DNA from: Terana coerulea
Taxonomy: Eukaryota > Basidiomycota > Agaricomycetes > Polyporales > Phanerochaetaceae
Length of the DNA: 64,000 nt
Assembly: GCA_024811115.1 (NCBI GenBank)
Contig: JAKOGH010000480.1
Coordinates: forward strand, 1-64,000
Direction: 5' to 3'
The notes beneath the pieces were generated by a model that saw only the letters and a program-made list of their open reading frames with translations, was not told where the DNA came from and made no database searches. This document shows, piece after piece, positions 1 through 64,000 of the stretch. How positions within the stretch are numbered: the stretch's first letter is position 1; each line of letters starts with the position of its first letter. Position numbers and translations under genes: made by a program.

Positions 1-599
1 AAACTACGCAAGCATATGACAGATATCAAGCCTGAAGTTCAGTACTTACGACCCGTTACTGTTGTTCATCCGGTGTTCTTCGACAACTTGTGCAAGTGTC
101 TGAGCTGCGGTTGAAGAGCGTGCTGTGGAACTCGTGGAGCGACGGGCACTGTGAAGTGCATGGTGTTTCAGAGGAAGAAACTGCCCTCACATATCAGCTT
201 TGATGCTCGATGTGCACTCAAGCAAAAGCAGAAAGACGACGCATGCAACATTGCTTCGCGACGACAAGTCCGGAATTCTGGCGCAATTATCAGTACTTGG
301 GAAATTCCTCGTAAGCACAGCTTTCCATTACTCACCTGAGCCCTGGTAGTCTTACAATGTCACGGCGTAGAAGAAATTCTAATCTTCTTCAGTTGCAGTG
401 CCGTGACTCACCCTCTATTCAACATCATTGTTCAACTGCGGCTAACGGCACGGCAGCAGGAATAGCAGAGCATATCCGTCGTGAGTTTAATCAGATAATA
501 ACACATTTATCAGAGACTTACCACAGGTGGCCAGAGCTCCACCTACTTGAGTATCATTAGCAACGGCTTGAATACCTCGAATACCTGCAGTTACGTTTA
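1..599. other. No confident gene; possible upstream part of the transposase relic
   Basis: Only short open frames are present (62 codons at 151-339 and 67 codons at 357-560, both on the plus strand). Neither resembles a family I recognise. The frame at about 457-600 is rich in Glu, Leu, Tyr and His and runs towards the transposase relic, so it may be that gene's decayed N-terminal portion. This is inference from position only. Confidence 0.3.
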
Positions 600-2086
600 G
601 AGCAACCCGGGCAGACGCTCTGCCCTCGCGTATATCAAGCCGTTCTCGGAGCCACTTTCAACCGCAGCGGCTGGCGCCCAAGGCTATAACAACACCTCTA
701 TCACCGACGACCTGGTGGACGTCTACGCCCACTTCTGCACCCAAACACGACAGCATGAATTGGAAGCATATATGCAAACACTCACAAGTAGCTCACTTTT
801 TTTGTTTAATACCTTCTTCACTAACTACGCACGTAAAGGAATCTCCATTTCGCTTGATGCAACATTCAAGTTAGTTTGAAAGGCTTGCATCGTCAATAAA
901 GACAACAACTACGAATCCCTCGATGAAGGGTGGCTTGATCACTACCATCAATGAGTGCAATGAGGTCTTGACGTGGGTATGTTTAAGCCCGCGCTCAGCT
1001 TGTTAATATAAGTGTCAGAATACTACTGACATACCTTCATTGCAGCGCCTTTGTCAGACGCAAGCAAATGCAGAGATGGCAGAAATGCTCATGGGATACA
1101 CACGGTGTTGCGAAGAACTTGCTGTCCCTCTGCCAGAAATGGTTGTTGCCAACAATTGCTGCCACATATGGAACGCAATATTCGCCGTCATGCCCGACGT
1201 GAAGGTCCTTCTTAATGTTTACCACTTGAAGATGAGGTAAGTCTTCTCTTGTACTTGATCACGTTCAAACTTACACTAAGTTGCCACTAGGTACCTGCTT
1301 GTTGTACTCAATAATACTAAGAATCTGAGGTACTCCGGTCGGGCATGCTATTGCAGATGCCATCTTGAAGCGTCGGTCGGCGAAGGGTACCCGGCACAGT
1401 ACTGGCCAAAGGATGAGCAAGAGAGGCATTTGCGCACAGTATACGACCAATACTCGGAAGTTGGTGGTGTCTGGTCAGCTGTGGCTCCCATGGTAAGCAT
1501 TCGAAGATCTGCATAGTAACTGAATTTTCCACTTACTAGTGACTGCGATCTATTCAGGCACACGCCTGACAGCTATCTCATGTGGTCAAGGGCTGCTTGG
1601 CCCGCCCCAAGATGACATTGCGTCAGATGGAAGTCGTATTGAAGGTTCTCATAAGTACTGGAACTCGCTTATGCGGTCATACACGTCTGGCCTTGAGAAC
1701 ATCCTGTATCTCAGCCATGACTACGTTCTTCAAAGAAATATCCATGCCACGTTCGGAACTGATGGCCGGCGCTCGGCGCCCGCCCGCCCTCGACCTTTGG
1801 CTCTCACCACATCAGCCTTGTCAATGGTTTCAACAGTCTCTGGAATGAGATGCTGGGCAGGAAAAGAGGACGGAAGAAAGATGACGGACTCACTTCTTTA
1901 CCTGTCCTCAGCGCTGTCTCGAGCAATGAGACATTCAGTCTCGTTGTCTCTCTGCATGTGTCCACTTTTGGCGGCTTCATCAAGTTTGAAGACATTGAGA
2001 ATGAGGATCTGCAAGAGATGTGCCTTCACACGGGGTATTTCTACCGATTTATAGTAGGGCAAAACCTTGAAAAATCCGTGAAATGA
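600..2086 (+). pseudogene. Decayed DDE-type transposase (Agaricomycete multicopy family), frameshifted
   Basis: Pieces of one protein can be followed through several frames. They are a block with ITDDLVDVY at about 690-720, LPEMVVANNCCHIWNAIF followed by DVYHLKMR-like text at 1125-1237, QYWPKDEQER at 1400-1430, QDDIASDGSRIEGSHKYWN at 1605-1665, and GSHHISLVNGFNSLWNEML at 1800-1855. The order matches a transposase family frequent in Agaricomycete genomes (family recognition from memory, not from a search). Introns with good borders lie at about 976-1044 (GTATGT to CAG), 1238-1290 (GTAAGT to TAG) and 1492-1557. In-frame stops and at least four frame changes mean it is not translatable as it stands. 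No terminal inverted repeats or target duplications were found, so the element's ends are unknown. It sits at the edge of the CpG-poor block, as expected for an old repeat. Confidence 0.7.
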
Positions 2087-3895
2087 ATAATACTGGTGTC
2101 CCGGTTTAGGTGTGCGAGCAACCTGTACATTTCCGTGTATTTTCCTTTGTTTGGATGCATGGCAAAACCCGATCACAATGACGGCCCTTCCGGACACGTT
2201 TTCAGACTGGTCTGGGCATGCGCAATTGTAAGATGGTCACGGTTTTGTACACCGACAAAACCGTGAAGAATCTGGAAACCTTGCTCTGCTTGTGAGCCAC
2301 ACAACCGGCATACATCTCTGACCGCCATTCTAGGATGGTGCAAAGATGATCAGCTGGTATTTTTGACTGCAACTCATAGTGAGCTTCAAAGAAAACCCCT
2401 GTGCTCAAACCAATCAAGAATCAAACCTTCGTCCACAATTGAGCGCAAGGGTTGTACCTTATGTTTATTCCGAGGTTTGAACAATGCCAAAACTATGGCC
2501 CTTACTAGGGTTTTTCTTCAGGGATGAGTCTACATTTTTCCTGCCATCCTTCTGTGAAATATACTATGGTTTTGCTCTATTCCATATGTCTTAGTCATGT
2601 TCAGGTTTGCCAGCTTGTTGTCACTGCTAAATCATAACTACATTTTGATATACAGTTACTGATTGGGCAAGGGATAATCTTTGAGAGAAGCATGCGAAAA
2701 CTGTGATTTTGTGACCCAGAACTTGGACCAAGCATCAAAGCAAGGCTGCATACAAATCTTTGAAACATGTTCTGGCTGTGGGCAAAGCTCACGTGAAGAA
2801 TGTACAATAAAATAAAAACTGAAGGACCAGCATTGAAGAATCGTGACCACAATTTAAAGACATATTCAGATTGTGCTCCCTCGTATATGAATGCACTGCA
2901 CCATGAGACTCGGCCGTAAGGACCTTGTAAGAGCGTATCGTCCACTTGATGAAACATGTCAAACCCGCAGGCCACTGTCGGAGAAACGCCACAGGGAGAA
3001 GATGAGAGCAAATTTGTGCAAAGGGGATTGTTGAACTTACTAGGACAAACTATGCTGAATGTTAGTATCCAGTGTCACTCACAGTTCATCTGGCCAGCAA
3101 GGACCATCTTGTGACTAGAGTTACACTGAGACCCATATTTACATCTACAACATACAACAAAATGGATCAGCTACACTACGCAAGCACTCCAGAAGAGCAA
3201 GATGCTTACCTTTTCCACACAAAGAACATGCAAGGCTGTTTCCTAAAGTCACTGTCCTTCTCTTCCTCTTTCTTGGCTACGACCAGTGCCTCCTACCTCC
3301 TATCTGTCCTTGCTGGACCATTGTTGATCTCAGCTGCGCGGCATGGGTGGGACAGGCCTGCGTGCTCTTTTCTGCAGGCTTGTGGGGGCTGTCTTTGGTG
3401 CTTTGTGGTTATGGTTGGGTGTACAGGTGTGTTTGCAATAGTGCATGCTCCTCCTCATGATCAGCTTCTAAGTCCCATGGGCGCTGGGACGCCAGCTGTC
3501 TATGTGGCCGAGTCCCAGCATATGGTTGTCCTGCCAAGTCTCACTATAACCAAAGGGCTGTGAAGCTCCTACAGTACTAGGATATTGGTTAGACTGAACC
3601 ACACATCTCCGGGATGAGAGCAGACTGACCAGGTAAAGGTCGCGGATGGCAAAATTACCACGCCGCTCTTTCCACGCCATGTTCTGTCCTGCCTTTTTTG
3701 CGTGCTTGTTCAGGGTGCACTAATGCAGCGTCATGTGGGTCTTCTCCTTGCAAGGATGGTGGCAGCCTCAACATTGCCTGAGGTGGCTTAGGAAAGCCAT
3801 CATTACATTACATAAACCATACGTGCTCGTGGTCTACCTTCGTTTATGCCCTAGTGCATCGTTTTTAGTATGCTTCTCAGCATATACGCGTCCTG
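2087..3895. other. AT-rich, CpG-poor stretch without a supported gene
   Basis: No recognisable protein or RNA. The longest open frame is 163 codons (3072-3563, plus). It shows no family similarity I can name and has a low-complexity, Ser/Leu/Cys-rich composition. TG and CA are common and CG is rare, as in the rest of 2-11 kb, which points to old repeat-derived DNA. Confidence 0.4.
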
Positions 3896-5395
3896 GGTGT
3901 GCCAGCCATATACACAGTACAGGGCTTGCCTATTATGACTAATATTTGAGGCGGCCGAAGAGGTGCCAAAATGAGGCTTCATTGACTTAGGCAGAGTGAG
4001 ACGAGCATACTGCTGAACTGCACACTAAGTAATCATTGGGCCAGCCAGGACAGCAAAGCAACAGCATAGAAAAGCATGTGATAGCCTGTGAGTAATGGGC
4101 AATATCGAGTGAACATGGTAAGTGCAACGTAATAACGGACACAAGGAATAACTTACTTACAACTGGCCAGAATGCCATAGCCGGCCGCAAAAGTTCGTCC
4201 TCTCTACTGAAGGTCTGCGAGATGGCTTATGTTAGAATTATGGATTTGAGCTCGTGCTTGCTGTGCCCCAACACTTAGGCGCTCTGTATTTACATTTGTT
4301 TGTTATACTAATTACATGCCTAGTTGTGTACCTAACCATTGTAGTAGATAAACCTGCTGTAATGCAACATAAATGCTTGCACATTTGCCCTCCCGCCAAC
4401 AATGTTCCCCTTGCATGACCCATTATTTTGACAGCTCATACTATGGATCACAAGATGCAGTTGTATCTTATGAGCGTATGCAAACCGTTTGTGTGCCTGA
4501 ATTCCTGCTGCTAGTTGTGACAGTTTGGGCAATGTTGACCAATGTTGAAGTACACTGTGTGCGTAGTGATGTCAGAGTGTGTCCAGACTCAACGTGAACA
4601 GTCTACCTGAACTTACCCGTAGACTGAGACTTTTTGTATCTTGAACGCTAATGTTCTTCCCTTACTGGCTAAGCAATAGTATCGGTAGTTGTATCAGTTA
4701 AATGTGTGTCTCTGTCTTCAGCAGTGCTGCGTAGGCTCTTGGCTAGTAGTGTGCATGTTCTTTGAGAACTCTTCTAGCTTCTAGCCGGTGTACTGAGGAG
4801 CTTTATCTGGATTGCTATGCCAGGAGTGGTAGAACAGTGTCAGGCAACCTGAAGCTAGATGGATCTTGACTTGCTGCAACTGATGTGGAGGCTAACTTTG
4901 TTTGACTTAGGCAACCTTGCGAATATGTACAGCAGTGCACTGAGTACAATGCTAGTAGCCTACTCGGGAGGAACGGCGCAATGTCACTCAGTGAGAAGCA
5001 GCTATCATTCATGATGAGCAGTTATACACACCTTGACATACAATCCTTGTCACCTACCCACCCCTCACTCTCAATCTCACTAGCCCTGACCATTGCCCCT
5101 TAGCCTAACTCCTCATCCTACTATACATATACGTGAGCCACAGCAGTTTGTGCACTCACATAAAGAACTCTAGACCTGTGCACACATGTCACCCAGTCAA
5201 GCTCAAACAAATAGCGCTGATATCTGAACGAGTGGATTATCATCGAGCACACTATGTGCGCATGAGAACAACTTATAAAGGGATGTGAAGAGGCCGTCAA
5301 TGAACTGCATGAGGGCATAAACTCAGGATTGTGAGGGAGGTAACTTGTCAGAGACGAGTCAGTTTGCAGCTCTGAAGTGCATGACCTAATCATCG
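3896..5395. repeat. Diverged direct duplication, unit A
   Basis: This unit is collinear with 5425-6800 over its whole length at clearly reduced identity. Matching landmarks include the stretch after GCCTATTATGACTAA (3929) against GCCTATTGTAACTAA (5431). Further ones are CCTGAATTCCTGCTG (4497) against CCTGGATTCCTGCTG (5769), GAGAACTCTTCTAGCTT (4765) against GAGAATTCTTCTAGCTT (6171), ACACACCTTGACATACA (5026) against 6437, and AAACA(A)ATAGCGCTGAT against AAACAGCGCTGAGAT near the right ends. The unit has no long open frame. Splice-like ACTTACTTGCAAC motifs (minus-strand donors) sit at equal positions in both units, so the ancestor may have been a minus-strand gene or transposon. The family is not identified. 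Confidence 0.7.
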
Positions 5396-5424
5396 GTTGT
5401 GAGCTTGTCGTATGTTTGGTACAG

Positions 5425-6800
5425 AACTGGCCTATTGTAACTAACTTCTAGATGGTGGCAAAATGGTGCCGGAATAAGGCTTCAGTGAATTAGATAGAGT
5501 GGGGTGTACGTATCACTAAGCTACGCATAACTAAGCAGTGGGCCGGTCAGGACAGCAAATAGGTGACATAGAAAGCATGTAATAACTTGTGAGTAGTGAG
5601 TAAGACTGAGTGATTAGAGTGAGTGCGATGTAACAATGGATGCACAGGAAGACTTACTTGCAACTAGCTAAGGTGCCATCGCTGCCCACAAAAAAGCAGT
5701 TTTGTCACTGAATGTCTGTAAAACAGCTTGCAGTTGTGTTTTGGGAGTGTATAAGAGCATTCTATGTGCCTGGATTCCTGCTGTAATGATGACAGTTTAG
5801 GCAAAGTCGACCAACGTCAAAGTATGCAATGAATGCAACAGTGGCCGGAAAATAGCATTCCCTGTACAAGCATTCCTCAACAAAGGGCAACACACCTTGC
5901 AGCGATATGGATGTCCCTCGTGATATATGACCTGAGGACCTGCGATCTGTTTGTAAGAGTCTTGCAACTGTGTGCACAGTGATGTCAGTAGATGCGTTCA
6001 GACTTAGCACTAACAGCCTACCTGAATTCATCTGTAGAGTGCTTTTTCTATGTGTCTTAGCCTGCTTCATGACTAGCTAAGCGAGGGTGTCAGTTGTGTT
6101 GGTCAACAGGATGTGGTCTTTGTTCTTAGCAGTGCCGCACAAGCTGTTCGGTTGCAGTTTGCATGTTTTCTGAGAATTCTTCTAGCTTTCAGCCTGTGTG
6201 CTCAGGCGCTTCATCTGGATTGTTATGTTAGAGTAGTCAAACAGTATCAGGTGACCATGGGCTGGGCAGATCTTCAACTTTCTGCGACTGATGTGAAGGC
6301 TGACTTCACTTTGCCTGACCAATCCTGCAGATTTGTACTACTGTATGTATTGGGTGCAACACTGTGGCCTACTCTGACGGAACGGCGCACTGTCAGCGTG
6401 GTAAGCAGAAGCTGCCTGCCAAGATGAGAAATGATACACACCTTGACATACAGTGCTTGTTACCTGGCTCACACCTCTCACTCTCAATCTCTTCAGCTTT
6501 TACTATCACCTCTCATTCTAAGTACTATGGATGTACGTGAGCCACAGCAGCTCGCGCGACTCGTGTGGGGGAAACTGCAGGTTTGTACGTGCACGTTGTC
6601 CAGTCGAGCTTGAGCAAACAGCGCTGAGATCTGAACAGGTGAATCAACGTCAAGTACACAGTTTACACATGGGAACGACTTACGAGATGCTGCGAATAAG
6701 CCATCAATGAGCGTCATGAGCTTTGTGAGGGCATGGACTGAAACATGTCAGAGGGAATGAACGTTGGCGGAGCAGATCTGAAGTGCATGGCCTAACACGT
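5425..6800. repeat. Diverged direct duplication, unit B
   Basis: Second copy of the 3896-5395 unit, in the same orientation and nearly adjacent to it. It carries an extra segment at about 5835-5950 that has no counterpart in unit A, and it lacks other short stretches. Open frames are short (at most about 104 codons at 6113-6427) and not conserved between the two copies, which argues against an active gene. Divergence is mostly transitions of the C-to-T/G-to-A kind, judged by eye. Confidence 0.7.
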
Positions 6801-8403
6801 GCCCTGGGCATCTGTACCCTCGTTGGGCATAACTCATGTTTACATTCAAAGCGGAAAAATATAGTATAGCTGTTTGCAAAACATTAGACCGCCCTGGGGC
6901 TCCTGTATGACAGGCCCTGCTGGACAGAATGCTCTCACATGTCAATTTCTTGATTTTGTTCTTGCGGACGCTGATCTTGCAGCTGATTGATCACCTGCCT
7001 ATTTAGGTATGTTCACTTCTGGGTGATGTCAGAGTTATTTTCTATCTATTCCTGTGTTAACCATTATAATGGACTCTAAGCACTGTAACTGCCTGCTGTG
7101 GGTAATAAATGGCCTCTGAGACTAAGTTAGATATAGAAAGGGTACCACACCACTATAAGACACGACATATTATATAATCAAAAAGCTGCCAATCCTGGAA
7201 GGACAGACACACAAGCACTTGATTTTCTCACACCTGTGACTGTGCGCCTATCCACCCTTTCCACTTAAAGAAAAGAGTCAGCAAATAGGTGCTCAGTGCG
7301 CCTACCCACGCTATGGTCAAACAACGGGGATGCATGACTAATAACATAGGAGCATGAAAAGCTACCATATGAGAGTGATGTCATTGTATGCATCAGCAGG
7401 ATTATATATGCAAGAACAAAAAGAAAGAGTATGTGCAAGATCACTGCATGCAAGAATAAGATTTCAAGAAAAACAAGTGCTGCAAGATCAAAATCAAGAA
7501 ATGGGCGCGCAAATAGTATTGTCCAATGGGGTCCCTCATGGCTTATCCTTTTCAACAACTCTATTTCTCCAAGGGAGTTAAAAACCCTACTCAAAATGGC
7601 AGTTGGCGGGACACGTGGTATTAAGTGCCAAACACCAGAACAGGCAAGTGGCTGCTTCAAGGCAGCTAATTGAGACAGTATTATCAGTTGTAAAATTTTA
7701 TAATACAAGTACAAGGTACTGGATGTTCTACAATGTTTAAGCAGTCACTTTAAAGCTCATTTAGACAGAAAAGGGCTGGGTACTTCATTTCCTTAGATAC
7801 CTTAGTAGAATTTGTTACAACTGGAACCTACAACAAAGTAGCACTGTTAGGCAATAGAGGTGCCCAAAATAAATAAAGAGATTGTACACCAAAGGGTATT
7901 ATCACACACATCTACCTCACAACTTGCACTGCTAACTATTACTTATTAAAGAGTCATACTTAAGCCCAGCTTGAGCTTGTTTTTAATTAATATGAGGCTA
8001 TAATGGCATTCCAAGTGCAAGATATGTATGGCTTAGGCTTAAAATCAATTTTCCCAATCCTGACAGACTGCGTAGGACTTGATATTAGCAACAAGTGTGA
8101 CAAACAGTATTCCACCATGCAGCCTGTCAAGCGCCGAGCATCTATCATGACAAATCCTGCCACCTACCATATCAGGATGGAAGCTGGGGTTTCTCTGAAC
8201 AATAGAGTTGTTAAAAGAATAAGCTATCCCTCATATCCACTGTTTTCAGCATCTTTGTTTAGTTTTGAAGCTGTACAAATAAAGATCAAGATTTACCCTC
8301 AGAGATATGCCATTGACGCACAATGATCTATGCACCATTGCCTGCTTACTGTTCTTAGACCCCAGCCTCTAACAAGCCTTGAAGTTCTTATCCATAGCCA
8401 ATA
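6801..8403. other. AT-rich stretch without a supported gene
   Basis: Nothing recognisable. Open frames at 7265-7714 (minus, 149 codons) and 8003-8326 (plus, 107 codons) have no family resemblance. The first is Leu/Ile/Phe-rich and would be highly hydrophobic, which AT-rich noncoding DNA often mimics. Confidence 0.35.
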
Positions 8404-8670
8404 CTGTACTTTACTAACTGAAGTGGCGGCCCTTGTGACTGTGATCTAAAACATATAGTGTAAGTGCACTGTCAAGGCAAGCTATGACCTGTAACCACAT
8501 AGCCCAAGCGGTGGCAGTTGGGTAATAGTGCTGTAGGCGCAAAATTGAGGTGTGTATATGTGTAAGTCACAGAGTGTCATCAGGCTGTATGATCAGTGAC
8601 CAATGCTTCATAAGCGGCGGCCACAACCCTCTGTGACCTGTGACCATCTGCTTTAGTTAGTAAAGTGCAG
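8404..8670. mobile_element. MITE-like element with 20-bp terminal inverted repeats and TA flanks
   Basis: The left end CTGTACTTTACTAACTGAAG (8404-8423) and the right end CTTTAGTTAGTAAAGTGCAG (8651-8670) are inverted copies with two mismatches. A TA lies immediately outside each end (8402-8403 and 8671-8672). The 267-bp body has no open frame of note. TA duplication with short inverted ends is typical of non-autonomous Tc1/mariner-type elements. That assignment is inference, since no transposase relative is visible in the window. Confidence 0.6.
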
Positions 8671-8672
8671 TA

Positions 8673-11323
8673 CACCCTACAGCAGTTGTGGTTCCATTTC
8701 TGTCACTATACAGAGTAAATGGTTGCACTGTCCACTAAATACACAAGCAATACACAAGAAAGAACTTGACAACACTGTTTGCTAGAGGGCATTCAAAAAT
8801 GGTAACATCTCAATAGATCTGTGATCATTGTTTGCACAGCTTCAAATGTAAACAAAGATGGTGAACAAAGTGTAGGCCCTAGGCGGTCTAATGTTTCACA
8901 AACAGCTATAAGCAGTTTTGCAACAGACATCTTGTTCACCATTCCAGGCTACATAACCTGCAATTACTGGTAAGTATGTGACCCCTTGCATCTTTGTTGC
9001 CATCATTTTCGGCAAGCACGCCCACCTATTCAGACAAACATTCACTACTTGGGCAGATAGGTCAGAGTCGAAGAAGATGTACGACATATATAAACAAACT
9101 CACTTTGCTACTGTCACTTGCAGTGATGAGATCTCTAACTCATACATACTCTTCATCTACTCTGCATCTTTAACCACTGCTCTGGCACTCACCAGGTTGG
9201 TAGTTGGACATGCAGCTCCTGTGCCATACAACTGCACTCAAGACTGAGAACTTAATACATATATCATGTCAACTCAAGGTGTATGGGACTTGGCGTAAGA
9301 AGTAATGACAGAGTATATGATAGAACCATGTGTCTAAGCCCAGGGCACTCAATACAAACACTGTGCACCACACTCTACGCGACAAATGTCCAGCCCTCAT
9401 TCTCCAGCCCTCAAATGGGTTATATTCTCTGTGTAATGGGCAACTATTACAATTTTCTGAGAGACATTGCCAAATCTCTGCCAATCTAATGTCAGTGTTG
9501 TAGACATTCCATAATACAATGCTATACTTCACCTGAAAGAGTGAACTTAATATGTGTGGGAGGGGATAATATGCTATAGAAGCACTCGACAGTGCAGTGA
9601 CAGACAGCGGAATGGCAACGCTAGCTTATACGAAAGCATGGGAGCTGCCCTGGAGATTTCCAAAAGCCTAGAAACCAACCGTGTCAGACTATGTTGTGGA
9701 CTGAAAATGTAAGGGCCTCATCTATAGCTCTTTCACTGCTTCAGCCTGTTCAATTTGAGCTTATGAAAGCCATTCAATTGCATCTTGTGTACATGCTCAA
9801 GAGGGTTCAATTTAGCCACTGCCAGAGCAGTGGCCAAGGAGTCGTCTCTGTTGTCTACTGCAATGTCTTGTAATAAGCTAATGATGTTTCTACGCTTCAG
9901 AGAAATTGCATGAAAACTGTACAAGAGTTTCAGTATGTTGTTAATGACTGCATTAAGAGGAGGCAAGTTTTCAACAAGCTGAAATACACTGTTAAACAGA
10001 GTCTGGTAGAATTGTTAATTTACCACAGTGGTCAAAAGACAGACAACATACTGATAAGAACAATATCATCATGTGATCCCTTATATCTAACCAAGTGACC
10101 CTCATATTTGTTATAAACACATTGATGTCAAAGAGTTTGGATACAAGCGCAGAGCAGCAATGGTGAGTTAATAGTGGTCAGAAGTGATTGTACGTAAGAG
10201 AAATTATAAGCTCTCAGACCTTGGACACAACTTTCAGTGGGCTGCAGTATTTGAAGAGGACAAAATGCCTATTTTACATTGAAGATATCATCAGCTACTT
10301 GCTCTTTCAGATCGGCCAAAAGCTCAAGATTGAATGCAAAGCATCTAAAGTTGTTAATACCACATAATTGCTGCGCATCTTGTCGAGTCGGGATATCTTG
10401 GTGAGGAAATTGCAATGTCTTGGTGCCAATGTTTGTTGTACAACATTCTTGGTGTCAGTGAGTGTAGTGTCAGGGAAGCTTGGGTCAAGTAATTCTCATG
10501 CAGATCTGCAGAGGAAGTGCAGAAACCAGAATCACAGAGTATTCTGGTGACAATGTTCAGCTTATGATAGTTAAAGACAATTGCCCGTGGCACCACTACT
10601 TACATGTGTATTTCTTAGTTAGCTTTGTTGGTAACCTGAGCTAGGACTTTCAAGCCTGGCTGCAGTGAGGACTCCATTGTAAGGTCTAGCCAGGCCTATC
10701 AGAGTATCTCTCGGAAAGACAGGTTGGGAGGAGGGCCATCTTTACCATGGCATGCAAAGTCTTCAAGTGTGCTCAACAGATCCACTCCACCAAATTCGGG
10801 CAGAGCAAGTGATTGTCCTTTGAGACACAATTGCCATGAACACCTACTCACCACCAATTTTTGTCACAGTGCGGCAAGCAGTACTATCACAAATTGGTAG
10901 AAATTTATTGTAAGCATTCACAATAAGGGATCTGAATCAACACTCGTCATGCAATGGATAAATAGGAGATAAAGTCAGCATAAATATAAAATAACAGGAA
11001 ACTCATTCTGAAATCAAAAAGAAAACATCATGCAAAACCGTGATATTGATGTTCTCGACCCTTCAGATAGTAGGCAATATCGGCCCTTAAGCCTCGACGC
11101 TCGCTTTATGCACAACGTGCAGCCGATTGATGTATGCCACAATATGTGTCAGTTATAGAGGGTATGCAGCTTCTTCTCATCACTCGAGGATTAACAGGCT
11201 TACCTCTTTCTGAGTCCGGCACCTGCGGTATGCTGCAGTAACTGGAGCCATGCAGATGTATCAGCAGAGGTCAAGTGGGTGAGGCATGCACGAACCAACG
11301 AGACGATAGGGTGCAAGCTATCC
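8673..11323. other. AT-rich, CpG-poor stretch without a supported gene
   Basis: Short open frames only (longest about 89 codons) and no recognisable domain. Several 60-base lines near 9721-9840 contain no CG dinucleotide at all. GC and CG content rise from about 11.1 kb, where the first supported gene (X1) begins on the minus strand. Confidence 0.4.
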
Positions 11324-12280
11324 TCAGCCAGGAGCAGCTTCTTCTTCCCCCACGTCAAGGTGCCGGTTGATGTCATCGTGTAGCTTTTGCGTGGCGTCCT
11401 TGTGATGTTCTTGCTCTAACAAAGTAGGTAATGTGTGTGGAACTTAGCCTAACACTGATGAGGATACCATAAGTGCAATTTATTAGGAGATGCTCACCAG
11501 CCGTATGAAGAGAAGAGGCATGCTTGCTTGCACCCTCTAGTAGACATGCCGCATGATCCTGGGATATTTACAGGCCAGCTGCATGCTCGATACCATTAGC
11601 CGTAGGTCATTTTACATGCCGCAACAGGTCAACATAAACACGCAGCAGTGTGAGAAAGTACATACCAAGTGATCCTTCAAGAATGGGCCCGCGCTTATGG
11701 TGGTGTCTAACTTGTCATCGTCACCGCCAGTATCTGAATCGGAACCATCACTGCCGAAGATCTCGCGCTCCAGATCGCCATTAGGCTCGGATTGAAGAGA
11801 GGGTCGGGCGTTCAAGGAGCTCAAGCTTGAAACCGAACGGCCCATGGGTTTACTTCCTCGGTTTCAGTCTTCTCGGTTCGGCAAGCATGGCCCTCGCCCT
11901 ACATAAGCATTAGTAACCAGATACAAGCTTATCCAAAAATACAGCCTACCATAATCTTCCCTTCATCGTCAGTCTATAATGACCCGAGCCTTTGGCAGGG
12001 AGCGAAGTGTCGCATCCTTGACCTGTACACGTACTAGAGTCAATTTAAATCCGAGTAGAAGGAAGAGGCACTCGTACCAAGGTCAACAGGTAGCTGGTGA
12101 TACGAAGCGTGAGCTTGCACCCCAACCGCCTGGCCACTGCTTCGCACTACGAGACGGGTCAGGCGTGTAGAAGTGGGGGAGATCTTTGGGCTTACTATGT
12201 CCGATAACGTCCGACACGGTGAAGGTCGGGCTTGAGGAGTGTGTAGCGAAGTGGGCGAGAGCAGCATTGCACGCTGACAT
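11324..12280 (-). CDS. Gene X1: uncharacterised protein, acidic middle and helical C-terminus
   Basis: Function unknown. The start ATG (12280) begins a frame with the motif CNAALAHFATHSSS, also present at the start of X2 and, as CDAALAHYAT, in Y1/Y2. The reading continues through several exons. One ends near GTACGAGTGC and resumes as VRVQVKDATLRSLPKARV. The first clearly X1-specific exon (about 11670-11865) encodes an Asp/Ser/Gly-rich acidic segment with DGSDSDTGGDDDK. Two short C-terminal exons give ACLLEGASKHASSLHTA and EQEHHKDATQKLHDDINRHL, probably helical or coiled-coil, ending at TGA 11324-11326. The 5' part lies in inverted-repeat arm 1a and is nearly identical to X2. The 3' part outside the arm is unrelated in sequence but similar in layout. 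It is transcribed divergently from Z1. A G5 run at 12174 is C4 in X2, so one of the two is frameshifted. Confidence 0.5.
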
Positions 12281-12933
12281 GGATCGTCAATAAAGGAGGT
12301 AATGGCGGGAGAGCGAAAAAAACAAACAGGAGGAGTACGACTGGGACATGTTGGGCTGGCGATGGTGAAGAGAGAAGACGAGTGGTTGAAGTAGTGATAG
12401 TCACCAGTGACTTAAATACGGCATTAAATGCTAGCGATCGCACTAGCTTGGAAGTGCTTACCGAGCTCTCGACAAAACAGACAAAGGACGTATGGAGACC
12501 GGCTGAGATTTATGAAAACCTCGTTGCGGCGAAGCATGCGTCTCCGAAGCGTGCGAACCCTCATGTCGTGGATCCTAGTCTTTCAGGGCTTTGTGAATCT
12601 GTGATAAGAGTCGTCGGAGTGATTCACGGCAACAAGCCAACTCACCGAATGAGCACCGCATGACTGGGATGTGTGGAGAAAGGCGAGGCTGACGGCTGCG
12701 TCGTGTAGCGGCAACTGCTACTGCCCGTTCTGCCGGTGGCTTTGAGTCCTCAATGGGCATGCATATGGCGTCTGCCCAGCCTCATAGTGCCGGAGCCTGG
12801 TGTAGCGCACCCACGGTCTGAAAGGATGTTGTTGTTCGTTCGAGAAGGACTGAGCGAGGAGTGCGAGCGATATGAAGTCGAGATGAAGCAGACTTGGCGT
12901 GAAGCGCTCGCGCGAGAGTAAGATAAGATCGGC
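12281..12933. promoter_or_regulatory. Divergent intergenic core shared by all four X/Y-Z units
   Basis: About 470 bp from GAGCTCTCGACAAAACAGAC (12464) to the Z start recur almost unchanged at 48534-49000 (plus), and inverted at 30968-31437 and 60023-60485. This holds although the gene on the left differs (X or Y). The core therefore lies between two divergent genes and probably holds both promoters. It contains the conserved ATGAAGCAGACTTGG block at 12883 and overlapping GATA-type words (AAGATAAGAT) just upstream of the Z start. Promoter function is inferred from position and conservation only. Confidence 0.5.
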
Positions 12934-13455
12934 ATGTCAATGACGGCCCGGATCCATCTAAACGCCCGACAATTCTCAGCGTGGAGGGCGCGCGCTTGCA
13001 AAGTTGTCTTTGTCCAAGTGCCGTCCAGCAGCCTCAAGCCCGTATCAGCATGGCCGCACGCCCGAATACCTGGGGAGAAGCACGCACAGGGAGATGATTG
13101 CTCCGTCACAGCTCACAGGGGATCGCCACTCTCGGAGAGCTCCCGGTGCAGCGAGGGCTCGCGAGCAGGATCCCGCCAGCAGGGCGAACATCCGACCTAC
13201 CGCGGTCCGAGCCGCTCGACGGCCGCCTCGCTCGTCGAGAATATCGTCGCTAGCGGACGACTGCAGCACGGTGAGTCTGTCTATCAGGGCTCTATACGCT
13301 CTTCGTCTCTGACCTGTCTGCTTGGGTAGCGGTGTTCGAGCTACGTCCCCAACGGCCGCCCTCGCTTCGTCGAGAATATCGTCGCTGCGGACGACTGCAG
13401 CACGGTGAGTCTGTCTATCTGGGCTCTATACGCTCTTCGTCTCTGACCTATCTGC
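12934..13455 (+). CDS. Gene Z1: uncharacterised protein with repeated 25-codon exon modules
   Basis: Function unknown. The ATG at 12934 opens a frame of about 110 codons: MSMTARIHLNARQFS, then HAQGDDCSVTAHRGSP, GSRQQGEHPTYRG and SLVENIVAS. A donor GTGAGT follows at 13271. The next block, after an intron-like 59-nt segment ending GGGTAG, reads RCSSYVPNGRPRFVENIVAA in frame and ends at a second GTGAGT (13405). This is a duplicate of the preceding exon end. Six relatives elsewhere in the window keep the same exon-intron border (Z2-Z4 nearly identical; Z5-Z7 diverged), which supports a real transcribed unit. Composition is rich in Arg, Ser, Ala and Gly with low complexity, so a noncoding transcript is possible. 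Confidence 0.4.
13271..13455 (+). repeat. Module array in Z1 (about two exon-intron units of 134 bp)
   Basis: Donor-like GTGAGTCTGTCTATC occurs at 13271 and 13405, a spacing of 134 bp. Each unit has an intron-like half (GTGAGT to TAG or CAG, about 59 nt) and an exon-like half of 75-76 nt ending CTGCAGCACG. This is the shortest of the four arrays. After the last unit the acceptor region changes to CCCGAGCAG and the sequence becomes unique. Confidence 0.8.
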
Positions 13456-14079
13456 CCGAGCAGGCAATATGCTCGCCACGAACCGATTCTGCGTCTGGCG
13501 TGGGCTGAAGTGCTCGCGCGACCCTGGCTCGGCCGTCCATATTGAGTGACCGACGGGCTTCAGTATGTATGTTGAGGTCGTGTCTCCTGGTTTTTCCTGT
13601 CGACTTCCAGCGGTCGCAGCGTGTTAACGGGGAGGGCTGAGAGGGGATCCATATTCATTCACTTTTCTGCCTTTGATGCCTGTCAGCCCAAGCATTAGAC
13701 GTTCAGAATATGTTTCCTTTGTGTCTGCATACCATCGCTGCCACCTCACATACTACCCTCCAAATGGTGCGAAAGCAGTGCTGGTCGTCCGCCCTCGCTG
13801 TATAGTCGACCACCTTTGTTCTCTTTCTCCGTCGTCTGCAACGCTGTGCGCGCTGTTTCCTCGTGGCTGCACAATCGGGCATTGAACACTGCGTTTGCGT
13901 TGCTCAATCGTGTGCAGCGTCGATTCTTCGGATTGTCTTTGCATGACTAGTGGCACCAAAGGCACTTTCTAGCCTTTCATAGATGGATGGCTCTCGCGCT
14001 ATATATCTCGGCCCTGTCCTGGCTACCAGACATCATTCCCCAAATACTCTTCCTCGCTTGCGCTGCACACTGCCTCACT
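13456..14079. other. Unique spacer, no supported gene
   Basis: No recognisable domain. A 70-codon frame at 13673-13885 (plus) and its reverse shadow are the only open stretches. The end of the region probably includes the promoter of the BTB gene that starts at 14080. Confidence 0.35.
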
Positions 14080-14879
14080 ATGGATATGGCATCGCAGTTC
14101 TACTTTGAACCCGGCTCACTGTGCTTACTCGTACGTCACACTGAATTTACTTGCGAGACTATACACTCACAGTTCCATGTCCATGATTAAGGTGGAGCAC
14201 ACAATGTTCTGTGTCCATGCTAGTGTCCTCGGGCGCGTGTCGCATGTCTTCAGTGACATGCTCGCTTTCCCCCTGTCAGGCCGGCACACGGACGCAGCGA
14301 CGATGACCCTGTGCCTGTACCCGGCCTTGCAATCCGCAAGATGGAAGTGCTCATGGCTTTTATCTTTGGGTAAGTCGCCTACGACTGCTGACAGATTTCC
14401 ATACTTGAGCATTTAATAGAGTAAAGCGCCACGGATATACGCTGGAAGAATTACTAATCCTTCTGGAGATGAGCGATATGTGGCACATACCTATGGTGCT
14501 CAATTTTGCGCTGCATTGCCTTCGAGAACATTCGGAGTTGACTAAGGCCACCCGAGCACATATGCGGCTGCATTTTCTCCTTCCGATAGAGCTGCTGCCC
14601 GAAGATCCGGATGAGGAGGATGTGGATCTTTCGCAGTCTCAGCTCCACGCAGTTCTCGATCTAGTCGCAGCAAGCCCGCCAGGATTGTCAGCGTACACGA
14701 AGGTCCCAGTATTACTTCAAAGACTCTGTTTATGTTGTGCAGGTACTTTTTCATACCCTTCTGCTTGTGTGATCAATATTGATGCCATGAAAGGTAGGGC
14801 CCAAGCTCTATCAGCTACCTTTTGAGGTGATGGAGGCGCTCACCTTGGGCAAACTATATCTTCGGTTCTGCTCGACGTA
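14080..14879 (+). CDS. BTB/POZ domain protein (first of a tandem pair)
   Basis: BTB domains mediate dimerisation and recruit partners, for example cullin-3 ligases; the fungal expanded family is mostly uncharacterised. From ATG 14080: FYFEPGSLCLL, an intron (GTACGTCACA to GATTAAG), then VEHTMFCVHASVLGRVSHVF and SDMLAFPL, the usual BTB beta/alpha core with the H-x-x-V/I-L motif. MEVLMAFIFG follows, then an intron at 14371-14420, then VKRHGYTLEELLILLEMSDM and a helical region to about 14760. The last exon reads PKLYQLPFEVMEAL and ends at TAG 14877-14879. Reading from LQSA to KMEVLM needs one extra A in the AA at 14338-14339, a homopolymer shift. A second BTB-like gene follows immediately on the same strand. 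Confidence 0.7.
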
Positions 14880-15816
14880 GAGCTGAACACAGAAGGGACC
14901 AGACGCCATCCTCGCCATTCCTCTTGGCGGGACACACCGCCCGAAAGATTCGAAGTTTTGCTAAATTATATCTTCGGCAAAGTGGTGTATGTACAGCAGG
15001 TTTCTCTTCCATGTGTTGATAATGACCATCCATGTCAGAATGTTTTCCGACTGTCCCACTCAGGAAGAGCTGAGGGACGCATTGTACGTCTTTAATATAC
15101 CCCTTACAACCATTCGTGGTTACTGATATTCATATAGCGCCGTGCACAAGTATCTACCGCTGAACGAACTGGAGGACCTGCTCGTCATTGCACAGGACTG
15201 GTTCATACAAGATATCAAGACGTCGCCGCTCGCGAACTCGAAGACCACGAAGGTTTCGACCAGGCAAAGAAACTTCGCCTCGCCATTCGATGCCAATTGC
15301 GCCACTGGGTTCAATCCAGCGTAGAAGATCTCCTCCTCCTTCCCCTCGCGATATCTATCCAAGAAACAGTTCGAGCACCTCAGGACGGACGTACTGTTCG
15401 ATCTCACCCAGTATCGTTTTCGGGTAGAAAGGAACTACGCAAGTATCCTCACTACCCCTCTACCTGTGGTCTTCTCCGTCGCGTGCCGGGCGTGAGCATT
15501 GCGAGGACTGTTGGGAGGATCACTGGGCTATGACTCAGGGGTTCATGAGTCACGCGAATTATCTTGGGCTGGATTTCATCAAGACCGGTCTCGAACAATG
15601 GGCTCGCTCACCCCTCTCGCCCAGATGTGCTACCAGTGCAGGGTCTTGTCGACTATTCCTGCTTTGCAGGATCCCCGTCTCGGCCATGATCATTTACTCA
15701 TCAACGAGGCTACCGCAAGTATCTGTGAAGACTACATGTGGCCCAAAGGCACAAGCACGGAAAGCTCGTCAGTCAAAACGAGTGAATCCAGTTCGTTGAT
15801 ATGGTCGGACGATTAA
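14880..15816 (+). CDS. BTB-type protein, C-terminal half of the fungal family (tandem paralogue)
   Basis: The visible part starts with RFEVLLNYIFG (about 14950-14985), equivalent to MEVLMAFIFG of the upstream gene. It continues after introns as SDCPTQEELRDAF, AVHKYLPLNELEDLLVIAQD and LEDHEGFDQAKKLRLAIRCQ. Then come LSKKQFEHLRTDVLFDL, EHCEDCWEDHW and MCYQCRVLSTIPALQDP, ending at TAA 15814-15816. The C-terminal Cys/Trp-rich C-x2-C-W block is typical of basidiomycete BTB proteins. The reading changes frame at least four times by single bases. The N-terminal half of the BTB fold is not seen, so this may be a second gene truncated at its 5' end or part of one longer gene with the upstream feature. 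Confidence 0.6.
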
Positions 15817-16297
15817 ACAGAGAAGCAGTGTTTAGGTCACTACCCCAGTTTGTGTACCGTGATTCAAGCTCCACGTTGTATTGTGATATGTAATAAACAA
15901 CCGGGTCCTTGGCTATACCTCTAGCCACAATATTCGAATCTGGGGCACGGTACCGAGGTGTGAGTAATACCATGACCTGCGTGGTTGCTGGCGGAGGTGC
16001 TAGGTTATCTGAGTGATCTTGAGACTCCGCTTTAGACTCACGATCCGTGGGACGAGCGTCGTCTTCACAACGTCGTTTCAACATTCAACACTGAGTACTG
16101 AACGTCGACACCGCGTGCCCCTGCAACATCTTCCCTCGACGTTGTACTGTTGCAAGAGATCCCACTGTTCTTCGAGCTTCGTCCCACCCTGTACCACACA
16201 ACAGGATGTCTATGTCCAGACTTATTCACAAGACCTCGAGGTAAAGTTGAACGAAAAATAACGCAGGCGTTCTGCTCATTCAGTTGCTAGACATCAA
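15817..16297. other. Spacer, no supported gene
   Basis: A minus-strand frame of 103 codons (15773-16084) overlaps the end of the BTB gene and has no recognisable domain. Nothing else is visible. Confidence 0.3.
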
Positions 16298-16636
16298 GTG
16301 GCGGGCGACGTGCCTAGGCCCAATAGGGGTAACTTTCAACGACTCGACTCGATGAACATCCATCCATCCCTGCAAGCAGATGTAGTTCACAAAGTCTACC
16401 ACTGCTCCCTCAATATCGACGAAAGCTTGACATTGACACTGCCTTCGGCAACTGTCACGCTGCCATCCAAGATGCAGAAGCTGGAAGCCCGGAACCGGCG
16501 AGTGGAAGATGTCGACCGGCAGAAGATGGAGGAGGAGTTTCGAACGCGACTGCGCCCTCCACGAGTGGCGGCCCTTCGGATGACACCGTCTTCTACGCCC
16601 GTTCTCTGCCGGAACTTTGAAGTTCATATATACTGA
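16298..16636 (+). CDS. Small uncharacterised open frame (112 codons)
   Basis: This is an ATG-initiated frame with a Lys/Arg/Glu-rich second half (KMQKLEARNRRVEDVDRQKM) that could be helical. A competing plus-strand frame over the same bases reads Ser/Pro/Gly-rich text, and the reverse strand is also open for 115 codons. Coding status is therefore uncertain. No homologous copy is present elsewhere in the window. Confidence 0.25.
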   Translation: MAGDVPRPNRGNFQRLDSMNIHPSLQADVVHKVYHCSLNIDESLTLTLPSATVTLPSKMQKLEARNRRVEDVDRQKMEEEFRTRLRPPRVAALRMTPSSTPVLCRNFEVHIY

Positions 16637-17346
16637 TAGGCAAGTCGTGTGCAGTGTTGAAAATCAGCAGTTGCTAACACCGACAATGCATGTAGCTTGT
16701 CCGCCTGCGCGTGTTTTGCATACTTCACCGAACAGAGGCTCAATCCGGTCATGCTTACCACACGACACTTGATCCTTGCTAGTGTCATGAAGGAAGATGA
16801 CCTGGCCGTAGCCAGCGAACTCCCTGTTGGCCCATCTCCTCCACGTCATCACGGTTGAAGAAGGCAATCTCAACCACATACCTTGACACTCGTACCTAGC
16901 CTGGCCTCTTGTCGCATGCATGCAGAAAATAATTCTTGAAATGCTCTCTCCGTCTTGTCTGTCTCGATGTGCTGATATGTCTTATGCTTTGCATTGTTGC
17001 TTGTTCGTAGTAGTTTTGTTCGCGTGTATTCACGTGTTGTGTTCAAGTTTTGTTGGTTGGTTTATTCTCCAGTCCTTGCATGCTATACTATTTTTATTAT
17101 TTTTATTATTTTACTCATATATTACGCATGTCGCCTGACCATAAGAATTTGGATTCAGATGTTCCACTTACCTCTTGCCCCTTCGCCCTTCTTGTCTTTG
17201 CTTTATATACTTTAGCAGCGGTCTAAGTAGGAATGCTTGGTCCTTCGTGCCTTTTTGTCTTCGAATCTTTGTCTTTAGGCCTTAGCTCTGATGTTCCCGC
17301 CCGGAGCCAAGCAAGGCGTCTCTTGTTTGCTATATATTGTAAGGTA
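16637..17346. other. Spacer, no supported gene
   Basis: Pyrimidine- and T-rich from about 16920 to 17280, with short hydrophobic frames (72-73 codons) that look like noise. No domain recognised. Confidence 0.35.
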
Positions 17347-17584
17347 AGGTAGGGCCCGTGCAGATTCCGCTACTATCACACGACCTTAGCGCCGAGTCCA
17401 CTGTTGTTTTTCCTGCTTCTACAGCGACCTTTCACACAACTTCCGGCTTCAAGTAAGTTTTATAGGTATTCATGAGCTTCTGCAACATGATAGCAAAAAG
17501 GTGCGAGGGTGAGCGGCTTGCAAAACCGCCTGCGAATGTCCCGGTCATCACGTGATAGTAGCGGGATCTGCACGGGCCCTACCT
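17347..17584. mobile_element. MITE-like element with about 33-bp inverted ends and TA flanks
   Basis: The tracts 17345-17379 and 17552-17586 are reverse complements over 35 bases with a single mismatch (GCAGATTCCGC against GCAGATCCCGC). Both outermost dinucleotides are TA, consistent with a TA target duplication around a 238-bp element. Beyond the TA the flanks do not match. There is no coding capacity. The near-perfect ends suggest a recent insertion. Confidence 0.75.
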
Positions 17585-18053
17585 TAAACCCACGACATCC
17601 ACGACCACATCACGTGATGAGTGCCCGTCACGCTTTTATCACATTTAGCGGGCGGAGAGCACACTTGAGCTTGTTTACTCGCACACAGTACAGCTGAGCA
17701 CAAAATGGCAACATGGAAACACAGAGAAGATGAACGCCGAATTTTATATGTAGCCGGAATTTGCGTAATCTCGCTGGGGACCACAAAACAACGAATGCAA
17801 GGCCACAAACTGGGTTTTGAATGAATCCTGATTTACATGCGCTAAGCAACTTAATATCATGGACCGTGAGACACCGCCTTCGCAGTGAGGGAAGGAAGAC
17901 GCGTCAGCGGTTGTGGCTAAGGCAGGACAGCGCCGAAGACAGCGCCAGATGTGCGCTGAGCGCCAGTCTCGGAGGCCCGGTGATGGGAGGTACTCCATTT
18001 GGAAGGTATCCAAATCGGGAAGTCACCTTGCTTGCAAGGTAACTAGGGCATTA
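17585..18053. other. Spacer between two MITE-like elements
   Basis: No supported gene. Short open frames on both strands, at most 96 codons, none recognised. Confidence 0.3.
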
Positions 18054-18265
18054 GGGCATTTTGGCAGCCGGGATATATCTATATCCATATCAGGAAGGCT
18101 GCCTAAAAGAGACGCTATCACGGCGGAACCCGAGGCAGACTCCCTGGACGCCCCTGCCTCACCCCACAGACCAATAGGAGCGCACCCTCAGATGCTGCGG
18201 TGATGGCAACCTCTTTAGGAAGCCTTCCTAAAAGGGCATGGATATATCCCGGTGCCAAAATGCCC
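18054..18265. mobile_element. MITE-like element with about 55-bp imperfect inverted ends and TA flanks
   Basis: GGGCATTTTGGCAGCCGGG from 18054 pairs with CCCGGTGCCAAAATGCCC ending at 18265. Complementarity continues inward through GATATATC, and AGGAAGGCTGCCTAAA pairs with TTTAGGAAGCCTTCCT. TA lies outside each end (18052-18053 and 18266-18267). Total length is 212 bp with no coding capacity. The ends differ from those of the other three elements in the window, so this is a separate family. Confidence 0.75.
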
Positions 18266-18789
18266 TACTGTGAAACCTTTAATGTGAAGCCACTTTTCGT
18301 CCTACCGGCATTTGCCTGACGCCCATACTTTCCCACAGCCGTTCCCTTCCTCGGCCGTCGTCCTGCTTAATCAGCATACGTTTACACCTGTACAAACCCA
18401 AGCAAGGTTTTTTGTCGGGCGGAGCCGCACGTATCTAGTCGATCTGGTGGCGAAAAGTCAAAGGTTCTCGCTCGCAGGCGCATCCAGAGCGGGCGGAATT
18501 TCCCGGCACGCCTCGCGCGCTAATTGGCTCAGGTCACTAGCGGCACCAGATGTACTTTGTCATGCATCGATACTCTTTGTCCTACTAGTGCGCCCCCAAT
18601 GCCTTTCTCTTTCCTTAGTCCACCTGTTTTTATATATCCTGCTTCTACGCCCGCCCGCTGTTGTAGCATGGCGTAGCGCATGAAAGACGTGCATTGTCTT
18701 GCACAACCCATCAGCTAACGAGTATGAAGGTACGTACTTCCCGCCCTACTCAAAGTGCATTTATTTTTCTTTGTTACCTAGGTCACGTT
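18266..18789. other. Spacer upstream of gene L
   Basis: Contains an open frame of 123 codons at 18312-18683 (plus) without recognised features. The region probably includes the promoter of the following gene. Confidence 0.3.
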
Positions 18790-20169
18790 GGTCGTCCTCG
18801 CCGGAGTGGCACAGTCACTACTACAAAACCCTCATACAGACATCCACGCACAGTCCCAGCCACATTCTGCCTCTTACCCAAAGTGACGCTCTTATGGACG
18901 TGGCCCCGTCACAGAGCCTTGAAGTCCTCATCCAAGCTGCCGGCGCATCCAACGAGTATATACTCGTGAGCGGGAACATTTTACATGCATCTCAATCTCA
19001 TTCTTGCTCTATAGGACCCTCCTCGATGTCGGCTTTCGCACTCCTACTTCGCAATCTCTCGACCCACGCCACAAGGATGAGATCACACCTATGCGCGCTC
19101 GAATTGCCGTGGAACTGGTGCTAGCACCGATCCGCTACAGCTTTGTCGCCAGCGTAGCCCAGCTTCAAAACGATGCGGGACACCTAGATGGAGTCGATAA
19201 CCCTAGGGCGTTCGCGTCCAATCTGGAGATCCTAGCAACGACTCGACAGCAGGCCATTGATCAGGCATCCAAGGTAGTGCATTTCATTTTCGGCTCTCCA
19301 CTTGTTCACTGAATGCCATACTCTAGCTTTGGCGTCTGGTAACAAACCCCGCAGGCAATTATTACTGGCCACTGGCTACTCGCGGAGAATGTGCTGAGCT
19401 CATGGCCCAGCTTCTCCGCCTTGACGTAGCGCCGAACCAACATAATCATCAAATGGCAGAACATCGCCGGACCAAGTGATGGTGCTTTCCTTGCCTGTAT
19501 GTCTCATGCTATCTCGTTTCTGTACCTCTGGTAACACTGACAGCTCAACCAGACCCTTTTGGAGGATGAGTTTCGGCGCCTGGAAAGTCTCCCGCCTCTC
19601 AGTGAGGTCGTGGGCACCATACTCAAAGAGTCTTACACTCTTTATGCAATTTTCCTCAAGCGGAGAATGTGATCCGCTTTCTGCGAATGCGGCGGTCAAC
19701 AACACCGTCGATTCTCTGGCCGCTTCCTTGGCCAGCGGCCGCGATTGATCCTACTTGGGCTTGTGTGCAGGACGCCCCTCGAGTGGCTGCTGCAGGTCCA
19801 GAACGAACAGACAAAAGCGACGAGAGCTCTCCAGGTTAGGCTACGACTGAATTATTACCAGTGTTGTGAACTAATACTAATTACACATAGACCGCTATGC
19901 ACCTTCAGCACGTCACCTACCGGCCGTTTAGACAACCCGATGCTTATACATCTGTTGCCGATACAGCTAGTGCATTGGCAACATACTGTAGCCTGCCGCA
20001 GGAGCTCTGCTGTATCTCCCAGGTTCGCTGCCATATCTATATCATTCACCAACTGGCTATAGTGCTCACCTGACTCCTGTAGGGGTTTGCCGATGTCGCA
20101 GAAAGAATAAAGATCATGCTCTGCCACATAGAGCTCATGACCGATTTGAGCTCAGACTCAGGAGAATGA
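18790..20169 (+). CDS. Gene L: uncharacterised multi-exon protein
   Basis: I do not recognise the family. Coding quality is good in pieces: SLEVLIQAAGASNEYIL, an intron at about 18966-19013, then TLLDVGFRTPTSQSLDP, ITPMRARIAVELVLAPIRYS and ASNLEILATTRQQAIDQASK. After the next intron (GTAGTGCATT to ACTCTAG) come LWRLVTNPAGNYYWPLATRG and ECAELMAQLLRL, then TLLEDEFRRLESLPPLSEVV. Near the end are TPLEWLLQVQNEQTKATRAL, HLQHVTYRPFRQPDAYTSVA and a last exon GFADVAERIKIMLCHIELMT ending at TGA 20167-20169. Predicted mostly helical and soluble. The first exon and true start are unresolved. Frame changes near 19470-19560 and 19740 may be indels or missed introns. Confidence 0.5.
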
Positions 20170-21349
20170 GTGGATTACCGTCTCACGCTGAAGGAGTGTC
20201 CACTGAATGATAAGCGTAGTGATTGGTCACCTTGTAGTAGTCAATGACTTGTAACCTTCCAGCTTACATATTGTTGTGGTCGTGGAGATTCTGGAGAATA
20301 GCACAGGCTTGAAAGATTGAAAAGTAATACGAATATTCCAAATTAGGCTGGCGGAAGCGTCGACGCTAGCGCCCACCACACTTCGCCCGCGCTTACTAAC
20401 GCTTACTAACCCCAGTTCGAACCGCATCTTGACCACACTCTCGCAAAACACGCGTTCGACGACTCCAGAGACACAGAACGTCAGCCTTGTCCCCAGATCA
20501 TCTGCTTATATTAATAATATTTCCTATCGCATTCTTTCTCTCTCTTATGCTCTTGTACTCCCGCAGACGACGAGGGATCCAGCGATTGTGTCCGTGGGAA
20601 GACGGGGATATTGAAGTGCCACTGCCTTGACATTCAACGGTACCCGCGGTTCGAGGCGGGTTGCACACATATATGAGCTGCTCGATGCCTTGAGCTAGCG
20701 CCGCATCAATGCCCGTCCGGCTTGGAACACGGCACAGCCGGAGAAGCAGTCTCCCCTGTCCCCAGGGCCGAGTCTCCTCTACATTGTGCGGCATCTCTTG
20801 TCCACAAAAAGTCCGACCTAGGGCTCCCGCTCGCTGAATATGTCCCAAACGTGTTCTCGAACAGCTATCCTTATCTGGGGGCCAGCTGTGACGATGATAG
20901 TTGCTGTGCGTGATCCACCGTGACCTTTGTTCTCTCCGCCGGCCATTTTGGGCAGTCGCTTCGCTGCCTCCAAGTTCCCTCTGGCGCGGTAATTCTCGAC
21001 ATTCACCGCTATACCAAGCCCTCAGCCAGCACAAAACCAGCTTGACTGTAACTCAGCTCCTCACAGTAGTGTACTGTACCAAGACTCGCCGTGCTAGGCA
21101 TGCTCGGACAAGGTGGCCACTCACACCAGTGCTCAACTCGAAGAGCCACAAATACTGCAAAGACAGACCACTGGAGTAATACATCAACATCTCAGCACAT
21201 GAGTGCTCTATATCAGTGGTAAATGAGTGTGGAACTAACTGAATGCTATGCTCTACAGTGCATACTCAACGGGGAACAAAGCGAGTGTAATGACTGGTCA
21301 CTGGCCCTGAAAAGCCCTGGTCGCGAGAACTGGTCGCTGTCACAGTCTT
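20170..21349. other. Region with open minus-strand frames but no recognised gene
   Basis: A minus-strand frame of 178 codons (20498-21034) begins with TTG, not ATG. An overlapping minus frame at 20818-21006 contains TATIIVTAGPQIRIAVREHV, which looks protein-like. Together they might be exons of one minus-strand gene, but no consistent splice model was found. From 21100 to 21349 nothing is visible. Confidence 0.25.
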
Positions 21350-21960
21350 TTTTTTTTGAAATCTGGTATTGTTAACGGCGCGGGACGAACCGCATGAGCT
21401 CCGGTGCTAATAGATCTGTATCTACTGGGTCCGTTGAGTGTGAATTCGTGTGTCCGTGGTGTCGACTCGCCGGGCATCCCCCTGGGACGCCCTTTCTTCC
21501 CCTTACGGACAGGAAGGGCCTTCGGCGGCACTCTGGCCCGAAACCCGATGCTCGAGAAAACGCCCGCCCAGAGCCGGGCGCTGTCACAGTCGCCGGGAGG
21601 TTCGTCACCTTTGTTCGCGAACGAGTTCTGAACGTTTTTGCTGAACAAACCTCCCAGCCGTCCGGACGTGCTCCTTGTCTAACGGGCTTCAGAAGCAAGC
21701 TTCCGTGGATGTCCCATGCCTTTGGCATTCACCGCTCAGATCGCAAATCGTGCAGGTCACGGCAAGACTCAACAGTGGGCCGGTCATTGCATCCCCACGC
21801 GACATAGGCTGCTACGCTTATGCAAGCGTCGGGCTGCGGAGAGGCTGCGGTGGTATCCTACTCACACCGGCCGCGAAAGCGAGTCTACTCCCGGAGGTCC
21901 TTTCTATACACCTGGGCCGGCTACCCCATCCATATCTGGAGGGCTTCTAGACAATGGTGT
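21350..21960. other. GC-rich block, open on both strands, bounded by a poly(T) tract
   Basis: A run of nine or more T residues at about 21348-21358 is followed by about 600 bp of GC-rich sequence. Unusually long open frames lie on both strands: 137 codons plus (21394-21807), 118 codons minus (21372-21728) and 102 codons minus (21340-21648). On the minus strand the T run would be a 3' poly(A), which would suit a retroposed transcript reading right to left. No domain is recognised. No clear flanking duplication was found, so retroposition is only a hypothesis. Confidence 0.35.
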
Positions 21961-22286
21961 ATGTCGAAAATCTCTAATACCATTTCAGTGAATGCGAACG
22001 CCGGCTGTCTGATGGCTTGCAGTCATTCTTGCTCACTGAGCAGGCCGTCCGTAGATCCGCTATATGCCATTTGGCTCACCTCCGATGTGACCTTGTACAG
22101 CTCTGTGTAAACATTTGTCACACTGTGTTGATCACGGTAAACATGTTTCACGGTGGCTGTGTATTGTGGCTCTGGTTTTTGTGCATATGATACTAGAAAT
22201 TAGCCTATCCAGCTATCATATTATGGAGTGAATACCCACCTCTGAGAGGAAGCGAAGCTCTGCGATAATCGGCCACAAAATGACCA
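21961..22286. other. Spacer, nothing recognised
   Basis: Short frames only; lies downstream of the minus-strand gene G. Confidence 0.3.
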
Positions 22287-23034
22287 TTATTGCACGTCCT
22301 GACGTCGGTTCCTTGAGATATTCTCGGCAACGCCGCCGTGAACGCTGTTTTCCACCACCTGGCACCGTGCCTCGTCACACTCTCCACTAGCATGTCTTTC
22401 AGGCTGGAGGCGGCTCCGACAGACGTCACACCTTACCACTGGGGAGACTGTGCGTTATCTCTTACGCCCCAAGATTCTGATATTCTCCAAAAGTTAAGAG
22501 GGTCTCTGCATTTACTCATGTATATAGTGATTACGTAGGCTCGTCACCGCATTGCATACGCGGACCTCCTCCCTGGTCCATATGTCATTCTGTATGAGGT
22601 TGCGTGTAGACAGCTCGTAGCAATCCCAGCACATTTCCCTCAGATATTCTCTGGAGCGCAAGCTCTCCTGGATGTCCCTAAGGCTCATATCACCCTCGTC
22701 ATCCAAAACACGAAGCCTGTACCTCTCCCATATGCGCGCCCCATCCGTTTGAGCAGCGAGTATTATCCCTGCAGCCTTCACCGGCAAAGTAGGCGTATGT
22801 ATACGCCACCAGCGCGAAGTTTCTCCCGCTCGATGCTTCGTCTGTGTCTAGCAATGTCTTGCATAAGAGAAAGACCCAAAGGATAACACTCCAGTATGGG
22901 CATCTCGGTTGTAGGCGCAAAAGCAATGCCTGAACCCCGGCTGTGAACCATCGAGCGGCTTGCTGCAAGCCGGTGATGGAGGAGGAGAGTGCCAGGCGAT
23001 GGTGGTGGTTGAAGTCGGGGTGTTCGTCAAGCAT
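22287..23034 (-). CDS. Gene G: uncharacterised protein with Cys-rich C-terminus
   Basis: Function unknown. From ATG 23034: LDEHPDFNHHHRLALSSSIT, QAARWFTAGVQALLLRLQPR and SSGRNFALVAYTYAYFAG. After a one-base frame change near 22790 it continues AAGIILAAQTDGARIWERYR, DMSLRDIQESLRSREYLREM, CWDCYELSTRN and WTREEVRVCNAVTSL. An intron (GTAATCACT to GCACAG, about 22448-22534) joins in phase to SPVVRCDVCRSRLQPERHAS and GECDEARC, ending at TAA 22287-22289. The C-x2-C and C-x4-C pairs suggest a small zinc-binding module; this is inference. The exon junction and frame agreement make this a solid gene model apart from the single indel. An upstream exon is possible. Confidence 0.55.
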
Positions 23035-24399
23035 TTGGGAGGCATATCAGCGTTCCTGAGGGGACCCCGAATTGTGCAGAGAGCTGTAAGATTGCGATGA
23101 CACCTTGGATAGGGACTTCCAGGCGATCAGTACTGATGGAAAGTCAACACTTCGCAGTGAGCCTCTGAAGATTGCAGTACTCATCTCAAGTCCCCTAAGA
23201 GAAATAGAACGAGCCACTCAAGTCGTGTGCGGATATTTCTTGCAGAACCATGGGGTTGACCTCACATTGGCCTTCAGCACGGCCACTCCTTCCTGTGCTC
23301 GAGAACCTTGCCGAAATACCTCTGAGCGCTTCATCAAAACATTTATGGGCAATCGCCACACTCTTTGCTGAACCTTGATATAATCAGACACCCAAGGCAG
23401 AGGTAAAGACTGGAGTGGGACGTACTCACTTGAATAAACACGGATGGCTCGGAGGCTTCACACCTTTGCCACAGCGTCACAACGTATGCAGCAAGAAGGG
23501 CTACTACGACGGCCATACAATGTGGACCCGAGCATGAGAAAAGGTTCGGCCAATATCGTCGGAAGAGGTGAAGCCAACGTGGGAGGGATAGTCAGCTGAG
23601 GAAGGGTGGTCGACTCGGGAGGGGTGGTTGACTCGGAGGGGTGGTTGACTTAGACTTTTGCATGGATGGCAGGGAAGACCTACGGAAGTCATTTATACCA
23701 GAGTTGAGAAAGAGCATTGTGCAGGACACACGCTGATACGCCCCACAAAAACCGGCCGCATTTTGACCGCCGTTGCATACAACAAAGCAACAACAAAGAC
23801 CAGAAGGAGCCCAGCGCCATCGGTCTGAATGGTCAATCTAGATCCTGGGGTGACATGTGATTTGGGAGTTCGGAACCGACACGTAGCTGATATTACTTAT
23901 CTCAGTCTGCGGTCTAGGCTCGAACCAGCCACCTTGCACGTGAACATAACACTGGTCGCTATTAAGAATAACGTACCTCAAAGTACGTTCTTAAGAGCTA
24001 CCTGCGGGCTGGTAACGAAGTCTATCTGCGGTCCAACAAAGCGTCAGTGCATTGTTGTGCATTGTGGCAAGCGCGCGACATCGATAGCACCGGAATAAGG
24101 TTCAGCCGGTCTGGCGGGGGCTGGGGGGAGTACTTGGAGCTGGCGATCTATATGTAGGCAAGATCGGTCTAAGCGGCGCCGCGGTTGGAATTAAGTACAG
24201 TGTTTTTGACGATCCAGCAAAGTGAACGCAAAGTGATATGTGATACATGGAGACGAGGTACATAGTGCTTGCGACATGGCCTACCCTCGGAGTGGTGGCC
24301 GGTGTGCAGCCATGAGTTGATGCCCACGATCAAATTAACTACAAAGAAACAACGGCAACAGGGAAGCGTGATTGAGATAGGCATACTTGCTGCATCGAA
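23035..24399. other. Region without a supported gene; short in-frame tandem repeat
   Basis: At 23603-23655 three degenerate units of about 17-18 bp (GGGTGGTTGACTCGGA-like) follow each other. On the minus strand they would encode HPSR/DHPSS-like six-residue repeats. Open frames of 88-109 codons at 23105, 23829 and 24169 are not recognised. Confidence 0.35.
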
Positions 24400-25690
24400 G
24401 ATGAGGCCGGTGTCGGCCGACGTGCACATTTCCTGGTCCAACCGCTGCGATTGCTGGAAGTCAGGAGCAAGCCAGAGCACGAGGTCCGCCGCATGCACTG
24501 GAAGTACGCAGAGGATAAATTTCAGCGATCAGCCGGTGATCTTGCACTCCGGTAGCTACTCGCATGTTTCCGCGAACGGACAGGGAGGGGAAGAGGCGAC
24601 GGCGAGCGATGTAAATGCGTTCGGAAGGCGAAGAAAGTCGCATAGGTGGGGGGCGGGGCAGGACGAGCAACAAACATACGCTGAAGTGTGTACTAACGAG
24701 CGCAACCGGCGGGATGCGCTTCGACAACCGATAGGTGGTGCATGAACTCCGTCGTCGGTTCCAGTAGATTGGGTACAGGCGATGCCGAGCAATAATGATA
24801 TCGCCCGAACGGCAGGAGCTGGCGTAGAAAGGGCCGGCTGCATGAGCGACTGGGCGCACGTCGGCCAGTGGATTGCGTTTCGACAACCGGTGAGGGACTG
24901 CGACCTCCGCTTGCTGTCTCTTTTGACGACGAGCAGGTGGTGTGGAAGAACAATCCAGCGTTTAGCGTTCGTTACACAGATGGACGCTGAAAGGCGAGCG
25001 ACATAGATGTCGACGCCCGTCGGGCGGTGAAGGTGGTGGTCGTGGAGTGGTTGGATGACGCGGCGCTGAAGCGACTGAGCGCACGACGAAATGTTGCCCA
25101 GTGAAAACGAACAATGAGCAAAGCGTGGTGACAGCGGCCAGTGGGTTGCGTTTTCAACAACAGAATGTCCAGCAGGCAGCGGGCTACCCGTTTACTGCAC
25201 AGGCAGACACGTCAGAGATGATGCGACGCAGATGTCCAAACTTACCATGAAGCAGTAGCATGCAGCGACCATCCCTTCGACGAAGCGAGGCCGGCGGTCG
25301 GACGCGACTCGAAGGCTGGGGTTACCAGATCGGATGTTCGCCCTGCAGGCGGGATCCTGCCGCGACCCTCACTGCACGGGAGCACCCCCCAAGAGTGGCG
25401 GGTGATCCCTCGCGAGCTGCGGCTGAGCAGTCTTCTCCCTGTGCGCGTGCTTCTACGTAGGTATTCGGGCGTGCAGCCATGCTCGCATGGGCTTGAGGTT
25501 GAGGTACTCGTAGGGTGAGTCGAACAAACCGGGCAGCTGGAACTTCGAATTCGCAACGGCAGACGCGCGCCCTCGCATGCTGGACAATCTTTGGGCGTTT
25601 AGATGAAGGTAGATTTATCTTATCTCCTTCGCAAGCGCCTATAAGGTCACATCGCAAGTCTGCTTCATCTCGCCCTCATTCCTTGCTCGA
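24400..25690 (-). repeat. Diverged Z-type unit (Z5)
   Basis: Read on the minus strand from 25690 it has the same order of landmarks as Z1: AGATGAAGCAGACTTGCG at 25668, AACGCCC-A-GATTGTCCAGC, CACGCCCGAATACCTACGTAG, and CACAGGGAGAAGACTGCTC. Then come GCAGGGCGAACATCCGATC and a donor CATGGTAAGTTTGG with acceptor near 25205. Downstream parts (24400-25200) match 45350-46040 (Z7). Identity to Z1-Z4 is moderate and to Z6 (40270-40870) high. A stop follows GEHPIW in the frame corresponding to the Z1 protein, so this copy is probably not translated like Z1. Minus-strand frames of 111 and 141 codons exist (25322-25657 and 24461-24886). Confidence 0.6.
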
Positions 25691-25903
25691 TGATGGAATG
25701 AAAGCAGCCGTATATACTACGCATTGCATAGCCATTCACTGATATCAGTTTACAGCAGTAATTGTTGAATATCTATTCCACATGATGGGCTCTGATCCAA
25801 GCCTTCGTGAAGTCGGCTCGCGTGCTTTCCAGCGAAGTACCGCGGCCAGACTGTATCACGGAAGTCAAGTCCGGCACTCCGGTGATTCTGCTCTCCAGCT
25901 CCG

Positions 25904-27763
25904 TCAACGAAGTCTCAGCCATTTATGGGTTTTGACGTCCTCCAGGCTTGGCCGCGTGTCCGGGTTCTCCTGTACAAGTTGAGCCACGAGCTCCGGGCTA
26001 GTGACAGGTAGCGGATAAGCCATTGAAGAGCACCTCATTCACCAGTATAAAAACCTCTCACCGCCCTCTGAACAGTCCTGCGGAAAGGCATGCCATCTGA
26101 CCCGCCTAGACCTTTCAATGAGTCCGGGGCTGGGCTAACCGTTTTCACATCTTCAAATGGTAGACTAGCGGATAATCCTGATCGTAGTGCGTTTAGTGAG
26201 TGTCAATGGAGGAAGTAGTGACTCACATGATAAACAACGTTGCACCAAGAGAGTAATTATCTACCTTCTCTGTGTAGGAGCTCCTAAAGCGGCCGACGGT
26301 CTCGATTTACGGGGGGCCATGTAGTGCCTCGTACCACATTGGCTCTAGTTATTTAGCTCAGTCGCTTTTTGTTAATAGTGCCGCAAACGAGGATGCCAGA
26401 CCTGAAGATCCCCGTATCCCAAAACGAGTTTTGAGAGTCCAAAATCTCCAAGTTTGACGTAAGGCTTATCTTTCGACATTACAAGGATGTTCTGTGAAAA
26501 AGCAATGAGCCGCAATCGAGAAATAGAAGAGCCGAGTAGAAGCCCATACCCGGGCTTCAAGTCACGGTGCACTATGTTTTGCTATGCAGATATTCGAGAG
26601 CAGCGCAGAGTTGCCGCACAATCATCTTAGCGCGACATTCGGCTTAGGTATGATCATCAGCGTTGCTCGATGCTCCGACCAGCATGCAATCATACCGAAA
26701 GCTCCTTCCTCGTCAATCCACGTGCTAAGGCTACCGTGCTGCGCAAGCTCCATGATGATGTCTTATAAAGACGATAAGCAACCGACTCGTACGTAGGATG
26801 AGACGAACTCACAGGTAGTCGAAGTAGTACGGTAGACATCGTCCAGTCGTATGATGTGGTCCTACAATGATCGGTACTATCCTCGGACAACCAGCTTCGA
26901 AAGAACGCGATAGCTCCCACTCACATGGGAAAGTTGCTGTAGTATTTCAATCTCACGGGTAGCCGCACGTCAGCGAAGCCGGGCTGTCCGTCCGGACGGT
27001 TTTCACGGCGTGCAGGAGCCAGCGGAGCGTTGTAAAGCCTTGCAGACTATTCCAAAGGAGCCCTTTCCTATGCTGAGAGCGATTTGCTCAGCTCCGAAGC
27101 AAAACGGAGTCGAAAGATACTTACTTTTCCTGACATTTCGTAGCGGGATTCAAACTGGAGATTAGACGTCACAATTAGAGAGGAGAAACTGAGCTTGATC
27201 ATGACACCTACGCTGTCCGGGCTGGTAGTACTGGAACGCGAAGTCTGTAACCATGGGGCTCATCAGTAAATTCAGCGGTGATCTCGAGGTTAAGAAGAAA
27301 GCTCACTGATGTAGTTATTTGCAAGTCCCCCAAATGACACGAAGTCATTATCACGCAGCTCGTAAGCGACCTTGGGGCGGTAGCCGCTTCCGGTTGACCT
27401 GAAGATCACGATCGACACAAGTAACAAACCGGGATGGTCATTGTCACTTACGTACACACCATTCCTACTGAGATCCATGACAAGTACTCTGTACTGTTCC
27501 GTAGATGGATCTTTCTCACAGAGAAAACGGCAGTGCGGCTCGCCCTGATGATAGGTCACAAAGCCTGCAAAATCTGTGCAGTGGATTTGCGACTTACTAA
27601 CATATGGAAGCTTCGAACCCAGTCGCCAGTTTTGCGACCTACGACAAATGAATTCGTCTGGTATGGAATGTAAATTGTGGTGGTAGGGTCGAAGTTATTC
27701 GTCTCCAATTTTCCGCAGGCAACGGGAAGAGTCAGCGACTGGTGAGACAATGCGGAGAGACAT
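25904..27763 (-). CDS. FHA-domain serine/threonine protein kinase K1 (Rad53/Cds1/Dun1-like architecture)
   Basis: An N-terminal FHA domain (phosphothreonine binding) is followed by a kinase domain, the layout of fungal checkpoint kinases; the precise orthologue is not decided. FHA pieces are IYIPYQTNSFVVGRKTGDWV (about 27675), GEPHCRFLCEKDPSTEQYRV, VMDLSRNGVY and VAYELRDNDFVSFGG. Kinase pieces are GKGSFGIVCKA (glycine loop), AVKTV, EIEILQQLSH, DHIIRLDDVY and IIMELAQHGSLSTWI. Then come VHRDLKP (catalytic loop), NILVMSKDKPYVKLGDFGLS, GTRHYMAP, KVDNYSLGATLF and NPDTRPSLEDVKTHKWLRLR with TGA at 25904-25906. About ten short introns have good borders. Several single-base gaps break the frame, for example T4 for an expected T5 at 26577-26580 and CCC at 26549-26551. 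The activation-loop Glu after MAP is not readable (CCCCCCGTAAATC) and a stop lies there if the frame is mended naively. It may be a pseudogene or simply unpolished sequence. The start is uncertain (27763 or 27904). Confidence 0.8.
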
Positions 27764-28296
27764 CTGGGTGAATTTGCATGGAGAAGGGCGAATAGACAGG
27801 TTTATGTAGGGCTGCAGCAGCTCAAAGTGCCTTTCTGAACTGAAGGTACGGCGTGTTAGCAATCTGTTCTTTGTGGCACCACGCTGAAAAGTGTTTGTAG
27901 CCACTCCGTGAAGGGACGCTGTTATGCAAGATCGGGCCGGTGCTGCAGCTGAGAAGACGCACCTCTACTAGTATTGACTCAACATGAGGAGCTCATGGCA
28001 GGCCTGGCGTGGAGCTATAGGTGGGCTCTTGTCGGAGACGAGTTCAGCGAAACGGTAGCTGCGATCGGCTTCCTGAACAGGTATTTTCTGAGTGTTTATG
28101 TGTGGCGCCTTGGCTCTGCCTATGGCCACCAGGCATATTTCGCTGTTATGCCCTCTTCTCGGCAGAGCCCTGGAGAATTCCGACCACATTCATCAGGCAG
28201 TGAATCGAGCTCGCGCGATGAGCACTGAGTATGACAAACGAATCTCCTGCCGGTTGCAACGTGTCGGTGTCATGGAAGAGATAATAGATCAGCCTT
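27764..28296. other. Spacer upstream of K1, no clear gene
   Basis: Open frames of 60-84 codons on both strands, none recognised. May hold 3' exons of the possible membrane-protein gene at 28297-28993. Confidence 0.3.
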
Positions 28297-28993
28297 TCAT
28301 GCTCCGACAGCATCGTGGCTGCAATGTGGGTAATAAGTTACAGTGTTCCACCAGGCTTCGGGCTGCTTCGTGAGAGCCGTAGCGGCGCCCACAAAGACCA
28401 CATGCACAGTAAACAGAAGCCATTGGGCCATATGGACAGGCACCAAGTGAGCCACGGCAAGCGAAAGAAGTGGAAGTCGCCCGGCGAGGACATACCTAAG
28501 GATCTTAGACGGCATGCGTTTGCAACGCGTTCACAGATAGCCATGGCGGGTGCTGGTATGTATAAAACTTACGGGTCAATACAAATCCAAAGAAAGCAAC
28601 CTCGAACTGACTATGGATGACGGGCTTGAAACGGACATGGCAAGTACTATTGCTGAACCACCTTCCCCACCGACAAATGTTTGATGTAAGCATGTGAAAT
28701 CATATACGAAGCATCATGTACTTACAACGAGCGAGTAGCGATTCGAATACGCATTGCTCGCAAATGCAACTGAGAGGACAATCAGAGTCCTGAACGAGGA
28801 ACGGCCGGCGATGATTCCTTGGCAATCCGGCTGAGCAGAGGTTTGAGGTCGGCACACTCTCGGAAAACGAAACGGTGAGTAGGTGCAGCATCACTTGTAT
28901 AGGTTTCTCACACAAAACCATACTAGACCATCGTCGCTCGCCCTCGTATAGTCCTTGTTTCCGCGCAGCGCGTTCTGCGCAAGACCAAGGCAA
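28297..28993 (-). CDS. Possible multi-pass membrane protein (fragmentary)
   Basis: Minus-strand pieces are hydrophobic: FEVAFFGFVLTRKF near 28590 and RYVLAGRLPLLSLAVAHLVP then MAQWLLFTVHVVFVGAATAL near 28380-28500. The pattern recalls fungal multi-pass proteins of unknown function (DUF6533-like), but the match is weak. Neither the start nor the full set of transmembrane segments could be assembled. An exon-like frame at 28700-28993 may be the 5' part. Confidence 0.3.
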
Positions 28994-30094
28994 AATCGGT
29001 GCTACACATCACTCTCAGTTTACGCCTGCTATTTCCAACAAGAAGAACGAGGAACACACTGCACAACCAGCTCGGGACCGTCAAGCTGTGCCAAGCTTTT
29101 GGTGGCTGCTTTTAGTGATACTATTGAGCATGGGGCGTAGGTGCCTAGCAAATGCATGGATGAAGGCTTGAGGGGATATAACTCTGTTGCTACCAGTGTA
29201 GGGACCAAATCACAATACTCCTTCTCCCCATTTCGACCATCAGCATAGACAGCTTACTGGACTTCACAGAACACCAAATGCACACGCTATCCTGGCACTG
29301 TTCATTATTATCAACACCACTGAATGAGTCTCATACACACATACCGCGGTCTTTGACCAACTCCAACTACCAACTCAACTACCAACCGACCCGACCACTG
29401 ACCGCTGACCACCACTGACCACCGCCGATCACGATCACTGACCTCGCTGACGATTGACCCCCAACCCAACTCGACCACACATCATCACTCTACTCGGTCC
29501 CACCCTACAAGCGCGACCATCAACGCTGCGAACCTCACGGAGTATTCGTCGTCAGCAGTTTAACCAGCGCATCCAGTGACGAATGGGGGACGGTAATGAG
29601 GGCACGACCACTGGATACATGCAGACGTGGGCTCAGCCGTGCCTGCAATTGTTGTTTACGGAGTAGCGGCGTAACGAGTTAAGTCCTCACCTAGCACCTG
29701 CCTAAAGCAACCACAGTCAGTCAGCAGAAGCAGAAAGGAGGTTGCCGATTTGCACCGACCATGGTTAGAGCAAGCCACCGCGTGTACTTTCCTGCATTCG
29801 AACGCTGGGATTACGGAAAGAGAAAGCAAGCCGGAAGGCGCGATCCACCCCACGCATGGTAAGGACGCCGGAGGCCTATTGATTGAGGGAATAAAAATGG
29901 GGGCGACGCGGGTGGTTACTGTCGATCACGACTGAGCGCATGGCAGAGTGCTGCCCAATGAAGCGGGCTGCGCTTCGACGATTGGCGGGTAGTGCGCAAC
30001 ACCCGTTCTTAGCGAACATGTTCACCCCCACTGCTTAGACGGATAGTTTAAAGACGAAGGTATGTGACACAGAATGTACACACTCACCTTGTCG
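28994..30094. other. Spacer with a low-complexity CCAAC/GACCACTGACC-rich tract
   Basis: About 29345-29520 is made of short degenerate repeats rich in CCAAC, GACC and CACTGACC. No gene recognised; open frames are at most 98 codons. Confidence 0.4.
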
Positions 30095-30690
30095 CATTCG
30101 TTCGCAGCGACGATATTCTCGACGAAGCGAGGGGCGGCCGTTGGGGACGTAGCTCGAACACCGCTACCCAAGCAGACAGGTCAGAGACGAAGAGCGTATA
30201 GAGCCCTGATAGACAGACTCACCGTGCTGCAGTCGTCCGCAGCGACGATATTCTCGACGAGCGAGGGCGGCCGTTGGGGACGTAGCTCGAACACCGCTAC
30301 CCAAGCAGACAGGTCAGAGACGAAGAGCGTATAGAGCCCTGATAGACAGACTCACCGTGCTGCAGTCGTCCGCAGCGACGATATTCTCGACGAGCGAGGG
30401 CGGCCGTTGGGGACGTAGCTCGAACACCGCTACCCAAGCAGACAGGTCAGAGACGAAGAGCGTATAGAGCCCTGATAGACAGACTCACCGTGCTGCAGTC
30501 GTCGCAGCGACGATATTCTCTGACGAAGCGAGGGCGGCCGTTGGGGACGTAGCTCGAACACCGCTACCCAAGCAGACAGGTCAGAGACGAAGAGCGTATA
30601 GAGCCCTGATAGACAGACTCACCGTGCTGCAGTCGTCCGTAGCGACGATATTCTCGACGAGCGAGGGCGGCCGTCGAGGACAGCGGCTCG
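30095..30690 (-). repeat. Module array in Z2 (about five exon-intron units)
   Basis: The word GCCCTGATAGACAGACTCACC recurs at 30203, 30336, 30469 and 30603, giving periods of 133, 133 and 134 bp. A further partial unit lies at 30095, with a divergent CACTCACCTTGTCGCATTCG junction. Units differ by one-base changes such as GACGAAGCGAGGGGCGG against GACGAGCGAGGGCGG. This is the longest array of the four. Confidence 0.85.
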
Positions 30691-30967
30691 AAGACCGCGG
30701 TAGGTCGGATGTTCGCCCTGCTGGCGGGATCCTGCTGCGAGCCCTCGCTGCACCGGAAGCGCCCTCCGAGTGGCGATCCCCTGTGAGCTGTGACGGAGCA
30801 ATCATCTCCCTGTGCGTGCTTCTCCCCAGGTATTCGGGCGTGCGGCCATGCTGAGTACGGGCTTGAGGCTGCTGGACGGCACTTGGACAAAGACAACTTT
30901 GCAAGCGCGCGCCCTCCACGCTGAGAATTGTCGGGCGTTTAGATGGATCCGGGGCCGTCATTGACAT
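30095..30967 (-). CDS. Gene Z2: near-identical copy of Z1
   Basis: Same organisation as Z1 on the opposite strand: ATG at 30967, a first exon of about 110 codons, a donor at the TGCAGCACG/GTGAGT junction, then repeated modules. Here the C run near the start is CCCC instead of CCC, which shifts the frame after MSMTA. The SLVENIVATDD end is therefore in another frame than the start. Function unknown. Divergently transcribed from X2. Confidence 0.35.
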
Positions 30968-31621
30968 GCCGATCTTATCTTACTCTCGCGCGAGCGCTTC
31001 ACGCCAAGTCTGCTTCATCTCGACTTCATATCGCTCGCACTCCTCGCTCAGTCCTTCTCGAACGAACAACAACATCCTTTCAGACCGTGGGTGCGCTACA
31101 CCAGGCTCCGGCACTATGAGGCTGGGCAGACGCCATATGCATGCCCATTGAGGACTCAAAGCCACCGGCAGAACGGGCAGTAGCAGTTGCCGCTACAACG
31201 ACGCAGCCGTCAGCCTCGCCTTTCTCCACACATCCCAGTCATGCGGTGCTCATTCGGTGAGTTGGCTTGTTGCCGTGAATCACTCCGACGACTCTTATCA
31301 CAGATTCACAAAGCCCTGAAAGACTAGGATCCACGACATGAGGGTTCGCACGCTTGGAGACGCATGCTTCGCCGCAACGAGGTTTTCATAAATCTCAAGC
31401 GGTCTCCATACGTCCTTTGTCTGTTTTGTCGAGAGCTCGGTAAGCACTTCCAAGCTAGTGCGATCGCTAGCATTTAATGCCGTATTTAAGTCACTGGTGA
31501 CTATCACTACTTCAACCACTCGTCTTCTCTCTCTTCACCATCGCCAGCCCAACATGTCCCAGTCGTACTCCTCCTGTTTGTTTTTTTCGCTCTCCGCCAT
31601 TACCTCCTTTATTGACGATCC

Positions 31622-33154
31622 ATGTCAGCGTGCAATGCTGCTCTCGCCCACTTCGCTACACACTCCTCAAGCCCGACCTTCACCGTGTCGGACGTTATCG
31701 GACATAGTAAGCCCAAAGATCTCCCCACTTCTACACGCCTGACCTGTCTCGTAGTGCGAAGCAGTGGCCAGGCGGTTGGGGTGCAAGCTCACGCTCGTAT
31801 CACCAGCTACCTGTTGACCTTGGTACGAGTGCCTCTTCCTTCTACTCGGATTTAAATTGACTCTAGTACGTGTACAGGTCAAGGATGCGACACTTCGCTC
31901 CTGCCACAAGGCTCGGGTCATTATAGACTGACGATGAAGGGAAGATTATGGTAGGCTGTATTTTTGGATAAGCTTGTATCTGGTTACTAATGCTTATGTA
32001 GGCGAGGGCCATGCTTGCCGAACCCGAGAAGGCTGAAATCACGAGTGCTTCTACGCCAATCGCTGACGAGGGCGATCTCTGAGGCTGTCTGGTGTTCATC
32101 TTCTACACTCCCGCTCGCGAACCTCACGATATCGTTCTTTTGCCTGGGACGTAATCTGCCAATTCGGGTCCTGCCGTTCTGGACGATGACGGCCTATCAG
32201 AACTGTCCAGCATTGCCTCCAAGTTGCCCAGCATCAGCTCCGAGCTGTCCCCCATCAACATCACCCAGGGCCGAAATGACCAGGGCGTCGGGCTTGGCAG
32301 ACGATGCAGCACCATCTGAACGGATCTACCAGGCGTCGGTGACAATCTTCCGACTCGTTCCTCCTCGCCCTCATCCCCGCACAGCACCTATGAACCTATG
32401 AACCGTGGGAACTACTACCCAGGTTAGCACTTTCGCTGTTTTTGTGATATATCTTTTATTTAACGTATACTATCAGGTGACTTTCTCGATATCAAAATCT
32501 TTGACTTGAGTTCTCGTACTGTCACCCACGCTGTGGTTCCCGCAGATCCCGAGCTGCTGTATCCAGATGACGACGACGCTGCAGATCCTGAGTTGCTGTA
32601 TCCAGGCAGCGACGACGCCGCCGCCGCCGTAGATCCCGAGTCGTTGTATCCAGGGTGATGATGACGGCGACGATGGCGGTGCTTTGGCAGAGGTCACGAG
32701 CCCAACGATATGCACACGGAGGGCGAGATAAGTATTGGTCGAGTGACCATGTCAATGCCTTCGACGAGCACACCCGTGACGACTCTGGATCCACAAGTCA
32801 AGGTTCCAGGCAGAGAATCGAAGTTGCAAACCCATGCAGTAGGTCTACCTCCATTTTATGCAACACATGGTCATTGCTGATGACTATAGACGGGGCTAGC
32901 CCTACTGATTACCTCGCTCGAAAGGCTTCGTCGGGATATGGGGCGTTCGCCGACATTGCCATGGCAAGACGAACTCAAGCGCCTTCATGAGTTGGCTGTA
33001 AGTGCCCTTTAATGTCTAGAACATCAATCCGTCTCACTCTCGTTAGGCCATGCTACTCAATGAAACGTCAGCTTTTGTGCAAGAAGAAGCTGAGGCGGAC
33101 AGTCTTCGGAGGGCCCACGCCCGATATCGTGAGCTGTCTCACGCACGGTGCTGA
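31622..33154 (+). CDS. Gene X2: uncharacterised protein with acidic repeats and coiled-coil C-terminus
   Basis: ATG 31622 starts CNAALAHFATHSSS as in X1. The 5' exons lie in repeat arm 1b, and from about 32045 the gene is unique. Unique pieces are LDDDGLSELSSIASKLPSIS, SELSPINITQGRNDQGVG and, after an intron ending ACTATCAG, GDFLDIKIFDLSSRTVTHAV. Three acidic repeats DPELLYP/DPELLYP/DPESLYP separated by Asp/Ala runs follow (32544-32655). The last exons give ALLITSLERLRRDMGRSPTL, WQDELKRLHELA and AMLLNETSAFVQEEAEADSL with HARYRELSHARC, ending at TGA 33152-33154 and probably a coiled coil. Frame changes occur at least three times (C4 at 31727, near 32090, near 32653). Function unknown; the acidic centre and helical end parallel X1. 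Confidence 0.55.
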
Positions 33155-35762
33155 AAGTATTCGCGAGAGCCGTACTCAATGGCACCCGACTGTCGCTCGG
33201 GTATGGTCAATTCAGTTAACTTCACTTACATTCACTTACACACGTCTAGCTTGTCCAGCGTCTCGAGCTTATATCTCGGGCTCAGGCTCAGGTAAGCTCA
33301 AAAGACGTGGATGTATGCACTGGAAATAACATTGCTATCAGCTCCACGGAGTCCTATCAAGAGGTCGACAGGTTGACTACGGCTCACATAGCGATGCGCT
33401 GATGAGATGATTGCCCGTATAAGGTCGCTAGAGATGGAGCGTATCCATTACTACCACAATACCTAATCACTAGGAATATTACTGCTGACGCCAGTGACTA
33501 ATTCTTCATCAAATCGTACGAAATCAATGTATTGACTATGTATCCTATTGCATGTCACTTTTCCATGACGCATCTGAATCGTGCGCTGCATGCAGCCTAA
33601 GATATGGCGTACCGTTTGTACAAAAATTAGCGCCTCAATACAAATTGAAGTCCCGCCGTGAAATCCGTAAGTAACGCCCGTAAGTAACATTCAGAGCCCG
33701 CCGTGATAACATCAACCCACCGTAAACAACATACAAACCCACCGTGAAACATACACGACCTGGATGCGCATGGCGAACACTACAGCGAGCGAACGTAGCG
33801 CTGTAAATGCGACACGGGCGAATACTTATATTACTTATGCTGGCAAGTACGGGCGCGAGGCGAACACAACCCGGACGCGCATGGCGTAGACAAACAGCGT
33901 CCGTGTCGCGTCGACCAGTGTTCTGCAGCAGTCCCGGTGAGTTGCTCAGCTCTTCCCTTCATTTCTTATGTACCCCCATAGACAGAATCTTCATGCTGCA
34001 GAGTAGCCGACATGACATCGGCACGCACGATACAGGCAAGCACAGCACCTACGCCCGCGCACTGTACAAGTGAGCACGACGCAGGTGTGCACCACACGGA
34101 CAATCGCCCGATGAATTGTATGAACACGACAGCGGAATGCACCACGCAGACGAACGCGCAGACAACGCGTACTTCTTGACAAGGACGCGTGACGGTGAGT
34201 ACGCCAGAGGTATGCCTCCGGGGACAAACAGCCATGACGGCCGGCGCATACTTTGTGGAAGAGCATGGGTGGTGCATACAGTACCGTTGTGAGCCACTTG
34301 GATGAAGACACGCAACGGGCCACGGCCGTGGATGACTTGAACGGATGCGGACGTGCGACGCGCACCACTAGGAAGACTCACGACGCCGATGCGCTCGACA
34401 GCAACAGTGGCGTGCCTCAGGTGGACGATCAGGCACGATGGCGGTTGCATCATGACTGTGGATGCTGTTTGGTCAACCAGCGTCCTTGAAGGACCTGCCA
34501 CAGTCAATGCCAGAGTGATGGCTCACGACTCTCACACCCACGGCAGAGCCTCTGTCGCCTGCGATGGAGGCCGAGAGCTGGCGGAGAAACAAAGTGGACC
34601 AACCTGCTCTGCGTTCATCCACATCTCAAGATACTTCAGCGCTGCTACCGCCGCCACCAGTCGCACCACTCCCACTCCTCGAGCAGACTGACTCATTTTG
34701 GTCGTGGTAGACGAGAACGCGGAAGTCCTCGACTTCGCAAATCGGGAAGCTCGTTGGCGTGAAGACCTCTCCGATCGTTGAGTCTGTAGCTTCTATCTCA
34801 AGTAGAGCCGCTCGGCCCCTGTATATTCCATGTGGGTTGATCCGCACTGTTGTTCGCCCCTCTACCCGTCTTAGCCTTCGCAGCTTCTAGCGGTGTCTAA
34901 AATCCCGGTCTCGTCTATTTCTACCGGATTGTGCACGTATTTACGCGTCTCCTAGAGCTGTCTTAGTGCGTATATATAACAATTTGGCCCTCAAGTGTAT
35001 AGTAGCGCCGGTGCGGTTTAATCTGTCGAGTTTCTTTCTGCTTCAACCGCAATCGTACACTATACCAGCCGACTTAGTACCCAGTAGTAGTGAGTGGTCT
35101 CTCAACCAGCACCATCACAGCAAACATCCTCGCCTTCGCCGAACGCCAGGCTGGCCCAATGCCAAGCTGGGCACCTCGCCAGAGCCAAGCGAAGCGTCTC
35201 TTAAGTGTGTGTATTATTCCTGTCATTAGTTGTGTGGATCTGTGTTGCTTTGCTTGAGGGAATCGCGATCGTATCGGCTGGGAGCGGCGAAGCCCAACTT
35301 CCTCGAGTTCCCTATTAGGCAGGCAGAGGCCTTAACGCTCACGGCAGAAGTCTTTTTGCCCGCGCTCTATTCGCGACTCGAACCGCACTGTCAGCGCGAA
35401 CTGTCGCTAAACGCTTACTCGACGTCCCAGGATGCATACGTCAAAGTTACATTGAGTGAGTAGAATTTCCCACGCGCACATTGATTTCCCTTTTTTTTCA
35501 GATTTCGCGCGAGCTGTTTGCACTTCCCCAGACGTCGAGTGGGCCTCGGCGAAATGGTGCGACCAAGTGCCTTGCGGCTGGCAAAATAACAGGTCAGCAC
35601 CAAATGTCTCTGTTTAGGTGCGTTAGCGGAGAGATTTGTATCAGCGGATACTCGACGCCAGTACCTACGTACCCATTGCTGTCGCCCGCCCGTCTTGCGG
35701 CCATGCCGGTATACTCCTTCCCAGCCTCGATGCAATAGTTCTGAGCGGTAACCGGTTCCAAA
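33155..35762. other. Region without a recognised gene; degenerate minisatellite at 33650-33770
   Basis: 33650-33770 contains several degenerate units of the form CCCRCCGTRAAAC-AAC. Between 34049 and 34850 both strands have long open frames (152 codons minus, 112 plus, 73 minus), none recognised. The 34626-34847 minus frame (NPHGIYRGRAALLEIEATDS) looks protein-like but is isolated. 34966-35735 holds three frames of 77-106 codons without a known domain. Confidence 0.35.
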
Positions 35763-36185
35763 CTATGGCAGTGAGATTATACTTCCCGTGCTCGATGAAA
35801 TGGCGCAAGGGAAATCGTTGTAGAGTCGAAGTCCACCCACCACCCACCAAGTGCCGCTGACTTTGGCATCACCCTCAGCAGGAGCCTCGGGCTCGTCCCT
35901 CGAACATGTAGTAGACCTATTTGGTATACTATACAGGGCAGAACTTAGCCTAGATACGGGAGACAGAGTCGCTTCGGTCTCTCCCTCGCCTTCGGGCGTG
36001 CACGCTGCCATGCCGATGAGAATAGGAGAAGGGCCGACCTCGATGAACCGCTCAAGCTTGTCGTGTGTGAAGAGGATGTCCTGCATCTCAATCCTGCGGA
36101 CAGCAGAAGCAAACTGGCACGCGAGCAACTTGAGGAGTTACAATTCAGAGCAAAAAGCCCCCGCTACGTTAATTACAATCTCGTA
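35763..36185 (-). pseudogene. Fragment of fungal fatty acid synthase subunit alpha (N-terminal malonyl/palmitoyl transferase part)
   Basis: The minus-strand frame reads LLACQFASAVRRIEMQDILF, KLERFIEVGPSPILIGMAA and then SSALYSIPNRS with EPEAPAEGDAK. This corresponds to the start of fungal FAS alpha, which carries the last part of the malonyl/palmitoyl transferase domain before an Ala/Pro-rich linker to the acyl carrier domain. Only about 120 codons are present. No acyl carrier, ketoreductase, ketosynthase or phosphopantetheine transferase region follows. The upstream stretch LIVNVAGAFCSEL ends in a stop before LLKLLACQ. It lies 40 bp from the 3' end of K2 on the same strand. It is most likely a translocated gene fragment. 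Confidence 0.7.
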
Positions 36186-36223
36186 CTTCCATGATCTAGA
36201 TCTGCACCTTCCATCAGGATGAT

Positions 36224-38113
36224 TCACAGGGCGCCGCCGTTCAACCATTCGTGCTTAGCTATACCCTCTACGCTCAGCCTTGCTTCCGAGTCTTCTGTCA
36301 GAAGCTGCATAATGAGATCTTTCACTGCGATGCCAACAGGGAAATATCAATCAAAGTAAAGTAGGAAACAACGTAGGCATACCTAAGCCTGAACTTTTCA
36401 GAGGGAGTCTTTGCCACTTAATCCTCCTGGATCTCGACACGATGCCTGCGGGCGTAGTCGTATATACCTCATCGAAAGGGACGCAAGTCGCCAGCCTTGA
36501 TAGGTGTTACTGTTACAGTCAGTTCGTCGCGAAGTGCAAGGGTCGGCTTACATTGAGAACAGGGTGGCACCGACGCCGTAGCTATCCACCTTGGTAGTAT
36601 AACTCTGACCGGCATAGCACGCTCCTTCAATCTCTGGTGCCATAAATGCTCTTGTACCGACGAAGCTCTAACGAAAGCAGACCAGTGAGCTGTTATTTTC
36701 ACCAAGACTGCGGGCTAAAATATTACCTTGAGTGCATCGTCATCCGAAAATCTCTTTGACAAACCGAAGTCGGTAAGCTTGACATACGGGTCCAATTTGG
36801 CAATGACAAGTACGTTCTTTGCACACATGAGCAGCGTTCGTGCAGGCTAACAGGGAACATACGGAAGGCTTGATGTCACGATGTGTGATGCATTTGGAAT
36901 GCAGGTAATTCGAGCGTCGCAGAGTTGCCACACCACAGCCTTAGCCTGCATCTCGTCTATGTAGAAAAGGCTTGATCAGAAACAGTTTTGTGTTTGTGGC
37001 AACCAATACATACTGAGAGCTCCGTCTTCCTTTATCCACTTTGTAAGACTTCCGAGAACAGCAAGTTCCATAACAATATCTATAACAATTAGAAGAATAA
37101 GACGCAAAGCGACGTTAATTTGCTTACAATAGCTTGATGGACAGGCATAAAATGCGTCGAAGCGAATGATATGATCCTAGGTAGCATGTTCCTCAATACT
37201 GGAAGTCTTGGAGTAGTAGTTACACTCACGTCGTAAGCTCTCTCATAACCTGGGCCTCGCGAATAGCTGGATCCAGAGTACCCATCTCTGCGGCCATTTT
37301 GTCTGGACGCAGGATCTTTATCGCATGCCACGTGCCGATATCGCTGACGCGTTGCCTTGCGAATAATACCGAAACCACCCTCACCATCTCCGACGCTAAT
37401 GTCGACACCTTGGGAAGTCAGTCATCTCAGCATGAAGTAGAATAGCGTACGTTTCCAGCATTTCGAAGCGAGATTGAACCTAAGATAGGCCAGTAAGAGC
37501 GAGTACGCGATCGAGGGACGAGACATACACTATCAGGTTGGAAAGGTGAAATATAAAGCCTGGGAAAGAGCATCATTAATAAAGCCAATGTAGGGATGAT
37601 ATACAACGCACCGACGTAGCCCCTTGTGTTGCCTCCTAGGGACACAAAATCATGGTCCTGGAGCATATGTGCCTTCTCTTGCGGTATCCGTTTACCGTTC
37701 ACCCTGGACCATGACATGATGTGCGGATAAGGAAGATACTGCAATACGTATAGCAGTGCTGCAGACACTCACATACACTCCATTGTAGCTATGATCCCGC
37801 ACATAAACTTGGTAGTGTCCCGTGAAGGATCTGTCCGGGTTATGAAGCTACAATGACGTTCGCCTAATGCATTCTCAGTCAGTGTTGTCCGAGTGTTCGC
37901 GAACGGTGCTCACTGATGTAAGGAAGCTTCAGAACATAGTCTTTTTCTGCGACCAAGCTTGAACCAGTCTTCTTGATAGGGGATATAGATACGGGTGGCG
38001 ACTGCCGGGATATCGTCACTGCTTTCCAGCACCCCACTCGCAACAGGGACAGGTGCCTCGGATGGTAGCCCGCTGCATGACTTGGAAGGTGCCACGTCCT
38101 CATAGAACTCGCG
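36224..38113 (-). CDS. FHA-domain serine/threonine protein kinase K2, paralogue of K1
   Basis: Same design as K1. FHA pieces are IYIPYQEDWFKLGR, DYVLKLPYIS, RHCSFITRTDPS, HYQVYVRDHSYNGVY and GKRIPQEKAHMLQDHDFVSL with GGN. Kinase pieces are VGDGEGGFGIIRKAT (glycine loop), WHAIKILRPDKMAAEMG (Lys), AIREAQVMRELTT, DHIIRFDAFY and IVMELAVLGSLTKWI. Then come THRDIKP, NVLVIAKLDPYVKLTDFGLS, GTRAFMAPEIEG (intact APE), KVDSYGVGATLFSM and KDLIMQLLTEDSEARLSVEG with HEWLNGGAL, ending at TGA 36224-36226. About nine introns have canonical borders. Frameshifts include CCC for an expected CCCC at 37819-37821, T5 for T4 at 37942-37946 and one missing base before NYLHSKC. All catalytic motifs are present, so it is probably functional if those are sequencing errors. 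The first exon, upstream of 38113, was not identified. Confidence 0.8.
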
Positions 38114-38250
38114 CTGTAATATAGCAACGGCAGCATATAGAAAGCTTTGAGCGCATTCTAAGGAACCTCAGCACAAAGCCATTTCGCGATCTGTTGTATA
38201 GCACGCGTGAAGCGGGCTGGTTCGAAAAAGCAGGGCCCTACATCAGCTAT

Positions 38251-38529
38251 CACTGCGGCGACCGGACGATAAGTCCTGTAGATTTATCGGGGACTTATCG
38301 TGAGAAGGGAACAAAACATCTCTCGTGCCTCCTTCGTATGTCTTGCATGTAGCAGCCAGAACCATTTCGATGGATTGGATTTATGCTGAACATATGCAAG
38401 AACAAAGAGGCATTATGAATGCGTCTAGCATGTGTCTCTCATGGCCATAAAAGACAAATTGTTCCCGTGTCCGCGATAAGTCCCGGATAAGTCCAAGGTC
38501 TTTATTGGGCAGTCATGATCACCGCAGTG
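38251..38529. mobile_element. MITE-like element, CACTGCGG ends, TAT flanks
   Basis: The left end CACTGCGGCGACC (38251) and the right end ATCACCGCAGTG (to 38529) are inverted. Similarity continues inward over about 70 bp, with GGGGACTTATCGTGAGAAGGGAACAA paired with the inverted GGGACTTATCGCGGACACGGGAACAA. TAT flanks both sides (38248-38250 and 38530-38532). The body of 279 bp has no open frame. CACTG-type ends with TA-containing duplications occur in Tc1/mariner-like and some other DNA transposons. The superfamily is not decided. Confidence 0.7.
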
Positions 38530-39265
38530 TATGTGTCTCCTTTCCGGTCAAACCCTTTCAAAAGGAGTGAATCGCCTTCAAAACATATCCCATATGCGCG
38601 CTGACTTGGATCATTTCCTGTCGGCGGCGGAGAAATGGTGACATGAGGTCATGCTCGTGAAGGAGCAAAGTCGGCGAACGACTATTCAAGTCTGGGGCGT
38701 GTCTCGTCAGCGATTGGATGTTGCGAAGGCTGTGTGAACCCACATGCACCAGCCTTGCGCCCTACCGCGAAGCGTCATCCCGCTTCCTGGTCCCTTTGTA
38801 GTTCTTAGGCGCCAGGTCTCGATTACAATCTTCGAGTGGTGGAGCGTTGCTTGATAAGCGAGGGAGACGACGGTCCGAGACGGCAGTCGAAGGGTGCATT
38901 GACTGCGCTGACGCACTCTGAACCACTTGAAGAGGGAAGCCACTCCGAGTGAAGACGGAATATTAATTTCAGAACCGTGCCACGCACATTGGGTGCGATA
39001 CGACACAAAGGAATCGAGTGCCGTAGAGGCAACGCGCGAGGGGCGCATTGACGTAGTAAAAGACTCCAAAACGTTGTGCCAAAACTCAAAGCAGCCTTGG
39101 CCCAAGCCCGCACACATGACTGAGATCGCAAAGGTCAGAGGATGTAAAGGTACAAAATCTGACGAACACGTTACCGTGCATCTCAGTCTGAAAGGAACAT
39201 TGAGCTCCTCGGTCTACTTAAGGCGGGAGAAGAGAACCTGAGAGTCACAGTCAACCGTTAGCAGC
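38530..39265. other. Spacer, no recognised gene
   Basis: Minus frames of 136 and 102 codons (38707-39117 and 38823-39131) and a plus frame of 104 codons (38927-39241) overlap. None is recognised. Confidence 0.3.
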
Positions 39266-40217
39266 ATGCCGATGTATTCAAGACCACTACTACAAGGACA
39301 CCACCTTCGTCTTCTTCGAGGTACAGCACCGTTCCTCTGTTCTCTGCAAGCCGCTGATCCTCGACAGGTCGAAGGTTGCTTGTACAACTTCCCGCGAGCG
39401 GTTTTGGCCAGTAGCTCGGTCGCATTTTCAAAGCTCTTAAGGCTCCAATCGCACACGGGTGGCGGGACCAGCGACGTTTCACCGATCGTACTTGCCGCTG
39501 TTCTCAAGTCCGACTTCGAGCCCTTCCTGGATTTCTTGCGCGGGCCTCGGTGAGCCTCGCATTTTACAGTGAGAGAAGTGGCATACCTGACAGCCCGCAG
39601 TCATAGATGCCAGGCGTTTTCTGTCGAAGAGCTGGTCTCGATTCTGAAGCTCTCGGACACGTGGATGGTACCCGCTGGCCGTCAGTTCGCTATCGAGTCA
39701 CTCGGAGACAGCGGATTAACGACGGCAAGGTGGATCCTGCCTTGACGCTGCGTACATCCGTCGAGCTGCGTGTTCGGAATGGTTCAAGCCAGCGTTAACA
39801 AAGCTCGCGTCGTCGCCACTGGAAATGCTCAAACCGGGAGCAAATCGCGACCCTTGGCAGCGACATCATACACAAGCTGATCCAGCTCAGGTCGGAGGTC
39901 GACAAGTACCGTGGCGTAGTGGCACAAGGAAACTGCGTTCCTCCGGGGCTGTACACCTAACGTGCCAGAGGACGTCAGCATGCTTGCAGGGCTGGCGTAA
40001 GTTATGGGCAGACGTTGTGACGGCTATGGTGCTCGACAGCAGCTGGCACTCCGGGAAGACGATCGTCGCGCGCATCGAGAAGTCCAAACGAGGGGATATC
40101 TGTGAAAGGTGCTTCGAGGGTTACATTGAAACGATGAAGACGAGGGAGATTCTTACCAAGGAAGACGAGATGGTTGGTACTTGGGCAGACGGGTTGTTCG
40201 CTCAGGTGTCTTGGTAG
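39266..40217 (+). CDS. BTB/POZ domain protein (third in window)
   Basis: Pieces in order: DHYYKDTTFVFFEV, an intron (GTACAGCACC to CTCGACAG, about 39321-39368), EGCLYNFPRAVLASSSVAFS and KLLRLQ. Then come SPIVLAAVLKSDFEPFLDFL, an intron at 39552-39600, AFSVEELVSILKLSDTWMVP, EWFKPALTKLASSPLEML, ATLGSDIIHKLIQLRSEVDK, KLWADVVTAMVLDSSWHSGK, RGDICERCFEGYIE and EDEMVGTWADGLFAQVSW, ending at TAG 40215-40217. The BTB fold, the K-EWFKPA hinge and the C-x2-C end are typical of the expanded Agaricomycete BTB family, probably adaptor proteins. Several one-base frame changes are needed. ATG 39266 is the nearest start but is out of frame with the second block. It is more similar in layout to the family norm than the 14-kb pair. 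Confidence 0.7.
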
Positions 40218-40269
40218 ATGCATGTGTCGGTTGACAATCTGTATATATTTACTGGGGAGGCGCAATGAT

Positions 40270-40870
40270 AGCATGGTGATACGGTAGAAGACGAACTGGA
40301 CTGAGCAAGGAATGAGGGCGAGATGAAGCAGACTTGCGATGTGACCTTATAGGCGCTTGCGAAGGAGATAAGATAAATCTACCTTCATCTAAACGCCCAA
40401 AGATTGTCCAGCATGCGAGGGCGCGCGTCTGCCGTTGCGAATTCGAAGTTCCAGCTGCCCGGTTTGTTCGACTCGTACCTCTGATACCTCAACCCTCAAG
40501 CCCATGCGAGCATGGCTGCACGCCCGAATACCTACGTAGAAGCACGCGCACAGGGAGAAGACTGCTCAGCCGCAGCTCACAGGGGATCGCCCGCCACTCT
40601 TGGGGGGTGCTCCCGTGCAGTGAGGGTCGCGGCAGGATCCCGCCTGCAGGGCGAACATCCGATCTGGTAACCTCAGCCTTCGAGTCGCGTCCCCGGCCGG
40701 CCTCGCTCGTCGAAGGGATGGTCGCTGCATGCTACTGCTTCATGGTAAGTTTGGACATCTGCGTCGCATCATCTCTGACGTGTCTGCCTGTGCAGTAAAC
40801 GGGTAGCCCGCTGCCTGCTGGACATTCTGTTGTTGAAACGCAACCCACTGGCCGCTGTCATCACGCACAC
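40270..40870 (+). repeat. Diverged Z-type unit (Z6)
   Basis: Highly similar to the reverse complement of 25135-25690 (Z5) and moderately to Z1. Landmarks: ATGAAGCAGACTTGCG at 40323, an AAGATAA word at 40371, CACGCCCGAATACCTACGTAG at 40522, GGCGAACATCCGATCTGG at 40650, SLVEGMVAACYCFM coding text before the donor ATGGTAAGTTTGG at 40742, and the acceptor TGTGCAG near 40796. A 154-codon frame is open across the first exon (40334-40798) but starts at TTG. The GEHPIW frame stops at TAA 40671. No X/Y-type gene precedes it; the BTB gene ends only about 100 bp upstream. Confidence 0.6.
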
Positions 40871-42111
40871 TCATTGGCTGTGGCTGTTTGGCAACGCGTC
40901 ACTCGTCCACTTCGCTCGCGCTCTCCCTCGTCCTACCCTCACTCATCTTCAACGTAACCACTCACTGTCTGACTGCACCTATACCGTTCACCTCGCACTT
41001 TGTCCACGGTCGACGTGCAAATCGCATAGGGGCCTTGGACCACACCCGTAGGTTGCCGAAGTGTATACAACGAGGCTTGCACGCCGCCCATCAGCCATCG
41101 TGCGCTCAGTCGCTCTCTGCCCCACCTCAACCTCTCCGTTACCTGTGTTCGCCGCGACTTACCCATCCGTGGTGCTTATGGTCCCTTCTGGCCGGTTAAC
41201 GCAAGCAACGAGCGTGCAAACCACGGATATAACACATATAAGTGCGTTACTCATATACTTGCTGGCCGTGCTCTTGGGGCGCACCCTTCGGCCGTAAGCT
41301 CTTTTGCTGACGCAGCCTCGCTTTGCTTTTGCTTCGCAGTCGTGCTTGCATGTGCACACTTCGCTGTGCGCTCAATCGCTTGCTGCCTCCCACCGTTCTC
41401 GCCCGCCCCTGCCTCTGAAAGCTCGTGTTCGTCTCCGGCCAGTGCACCCCTGTAGATCTTTTGAGGGCTACTGAGTTGTTCGGTTGCGTTGCGTCCGACG
41501 GAGCGCCATCGCTGGCTTACTTTTGGGATATATTCTTCGGCTATCGCATGCAGATGTCGGACAAAAGTCAGGCTTGAATGGTACAGGAGAGCTGGGCGTA
41601 GCCCTCCTCATTTAGTGGCCGTGTCGGCTACTGGGTGTTAACACTTCGTACAGGCTTGATGTCAGCACGCAGGGCGTGGTGGATGCGGTCCACCACGACG
41701 ATTCACTGGGCAGTAACATGTGGTCGTCATTCTAATATATCAATATCTTCGACTACAATGTATATCATATTAGAGTATATACACAGTTTGGCCCTTCCAT
41801 GTGTCCGCCAGGCAACAAATCTTCGCTGGGCGGCTGGCTCCCCCTACGCAGGCAGCCCTTAAGACCATGCTCGCTCATGGCCTCAAACAAATTCTTGAAT
41901 GCCCTCTGACGCTAATGGTGCTCAAAATTCCTATACACCAGCACAAACCACAATTGTTTTGCGTGCGGCGTGCGCCCATGCACGGCTACAGGAAGGTCTG
42001 CCCGGCAGTGCCAGCATACAGGGCTCGGATATCCCCGTCAGCGTGTCAGCGCGCCTAAATCGCGCGTGCTGCTTCTTCTGCGTGGCATCCGCGAACTGAG
42101 TCTGAAGAGAC
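40871..42111. other. Region downstream of Z6, no recognised gene
   Basis: Might hold downstream exons of Z6, since 41160-41230 faintly resembles 49960-50030 beyond Z3, but no reading frame or splice model is convincing. Frames of 75-103 codons only. Confidence 0.3.
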
Positions 42112-44711
42112 ATGAATACTCGGACTCGAGCTCAAGTACGACGGTTACAAGTGGACGACGGTGCGCGTAGGGATGGTTTGGGATATCTCTTGGTCTGGCT
42201 CAAGCTGTTATGCAGGCCTGCCGTCTTCGTCAGATCCTCAGGAGTCCCGTGCGCTTCGTAAACGTGCCAATCCTGGCCCGCCTGGAGAGTCAGCGGAGGT
42301 TGAAGGCTAAGCTTCGCCCTCGGGATGAGCGTACGTCTAGCCCTCCCGCTCTGACGAAACCAGACCTTATTTAATATTGTAGTTCAAACTCAAGAATGTC
42401 ACATTGCGTTGAAGGATGGACGAAAGCTCGGAGCTCAGTGCTTTGTCTGTAGGCGGAAGTCGCGGGGCGAGAAGCTCGACGACGAGTGTCGCTGGAAAGG
42501 TGCGTAGCTATCTCGTATCATCGCATGACGTACCCCAGATGTAACCGACGTCTTCACAGACTTCAGAATGCTCACCAACGGCGGAGAGCAACTCAAGTTC
42601 AGCCCTGGCAAAAGCCCGCGCCTCCGACATATCGTCTGAACTTTCGGCCACCTCCTCATTGCACGCAATGAATGAACTCATAGTACTTTTCTCGGTTTAA
42701 ACGAGCATATATTGGAGGACTCAACGAGATATTTACAGGGCCAAATCTCGCCTTTTGTGTCTGACATCGTGCGCGAATACGAAGTCCACGTAGTCTCTCC
42801 CTGGACTGATACGCAAACACCGGAGATGCAAGCTCGGACTACTTGCGGTAGGTCATGTCTACCTCCCATCAGTGTGAAGCCATGATCGTTGTTTACCATC
42901 GTCGAAAGATCAGTGTGATTTCTCAATTCTCTCCTGTTCTTTTGTCTGTGTTCAATGCGCTTGGGAAGTCTGTCCCAAATGCCACGACATACCACCTGCT
43001 GTTGATGCTCAATGTGAGTGCTCGTGACGTAGTAATGCAGTTCCTAATGCTTATGTACGCCATAGCATGCAGTAAGCGTATCACTGGGAGAAGATCTCAT
43101 TCGTATAGGCCCGTGTCAGCGGTTTGCTGAGAACGAGGTGGCCGTGATATCATCTCAACTCAAAACTCAGCAACGGCTTCATCTAGCCCCAAAGGCCAGC
43201 TATCGCAATATGCGCGGCAGCACATACAACTCGCCCAGAAAAGGCGGATAATCCCCCGTCTCCGGCCGACAGAACTAGGCTGCTTTGGCGACATATGGGC
43301 GCTGGGTATCCCCATAATCATCTCCAACACTTCTACGGGACCTGGATGGTCGCCTCAGGCTTTGAAAGAGTACCACGGAGACAAGGAGATTCATGTTATT
43401 GACAGCAGATCTCCAGAAAAGCCGGTTCCGATGTCGTTGTCACATTTCATGGATCAGTTCGAGGAGCTCAAGGATGGCAAGCACAGCTATTCACTCAAGC
43501 TCGCGGTCTGTACTTGCCCCGAATATTTGAGTGAAGACTATTCTTATGCATTATTCCCTTAGGATCATCCGCCTTCACAGGCAATGAAGAAGCACTTTGC
43601 CGATCACAGTCAGAACTTCCAGGACAGTCTGCATATTCCTAGCTTTGTTGCCGACAATGGGTTCAATAACCTCCTGGCACATTGGCCATCAGGGTCAGAA
43701 GACTGTAGCTGGCATATACATTGCAAGCCCGATGTTGGTTCGTAGCTTGCTGATGTACTTTCCTCTCGATACTCGATGATGACGTGAGACATAGGACCTA
43801 AAATGTACATTGCAACTCCCGATGTAACTGATGACGGGTCGACTCCGGTACACAAAGAGCGCCCACTTCGGCTGTCAATAGCATGCTCCATGCATCAGGT
43901 GACGGGGTGCCGAGTGGACTATTTGGGCAGGTGAAGATGCACCGACGCTTTCCCGTTACCTGCAAGAGAATTTCCCATTGGACCCGCCTACCGATGATCC
44001 TATTCACCACCGATCCGTGTTTTACAGATGCTATGCGCCAAGATCTGCAAGAGAAAACAGGGATTCGTGGGTACACTTTCATACAGCAGGTGGGCGACAT
44101 GGTCTATATACCTGTGGACTGTGCACATCAGGTGCGTGGATTCATGGTCGATTGCATGTTGACAAACGCAGCCTCATTGAACATGGCAGGTCCAGAACAG
44201 AGCATCATGTGTGAAGGTTGCTACTGATTTCTGCTCCTTCCTGTGCGTGAAAGGGACACAGCATGTCACCGAGGAGTTCTATCACGAGGAGATGCCTGAC
44301 GTAGTGCAGATATCATCTGTACTGTGGTACGCGTGGAACTCACTGCAGAACCTGCTTCCACATGTGGCAGAGGAACAAGGGTTTCAGGCGGCTAGTTCAC
44401 AGACTAAGTTCAAGACGCAAACTCCAATTCAAGGCAACAGAAGCAGAAGAGTGGTTCTGGGGTACTTCGGAGTACACCTGTCCACATAAGGACTGTGCGA
44501 AGTACGGTGACGGGCGCAGATTATGACGCAAATGGAGTGTGGAACCACATGTAAGTGTTGAATCTACCTATTAAAGTATGTTACCATCTGAGAGACTTGC
44601 AGTACACAAAGCCACCACCTTTCGGAGTATCCCAGGGACCTCATAAGCAAAGATCGCGAGACGTTCGAAGGCCTATTTGACCGCTGGATGGAAAAGAATG
44701 GGAAGGCTTAA
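42112..44711 (+). CDS. KDM3/JHDM2-type JmjC-domain protein (putative histone H3K9 demethylase)
   Basis: ATG 42112 begins MNTRTRAQVRRLQVDDGARR. Exon 2 gives LQTQECHIALKDGRKLGAQ and a zinc-binding segment CFVCRRKSRGEKLDDECRWK, spliced in phase to DFRMLTNGGEQLKFSPGKSP. Next come EHILEDSTRYLQGQISPFVS and a second Cys-rich motif (CDFSILSCSFVCVQC with CPKCHD, 42880-43010), like the C-x2-C region before JmjC in KDM3 proteins. JmjC pieces are FGDIWALGIPIIISNTS, KEYHGDKEIHVIDSRSPEK, NNLLAHWPSG, GPKMYIA and STPVHK, with Asp expected next (one base missing after 43858). Then come SAVNSMLHASGDG, DLQEKTGIRGYTFIQQVGDM and VYIPVDCAHQV (distal His), and KVATDFCSFL. A C-terminal Cys/His segment (CPHKDCAKYGDG) and EYPRDLISKDRETFEGLFDR end at TAA 44709-44711. 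If H-x-D and the distal His are intact it should be an Fe(II)/2-oxoglutarate demethylase. At least five single-base frame changes are present. Confidence 0.75.
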
Positions 44712-45079
44712 TCTTCGGCATGTCGTAACCGCCACACCGGCCAGTCTGCAACCACGTCTCATTCATAGTTCTGTTGTGATTGCACTTTTGTATGTGTATT
44801 GCACTTCACGTTATTCAGATATGCATTGCATGAATTGTTAGCTGAACATATGGAGGATCCTATCACATCTGTTCGTCTCTGTCCAGCTGTAGAAGTGAGC
44901 GGATTCTTATGTAAATACTGCGGGGCACCTCATGCTGCAAAAGACCTTCTCCTCCTCAAGCGGGCGGTATATGAAAGAAAGAATGGTATTATAGTATTTA
45001 GATACAAGCGGTTGACACCAAATCATATTATTAATCTGACATAGATGCACAGATGAATGCGTTCGGTATATGGGGGACC
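44712..45079. other. Spacer, nothing recognised
   Basis: One 81-codon frame at 44799-45044 (plus) with two Cys pairs; not supported further. Confidence 0.25.
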
Positions 45080-46062
45080 AGCAACTGCAAGAGAGAAGGC
45101 GGCAAATAGAGGCAATAGGTCAGACACCACGTGACGTCGCAACAAGTGTTCAGCTTTCTCACAACCGGCCACGTAGTTGCGGTACGCCCGTACTCGAGCT
45201 GCGGCTGGCATACGGTCATGACCGCTCACGGCCTCATCTAGAATTACGATACAGTCAATGGCAGTATAGATGGCTAGCTGAGAGACATACACTGGCATCG
45301 ACAATAGGCCCGACGGATCGCTATCGGTGGCAACGGGGGCCAGCCGCTGACGTGCACATTTCCAGGTCCGAACGCTGCGATTGCTGGAAGTCGGAAGCAA
45401 GCCAGAGCACGAGGTCCGCCGCATGCGCTGAAAGTACATAGGAGATGCATTTGACAGGCGGGACGAACAACAAACATATCGCTGAAAGCGTGTACCAACG
45501 AGCGCGACTAGCGGGGTGCGCTTCGACAACCGATAGATGGTGCACGAACTCCGTCATTGGCTCCTGTGGATGGGGTACAGGTGATGTCGAGCAATAAGGA
45601 TACCGCCCGAACGGCAGGAGCTGGCGATGGAAAGGACAGGCGGCGTGAGCGACCGGGCGCACGTCTGCCAGTAAATTGCGTCTCGACCACCGGTAGAGGA
45701 TGTGCGACCTCCGCTTACTACCCTTCAATGACGAGCAGGTGATGTGAAAGACCCATCCACGTTTCGCGCGTTCGTTACACAGATAGACGCTGAAAGGCGA
45801 GCGATATAGACGTCGGCGCCCGTCGGCCGGTGTAGAGGAGTAGTTACGGTGAGTCGTTTGACACGGCCGGGGGGACGGAGCGCGCGACGAGATGTTGTCG
45901 TGAAAACAGCCAGCGAGTGTGCGTGGTGACAACGGTCAGTGGACTGCATTTTCAACCGACCGAATGCACAGCGGCTAGCGGGCTATCCGCTGACTGCACA
46001 GGCAGACCGGTCAAATATGATAGGGGCATGCGACGCAGATTCGCAAACTCACCTTAAAGCAA
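45080..46062 (-). repeat. Diverged Z-type unit, downstream part (Z7), abutting inverted-repeat arm 2a
   Basis: Read from 46062 leftwards it matches 25240-24400 (Z5 downstream part). Shared landmarks are the intron after TTTAAG/GTGAGTTTGCG, CTGCCTGTGCAG, GTGTAACGAACGCG, TCGTTGGTACACGC, CCAGCAATCGCAGCG and GACGTGCACATTTCC-like words. The first exon of this unit is not of the Z type. Instead the sequence changes exactly at about 46063 into arm 2a (gene W1). A minus-strand frame of 203 codons (45321-45932) starts at TTG and is not recognised. Confidence 0.6.
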
Positions 46063-46148
46063 CCGCTGTGTGTATCAAGGTTGTACGACTTGGCTCTGTC
46101 CAGCGAAATGGTGAAGGCGGAGGATTAATATTAGGTCATCTCGAGGAT

Positions 46149-47147
46149 TTAGGCGTTATGAGGGTCCGCTTGTAGCGCTCGCGTAGTCCTAAATCTGCGG
46201 GGTAAAGGATAAGAACAATGGGTAAACAGAGAGCGTACTTTGGCCCAAGTTTGACTATCGTTTGCAGCGAGCACTCCGACCTGTGGGTACTCCGTCTTGG
46301 TGGACTGTATGTTGGACTGTAGCTGCCTGACGAGACTATTAGCCATGGCCAGGCGACTGACTACGAATCGTTGCGTACTCTTCGAGCTCTGCAACGCTGG
46401 GCGATCGTCCATCTTGCCATGGCTGTGGCTTCCAATATCTGACAAGAATGTGTCCTGGGTTTCCCATGTCGCCTTCCTTGGGGCAGGCACACTCCAATCG
46501 GGGGCCTTCTTGACGCGGTATCCCGTAGCAGTCAAACATCCATCTACGTGTCGTGAGTGTGCGATCCGTAAAATACCCCAATAAAATGCGCACCTCAACC
46601 GCTCACAGTAATATGACACGTTCACTACAACCTTGAGGGCCAGATCATGAACCATGCCACCTCTGCCAAATTCGAGTACACACCCACCGGGTCGCGGTAG
46701 CCCCAGTGTCCCGGGTCGTCCCACTGCTCTTCTGGCCCGCTCGCCCGCGCGCTGCAGCAAGCGTTTCTGCGGCAAAGTAGTCAATGCGCCGGACGACCTT
46801 CTATACTCGTCCGAGTCCCAGGCAACGGCCTTCAGCATCGCGAGGGTGTCTGAGAGTGGAGAGTGCCGGCACAGGTAGATTGGGCAAGTTGCTCTGCGCG
46901 GCGAAACGTCGGTCCAGGCAACAGCGCGGGCGCCGCTTCCTTCCAACCTTCTTGTTGCTTTGCGCTCGTTGCCATTTGTCTCGCCAGCGCAGCGTGTCTT
47001 TGTGGCGAAGGAGAGAGTACGAAGAGGGATACGTTGGGACTTGATTAGCGGGATAACATGGATGAAAGACAGCGAGCAGTACTTGACCCAGCGGACCGAC
47101 ACCGAGGCATTGCCAAAGCTTATCTTATCTGTTATGTGAGCGCACAC
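46149..47147 (-). CDS. Gene W1: uncharacterised, 332-codon open frame
   Basis: This is the longest uninterrupted frame in the window but it starts at GTG; the first ATG in frame is about a third of the way in. No domain recognised. The C-terminal segment MANSLVRQLQSNIQSTKTEY and VGVLAANDSQTWAK is helical, and it is followed by a good donor GTACGCTCTC and an acceptor CCCCGCAG. An alternative with an intron (GTGAGCGGTT to ACACGTAG, about 46550-46612) is possible. The copy W2 is broken by indels in this frame. W follows Y on the same strand with only about 80 bp between them and carries the conserved ATGAAGCAGATTTGG block at its 5' side (47163). Confidence 0.35.
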   Translation of the reverse strand: MCAHITDKISFGNASVSVRWVKYCSLSFIHVIPLIKSQRIPLRTLSFATKTRCAGETNGNERKATRRLEGSGARAVAWTDVSPRRATCPIYLCRHSPLSDTLAMLKAVAWDSDEYRRSSGALTTLPQKRLLQRAGERARRAVGRPGTLGLPRPGGCVLEFGRGGMVHDLALKVVVNVSYYCERLRCAFYWGILRIAHSRHVDGCLTATGYRVKKAPDWSVPAPRKATWETQDTFLSDIGSHSHGKMDDRPALQSSKSTQRFVVSRLAMANSLVRQLQSNIQSTKTEYPQVGVLAANDSQTWAKVRSLFTHCSYPLPRRFRTTRALQADPHNA

Positions 47148-47239
47148 ACCAAATCTGCTTCATTTCGGCCTTCCACCAAAGTAAATCACACGTCCATACA
47201 TACAAGTAAAGAAAAGAGACTAGTACATAAAGAAAGAAA

Positions 47240-48508
47240 CTATTTACGACTATGAGTTGTCTGCGCATCATACAGCTTGTACTTCTCCCATGCACAACTC
47301 TCTTCGAGATGGCATTTCATAAGCCGCTCGTTGGCCTCAAGAGCAACCTTGAACTGACAAGCATTGTACCGTTAGTGCAAGTCTTACGTGAATAATTGAA
47401 TGCTCACAATTTCCAGCATTCCGTCTGTAGTCCCCTGCCTACCCTTCCCACTGTAGTCGTCATGAGTGGAACAGGGGCTTGCGGGAATGGACTGAACAGC
47501 CCGCCTCCTGTATCAAACCCAGGCCCTGGAGCGCTTGTCGATACCCTAGAGGTTTTGCCAGTGTCCTCGGTTTCGGATCTATGTGCCCCTGCGCCATCTG
47601 GATCATGCTCGGAGGGGTGGGAACATAGCCTCGGCTTTTTCGTCTTGGCCGCCGTTGCCCGCCGTACTCCCCCTCGAGTAAATCAATATGGAGGGTAGCC
47701 AATGCCTGGTGAAGGTGACCTATGGTTACAGGGGGCGTCGGAATTGGTGGACGAGCGTCCGCTGTCGAGGTTTGCCGAAGGGGTAGCGAGAGGCATGCCG
47801 GTCGTTGCAGCGGGCCCTGCGTCGGTAAGCGCACCTAGTACACGGCGGCGAGCCTCCAGCAGGGGATACACCTTGGGCCGATGGCTTGACGTGCGCCAGC
47901 GATTGGACATCCGCGTCCGGCCGCCCTCGCTCGGTTGGGTCTGACCGCGCGCCGATGTGTTGACAAGCTCCCTGTATCTGCATGCAGCGCTTCGAATGAG
48001 AACGTGCTAAGCGACAACGAACTTACCGGAGCCGGCCTCTAGCCGTCAAGCGGAACTGACCGGAGCCTCGGGACAAGGAGCGCAGTGTGGCATTGTTCAC
48101 CTGCCGTGGAGCACGTCAGAACGGTCTGACAGAGGAGAGTAGAGCGACCGTACGTACTAGCGTAGTGAAGTACTCTTCGATGCACGCTCGAGCTTTGGAG
48201 CCGGTGTACAGGTCGCTGTCACGAACTATAGAAAATGTCAGCGGGAGTCGGGCCGATGACAATTTATCTACGGTAAGCGAGGATCGATGTTACCAGAACG
48301 AAGGGGTTTGACGGCGGGTGGCGTAATGCGCCAAGGCCGCGTCGCATGCTAGTTCCGTTTGAAGGTGTGAGTCGCGGGTGATGGAAAAATAATGACAGAC
48401 GTACCAGCTATGTAGTAGTGCTTGGTCATGATGAGCGAGAATGAATCGAATAGCGGACTGACGAAACAACGACAGCTCAGGTTGCCTTAAATAAGAGTGA
48501 GCAGACAT
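47240..48508 (-). CDS. Gene Y1: uncharacterised AT-hook-like, helical-tail protein
   Basis: ATG 48508 starts HSYLRQPELSLFRQSAIRFI, then CDAALAHYATRRQTPSF, the counterpart of CNAALAHFAT in X1/X2. After introns: VRDSDLYTGSKARACIEEYF, VNNATLALLVPRLRSVPLDG, then QTQPKRGRPDADVQSLAHVK, whose KRGRP core resembles an AT-hook (minor-groove DNA binding). A Pro/Ser-rich middle and HLHQALATLHIDLLEGEYGG follow. The last exon, after an intron GTGAGCATTC to GCTTGTCAG, reads FKVALEANERLMKCHLEESC and WEKYKLYDAQTTHSRK, ending at TAG 47240-47242. The layout (conserved N-terminal motif, low-complexity centre, helical tail) parallels X1/X2. Nuclear or DNA-binding function is inference from one short motif. Confidence 0.5.
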
Positions 48509-49000
48509 TCCTAGAGGTCAGGGAGTACTTCCCGAGCTCTCGACAAAACAGACAAAGGACGTATGGAGACCGCTGAGATTTATGAAAACCTCGTTCGCGG
48601 CCAAGCATGCGTCTCCGAAGCGTGCGAACCCTCATGTCGTGGATCCTAGTCTTTCAAGGGCTTTGTGAATCTGTGATAAGAGTCGTCGGAGTGATTCACG
48701 GCAACAAGCCAACTCACCGAATGAGCACCGCATGACTGGGATGTGTGGAGAAAGGCGAGGCTGACGGCTGCGTCGTGTAGCGGCAACTGCTACTGCCCGT
48801 TCTGCCGGTGGCTTTGAGTCCTCAATGGGCATGCATATGGCGTCTGCCCAGCCTCATAGTGCCGGAGCCTGGTGTAGCACCCACGGTCTGAAAGGATGTT
48901 GTTGTTCGTTCGAGAAGGACTGAGCGAGGAGTGCGAGCGATATGAAGTCGAGATGAAGCAGACTTGGCGTGAGCGCTCGCGCGAGTAAGATAAGATCGGC
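48509..49000. promoter_or_regulatory. Divergent core between Y1 and Z3
   Basis: Shares about 470 bp almost unchanged with 12464-12933, including ATGAAGCAGACTTGG at 48953 and the AAGATAAGAT word. The first about 25 bp next to Y1 are Y-specific, so the X/Y difference begins just left of GAGCTCTCGACAAAACAGAC (48534). Small differences from core 1 include a missing GC pair (TGTAGCACCC against TGTAGCGCACCC). Confidence 0.5.
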
Positions 49001-49680
49001 ATGTCAATGACGGCCCGGATCCATCTAAACGCCCGACAATTCTCAGCGTGGAGGGCGCGCTTGCAAAGTTGTCTTTGTCCAAGTGCCGTCCAGCAGCCTC
49101 AAGCCCGTACTCAGCATGGCCGCACGCCCGAATACCTGCGGGAGAAGCACGCACAGGGAGATGATTGCTCCGTCACAGCTCACAGGGGATCGCCACTCTC
49201 GGGAGGGCGCTCCGGTGCAGCGAGGGCTCGCAGCAGGATCCCGCCAGCAGGGCGAACATCCGACCTACCGCGGTCTTCGAGCCGCTGTCCTCGACGGCCG
49301 CCCTCGCTCGTCGAGAATATCGTCGCTACGGACGACTGCAGCACGGTGAGTCTGTCTATCAGGGCTCTATACGCTCTTCGTCTCTGACCTGTCTGCTTGG
49401 GTAGCGGTGTTCGAGCTACGTCCTCAACGGCCGCCCCTCGCTTCGTCGAGAATATCGTCGCTGCGACGACTGCAGCACGGTGAGTCTGTCTATCAGGGCT
49501 CTATACGCTCTTCGTCTCTGACCTGTCTGCTTGGGTAGCGGTGTTCGAGCTACGTCCCCAACGGCCGCCCCTCGCTTCGTCGAGAATATCGTCGCTAGCG
49601 GACGACTGCAGCACGGTGAGTCTGTCTATCTGGGCTCTATACGCTCTTCGTCTCTGACATGTTTGCCCGGCTAGTGAGCG
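49001..49680 (+). CDS. Gene Z3: near-identical copy of Z1
   Basis: ATG 49001, the same first exon text (MSMTARIHLNARQFSAWRAR) and the same donor at 49345, then three module units. In this copy the first exon end reads VENIVATDDCST before GTGAGT. Two two-base or one-base differences in the first exon (GGGCGCGCTTGC against GGGCGCGCGCTTGC; GTACTCAGC against GTATCAGC) put parts in other frames than in Z1. Function unknown. Confidence 0.35.
49345..49680 (+). repeat. Module array in Z3 (about three exon-intron units)
   Basis: GTGAGTCTGTCTATC at 49345, 49480 and 49615 (period 135 bp). The last unit carries the variant TATCTGGGCTC and ends CTGACATGTTTGCCCGGCTAG, after which the sequence is no longer modular. 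Confidence 0.85.
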
Positions 49681-49690
49681 TGCGCACCGC

Positions 49691-50468
49691 GGATCCGACC
49701 GGGCCACAGAGCATCTACCGCGGTCAAGTGTAGCCCTTTGGCCATCGTCACTCGGTACACTCGCTCCGCTGCATGCGACATCTCCGTACTGCCTTGACCG
49801 TTTTATCTCATTTGCATCGCTCGCCCTTCCGTTCGCCTGAGCGGCCAATGATGAGCCGCGGGAGGGTCTCGTGCACGATCTGTCGGCCGTCAGCGCGTAG
49901 CCCTCAGGTCGCGATACGCTCACTGTCACCTCCGCTTTGCTTTTGGTTCGCCGCCCGTGTTCACCATTCCGACCGATATTTATTTCCTCTCGTCCTTACT
50001 ACCTATCCGCGAACGTGCGAGCCGCGGACGGGTCTTGCTCCTTACTCGTTGGTCGTCAGAAAGCAGTTCATTGGCTGTCGACACTCTGTGTTCCTCCTGT
50101 TTTGCCTTGCTCCTGCCTCCTTACGCTTCATACTCGCCCCTCGCCACCTCCATCCCGCTTCGTCCTGTTGGAGATAGCAGGCGCTAAGCCGCCGACGAAG
50201 CCTGTGTGCGCTGCTCCGGTAGCTGAAATACTCACTAGGGCTCCCGCGCCACCCGCCGATCTTGGAAATTCAGCTCACGGACAGCCGTCGTCCCATGCGC
50301 TTGGTTGTGCTTATATGCACCTCGCCGCGTGCTCCACTGTTAGCGCTCCCATATCCTCGCATGCCGCAGTATTCAGTAACCCCGCAGGTATGTATACATA
50401 AATACACTTGTCGTCCCATTGCAGACTACATGATGCATGTTGCTCTACCGTACCATCTCCCTGCACAC
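49691..50468. other. Region between Z3 and gene H; weak similarity to 58980-59200
   Basis: The first about 200 bp resemble the reverse complement of 58990-59200 at reduced identity (CACAGAGCATCTACCG and TTTGGCCA words), showing that the repeat unit once extended further. A plus-strand frame of 154 codons (49937-50401, TTG start, Ala/Pro/Ser-rich) may be a downstream Z exon, but no splice evidence is decisive. Confidence 0.35.
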
Positions 50469-51141
50469 CTAGTCGGGGTTGAACATCACCATGTTGTCCA
50501 GCAGGTCATGTATGTGCCAGATTGTTGCCTTAAGTCTTGCCTCGTAAATCCTATCGTTTTCAAGTGCACTGCGAACGCCTTCGGTAAAGGAAGTCAAAGC
50601 CTCGACGGTGGTAAATGTTAGCTCTTGTGTAATTGGCTGTTCACGTTCGCAAGAGTCGTAATCCCAGCCAACTACGAAGCACCCTTCACCACGCTATTTC
50701 AATGGGTCAACTCTTCCCTTCAGTCATCAATTGCCTCGCCTTTGCTTACTTTCTCAATGAAAGGGCTTTGCATTTTGGATACAGTGCACTGAAGCAGAGT
50801 TTCACCAGCTGTATCCTTCAGGAGCAGTATGCAGACTGTATTTCGCCGTGCCGTAGATATTAAGAGCGATGCATCAATGTGCGTTCCTCACGATAACGTA
50901 GTGCAAGTACTTACGGTGCTCAAACTCGTACTGCACAAGTAGGCCGTTGAGGTACACGCTGTTCGTCCAAACTTTTGAAACATGTTCCTCGCGAGCTTGA
51001 CCAGAACAGCGGAAGTACGCTGTACATGAGTGAGTATGATACGATAGGCTAGTAGAGTCTTAGACTACCCGCGGGTTCGACTGAGTTAGGGTCCACTTCA
51101 GCTTCGTGCTGTAGCAGCCTTTGGGGTCCGTCGTTCTCCAT
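50469..51141 (-). CDS. Gene H: uncharacterised multi-exon protein
   Basis: Not recognised, but coding quality is good. ATG 51141 starts ENDGPQRLLQHEAEVDPNSV. After an intron (GTAGTCTAAG to TGTACAG) come TSAVLVKLARNMFQKFGRT, then IDASLLISTARRNTVCILLL with KDTAGETLLQCTVSKMQSPF. The last exon is PITQELTFTTVEALTSFTEG, VRSALENDRIYEARLKATIW, HIHDLLDNMVMFNPD, ending at TAG 50469-50471. Mostly helical and soluble. One junction (51075) is out of phase by one base. Confidence 0.45.
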
Positions 51142-51197
51142 CTGTTGGAATTGTACAGGAACAGAGCATGCACGCTGGACTTATATAGCCAAGTCCA

Positions 51198-51675
51198 TCA
51201 AGCCTTGCAAATCATCTTTCGGAGGAGAAAGCACACATTTATTATAACAATTGAAAGGAAAATATACAGAGCAACCTTCAGTCGTTGCGTCCTTTGTTCG
51301 CCGGCATACCAGAACCCGTTGCTGCGCCAGCGTGGGGGTTTCGCCTTTTGAACTTCATGCCTCCTATCATAATGCTCATCTTTGTCCCGATGCGTCTCCT
51401 TCCTCTTGCCTGCTTTCTTTGGCTCCTTTGGCTCAGATCCCTTAATCAGCGGCTCGCTCCTTCCCTTTAAGTGTCTTCGTTGTCGTGAGCTCAGATGAAG
51501 CGCGAGGAGAGGCGAGATTCTCGCGGGCGCTGGCAGCGGAGGGGCTCGACAACTGCAGCGTGGTCTGAGCTGCTTCACGTTTCGGTAGGGCGTCTACCGG
51601 CTGAGGACTCGTCCCTCTCATAGTGACGCTCTCAGCGTGAACGCTTTCTACCAACCGTCTTCGGTGCGTGCCCAC
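51198..51675 (-). CDS. Gene T: small Lys-rich protein with C-terminal transmembrane helix
   Basis: The minus strand from MRGTSPQPVDALPKREAAQT continues to SSELTTTKTLKGKERAAD. After a one-base frame change near 51445 it reads IKGSEPKEPKKAGKRKETHR, WRSNGFWYAGEQRTQRLKVA and LYIFLSIVIINVCFLLRKMI with a stop at 51198. The last 25 residues form one clear hydrophobic segment followed by Arg-Lys, as in tail-anchored membrane proteins. The basic, hydrophilic N-terminal part would face the cytosol. No homologue recognised. The start could also be upstream at 51702. Confidence 0.45.
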
Positions 51676-51825
51676 TATACCAAGAATATTAATACAGTGC
51701 AAGCTTCCAGCCGTCTCGGACGCACCTGTGGCTATTGCGGGGTTGTTTTCTTCGGCATGGAGAACTACGTAAAGGACATATCAGGTATCGAGAATCACCG
51801 GCCAAGACTTACGCATCGTTAAATA

Positions 51826-52811
51826 TCATGCTAAGTTCGTTCGCTGGCGGCTAGGTGACAGGGGCTCAGCTGCCTGGCCATGTTCGTCTTCATCTCCATC
51901 CTGCGCTTCAGAGACTACGCTCTGGAAGGTGAAAATATTAAGCACCAGTAGAATCCTCGACATAGAAAACGAACCGATGTAGTTGCCGGACAAATGAACA
52001 TCGCTGTTTCTATCAGGGCAGAAGACATGGACGGAAGGCATAGACGTACCTCGAGCCAGTAACTTGTAGGGTTACTGTTTGTTGAGCCAAGAGTGTCAGA
52101 TCCAGAAACGCATGCTCGGCCTATAAAAAGGTGAGAAAGATTTCGGTGCAGAATAGACTACAACACGCACTCGGCCGGAGATAAACGAACACAAAATAGT
52201 GCTCATAGTAGTCTCTTCTTCGTGGTTATTATCGGTTTGGCTGGCGGTATCTCCCTCCTGGACGTCCGGGAAAAGCCCTGGTAGCTGAGCTTCAAGAATA
52301 TGCGCTTTCCTTCTTCAACAGCATTCTCCCGAGATGCGGTTTTAAGCACAGTGTCGACTACCGGCGTGAAGCTTTCGACCGACTCCGAGTCCAGCTTCAT
52401 GGTCCTTCAGAGGGTTCAGAGGGCTCTTAGTTGATCATATAACGCATGAGGGTGCATGCAATCGACGCTTACCACAGCCCGAGCGCGATCGACATGCTTG
52501 CAAGATGAGAGGATAGTCTGTAACCGTAGCGGACACCTGAGCTGAGTAGGTCTTAAGATACCCAAGTCCATCAAAAAGCCAAACAGGATCCAACATCAAG
52601 ACTAAAAAGCTTGCAGGACACGCAGCACATTTTTTACACGCGTTGGCCACGCGCCCAGCTTCGAAAGCAGGGGCGATGCATGCGCGCAGTCGAGACTCAC
52701 TGAGTGCAATCCGACCATTACACGGGAGCTGGTCTGCTTGCCGATGTCTCCCGTGATATGACCAGTCCGAGGCACGTAGGCATTCTTCAACCATGCCATT
52801 AGCATGCCCAT
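51826..52811 (-). CDS. Gene N: uncharacterised multi-exon protein
   Basis: ATG 52811 starts GMLMAWLKNAYVPRTGHITG, DIGKQTSSRVMVGLHS with a donor GTGAGTCTCG. After an intron come LMLDPVWLFDGLGYLKTYSA. Further pieces are ESFTPVVDTVLKTASRENAV with EEGKRIFLKLSYQGF (52300-52390), HVFCPDRNSDVHLSGNYIG (51990-52035) and a last exon SVVSEAQDGDEDEHGQAAEP ending at TGA 51826-51828. The order and strand are consistent with one gene, but not all junctions are resolved. The acidic C-terminus is the only notable feature. Confidence 0.4.
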
Positions 52812-53248
52812 GGTTCATTACAGGTGCTGGTATTGCGCTTTTTCGCTGTTATTGTTTGCGATAAGCAGGCGTACAGGCGAACACTCGGTTAACCGGTCCT
52901 AAAGTACGCATCAATCCGAGACTCGCTTACGTAATCCAAGCTGAGCACAAGCGCCTCTTCGGCGTCGACACGCGCTAGCATTATGTAGTACTGCCGCCTT
53001 TCCAAATACCGTGACTAGCTAGTGTCCATGTTCACGATCCGGACATCCCATTCCTTTCATACAAGTATATAATAACCTCGGGCGCACAACGTAACCCTCT
53101 ACCCGGACACTTCAGCCTCCACCAACATCCCGAAGCGTGCAAGAAGTTGGTTCAGTCCCCAAGGCAGGAGCAACTCAACCATTCCTGCACTGTCTCAGCC
53201 AAGCTGTCCGGCAAGGGCTCAATAGCGTGACTGTTGAATAAGTCATTG
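52812..53248. other. Spacer, nothing recognised
   Basis: No open frame longer than about 60 codons and no repeats noticed. Confidence 0.3.
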
Positions 53249-53844
53249 CTATTCTAGGCCAGCAAATTCGGTGAGTACTTGTGAATCTCGAGACGCGCAG
53301 CACATACGTATGTGCGGTAGACCTTCCGACGGGCGCTGCTCTTCGCGAAATGCCTTGATGGTCTGCGCTAGATTTTTTCTGTTCGCCTTCCAGAGCCTTA
53401 CTCTCTCCGAGATAGGTGGGAGCTGCTTTCCCTTCCGGCGCCCAAGAGGATGCAGTTGAACCATGTCGCCCAGGTACCCTCGACGACACCCTCTTCTCGA
53501 CCTCGCCGGAGGAGTTTCTTGATTAACTATATGAACGTCAGATCTAGAGCAAACATCACAATGCATCGGCACTGACATTCATAAACGATGGTATGTCGCT
53601 ACAGTCGCACTTGTTTTCCCGGGAGGAGTTGACTGGTGACGATAGACCGTTGAGTGACAATCAGCCAGGTGACATGCGAAGCGCACCAAGTTGTCGCCAT
53701 CACGGACCAGTCTGCTGGGTTGCGTAATGCGGCGAGTACTAGTTCTGCCTCGTTAGAATATGAAGTTGTAGGCATTGCGTGGGTGTTCGTCCCATCTCTA
53801 GCGGAGGGAGTAGTCTGGTCTAATATAGTCTCGTTGCAGAACAA
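53249..53844 (-). CDS. Small uncharacterised gene with Cys pair
   Basis: A 109-codon ATG frame (53578-53249) reads MSVPMHCDVCSRSDVHIVNQ, GYLGDMVQLHPLGRRKG and RVRLWKANRKNLAQTIKAFR. Composition looks coding and helical in the second half. A frame at 53844-53599 upstream on the same strand may be another exon. A single C-x2-C is not enough to call a zinc finger. Confidence 0.35.
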
Positions 53845-54197
53845 AGAACTTCAAGGAGCCATTGAGACTATGGCCACTCATCAGTACTCACGACTCATTT
53901 AGAAGGCCCTATCTCACGCTACTATCTGGTGTTTGTACGCACCTTTAACGACGTGCGCCACTCCGACTGTGCAGACCAGGGCTGAGCGACACCACGGGCC
54001 CTCCTCATGTCAGACACGCCTCCACGCGCGCGCAATGCATGACAGTGTCTCAGTGGCTTCCCATGGGCCGCTGTAAGGTCCCTTCCTTACAAAAAGCCCA
54101 AAAATGACGTGACGACACGTCGAGGGCGTCCGACGCACTTATACCGCCGCGAAGAGACCCAGCTCCCATCAGCCTGGCTCTTTACCCTTCCAAAAGG
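53845..54197. other. Spacer, nothing recognised
   Basis: No supported gene; may contain the promoter of the plus-strand gene ending at 54990. Confidence 0.3.
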
Positions 54198-54990
54198 ATG
54201 CGATTGACCTATTCATTTAGTGAGTGGTACACCACCATTTGTTTCCCATGTAATGGTTTTATTCTTCTTGATACAGAGCTGCAAATAGTCCTAGCAGACG
54301 CTGGCGGTTATTGGCATGAAAGAATGCACCGAGAATTGGATACGGTCGCAATGTTAGACCACACGCCAATGTTTGTTGATTTAGGGCACTAACGAGCGCT
54401 ATCTGTTATAGTCGAGCTTCGTTGGGGTGGCATTTCCCACCCCACGTCCCAGAAAAGCGCTACGCGGAGAGCAGTCAGAAGAGAGGTACCGGAGTCAGGT
54501 CTCACAAGTCTTTATTCTTGACAAATCCACCTTTACAGGATGAGAGGGGCGGCAACCGAGACTGCGCTACAACCAATCCACACAGACGTACACTATCACT
54601 GCCAAAGGGTTGCGTATCCTCCAATGTGCATTATCCTCGCATTTAATGAGACCTTCCACAGACACTTCGTTTACCCTCGAATGAGCGCCCGAACTCGGCC
54701 GCTTTGCCAAGCACAAGACGACGCTAGAGCGATACCACGCATTGCAGACTACCCCTGTTGGCTATGTAAGTTTGCGTTCTTTGAACGAGTCTTGTCCACT
54801 GACCCACATTCGGCAGGATTTGCCGCGCTTTCATCGCCTTGATCCGCCAAGTGTGGAGTTTAGTGAGTAATTTGGATGATTTCTTGGAGTTCAGCTGACC
54901 TTGGCCTATGCAAAGTTACTTGACGCCTTCGATGCCGATTTGGAGGACTACCTGCACACCTCTCAGCCGCTTCCCTCGAGTGCAAGGTGA
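54198..54990 (+). CDS. Gene C: uncharacterised protein with helical C-terminus
   Basis: The C-terminal half is convincing: ELGRFAKHKTTLERYHALQT and TPVGY. An intron follows (GTAAGTTTGC to CGGCAG, 54768-54818). Then come DLPRFHRLDPPSVEF, a short intron (GTGAGTAATT to GTTCAG) and LAYAKLLDAFDADLEDYLHT with SQPLPSSAR, ending at TGA 54988-54990. The N-terminal part from ATG 54198 (MRLTYSFSEWYTT) is weakly supported and interrupted. Possibly coiled coil; function unknown. Confidence 0.4.
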
Positions 54991-55652
54991 CGCACGAGTC
55001 GCTATTTGGTGTGTGGTAACGTAAATGCGACTGTTGTACTGCATACTACCATATATCATGGGGATGCTATGTGATAATGAAACCGGAATGTGACTCATAA
55101 ATTGTGGCTGAACGCTGTGAATCTGAACTGAGTTCAAACTTACCATCTCAAAAACAGAGCTCGGAGCACTCCTAGCCTCTCCGGCCGGAGACAGGCGCCT
55201 ATACGCTAATGCGATAGATATCGATGGATAGTCGGTATGTTCAAGACACGACCTTACACCGTGTGCGTCGCTCATTGACATTGTCATCTAGATCTGTGAC
55301 GCGCAAGAGATATACTCCGGGACCTCTGACGGAAATGGCTTTTATTGACAATGCATGTGGTTTTGTGGGAGCAACACACTTCCCTTCTGAGCCTCATTGC
55401 AGCTGCATCGCAACCATGAGGCCGTCCGAGTTTTGGGCCCACCTGGCTATGGCAAAGACGTTTACATTGCAAATTCATGCCTCGGCCGGTAGTTTTGATG
55501 TTGGTGTGTCATCTGAATGGCGTGGACTTGCACTGCGGGCGTGCAGCCAAGTCAGAAGGCCCTGCTGTCGAGAAAACGCTGACGTGGCGACCAGCGAGCC
55601 TCTTAGTCTTACCCGCCTCTAATGTTCGCCATCCCTTGGAAGACGAAGAAAG
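54991..55652. other. Overlapping open frames on both strands, no recognised gene
   Basis: Plus frame 55224-55622 (132 codons, ATG) and minus frame 54916-55287 (123 codons). The plus frame could be an upstream exon of the SUN-domain gene, but no splice link was found. Confidence 0.3.
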
Positions 55653-56601
55653 ATGATCCCAGCCTCTAGATTCCGAGCGATATGGTGCGATGGATACAAG
55701 CGGGAAGCAGTGGACAAGGTGTGCACTATCATCCACCGGCGAGCGCGATTCGAGCTCACTAACATGAACGCACAGGTTCTCGAGCTCAAAACGGATTGTT
55801 GGGAGTTGAAGACAGTGATACTAAACCTGGAGGGGTGAGTATACCCCATAGATACAAAGGATGAACACATGGAAGCTGAAACCAATCAATAGAACCATAT
55901 TTCTGTATCCCTCACGGCTGTGGCTCTATTTTGCGTTAGCCACAACGGTCATTGCCATACTTTCGTACGCGAACTCTTGACGTCGACAACACGCTCGACA
56001 AGGTGTGGCTTTTACGCAAGGATTGGAGCTGAGCGTTAATCGGAGCCGGAGGGCGGACAGCGACCCTACCCAAACTCGAGGCCGCCGTTGTTCCCGTCTC
56101 TCTAGAGGCGTCGGCCAAACGCGTATACTCCCATGGCCATTCTCCCAAACCACACTTAGCGAATCCACTATCAACTGCGACAGCGCATCCCGGGATGGCG
56201 TTTTGAACGCGGCAGTGCAGGCCGGAAATTGCTGGTGGTTTCAAGGCTCTCATGGGCAGCTCACAATCATGCTGAACAAAATCGCGTATGTTACCCACAT
56301 ATCCATTGATCACCTTGCAGCGGATCTCCACACTGCACCGCGGGAGATCGTACTTTGGGGACTGGTGGATGGTGCTTTCAACGTCGGACGCTACCAGGAG
56401 GCTTATACCAGACTTAACGCTCTATGGACGCATTTTCCGGCTCCAAAAGTCCACCACAAGTCCCCCCCTGAGATGACGTTTTTGCCGATTGCGGTCATTC
56501 ACTACGACACATTTGCGTCTACCAGGCGTCAATATTTTCGCGTATTCGATGCCGTCGTGGATACCGGTTTGCACTTGAGTCATTCTCGTCCAGGTCAATA
56601 G
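55653..56601 (+). CDS. SUN-domain (Sad1/UNC-84) protein
   Basis: SUN proteins sit in the inner nuclear membrane and bind KASH partners to link nucleus and cytoskeleton; some fungal relatives act elsewhere. The first visible exon has MIPASRFRAIWCDGY and a helical segment NAQVLELKTDCWELKTVILN ending at GTGAGTATAC. The next exon encodes one transmembrane helix LWLYFALATTVIAILSY, then VDNTLDKVWLLRKDW. The SUN domain follows: NAAVQAGNCWWFQGSHGQLT, THISIDHLAADLHTAPREIV, LWGLVDGAFNVGRYQEAYTR and FLPIAVIHYDTFASTRRQYF, reading to TAG 56599-56601. The order coiled coil, membrane helix, SUN fits the family. The last strands of the domain are missing or in a further exon. Two single-base frame changes lie near 55980 and 56030. 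Confidence 0.7.
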
Positions 56602-56704
56602 CAATTGGGGTGCACCGTCCACAACGTTTTACCACGTGGGCATTTATGGGAGCTCGGTCGAGGAGGATACATGAGTATTTAAATATTTATTGTGTAGAAT
56701 GGCA

Positions 56705-57744
56705 TTACATTCCCATCTCTTTCCGCGCAGTCTGTCGTAATGGGGGTATTCGCAGCCAGAGTTCAGTGTGTACTTCGACCGTCTTGTACCACAGCAAGAG
56801 TGCAACGAGAATAATCCCACCAAGCAAGCACCCCATTGTAAAGCTCTGCGGACCAGCTTCGGGAAGAGCTGCGAAAACCCTATACGAGCATTCAGTCGAC
56901 TCATAGCTGTGCTGAACTTTGTGGCGCACCAATTGAAGCAATTGCCAACAACAGCATCTTGACGTCCTCCATGACAATAGTCATCAATATCGTCTAGGTC
57001 AATGTTTGTCTGGGCGCGCACTGGCTTGTCACAGTGGCCGCTACGCTCGGAGGAGCTAGAATCCAGAGGGGCTGATGCAGTCATCGAACCGGCTTCCACT
57101 TCGCGAGATTCCGCGGATACATTTCATCTTGTCTGATCGGGACGCTCGCGCCGGAAGGTGTTTCCTTTGAGCCATTTTGCTGGTCAGTGTACCCCGAGGA
57201 AATGAAGATGAATAATAGCGTTGTTTGATACGACCACATCAAAGCGACCTACCACCAGACAAGCGACCCGATTGGGGGCTTGTTCTTCCTGCAGTATCAT
57301 CAGTGACGGGTTCTTTGGGAGGTCACTGTTGCAACGATGGGGCTTTCGAGGCTTGCTGGGAGCACCTTGGTGGCCTACAATACAGTCAATGAAATGCTCT
57401 CGTATTAATTCGAAATGGCGTACAACCCTCGTCAATTGTGTCGACAGTAACGACCTTTTCGTTGGTGGATATTGCATGGCCACCGTCCCTTCTGATCTCT
57501 CTCCGACCGTCTTTTCAGCTTCCTATCATGCTAGACGACTTGGGTTTTTCCTTGTAAGAAACTACGTTTGTTTATAGTGAGCTAACTGGGAGTAGATCTG
57601 AGGATGTCTGACTACCTTCGACACTTTCTCAGACTTCGCTGTTTGATGGCGCTGCGCAAGCTTGGCGTCCGCGGTATTGCCTGTCCGCGCGTAGAAGAGG
57701 TTGAGGCCGCCTCTATACGCTTGATAATTCAGCTCCAACATCAC
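56705..57744 (-). CDS. Possible gene U: small membrane protein, exons incompletely resolved
   Basis: From 57744 leftwards: LNYQAYRGGLNLFYARTGNT with ADAKLAQRHQTAKSEKV, then a weak middle part (57184-57483). Next comes TNIDLDDIDDYCHGG at about 57000, and a last exon RVFAALPEAGPQSFTMGCLL with GGIILVALLLWYKTVEVH, one clear transmembrane helix, ending at 56705. Whether these belong to one gene is uncertain. No family recognised. Confidence 0.3.
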
Positions 57745-57757
57745 TCATAGGATGTTT

Positions 57758-58094
57758 TTACAGCGCACCAGCCTTGTGTGTACTTAACGCTTCGCCGCCA
57801 TTCCCATTAACCTGCCACCCTCTACCGCCTTCCGTAATATAGTCCAACACACTACCAAGAGATCGGCTTGTAGGTGGGCCTAGATAAAGGTCAGCGAGCC
57901 ACTCGTCATTGTTGTGTTGGACCGGGATGCTTGGCAAGGAACTTGGGGACGATGTAGCTGAGTGCCGTCGTTGGTACTGTGGTCTGGTGGCACCTGCCAC
58001 TGTCTTCCTTGATCGAAGGATCTTGCTCACAGGCAAGTTCCCAAAGAGTTGAGAGGCGAGTTGAGTCAGGAGAGAAGGTCGACATGTTGGGCAT
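57758..58094 (-). CDS. Gene O: small uncharacterised protein
   Basis: ATG 58094 starts PNMSTFSPDSTRLSTLWELA with CEQDPSIKEDSGR. After a frame change or short intron the frame VQHNNDEWLADLYLGPPTSR, SLGSVLDYITEGGRGWQVNG runs to TAA at 57758. Composition looks coding. An overlapping plus-strand frame of 208 codons (57979-58605) is considered a shadow. Confidence 0.4.
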
Positions 58095-58181
58095 TCGTCT
58101 GAGGCTGAGTAACTATATATATATGAGTGGTCCCAGGGTAAACAAAGCCACAAGCAAGAGCAATGGGAAAGAAAGGCAGAT

Positions 58182-58716
58182 TCATTTAGTTGGCGACAAG
58201 ACTTTATTGAAGAGAAGCTCTTCGGGAGTGGTGACAACCCCTAAAATCTCCAACTGTGCATTCAAAGGATGGAGGGCAACGCTAGAGACATCAACATCAA
58301 TCGGCGATACAGACTCGTATGTCAAGTCCAGTTCGTGCTCACTATGGGAACATCAACGACTTTCAAAATCTTGTGGTCTGCGGTTTCTACAAGGGCGGTT
58401 ATTCCGAACTGTGGTGTTGTGTCGCGTCAGTTCTCTACACTGCGATAACACGAGCACGTACCGCTGTCAAATTCAACTTTCTGAGTGTGCATCTCATCCG
58501 GACGCGCTGTCCCGCGTGAAGGCGCATCTCCGCCTTCGTTACCGAGGGCCAGTCGGCATCGCAAACCACGGGGCTCATCGGAGTTGGAGACGAAGTCAGT
58601 GTTGAACATGCTCTCTGTCCCCGGCGGATACTGTGAATTCTAGCGTCTAGATCTGTCATAAGCTGAGTCCATGGCTCACAGCCGTGACGGTGGGAGTTTT
58701 CTATCCCGTATGCCAC
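58182..58716 (-). CDS. Gene V: uncharacterised, C-terminal exons
   Basis: The last exon is convincing: EHELDLTYESVSPIDVDVSS with VALHPLNAQLEILGVVTTPE, ELLFNKVLSPTK and TGA at 58182-58184. The exon before it (58435-58716) reads WTQLMTDLDARI and DEPRGLRCRLALGNEGGDAP and begins after an acceptor GCATGTAG. No ATG is in frame, so the 5' end is missing or spliced from further upstream, towards the repeat arm. Function unknown. Confidence 0.4.
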
Positions 58717-59204
58717 ATTCTACATGCCGGAGATAGTTCACTAAAAGACGCAACATCACTATTCAGACTCACGTAGGAACACATGCAGCGCCAAGGAATT
58801 TATTTCTGATATGACGATGCTGCAGGGCTGACATAAACTGCATTCACAGCTGGCAAGAAATGCTGCTAACTTCTACAGAGATGGCAGACACCACAATGGG
58901 AATGTCTGGGCAACAAAGCGAAGGGCACCAAGCAGATAAATCATGTGATGAGAGACTCAAGAGAAACGCGTGCAGTCGGATTCACAGGTGCGCTACATGA
59001 TCAAGCGCGAGGGAGAGCGATGTAGATCGGTCGGGCGAAGAGGCGCATGGAGAGGTCGAGCAGGGCGAGCAGCGAATGACTAATGGCATAACGACGCGTT
59101 TTTCAACGATCGCAAGGAGCAAGCGAGCCTAGCGAGAGTGGCCAAATGACTGCACTTCGACCACCGGTAGATGCTCTGTGACCCAATTCGGATCCACGGT
59201 GCGC
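58717..59204. other. Spacer at the edge of inverted-repeat arm 2b
   Basis: 58980-59204 is a diverged continuation of the repeat (weakly similar to 49690-49900, inverted). Otherwise nothing recognised. Confidence 0.35.
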
Positions 59205-59224
59205 ACGCTCACTAGCCGGGCAAA

Positions 59225-59735
59225 CATGTCAGAGACGAAGAGCGTATAGAGCCCAGATAGACAGACTCACCGTGCTGCAGTCGTCCGCAGCGACGATATT
59301 CTCGACGAAGCGAGGGGCGGCCGTTGGGGACGTAGCTCGAACACCGCTACCCAAGCAGACAGGTCAGAGACGAAGAGCGTATAGAGCCCAGATAGACAGA
59401 CTCACCGTGCTGCAGTCGTCCGCAGCGACGATATTCTCTGACGAAGCGAGGGGCGGCCGTTGGGGACGTAGCTCGAACACCGCTACCCAAGCAGACAGGT
59501 CAGAGACGAAGAGCGTATAGAGCCCTGATAGACAGACTCACCGTGCTGCAGTCGTCCGCAGCGACGATATTCTCGACGAAGCGAGGGGCGGCCGTTAGAC
59601 GTAGCTCGAACACCGCTACCCAAGCAGACAGGTCAGAGACGAAGAGCGTATAGAGCCCTGATAGACAGACTCACCGTGCTGCAGTCGTCCGTAGCGACGA
59701 TATTCTCGACGAGCGAGGGCGGCCGTCGAGGACGC
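59225..59735 (-). repeat. Module array in Z4 (about four exon-intron units)
   Basis: GCCC(A/T)GATAGACAGACTCACC recurs at 59251, 59386, 59522 and 59655 (periods 135, 136, 133). One unit lacks GGG in the CGTT-GGGG-ACGTAGC word (59597), and one has an extra T (ATTCTCTGACGAAG). Confidence 0.85.
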
Positions 59736-60022
59736 TGGCTCGGGCACCGCGGTAGGTCGGATGTTCGCCCTGCTGGCGGGATCCTGCTGCGAGCCCTCGC
59801 TGCACCGGAGCGCTTCTCCGAGAGTGGCGATCCCCTGTGAGCTGTGACGGAGCAATCATCTCCCTGTGCGTGCTTCTCCCCCAGGTATTCGGGCGTGCGG
59901 CCATGCTGAGACGGGCTTGAGGCTGCTGGACGGCACTTGGACAAAGACAACTTTGCAAGCGCGCGCTCTCCACGCTGAGAATTGTCGGGCGTTTAGATGG
60001 ATCCCGGGGCCGTCATTGACAT
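59225..60022 (-). CDS. Gene Z4: near-identical copy of Z1, frame disrupted
   Basis: ATG at 60022 followed by MSMTAPGSI and a stop, because the run is CCCCGGG instead of CCCGG as in Z1 and Z3. The rest of the first exon, the donor at the array start and the modules are otherwise as in Z1. Function unknown; divergent to Y2. Confidence 0.3.
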
Positions 60023-60509
60023 GCCGATCTTATCTTACTCTCGCGCGAGCGCTTCACGCCAAGTCTGCTTCATCTCGACTTCATATCGCCGACTCTCTCA
60101 GTCCTTCTCGAACGAACAACAACATCCTTTCAGACCGTGGGTGCGCTACACCAGGCTCCGGCACTATGAGGCTGGGCAGACGCCATATGCATGCCCATTG
60201 AGGACTCAAAGCCACCGGCAGAACGGGCAGTAGCAGTTGCCGCTACACGACGCAGCCGTCAGCCTCGCCTTTCTCCACACATCCCAGTCATGCGGTGCTC
60301 ATTCGGTGAGTTGGCTTGTTGCCGTGAATCACTCCGACGACTCTTATCACAGATTCACAAAGCCCCTTGAAAGACTAGGATCCACGACAGGGTTCGCACG
60401 CTTCGGAGACGCATGCTTCGCCGCAACGAGGTTTTCATAAATCTCAGCGTCTCCATACGTCCTTTGTCTGTTTTGTCGAGAGCTCGGGAAGTACTCCTGA
60501 CCTCTAGGA

Positions 60510-61784
60510 ATGTCTGCTCACTCTTATTTAAGGCAACCTGAGCTGTCGTTGTTTCGTCAGTCCGCTATTCGATTCATTCTCGCTCATCATGACCAAGCAC
60601 TACTACATAGCTGGTACGTCTGTCATTATTTTTCCATCACCCGCGACTCACACCTTCAAACGGAACTAGCATGCGACGCGGCCTTGGCGCATTACGCCAC
60701 CCGCCGTCAAACCCCTTCGTTCTCGGTAACATCGATCCTCGCTTACCGTAGATAAATTGTCATCGGCCCTGACTCCCGCTGACATTTTCTATAGTTCGTG
60801 ACAGCGACCTGTACACCGGCTCCAAAGCTCGAGCGTGCATCGAAGAGTACTTCACTACGCTAGTACGTACTCTGGTCGCTCTACTCTCCTCTGTCAGACC
60901 GTTCTGACGTGCTCCACGGCAGGTGAACAATGCCACACTCGCGCTCCTTGTCCCGAGGCTCCGGTCAGTTCCGCTTGACGGCTAGAGGCCGGCTCCGGTA
61001 AGTTCGTTGTCGCTTAGCACGTTCTCATTCTGAAGCGCTGCATGCAGATACAGTGAGCTTGTCAACACATCGGCGCGCGGTCAGACCCAACCGAAGCGAG
61101 GGCGGCCGGACGCGGATGTCCAATCGCTGGCGCACGTCAAGCCATCGGCCCAAGGTGTATCCCCTGCTGGAGGCTCGCCGCCGTGTACTAGGTGCGCTTA
61201 CCGACGCGAGGGCCCGCTGCAACGACCGGCATGCCTCTCGCTACCCCTTCGGCAAACCTCGACAGCGGACGCCGTCCACCAATTCCGACGCCCCCCTGTA
61301 ACCATAGGTCACCTTCACCAGGCATTGGCTACCCTCCATATTGATTTACTCGAGGGGTACGGCGGGCAACGGCGGCCAAGACGAAAAGCCGAGGCTATGT
61401 TCCCACCCCTCCGAGCATGATCCAGATGGCGCAGGGGCACATAGATCCGAAACCGAGGACACTGGCAAAACCTCTAGGGTATCGACAAGCGCTCCGGGGC
61501 CTGGGTTTGATACAGGAGGGCGGGCTGTTCAGTCCATTCCCGCAAGCCCCTGTTCCACTCATGACGACTACAGTGGGAAGGGTAGGCAGGGGACTACAGA
61601 CGGAATGCTGGAAATTGTGAGCATTCAATTATTCACGTAAGACTTGCACTAACGGTACAATGCTTGTCAGTTCAAGGTTGCTCTTGAGGCCAACGAGCGG
61701 CTTATGAAATGCCATCTCGAAGAGAGTTGTGCATGGGAGAAGTACAAGCTGTATGATGCGCAGACAACTCATAGTCGTAAATAG
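60510..61784 (+). CDS. Gene Y2: near-identical copy of Y1
   Basis: ATG 60510, same exons as Y1: CDAALAHYATRRQTPSF, DSDLYTGSKARACIEEYF, VNNATLALLVPRLRSVPL, KRGRPDADVQSLAHVK, the Pro/Ser-rich middle, MLEI joined to FKVALEANERLMKCHL, and TAG at 61782-61784. The two copies differ by small indels (A4 at 61386 against T5 in Y1; GAGGGGTACGG against GAGGGGGAGTACGG), so one or both frames are broken in the middle. Flanked by Z4 (divergent) and W2 (same strand). Confidence 0.5.
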
Positions 61785-61860
61785 TTTCTTTCTTTATGTA
61801 CTAGTCTCTTTTCTTTACTTGTATGTATGGACGTGTGATTTACTTTGGTGGAAGGCCGAA

Positions 61861-62879
61861 ATGAAGCAGATTTGGTGTGTGCGCTCACATAACAGTAAGA
61901 TAAGCTTTGGCAATGCCTCGGTGTCGGTCCGCTGGGTCAAGTACTGCTCGCTGTCTTTCATCCATGTTATCCCGCAATCAAGTCCCAACGTATCCCTCTT
62001 CGTACTCTCCTTCGCCACAAAGACACGCTGCGCCTGGCGAGACAAATGGCAACGAGCGCAAAGCAACAAGAAGGTTGGGGAAGCGGCGCCCGCGCTGTTG
62101 CCTGGACCGACGTTTCGCCGCGCAGAGCAACTTGCCCAATCTACCTGTGCCGGCACTCTCCACTCTCAGACACCCTCGCGATGCTGAAGGCCGCTGCCTG
62201 GGACTCGGACGAGTATAGAAGGTCGTCCGGCGCATTGACTACTTTGCCGCAGAAACGCTTGCTGCAGCGCGGGCGAGCGGGCCAGAAGAGCAGTGGGACG
62301 ACCCGTGACACTGGGGCTACCGCGACCCGGTGGGTGTACTCGAATTTGGCAGAGGTGGCATGGTTCATGATCTGGCCCTCAAGGTTGTAGTGAACGTGTC
62401 ATATTACTGTGAGCGGTTGAGGTGCGCATTTTATTGGGGTATTTTACGGATCGCACACTCACGACACGTAGATGGATGTTTGACTGCTACGGGATACCGC
62501 GTCAAGAAGGCCCCGATCGGAGTGTGCCTGCCCCAAGGAAGGCGACATGGGAAACCCAGGACACATTCTTGTCAGATATTGGAAGCCACAGCCATGGCAA
62601 GATGGACGATCGCCCAGCGTTGCAGAGCTCGGGAAGAGTACGCAACGATTCGTAGTCAGTCGCCTGGCCATGGCTAATAGTCTCGTCAGGCAGCTACAGT
62701 CCAACATACAGTCCACCAAGACGGAGTACCCACAGGTCGGAGTGCTCGCTGCAAACGATAGTCAAACTTGGGCCAAAGTACGCTCTCTGTTTACCCATTG
62801 TTCTTATCCTTTACCCCGCAGATTTAGGACTACGCAGCGCTACAAGCGGACCCTCATAACGCCTAAATCCTCGAGATGA
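61861..62879 (+). CDS. Gene W2: copy of W1 with broken frame
   Basis: The same sequence as W1, but the long frame is split into pieces (62046-62390, 62330-62677, 62547-62879). It opens at an ATG of the conserved ATGAAGCAGATTTGG block (61861), giving MKQIWCVRSHNSKISFGNAS. The terminal intron GTACGCTCTC to CCCCGCAG (about 62781-62821) is conserved. Function unknown. Confidence 0.3.
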
Positions 62880-62953
62880 CCTAATATTAATCCTCCGCCT
62901 TCACCATTTCGGGCTGGACAGAGCCAAGTCGTACAACCTTGGTACACACAACG

Positions 62954-64000
62954 AATAACTCTGGCATGCCGGCATTTACAAGGAACACCATGATCACTGC
63001 TTTCTCGGCCCACCGGGTCGACAAACCCGTCAACTTCATTGGTATATAATAGCGACAAGGCGGGCATCATGGACGAGCATTCGATTATGGGCGGCACACC
63101 GAGCGTCGCGTTATGCGACGCCATGCACTGTATCGGTTGCCGGTGATCAAGCATCGACGCTGCACGTCGTGCGGCTTCCTTAAGTGCCACAGAGGCGATC
63201 CGCGTCGCGAGCGCAGCAAGCCATGCGTAGATGCGCACGATGGAAGACCCGAACGTGGACGCCCACGGCAGCGCCCGGGCGCTATGCGTCACGACAGTAC
63301 GGAATCATGTACAGATGGCGAAGCAGGGGCGCGGGCCTCGGCGTCGACAGGCATGCTCGGTACGCTGCTCGGTACGCTGCTTCCCTATGGAATGGAATGG
63401 GGCTGACAGGTGGTGTAAACAACTTTGAAGCTGTCGAAGACGAAGAAGGAGCGTCCACACATTCCGTTGACGACTGGAGTAAGCGCGTGCGGCACCTCGG
63501 TGCTGGGCACGCACTGTCATCTTCTCCAAGCACTTCGGGCCATATAGGTTGTTCCTGAAGGTTGTGATGTACAGCACCATGCGAGCGTCAGCGCACCTCA
63601 TCGCTGGATATGGTGTCCAAGGGGCACAAGCTCAGCATAAAGGGTATGAGAGCTCGTTTCAGCTTGCAATGTGCAGATAGCGGACAAATGTATATGTATT
63701 AGATATAGAAATGAGCGTGAAAGCTGTGTTCAACCACATGCATAATAGAGGACAACAGGAGAGTGAGATATAGCAATGTAGCAATAACGAGCGTTAGGCA
63801 ACAACAAAGAATGGTGGGATAGCGAGAACACAACCAAGGCAACAAAGTAAGACAACCTGATACAAACCGAGGACCATTGGTAACTTCAAGCACCAGCATG
63901 AGAGGTTCATTGGATGATACCCCTCGCCTCAAAACGGCCTCAGAAGGAGAAGCCGGAGGCTTGAAGCTTGGTTAAGCTGGCATTGGCTTAATTAAATCTT
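62954..64000. other. Right flank, no recognised gene
   Basis: Frames of 150 codons (62840-63292, minus) and 124 codons (63184-63558, plus) overlap without recognised motifs. A 12-bp unit GGTACGCTGCTC is repeated in tandem at 63359-63382. The last 300 bp are AT-richer and empty. Confidence 0.35.

Follow-up and report, generated by a model that had tools for sequence, protein, structure and literature searches.

Inverted X/Y-core-Z gene units clustered at a single locus of the Terana coerulea genome

INTRODUCTION

The HD (A) mating-type locus of agaricomycetes consists of several divergent gene pairs, and in the MAT/HML/HMR cassettes of yeasts alternative genes lie close together on the chromosome. 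Pack-MULEs and Helitrons are DNA transposons that capture genes. In Hansenula (Ogataea) polymorpha, the MAT loci are inverted, and recombination can exchange or invert them (PMC4238957). The wtf spore-killer genes of fission yeast form a multi-intron, partly clustered family for which ectopic gene conversion has been proposed; PMC5478263 describes them as often near LTRs, mostly on chromosome III, and encoding multi-transmembrane proteins.

In this study, we examined a gene unit in the genome of Terana coerulea (48,433,245 bp in 896 contigs). The window covers the initial 64 kb of contig C377 (108,945 bp), in which an initial annotation had recognized four near-identical units, each with a left partner of type X or Y and a right partner Z placed back to back around a common core. 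The rest of C377, which was analysed entire, and the whole of contig C443 (15,174 bp) were added. The unit is undescribed, and its copies in this genome were found only at its locus and on C443, which is redundant with it.

RESULTS

Self-comparison revealed all four units at the places given in the annotation (Table 1). The segments 11862-13455 (+) and 32038-30438 (-) share 97.7% identity and the segments 46064-49674 (+) and 62953-59347 (-) 97.6%, while core plus Z of the remaining pairs among the four units agree at 95.9 to 97.1%. Beyond the window, C377 harbors a further full unit, U5 (87015-88945), and a Z-only copy, U6 (86535-86012), so that there are five full units, all on C377. Among them, substitutions affect 11 of the 434 columns of the core. 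X-type and Y-type units are homologous on one side only, from core to Z; the start of the shared sequence lies upstream of the X/Y TATA-like box by a few tens of bases, and the duplication breakpoints fall within genes. A switching cassette of the MAT/HML/HMR type was rejected, since it requires flanks common on both sides and here they are common on one side only.

Table 1. Coordinates of units, Z-type elements and leader sites on C377 (the window is positions 1 to 64,000)
Feature	Position	Strand	Remarks
U1 X-type gene, N-terminal exons and TATA-like box	11862..12449	-	ATG 12349; continues leftward in sequence not common to U2
U1 core	12450..12879	.	Common to five full units
U1 Z element	12880..13455	+	Leader, exon-like part, two intron-like 59-nt segments
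Z-type element W24	24300..25671	-	Behind FHA/protein-kinase gene
U2 Z element	30031..31021	-	Tandem array, 4.6 copies of 133 bp, the longest
U2 core	31022..31451	.	
U2 X-type gene, N-terminal exons	31452..32038	+	ATG 31554; beyond 32038 unlike U1
Z-type element W40	40320..40866	+	Behind BTB-like gene (label by eye); inverted copy at C377:73653
Z-type element W45	45330..47166	-	Leader, gene fragment 47106-46152, intron-like tail
U3 Y-type gene	47243..48520	-	ATG 48429; C-terminal exon end near 47243
U3 Y exons, placed by eye	48429-48405, 48348-48272, 48225-48158, 48100-48027, 47977-47726	-	
U3 core	48521..48949	.	
U3 Z element	48950..49674	+	Tandem array, 2.9 copies
U4 Z element	59212..60076	-	Tandem array, 3.9 copies
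U4 core	60077..60495	.	
U4 Y-type gene	60496..61781	+	ATG 60589
Inverted W45 copy	61858..62953	+	Behind Y of U4; homology stops at 62953
Leader, behind core (five sites)			
Leader, behind FHA/kinase gene	25671		
Leader, behind BTB-like gene	40320, 73653		
Leader, behind Y3/Y4	47166, 61858		
Leader, behind Y5	86533		

All Z-type elements start with a 17-bp leader, GARATGAAGCAGAYTTG, for which we found 13 sites in the 48.4-Mb genome, 11 on C377 and 2 on C443; a whole-genome control search with the reversed leader returned 0 sites. Since 11 leader sites on C377 compare with 0.00005 expected and the inverted arms, up to 377 nt long, were reported as 100% complementary, chance can be excluded as the origin of the arrangement. 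The leader joins five left contexts to two kinds of body on its right. The left flanks resemble one another no more, or hardly more, than random sequences would, with two exceptions, namely, the kinase and BTB-like contexts, which have about 20 bp in common, and Y3 and Y5, which are homologous genes. To the right, the bodies are common to several contexts, being either the Z/W body or the fragment at 47166 and 61858.

The diverged Z relatives that had been noted before were recovered by self-comparison as well: 25123-25688 and 40303-40866 are 97% identical to each other and 75 to 79% to Z, and 24657-25254 matches 45457-46061 at 79%. A tandem repeat of about 133 bp within Z is composed of one intron-like and one exon-like segment. 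Six Z copies contain 17 donor-like sites, 16 of them with an acceptor by pattern, and all 16 resulting segments measure 59 nt; the exon-like segments (n = 11) span 74 to 77 nt. In U5, the array has 1.9 copies, and the 3' ends of Z vary between copies. At 9034-9132, in the AT-richer left part of the window, six-frame comparison gave a weak match to the repeat's exon-like part, perhaps an old Z remnant. Neither codon periodicity nor a codon-like substitution pattern was detected in Z/W in a low-power test on 10 short blocks. Thus, the reading of the unit as a back-to-back gene pair held for X/Y and lacked support for Z.

The gene fragment within W45 occurs at 46152-47106 (-), 61864-62863 (+), and C377 66042-66772 (-). 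Among the unit and Z-type sequences searched, it alone has relatives elsewhere in the genome, on contigs C42 (75 to 78%) and C652 (71%); the former is open for 125 amino acids at 65% identity, and the latter contains three stops. A genome-wide search with the core, as the annotation had proposed, gave six matches, five on C377 and one on C443, and the W24 query had no match outside these two contigs. Apart from two weak X matches that contain stops and were judged by eye to be unrelated, the X and Y queries gave no relative outside these contigs. Exon-wise X/Y profiles run on C377 identified the five copies and nothing more. With core, W24, and leader matches confined to C377 and the redundant C443, the idea of a dispersed mobile element was not borne out.

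As claimed earlier, no transposase was recognized in the units: 144 ORFs of C377, drawn mostly from its 240 ORFs of at least 100 amino acids, yielded four families (Sad1_UNC, JmjC, DUF4218, and FHA) in one ORF apiece. A dispersed transposon of the TIR, Helitron, LTR, or MITE kind found no support, as core, W24, and leader matches are confined to the locus and the unit ORFs scanned contain no transposase or replicase. Ribosomal DNA, tRNA, or another known RNA repeat was discarded too, since the window holds 0 tRNAs and gives 0 Rfam matches at the gathering score.

Z might still be a non-autonomous mobile element that makes short hops and inserts behind genes, with the X/Y units duplicated along as passengers. 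This would suit the sharp 5' boundary in five contexts, the relationship of the W45 gene fragment to C42 and C652, and the Z copies of U6 and U5 that flank Y5 as outward inverted repeats. We nevertheless regard it as quite improbable, because the searches detected no copy beyond the locus, whereas a short element at 21.3 kb has dispersed copies, no transposase family appeared among the unit ORFs scanned, and no common 3' end of Z was seen. That short element (21348-21579, with 26 dispersed copies among the matches listed) is one of three short MITE-like repeats in the window with copies dispersed in the genome, the others lying at 17585-17888 and 18049-18271.

X and Y both carry the motif CxAALAHxAT, in agreement with the annotation, which had described two kinds of left partner with a common motif. 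Their coding sequence is conserved, since one frame is well kept in exon 2 although only 39 of 75 bases (52%) agree there: the BLOSUM score is 73 in frame and -23 and -13 in the other frames, and differences by codon position amount to 11/7/18. In exon 4, the corresponding counts are 9/4/13 and 8/4/14 for the two X copies, both of which are one base short relative to Y, each at a different place. The typed protein models share 36 identical columns (47%). The first five exons of Y, placed by eye, are bordered by GT-AG in every copy (U3, U4, and U5), and the X introns, also by eye, lie at matching places. On these grounds, X and Y have the character of ancient coding paralogues. Neither has a Pfam or PDB match. 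Their N-terminal 85 residues (helices, followed by LVxxATLRSLxxGSGxxRLTxxGRL) may resemble a winged helix, and DNA binding by X/Y would be a guess by analogy.

Each of the three Y copies has private frame-breaking length differences, and together with the short exon 4 of X, these could mean that the genes are dead. The cluster would then be a graveyard of duplicated, decaying copies of formerly functional genes, devoid of present function; pairwise indels of 0.5 to 1.8%, seldom in multiples of three, and a codon-usage scan of C377 in which none of 16 coding-like segments fell in X/Y exons point the same way. We consider this rather unlikely, as X and Y were kept in one frame over an old divergence and the indel rate barely tracks the substitution rate (0.7 to 12.6%). 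Furthermore, the indels lean toward CpG sites, as basecalling errors in unpolished repeats would, although real decay may be involved as well.

Comparison of copies revealed 17 indels and 17 substitutions in 1,586 bases for U1/U2, 38 and 33 in 3,579 bases for U3/U4, and 18 and 33 in 1,784 bases for U3/U5. The indels are mostly of one base, and of 27 indels checked for context, 19 lie at CpG sites, which make up 47.5% of positions. Because indels are about as frequent as substitutions and lean toward CpG, we think that many X/Y frame breaks may be consensus errors of the assembly. For the same reason, part of the divergence between copies is perhaps assembly error, so that their homogeneity is not datable.

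Over its whole length, C443 can be aligned with C377:73669-88876, at the cost of 623 mismatches and 550 gap openings. Its mismatches are strand-asymmetric, whereas those of the diverged contig pair C244/C706 are not, and C443 apparently represents one long read of the C377 locus, left unpolished, and no independent allele. Left in the assembly as a 15-kb contig, it could pass for a second haplotype. As it passes through U6 and U5 in the order seen on C377, C443 supports this inverted pair. Disappearance of the inverted copies in a better assembly would have spoken against the annotation, but such a loss is unlikely, given this colinearity and the different flanks of the units.

An FHA/protein-kinase gene lies at about 25904-27801 (-); its kinase match (5.5e-5, 26372-26581) and its FHA match (0.0096, 27290-27694) fall short of the Pfam cut-off, and six-frame self-comparison placed a paralogue at 36.7 to 37.1 kb. 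Sad1_UNC (55981-56598) was above the cut-off. DUF4218 (C377:92669-93100) was below it and outside the units; by eye, this region reads as transposase-like. The BTB-like label at 14.0 to 15.5 and 38.9 to 40.2 kb was likewise given by eye only, and none of the 48 matches listed in a Pfam BTB search of the genome was on C377. JmjC (2.5e-5) was absent from 50 ORFs or pieces scanned singly.

Near the ends of C377, decayed repeat copies in inverted orientation lie at 2029-6720 and 96830-102588. Transitions account for almost all of their substitutions, 90 of 101 in one repeat pair and 202 of 209 in the other, with 12 indels in each. Such an excess resembles that expected after C-to-T decay of methylated repeats. 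A neighbouring inverted arm pair of about 280 to 300 bp, 88 to 93% alike, lies at 104722-106638. With regard to the subtelomeric origin mentioned in the annotation, no TTAGGGTTAGGG was found on either strand of C377.

DISCUSSION

The most plausible explanation, and in our judgement a probable one, is a cluster confined to its locus that arose by inverted segmental duplication, is kept uniform through ectopic gene conversion, and has the leader as its recurring junction. Inverted duplication would have built the cluster at a single locus, conversion, judged here from one genome, would keep the copies alike, and the leader would mark where they are joined, X and Y being the putative protein genes of the cluster. 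Duplication plus conversion fits best because exon 2 of X and Y agrees at about half of its bases while the adjoining core is nearly uniform; the units are 95.9 to 97.7% alike, against 52% for X/Y in exon 2. The copies are thus closer to one another than paralogues of such age should be, as in a clustered multigene family under concerted evolution. Very recent duplication alone would account just as well for the identity of X1/X2 and of Y3/Y4. Segmental duplication with conversion was one of two origins considered in the annotation, and it is favored by copies at one locus and breakpoints within genes; the other was a mobile or subtelomeric element, for which, as a dispersed mobile element, the searches gave no support.

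Very doubtfully, the leader together with AAGATAAG might serve, at this locus alone, as a joint for recombination that would shuffle 5' and 3' gene parts between inverted copies and give mosaic X/Y proteins under a common upstream region. If our reading of the cluster is right, the locus would be a small, self-contained example from nature of mosaic gene evolution, in which two old gene types sit under one homogenised upstream region and a short sequence marks the joints within 109 kb and is not found elsewhere in the 48-Mb genome. Localised, sequence-marked gene shuffling in fungi outside yeasts would thereby become testable. The locus also advises caution: frame breaks in near-identical long-read repeats are not proof of pseudogenes without reads.

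Mating-type loci were considered as well. The HD (A) locus was rejected with 10 genome matches to PF05920, on C244, C706, C140, and C357 (oppositely oriented on C244 and C706) and none on C377, and so was the P/R (B) locus, with 23 genome matches to the STE3 receptor (PF02076) and none on C377. The opposite orientation of the homeodomain matches on C244 and C706 is, like the short GT-AG introns, what one would look for in a basidiomycete. A self/non-self or selfish locus, be it a meiotic driver, an incompatibility locus, or an unrecognised mating-related one, that maintains and reshuffles the old types X and Y, seems extremely improbable. Two old types do lie adjacent and locally clustered, with identical 5' parts and switching C-terminal parts, and ectopic conversion has been proposed for the wtf drivers too (PMC5478263); but the homeodomain and STE3 matches sit on other contigs, and nothing connects X/Y with such a function.

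In comparison with known systems, the cluster resembles each only in part. Like the agaricomycete HD (A) locus, it brings several copies of a divergent gene pair together in one place, but C377 is without a homeodomain match. With Pack-MULEs and Helitrons it shares a sharp 5' end and, in W45, a fragment of another gene carried by a Z-type element; unlike them, it is not dispersed in the searches made. No terminal repeats were identified, nor any target duplications, the units offering no clean ends at which to look for them. As in the yeast cassettes and H. polymorpha MAT (PMC4238957), alternative genes lie nearby and might be exchanged or inverted by recombination, yet no mating-type gene was found, there are five copies, and homology is one-sided. 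Finally, X/Y resemble the wtf genes (PMC5478263) in being a clustered multi-intron family with proposed ectopic conversion, and differ from them in being confined to a single locus.
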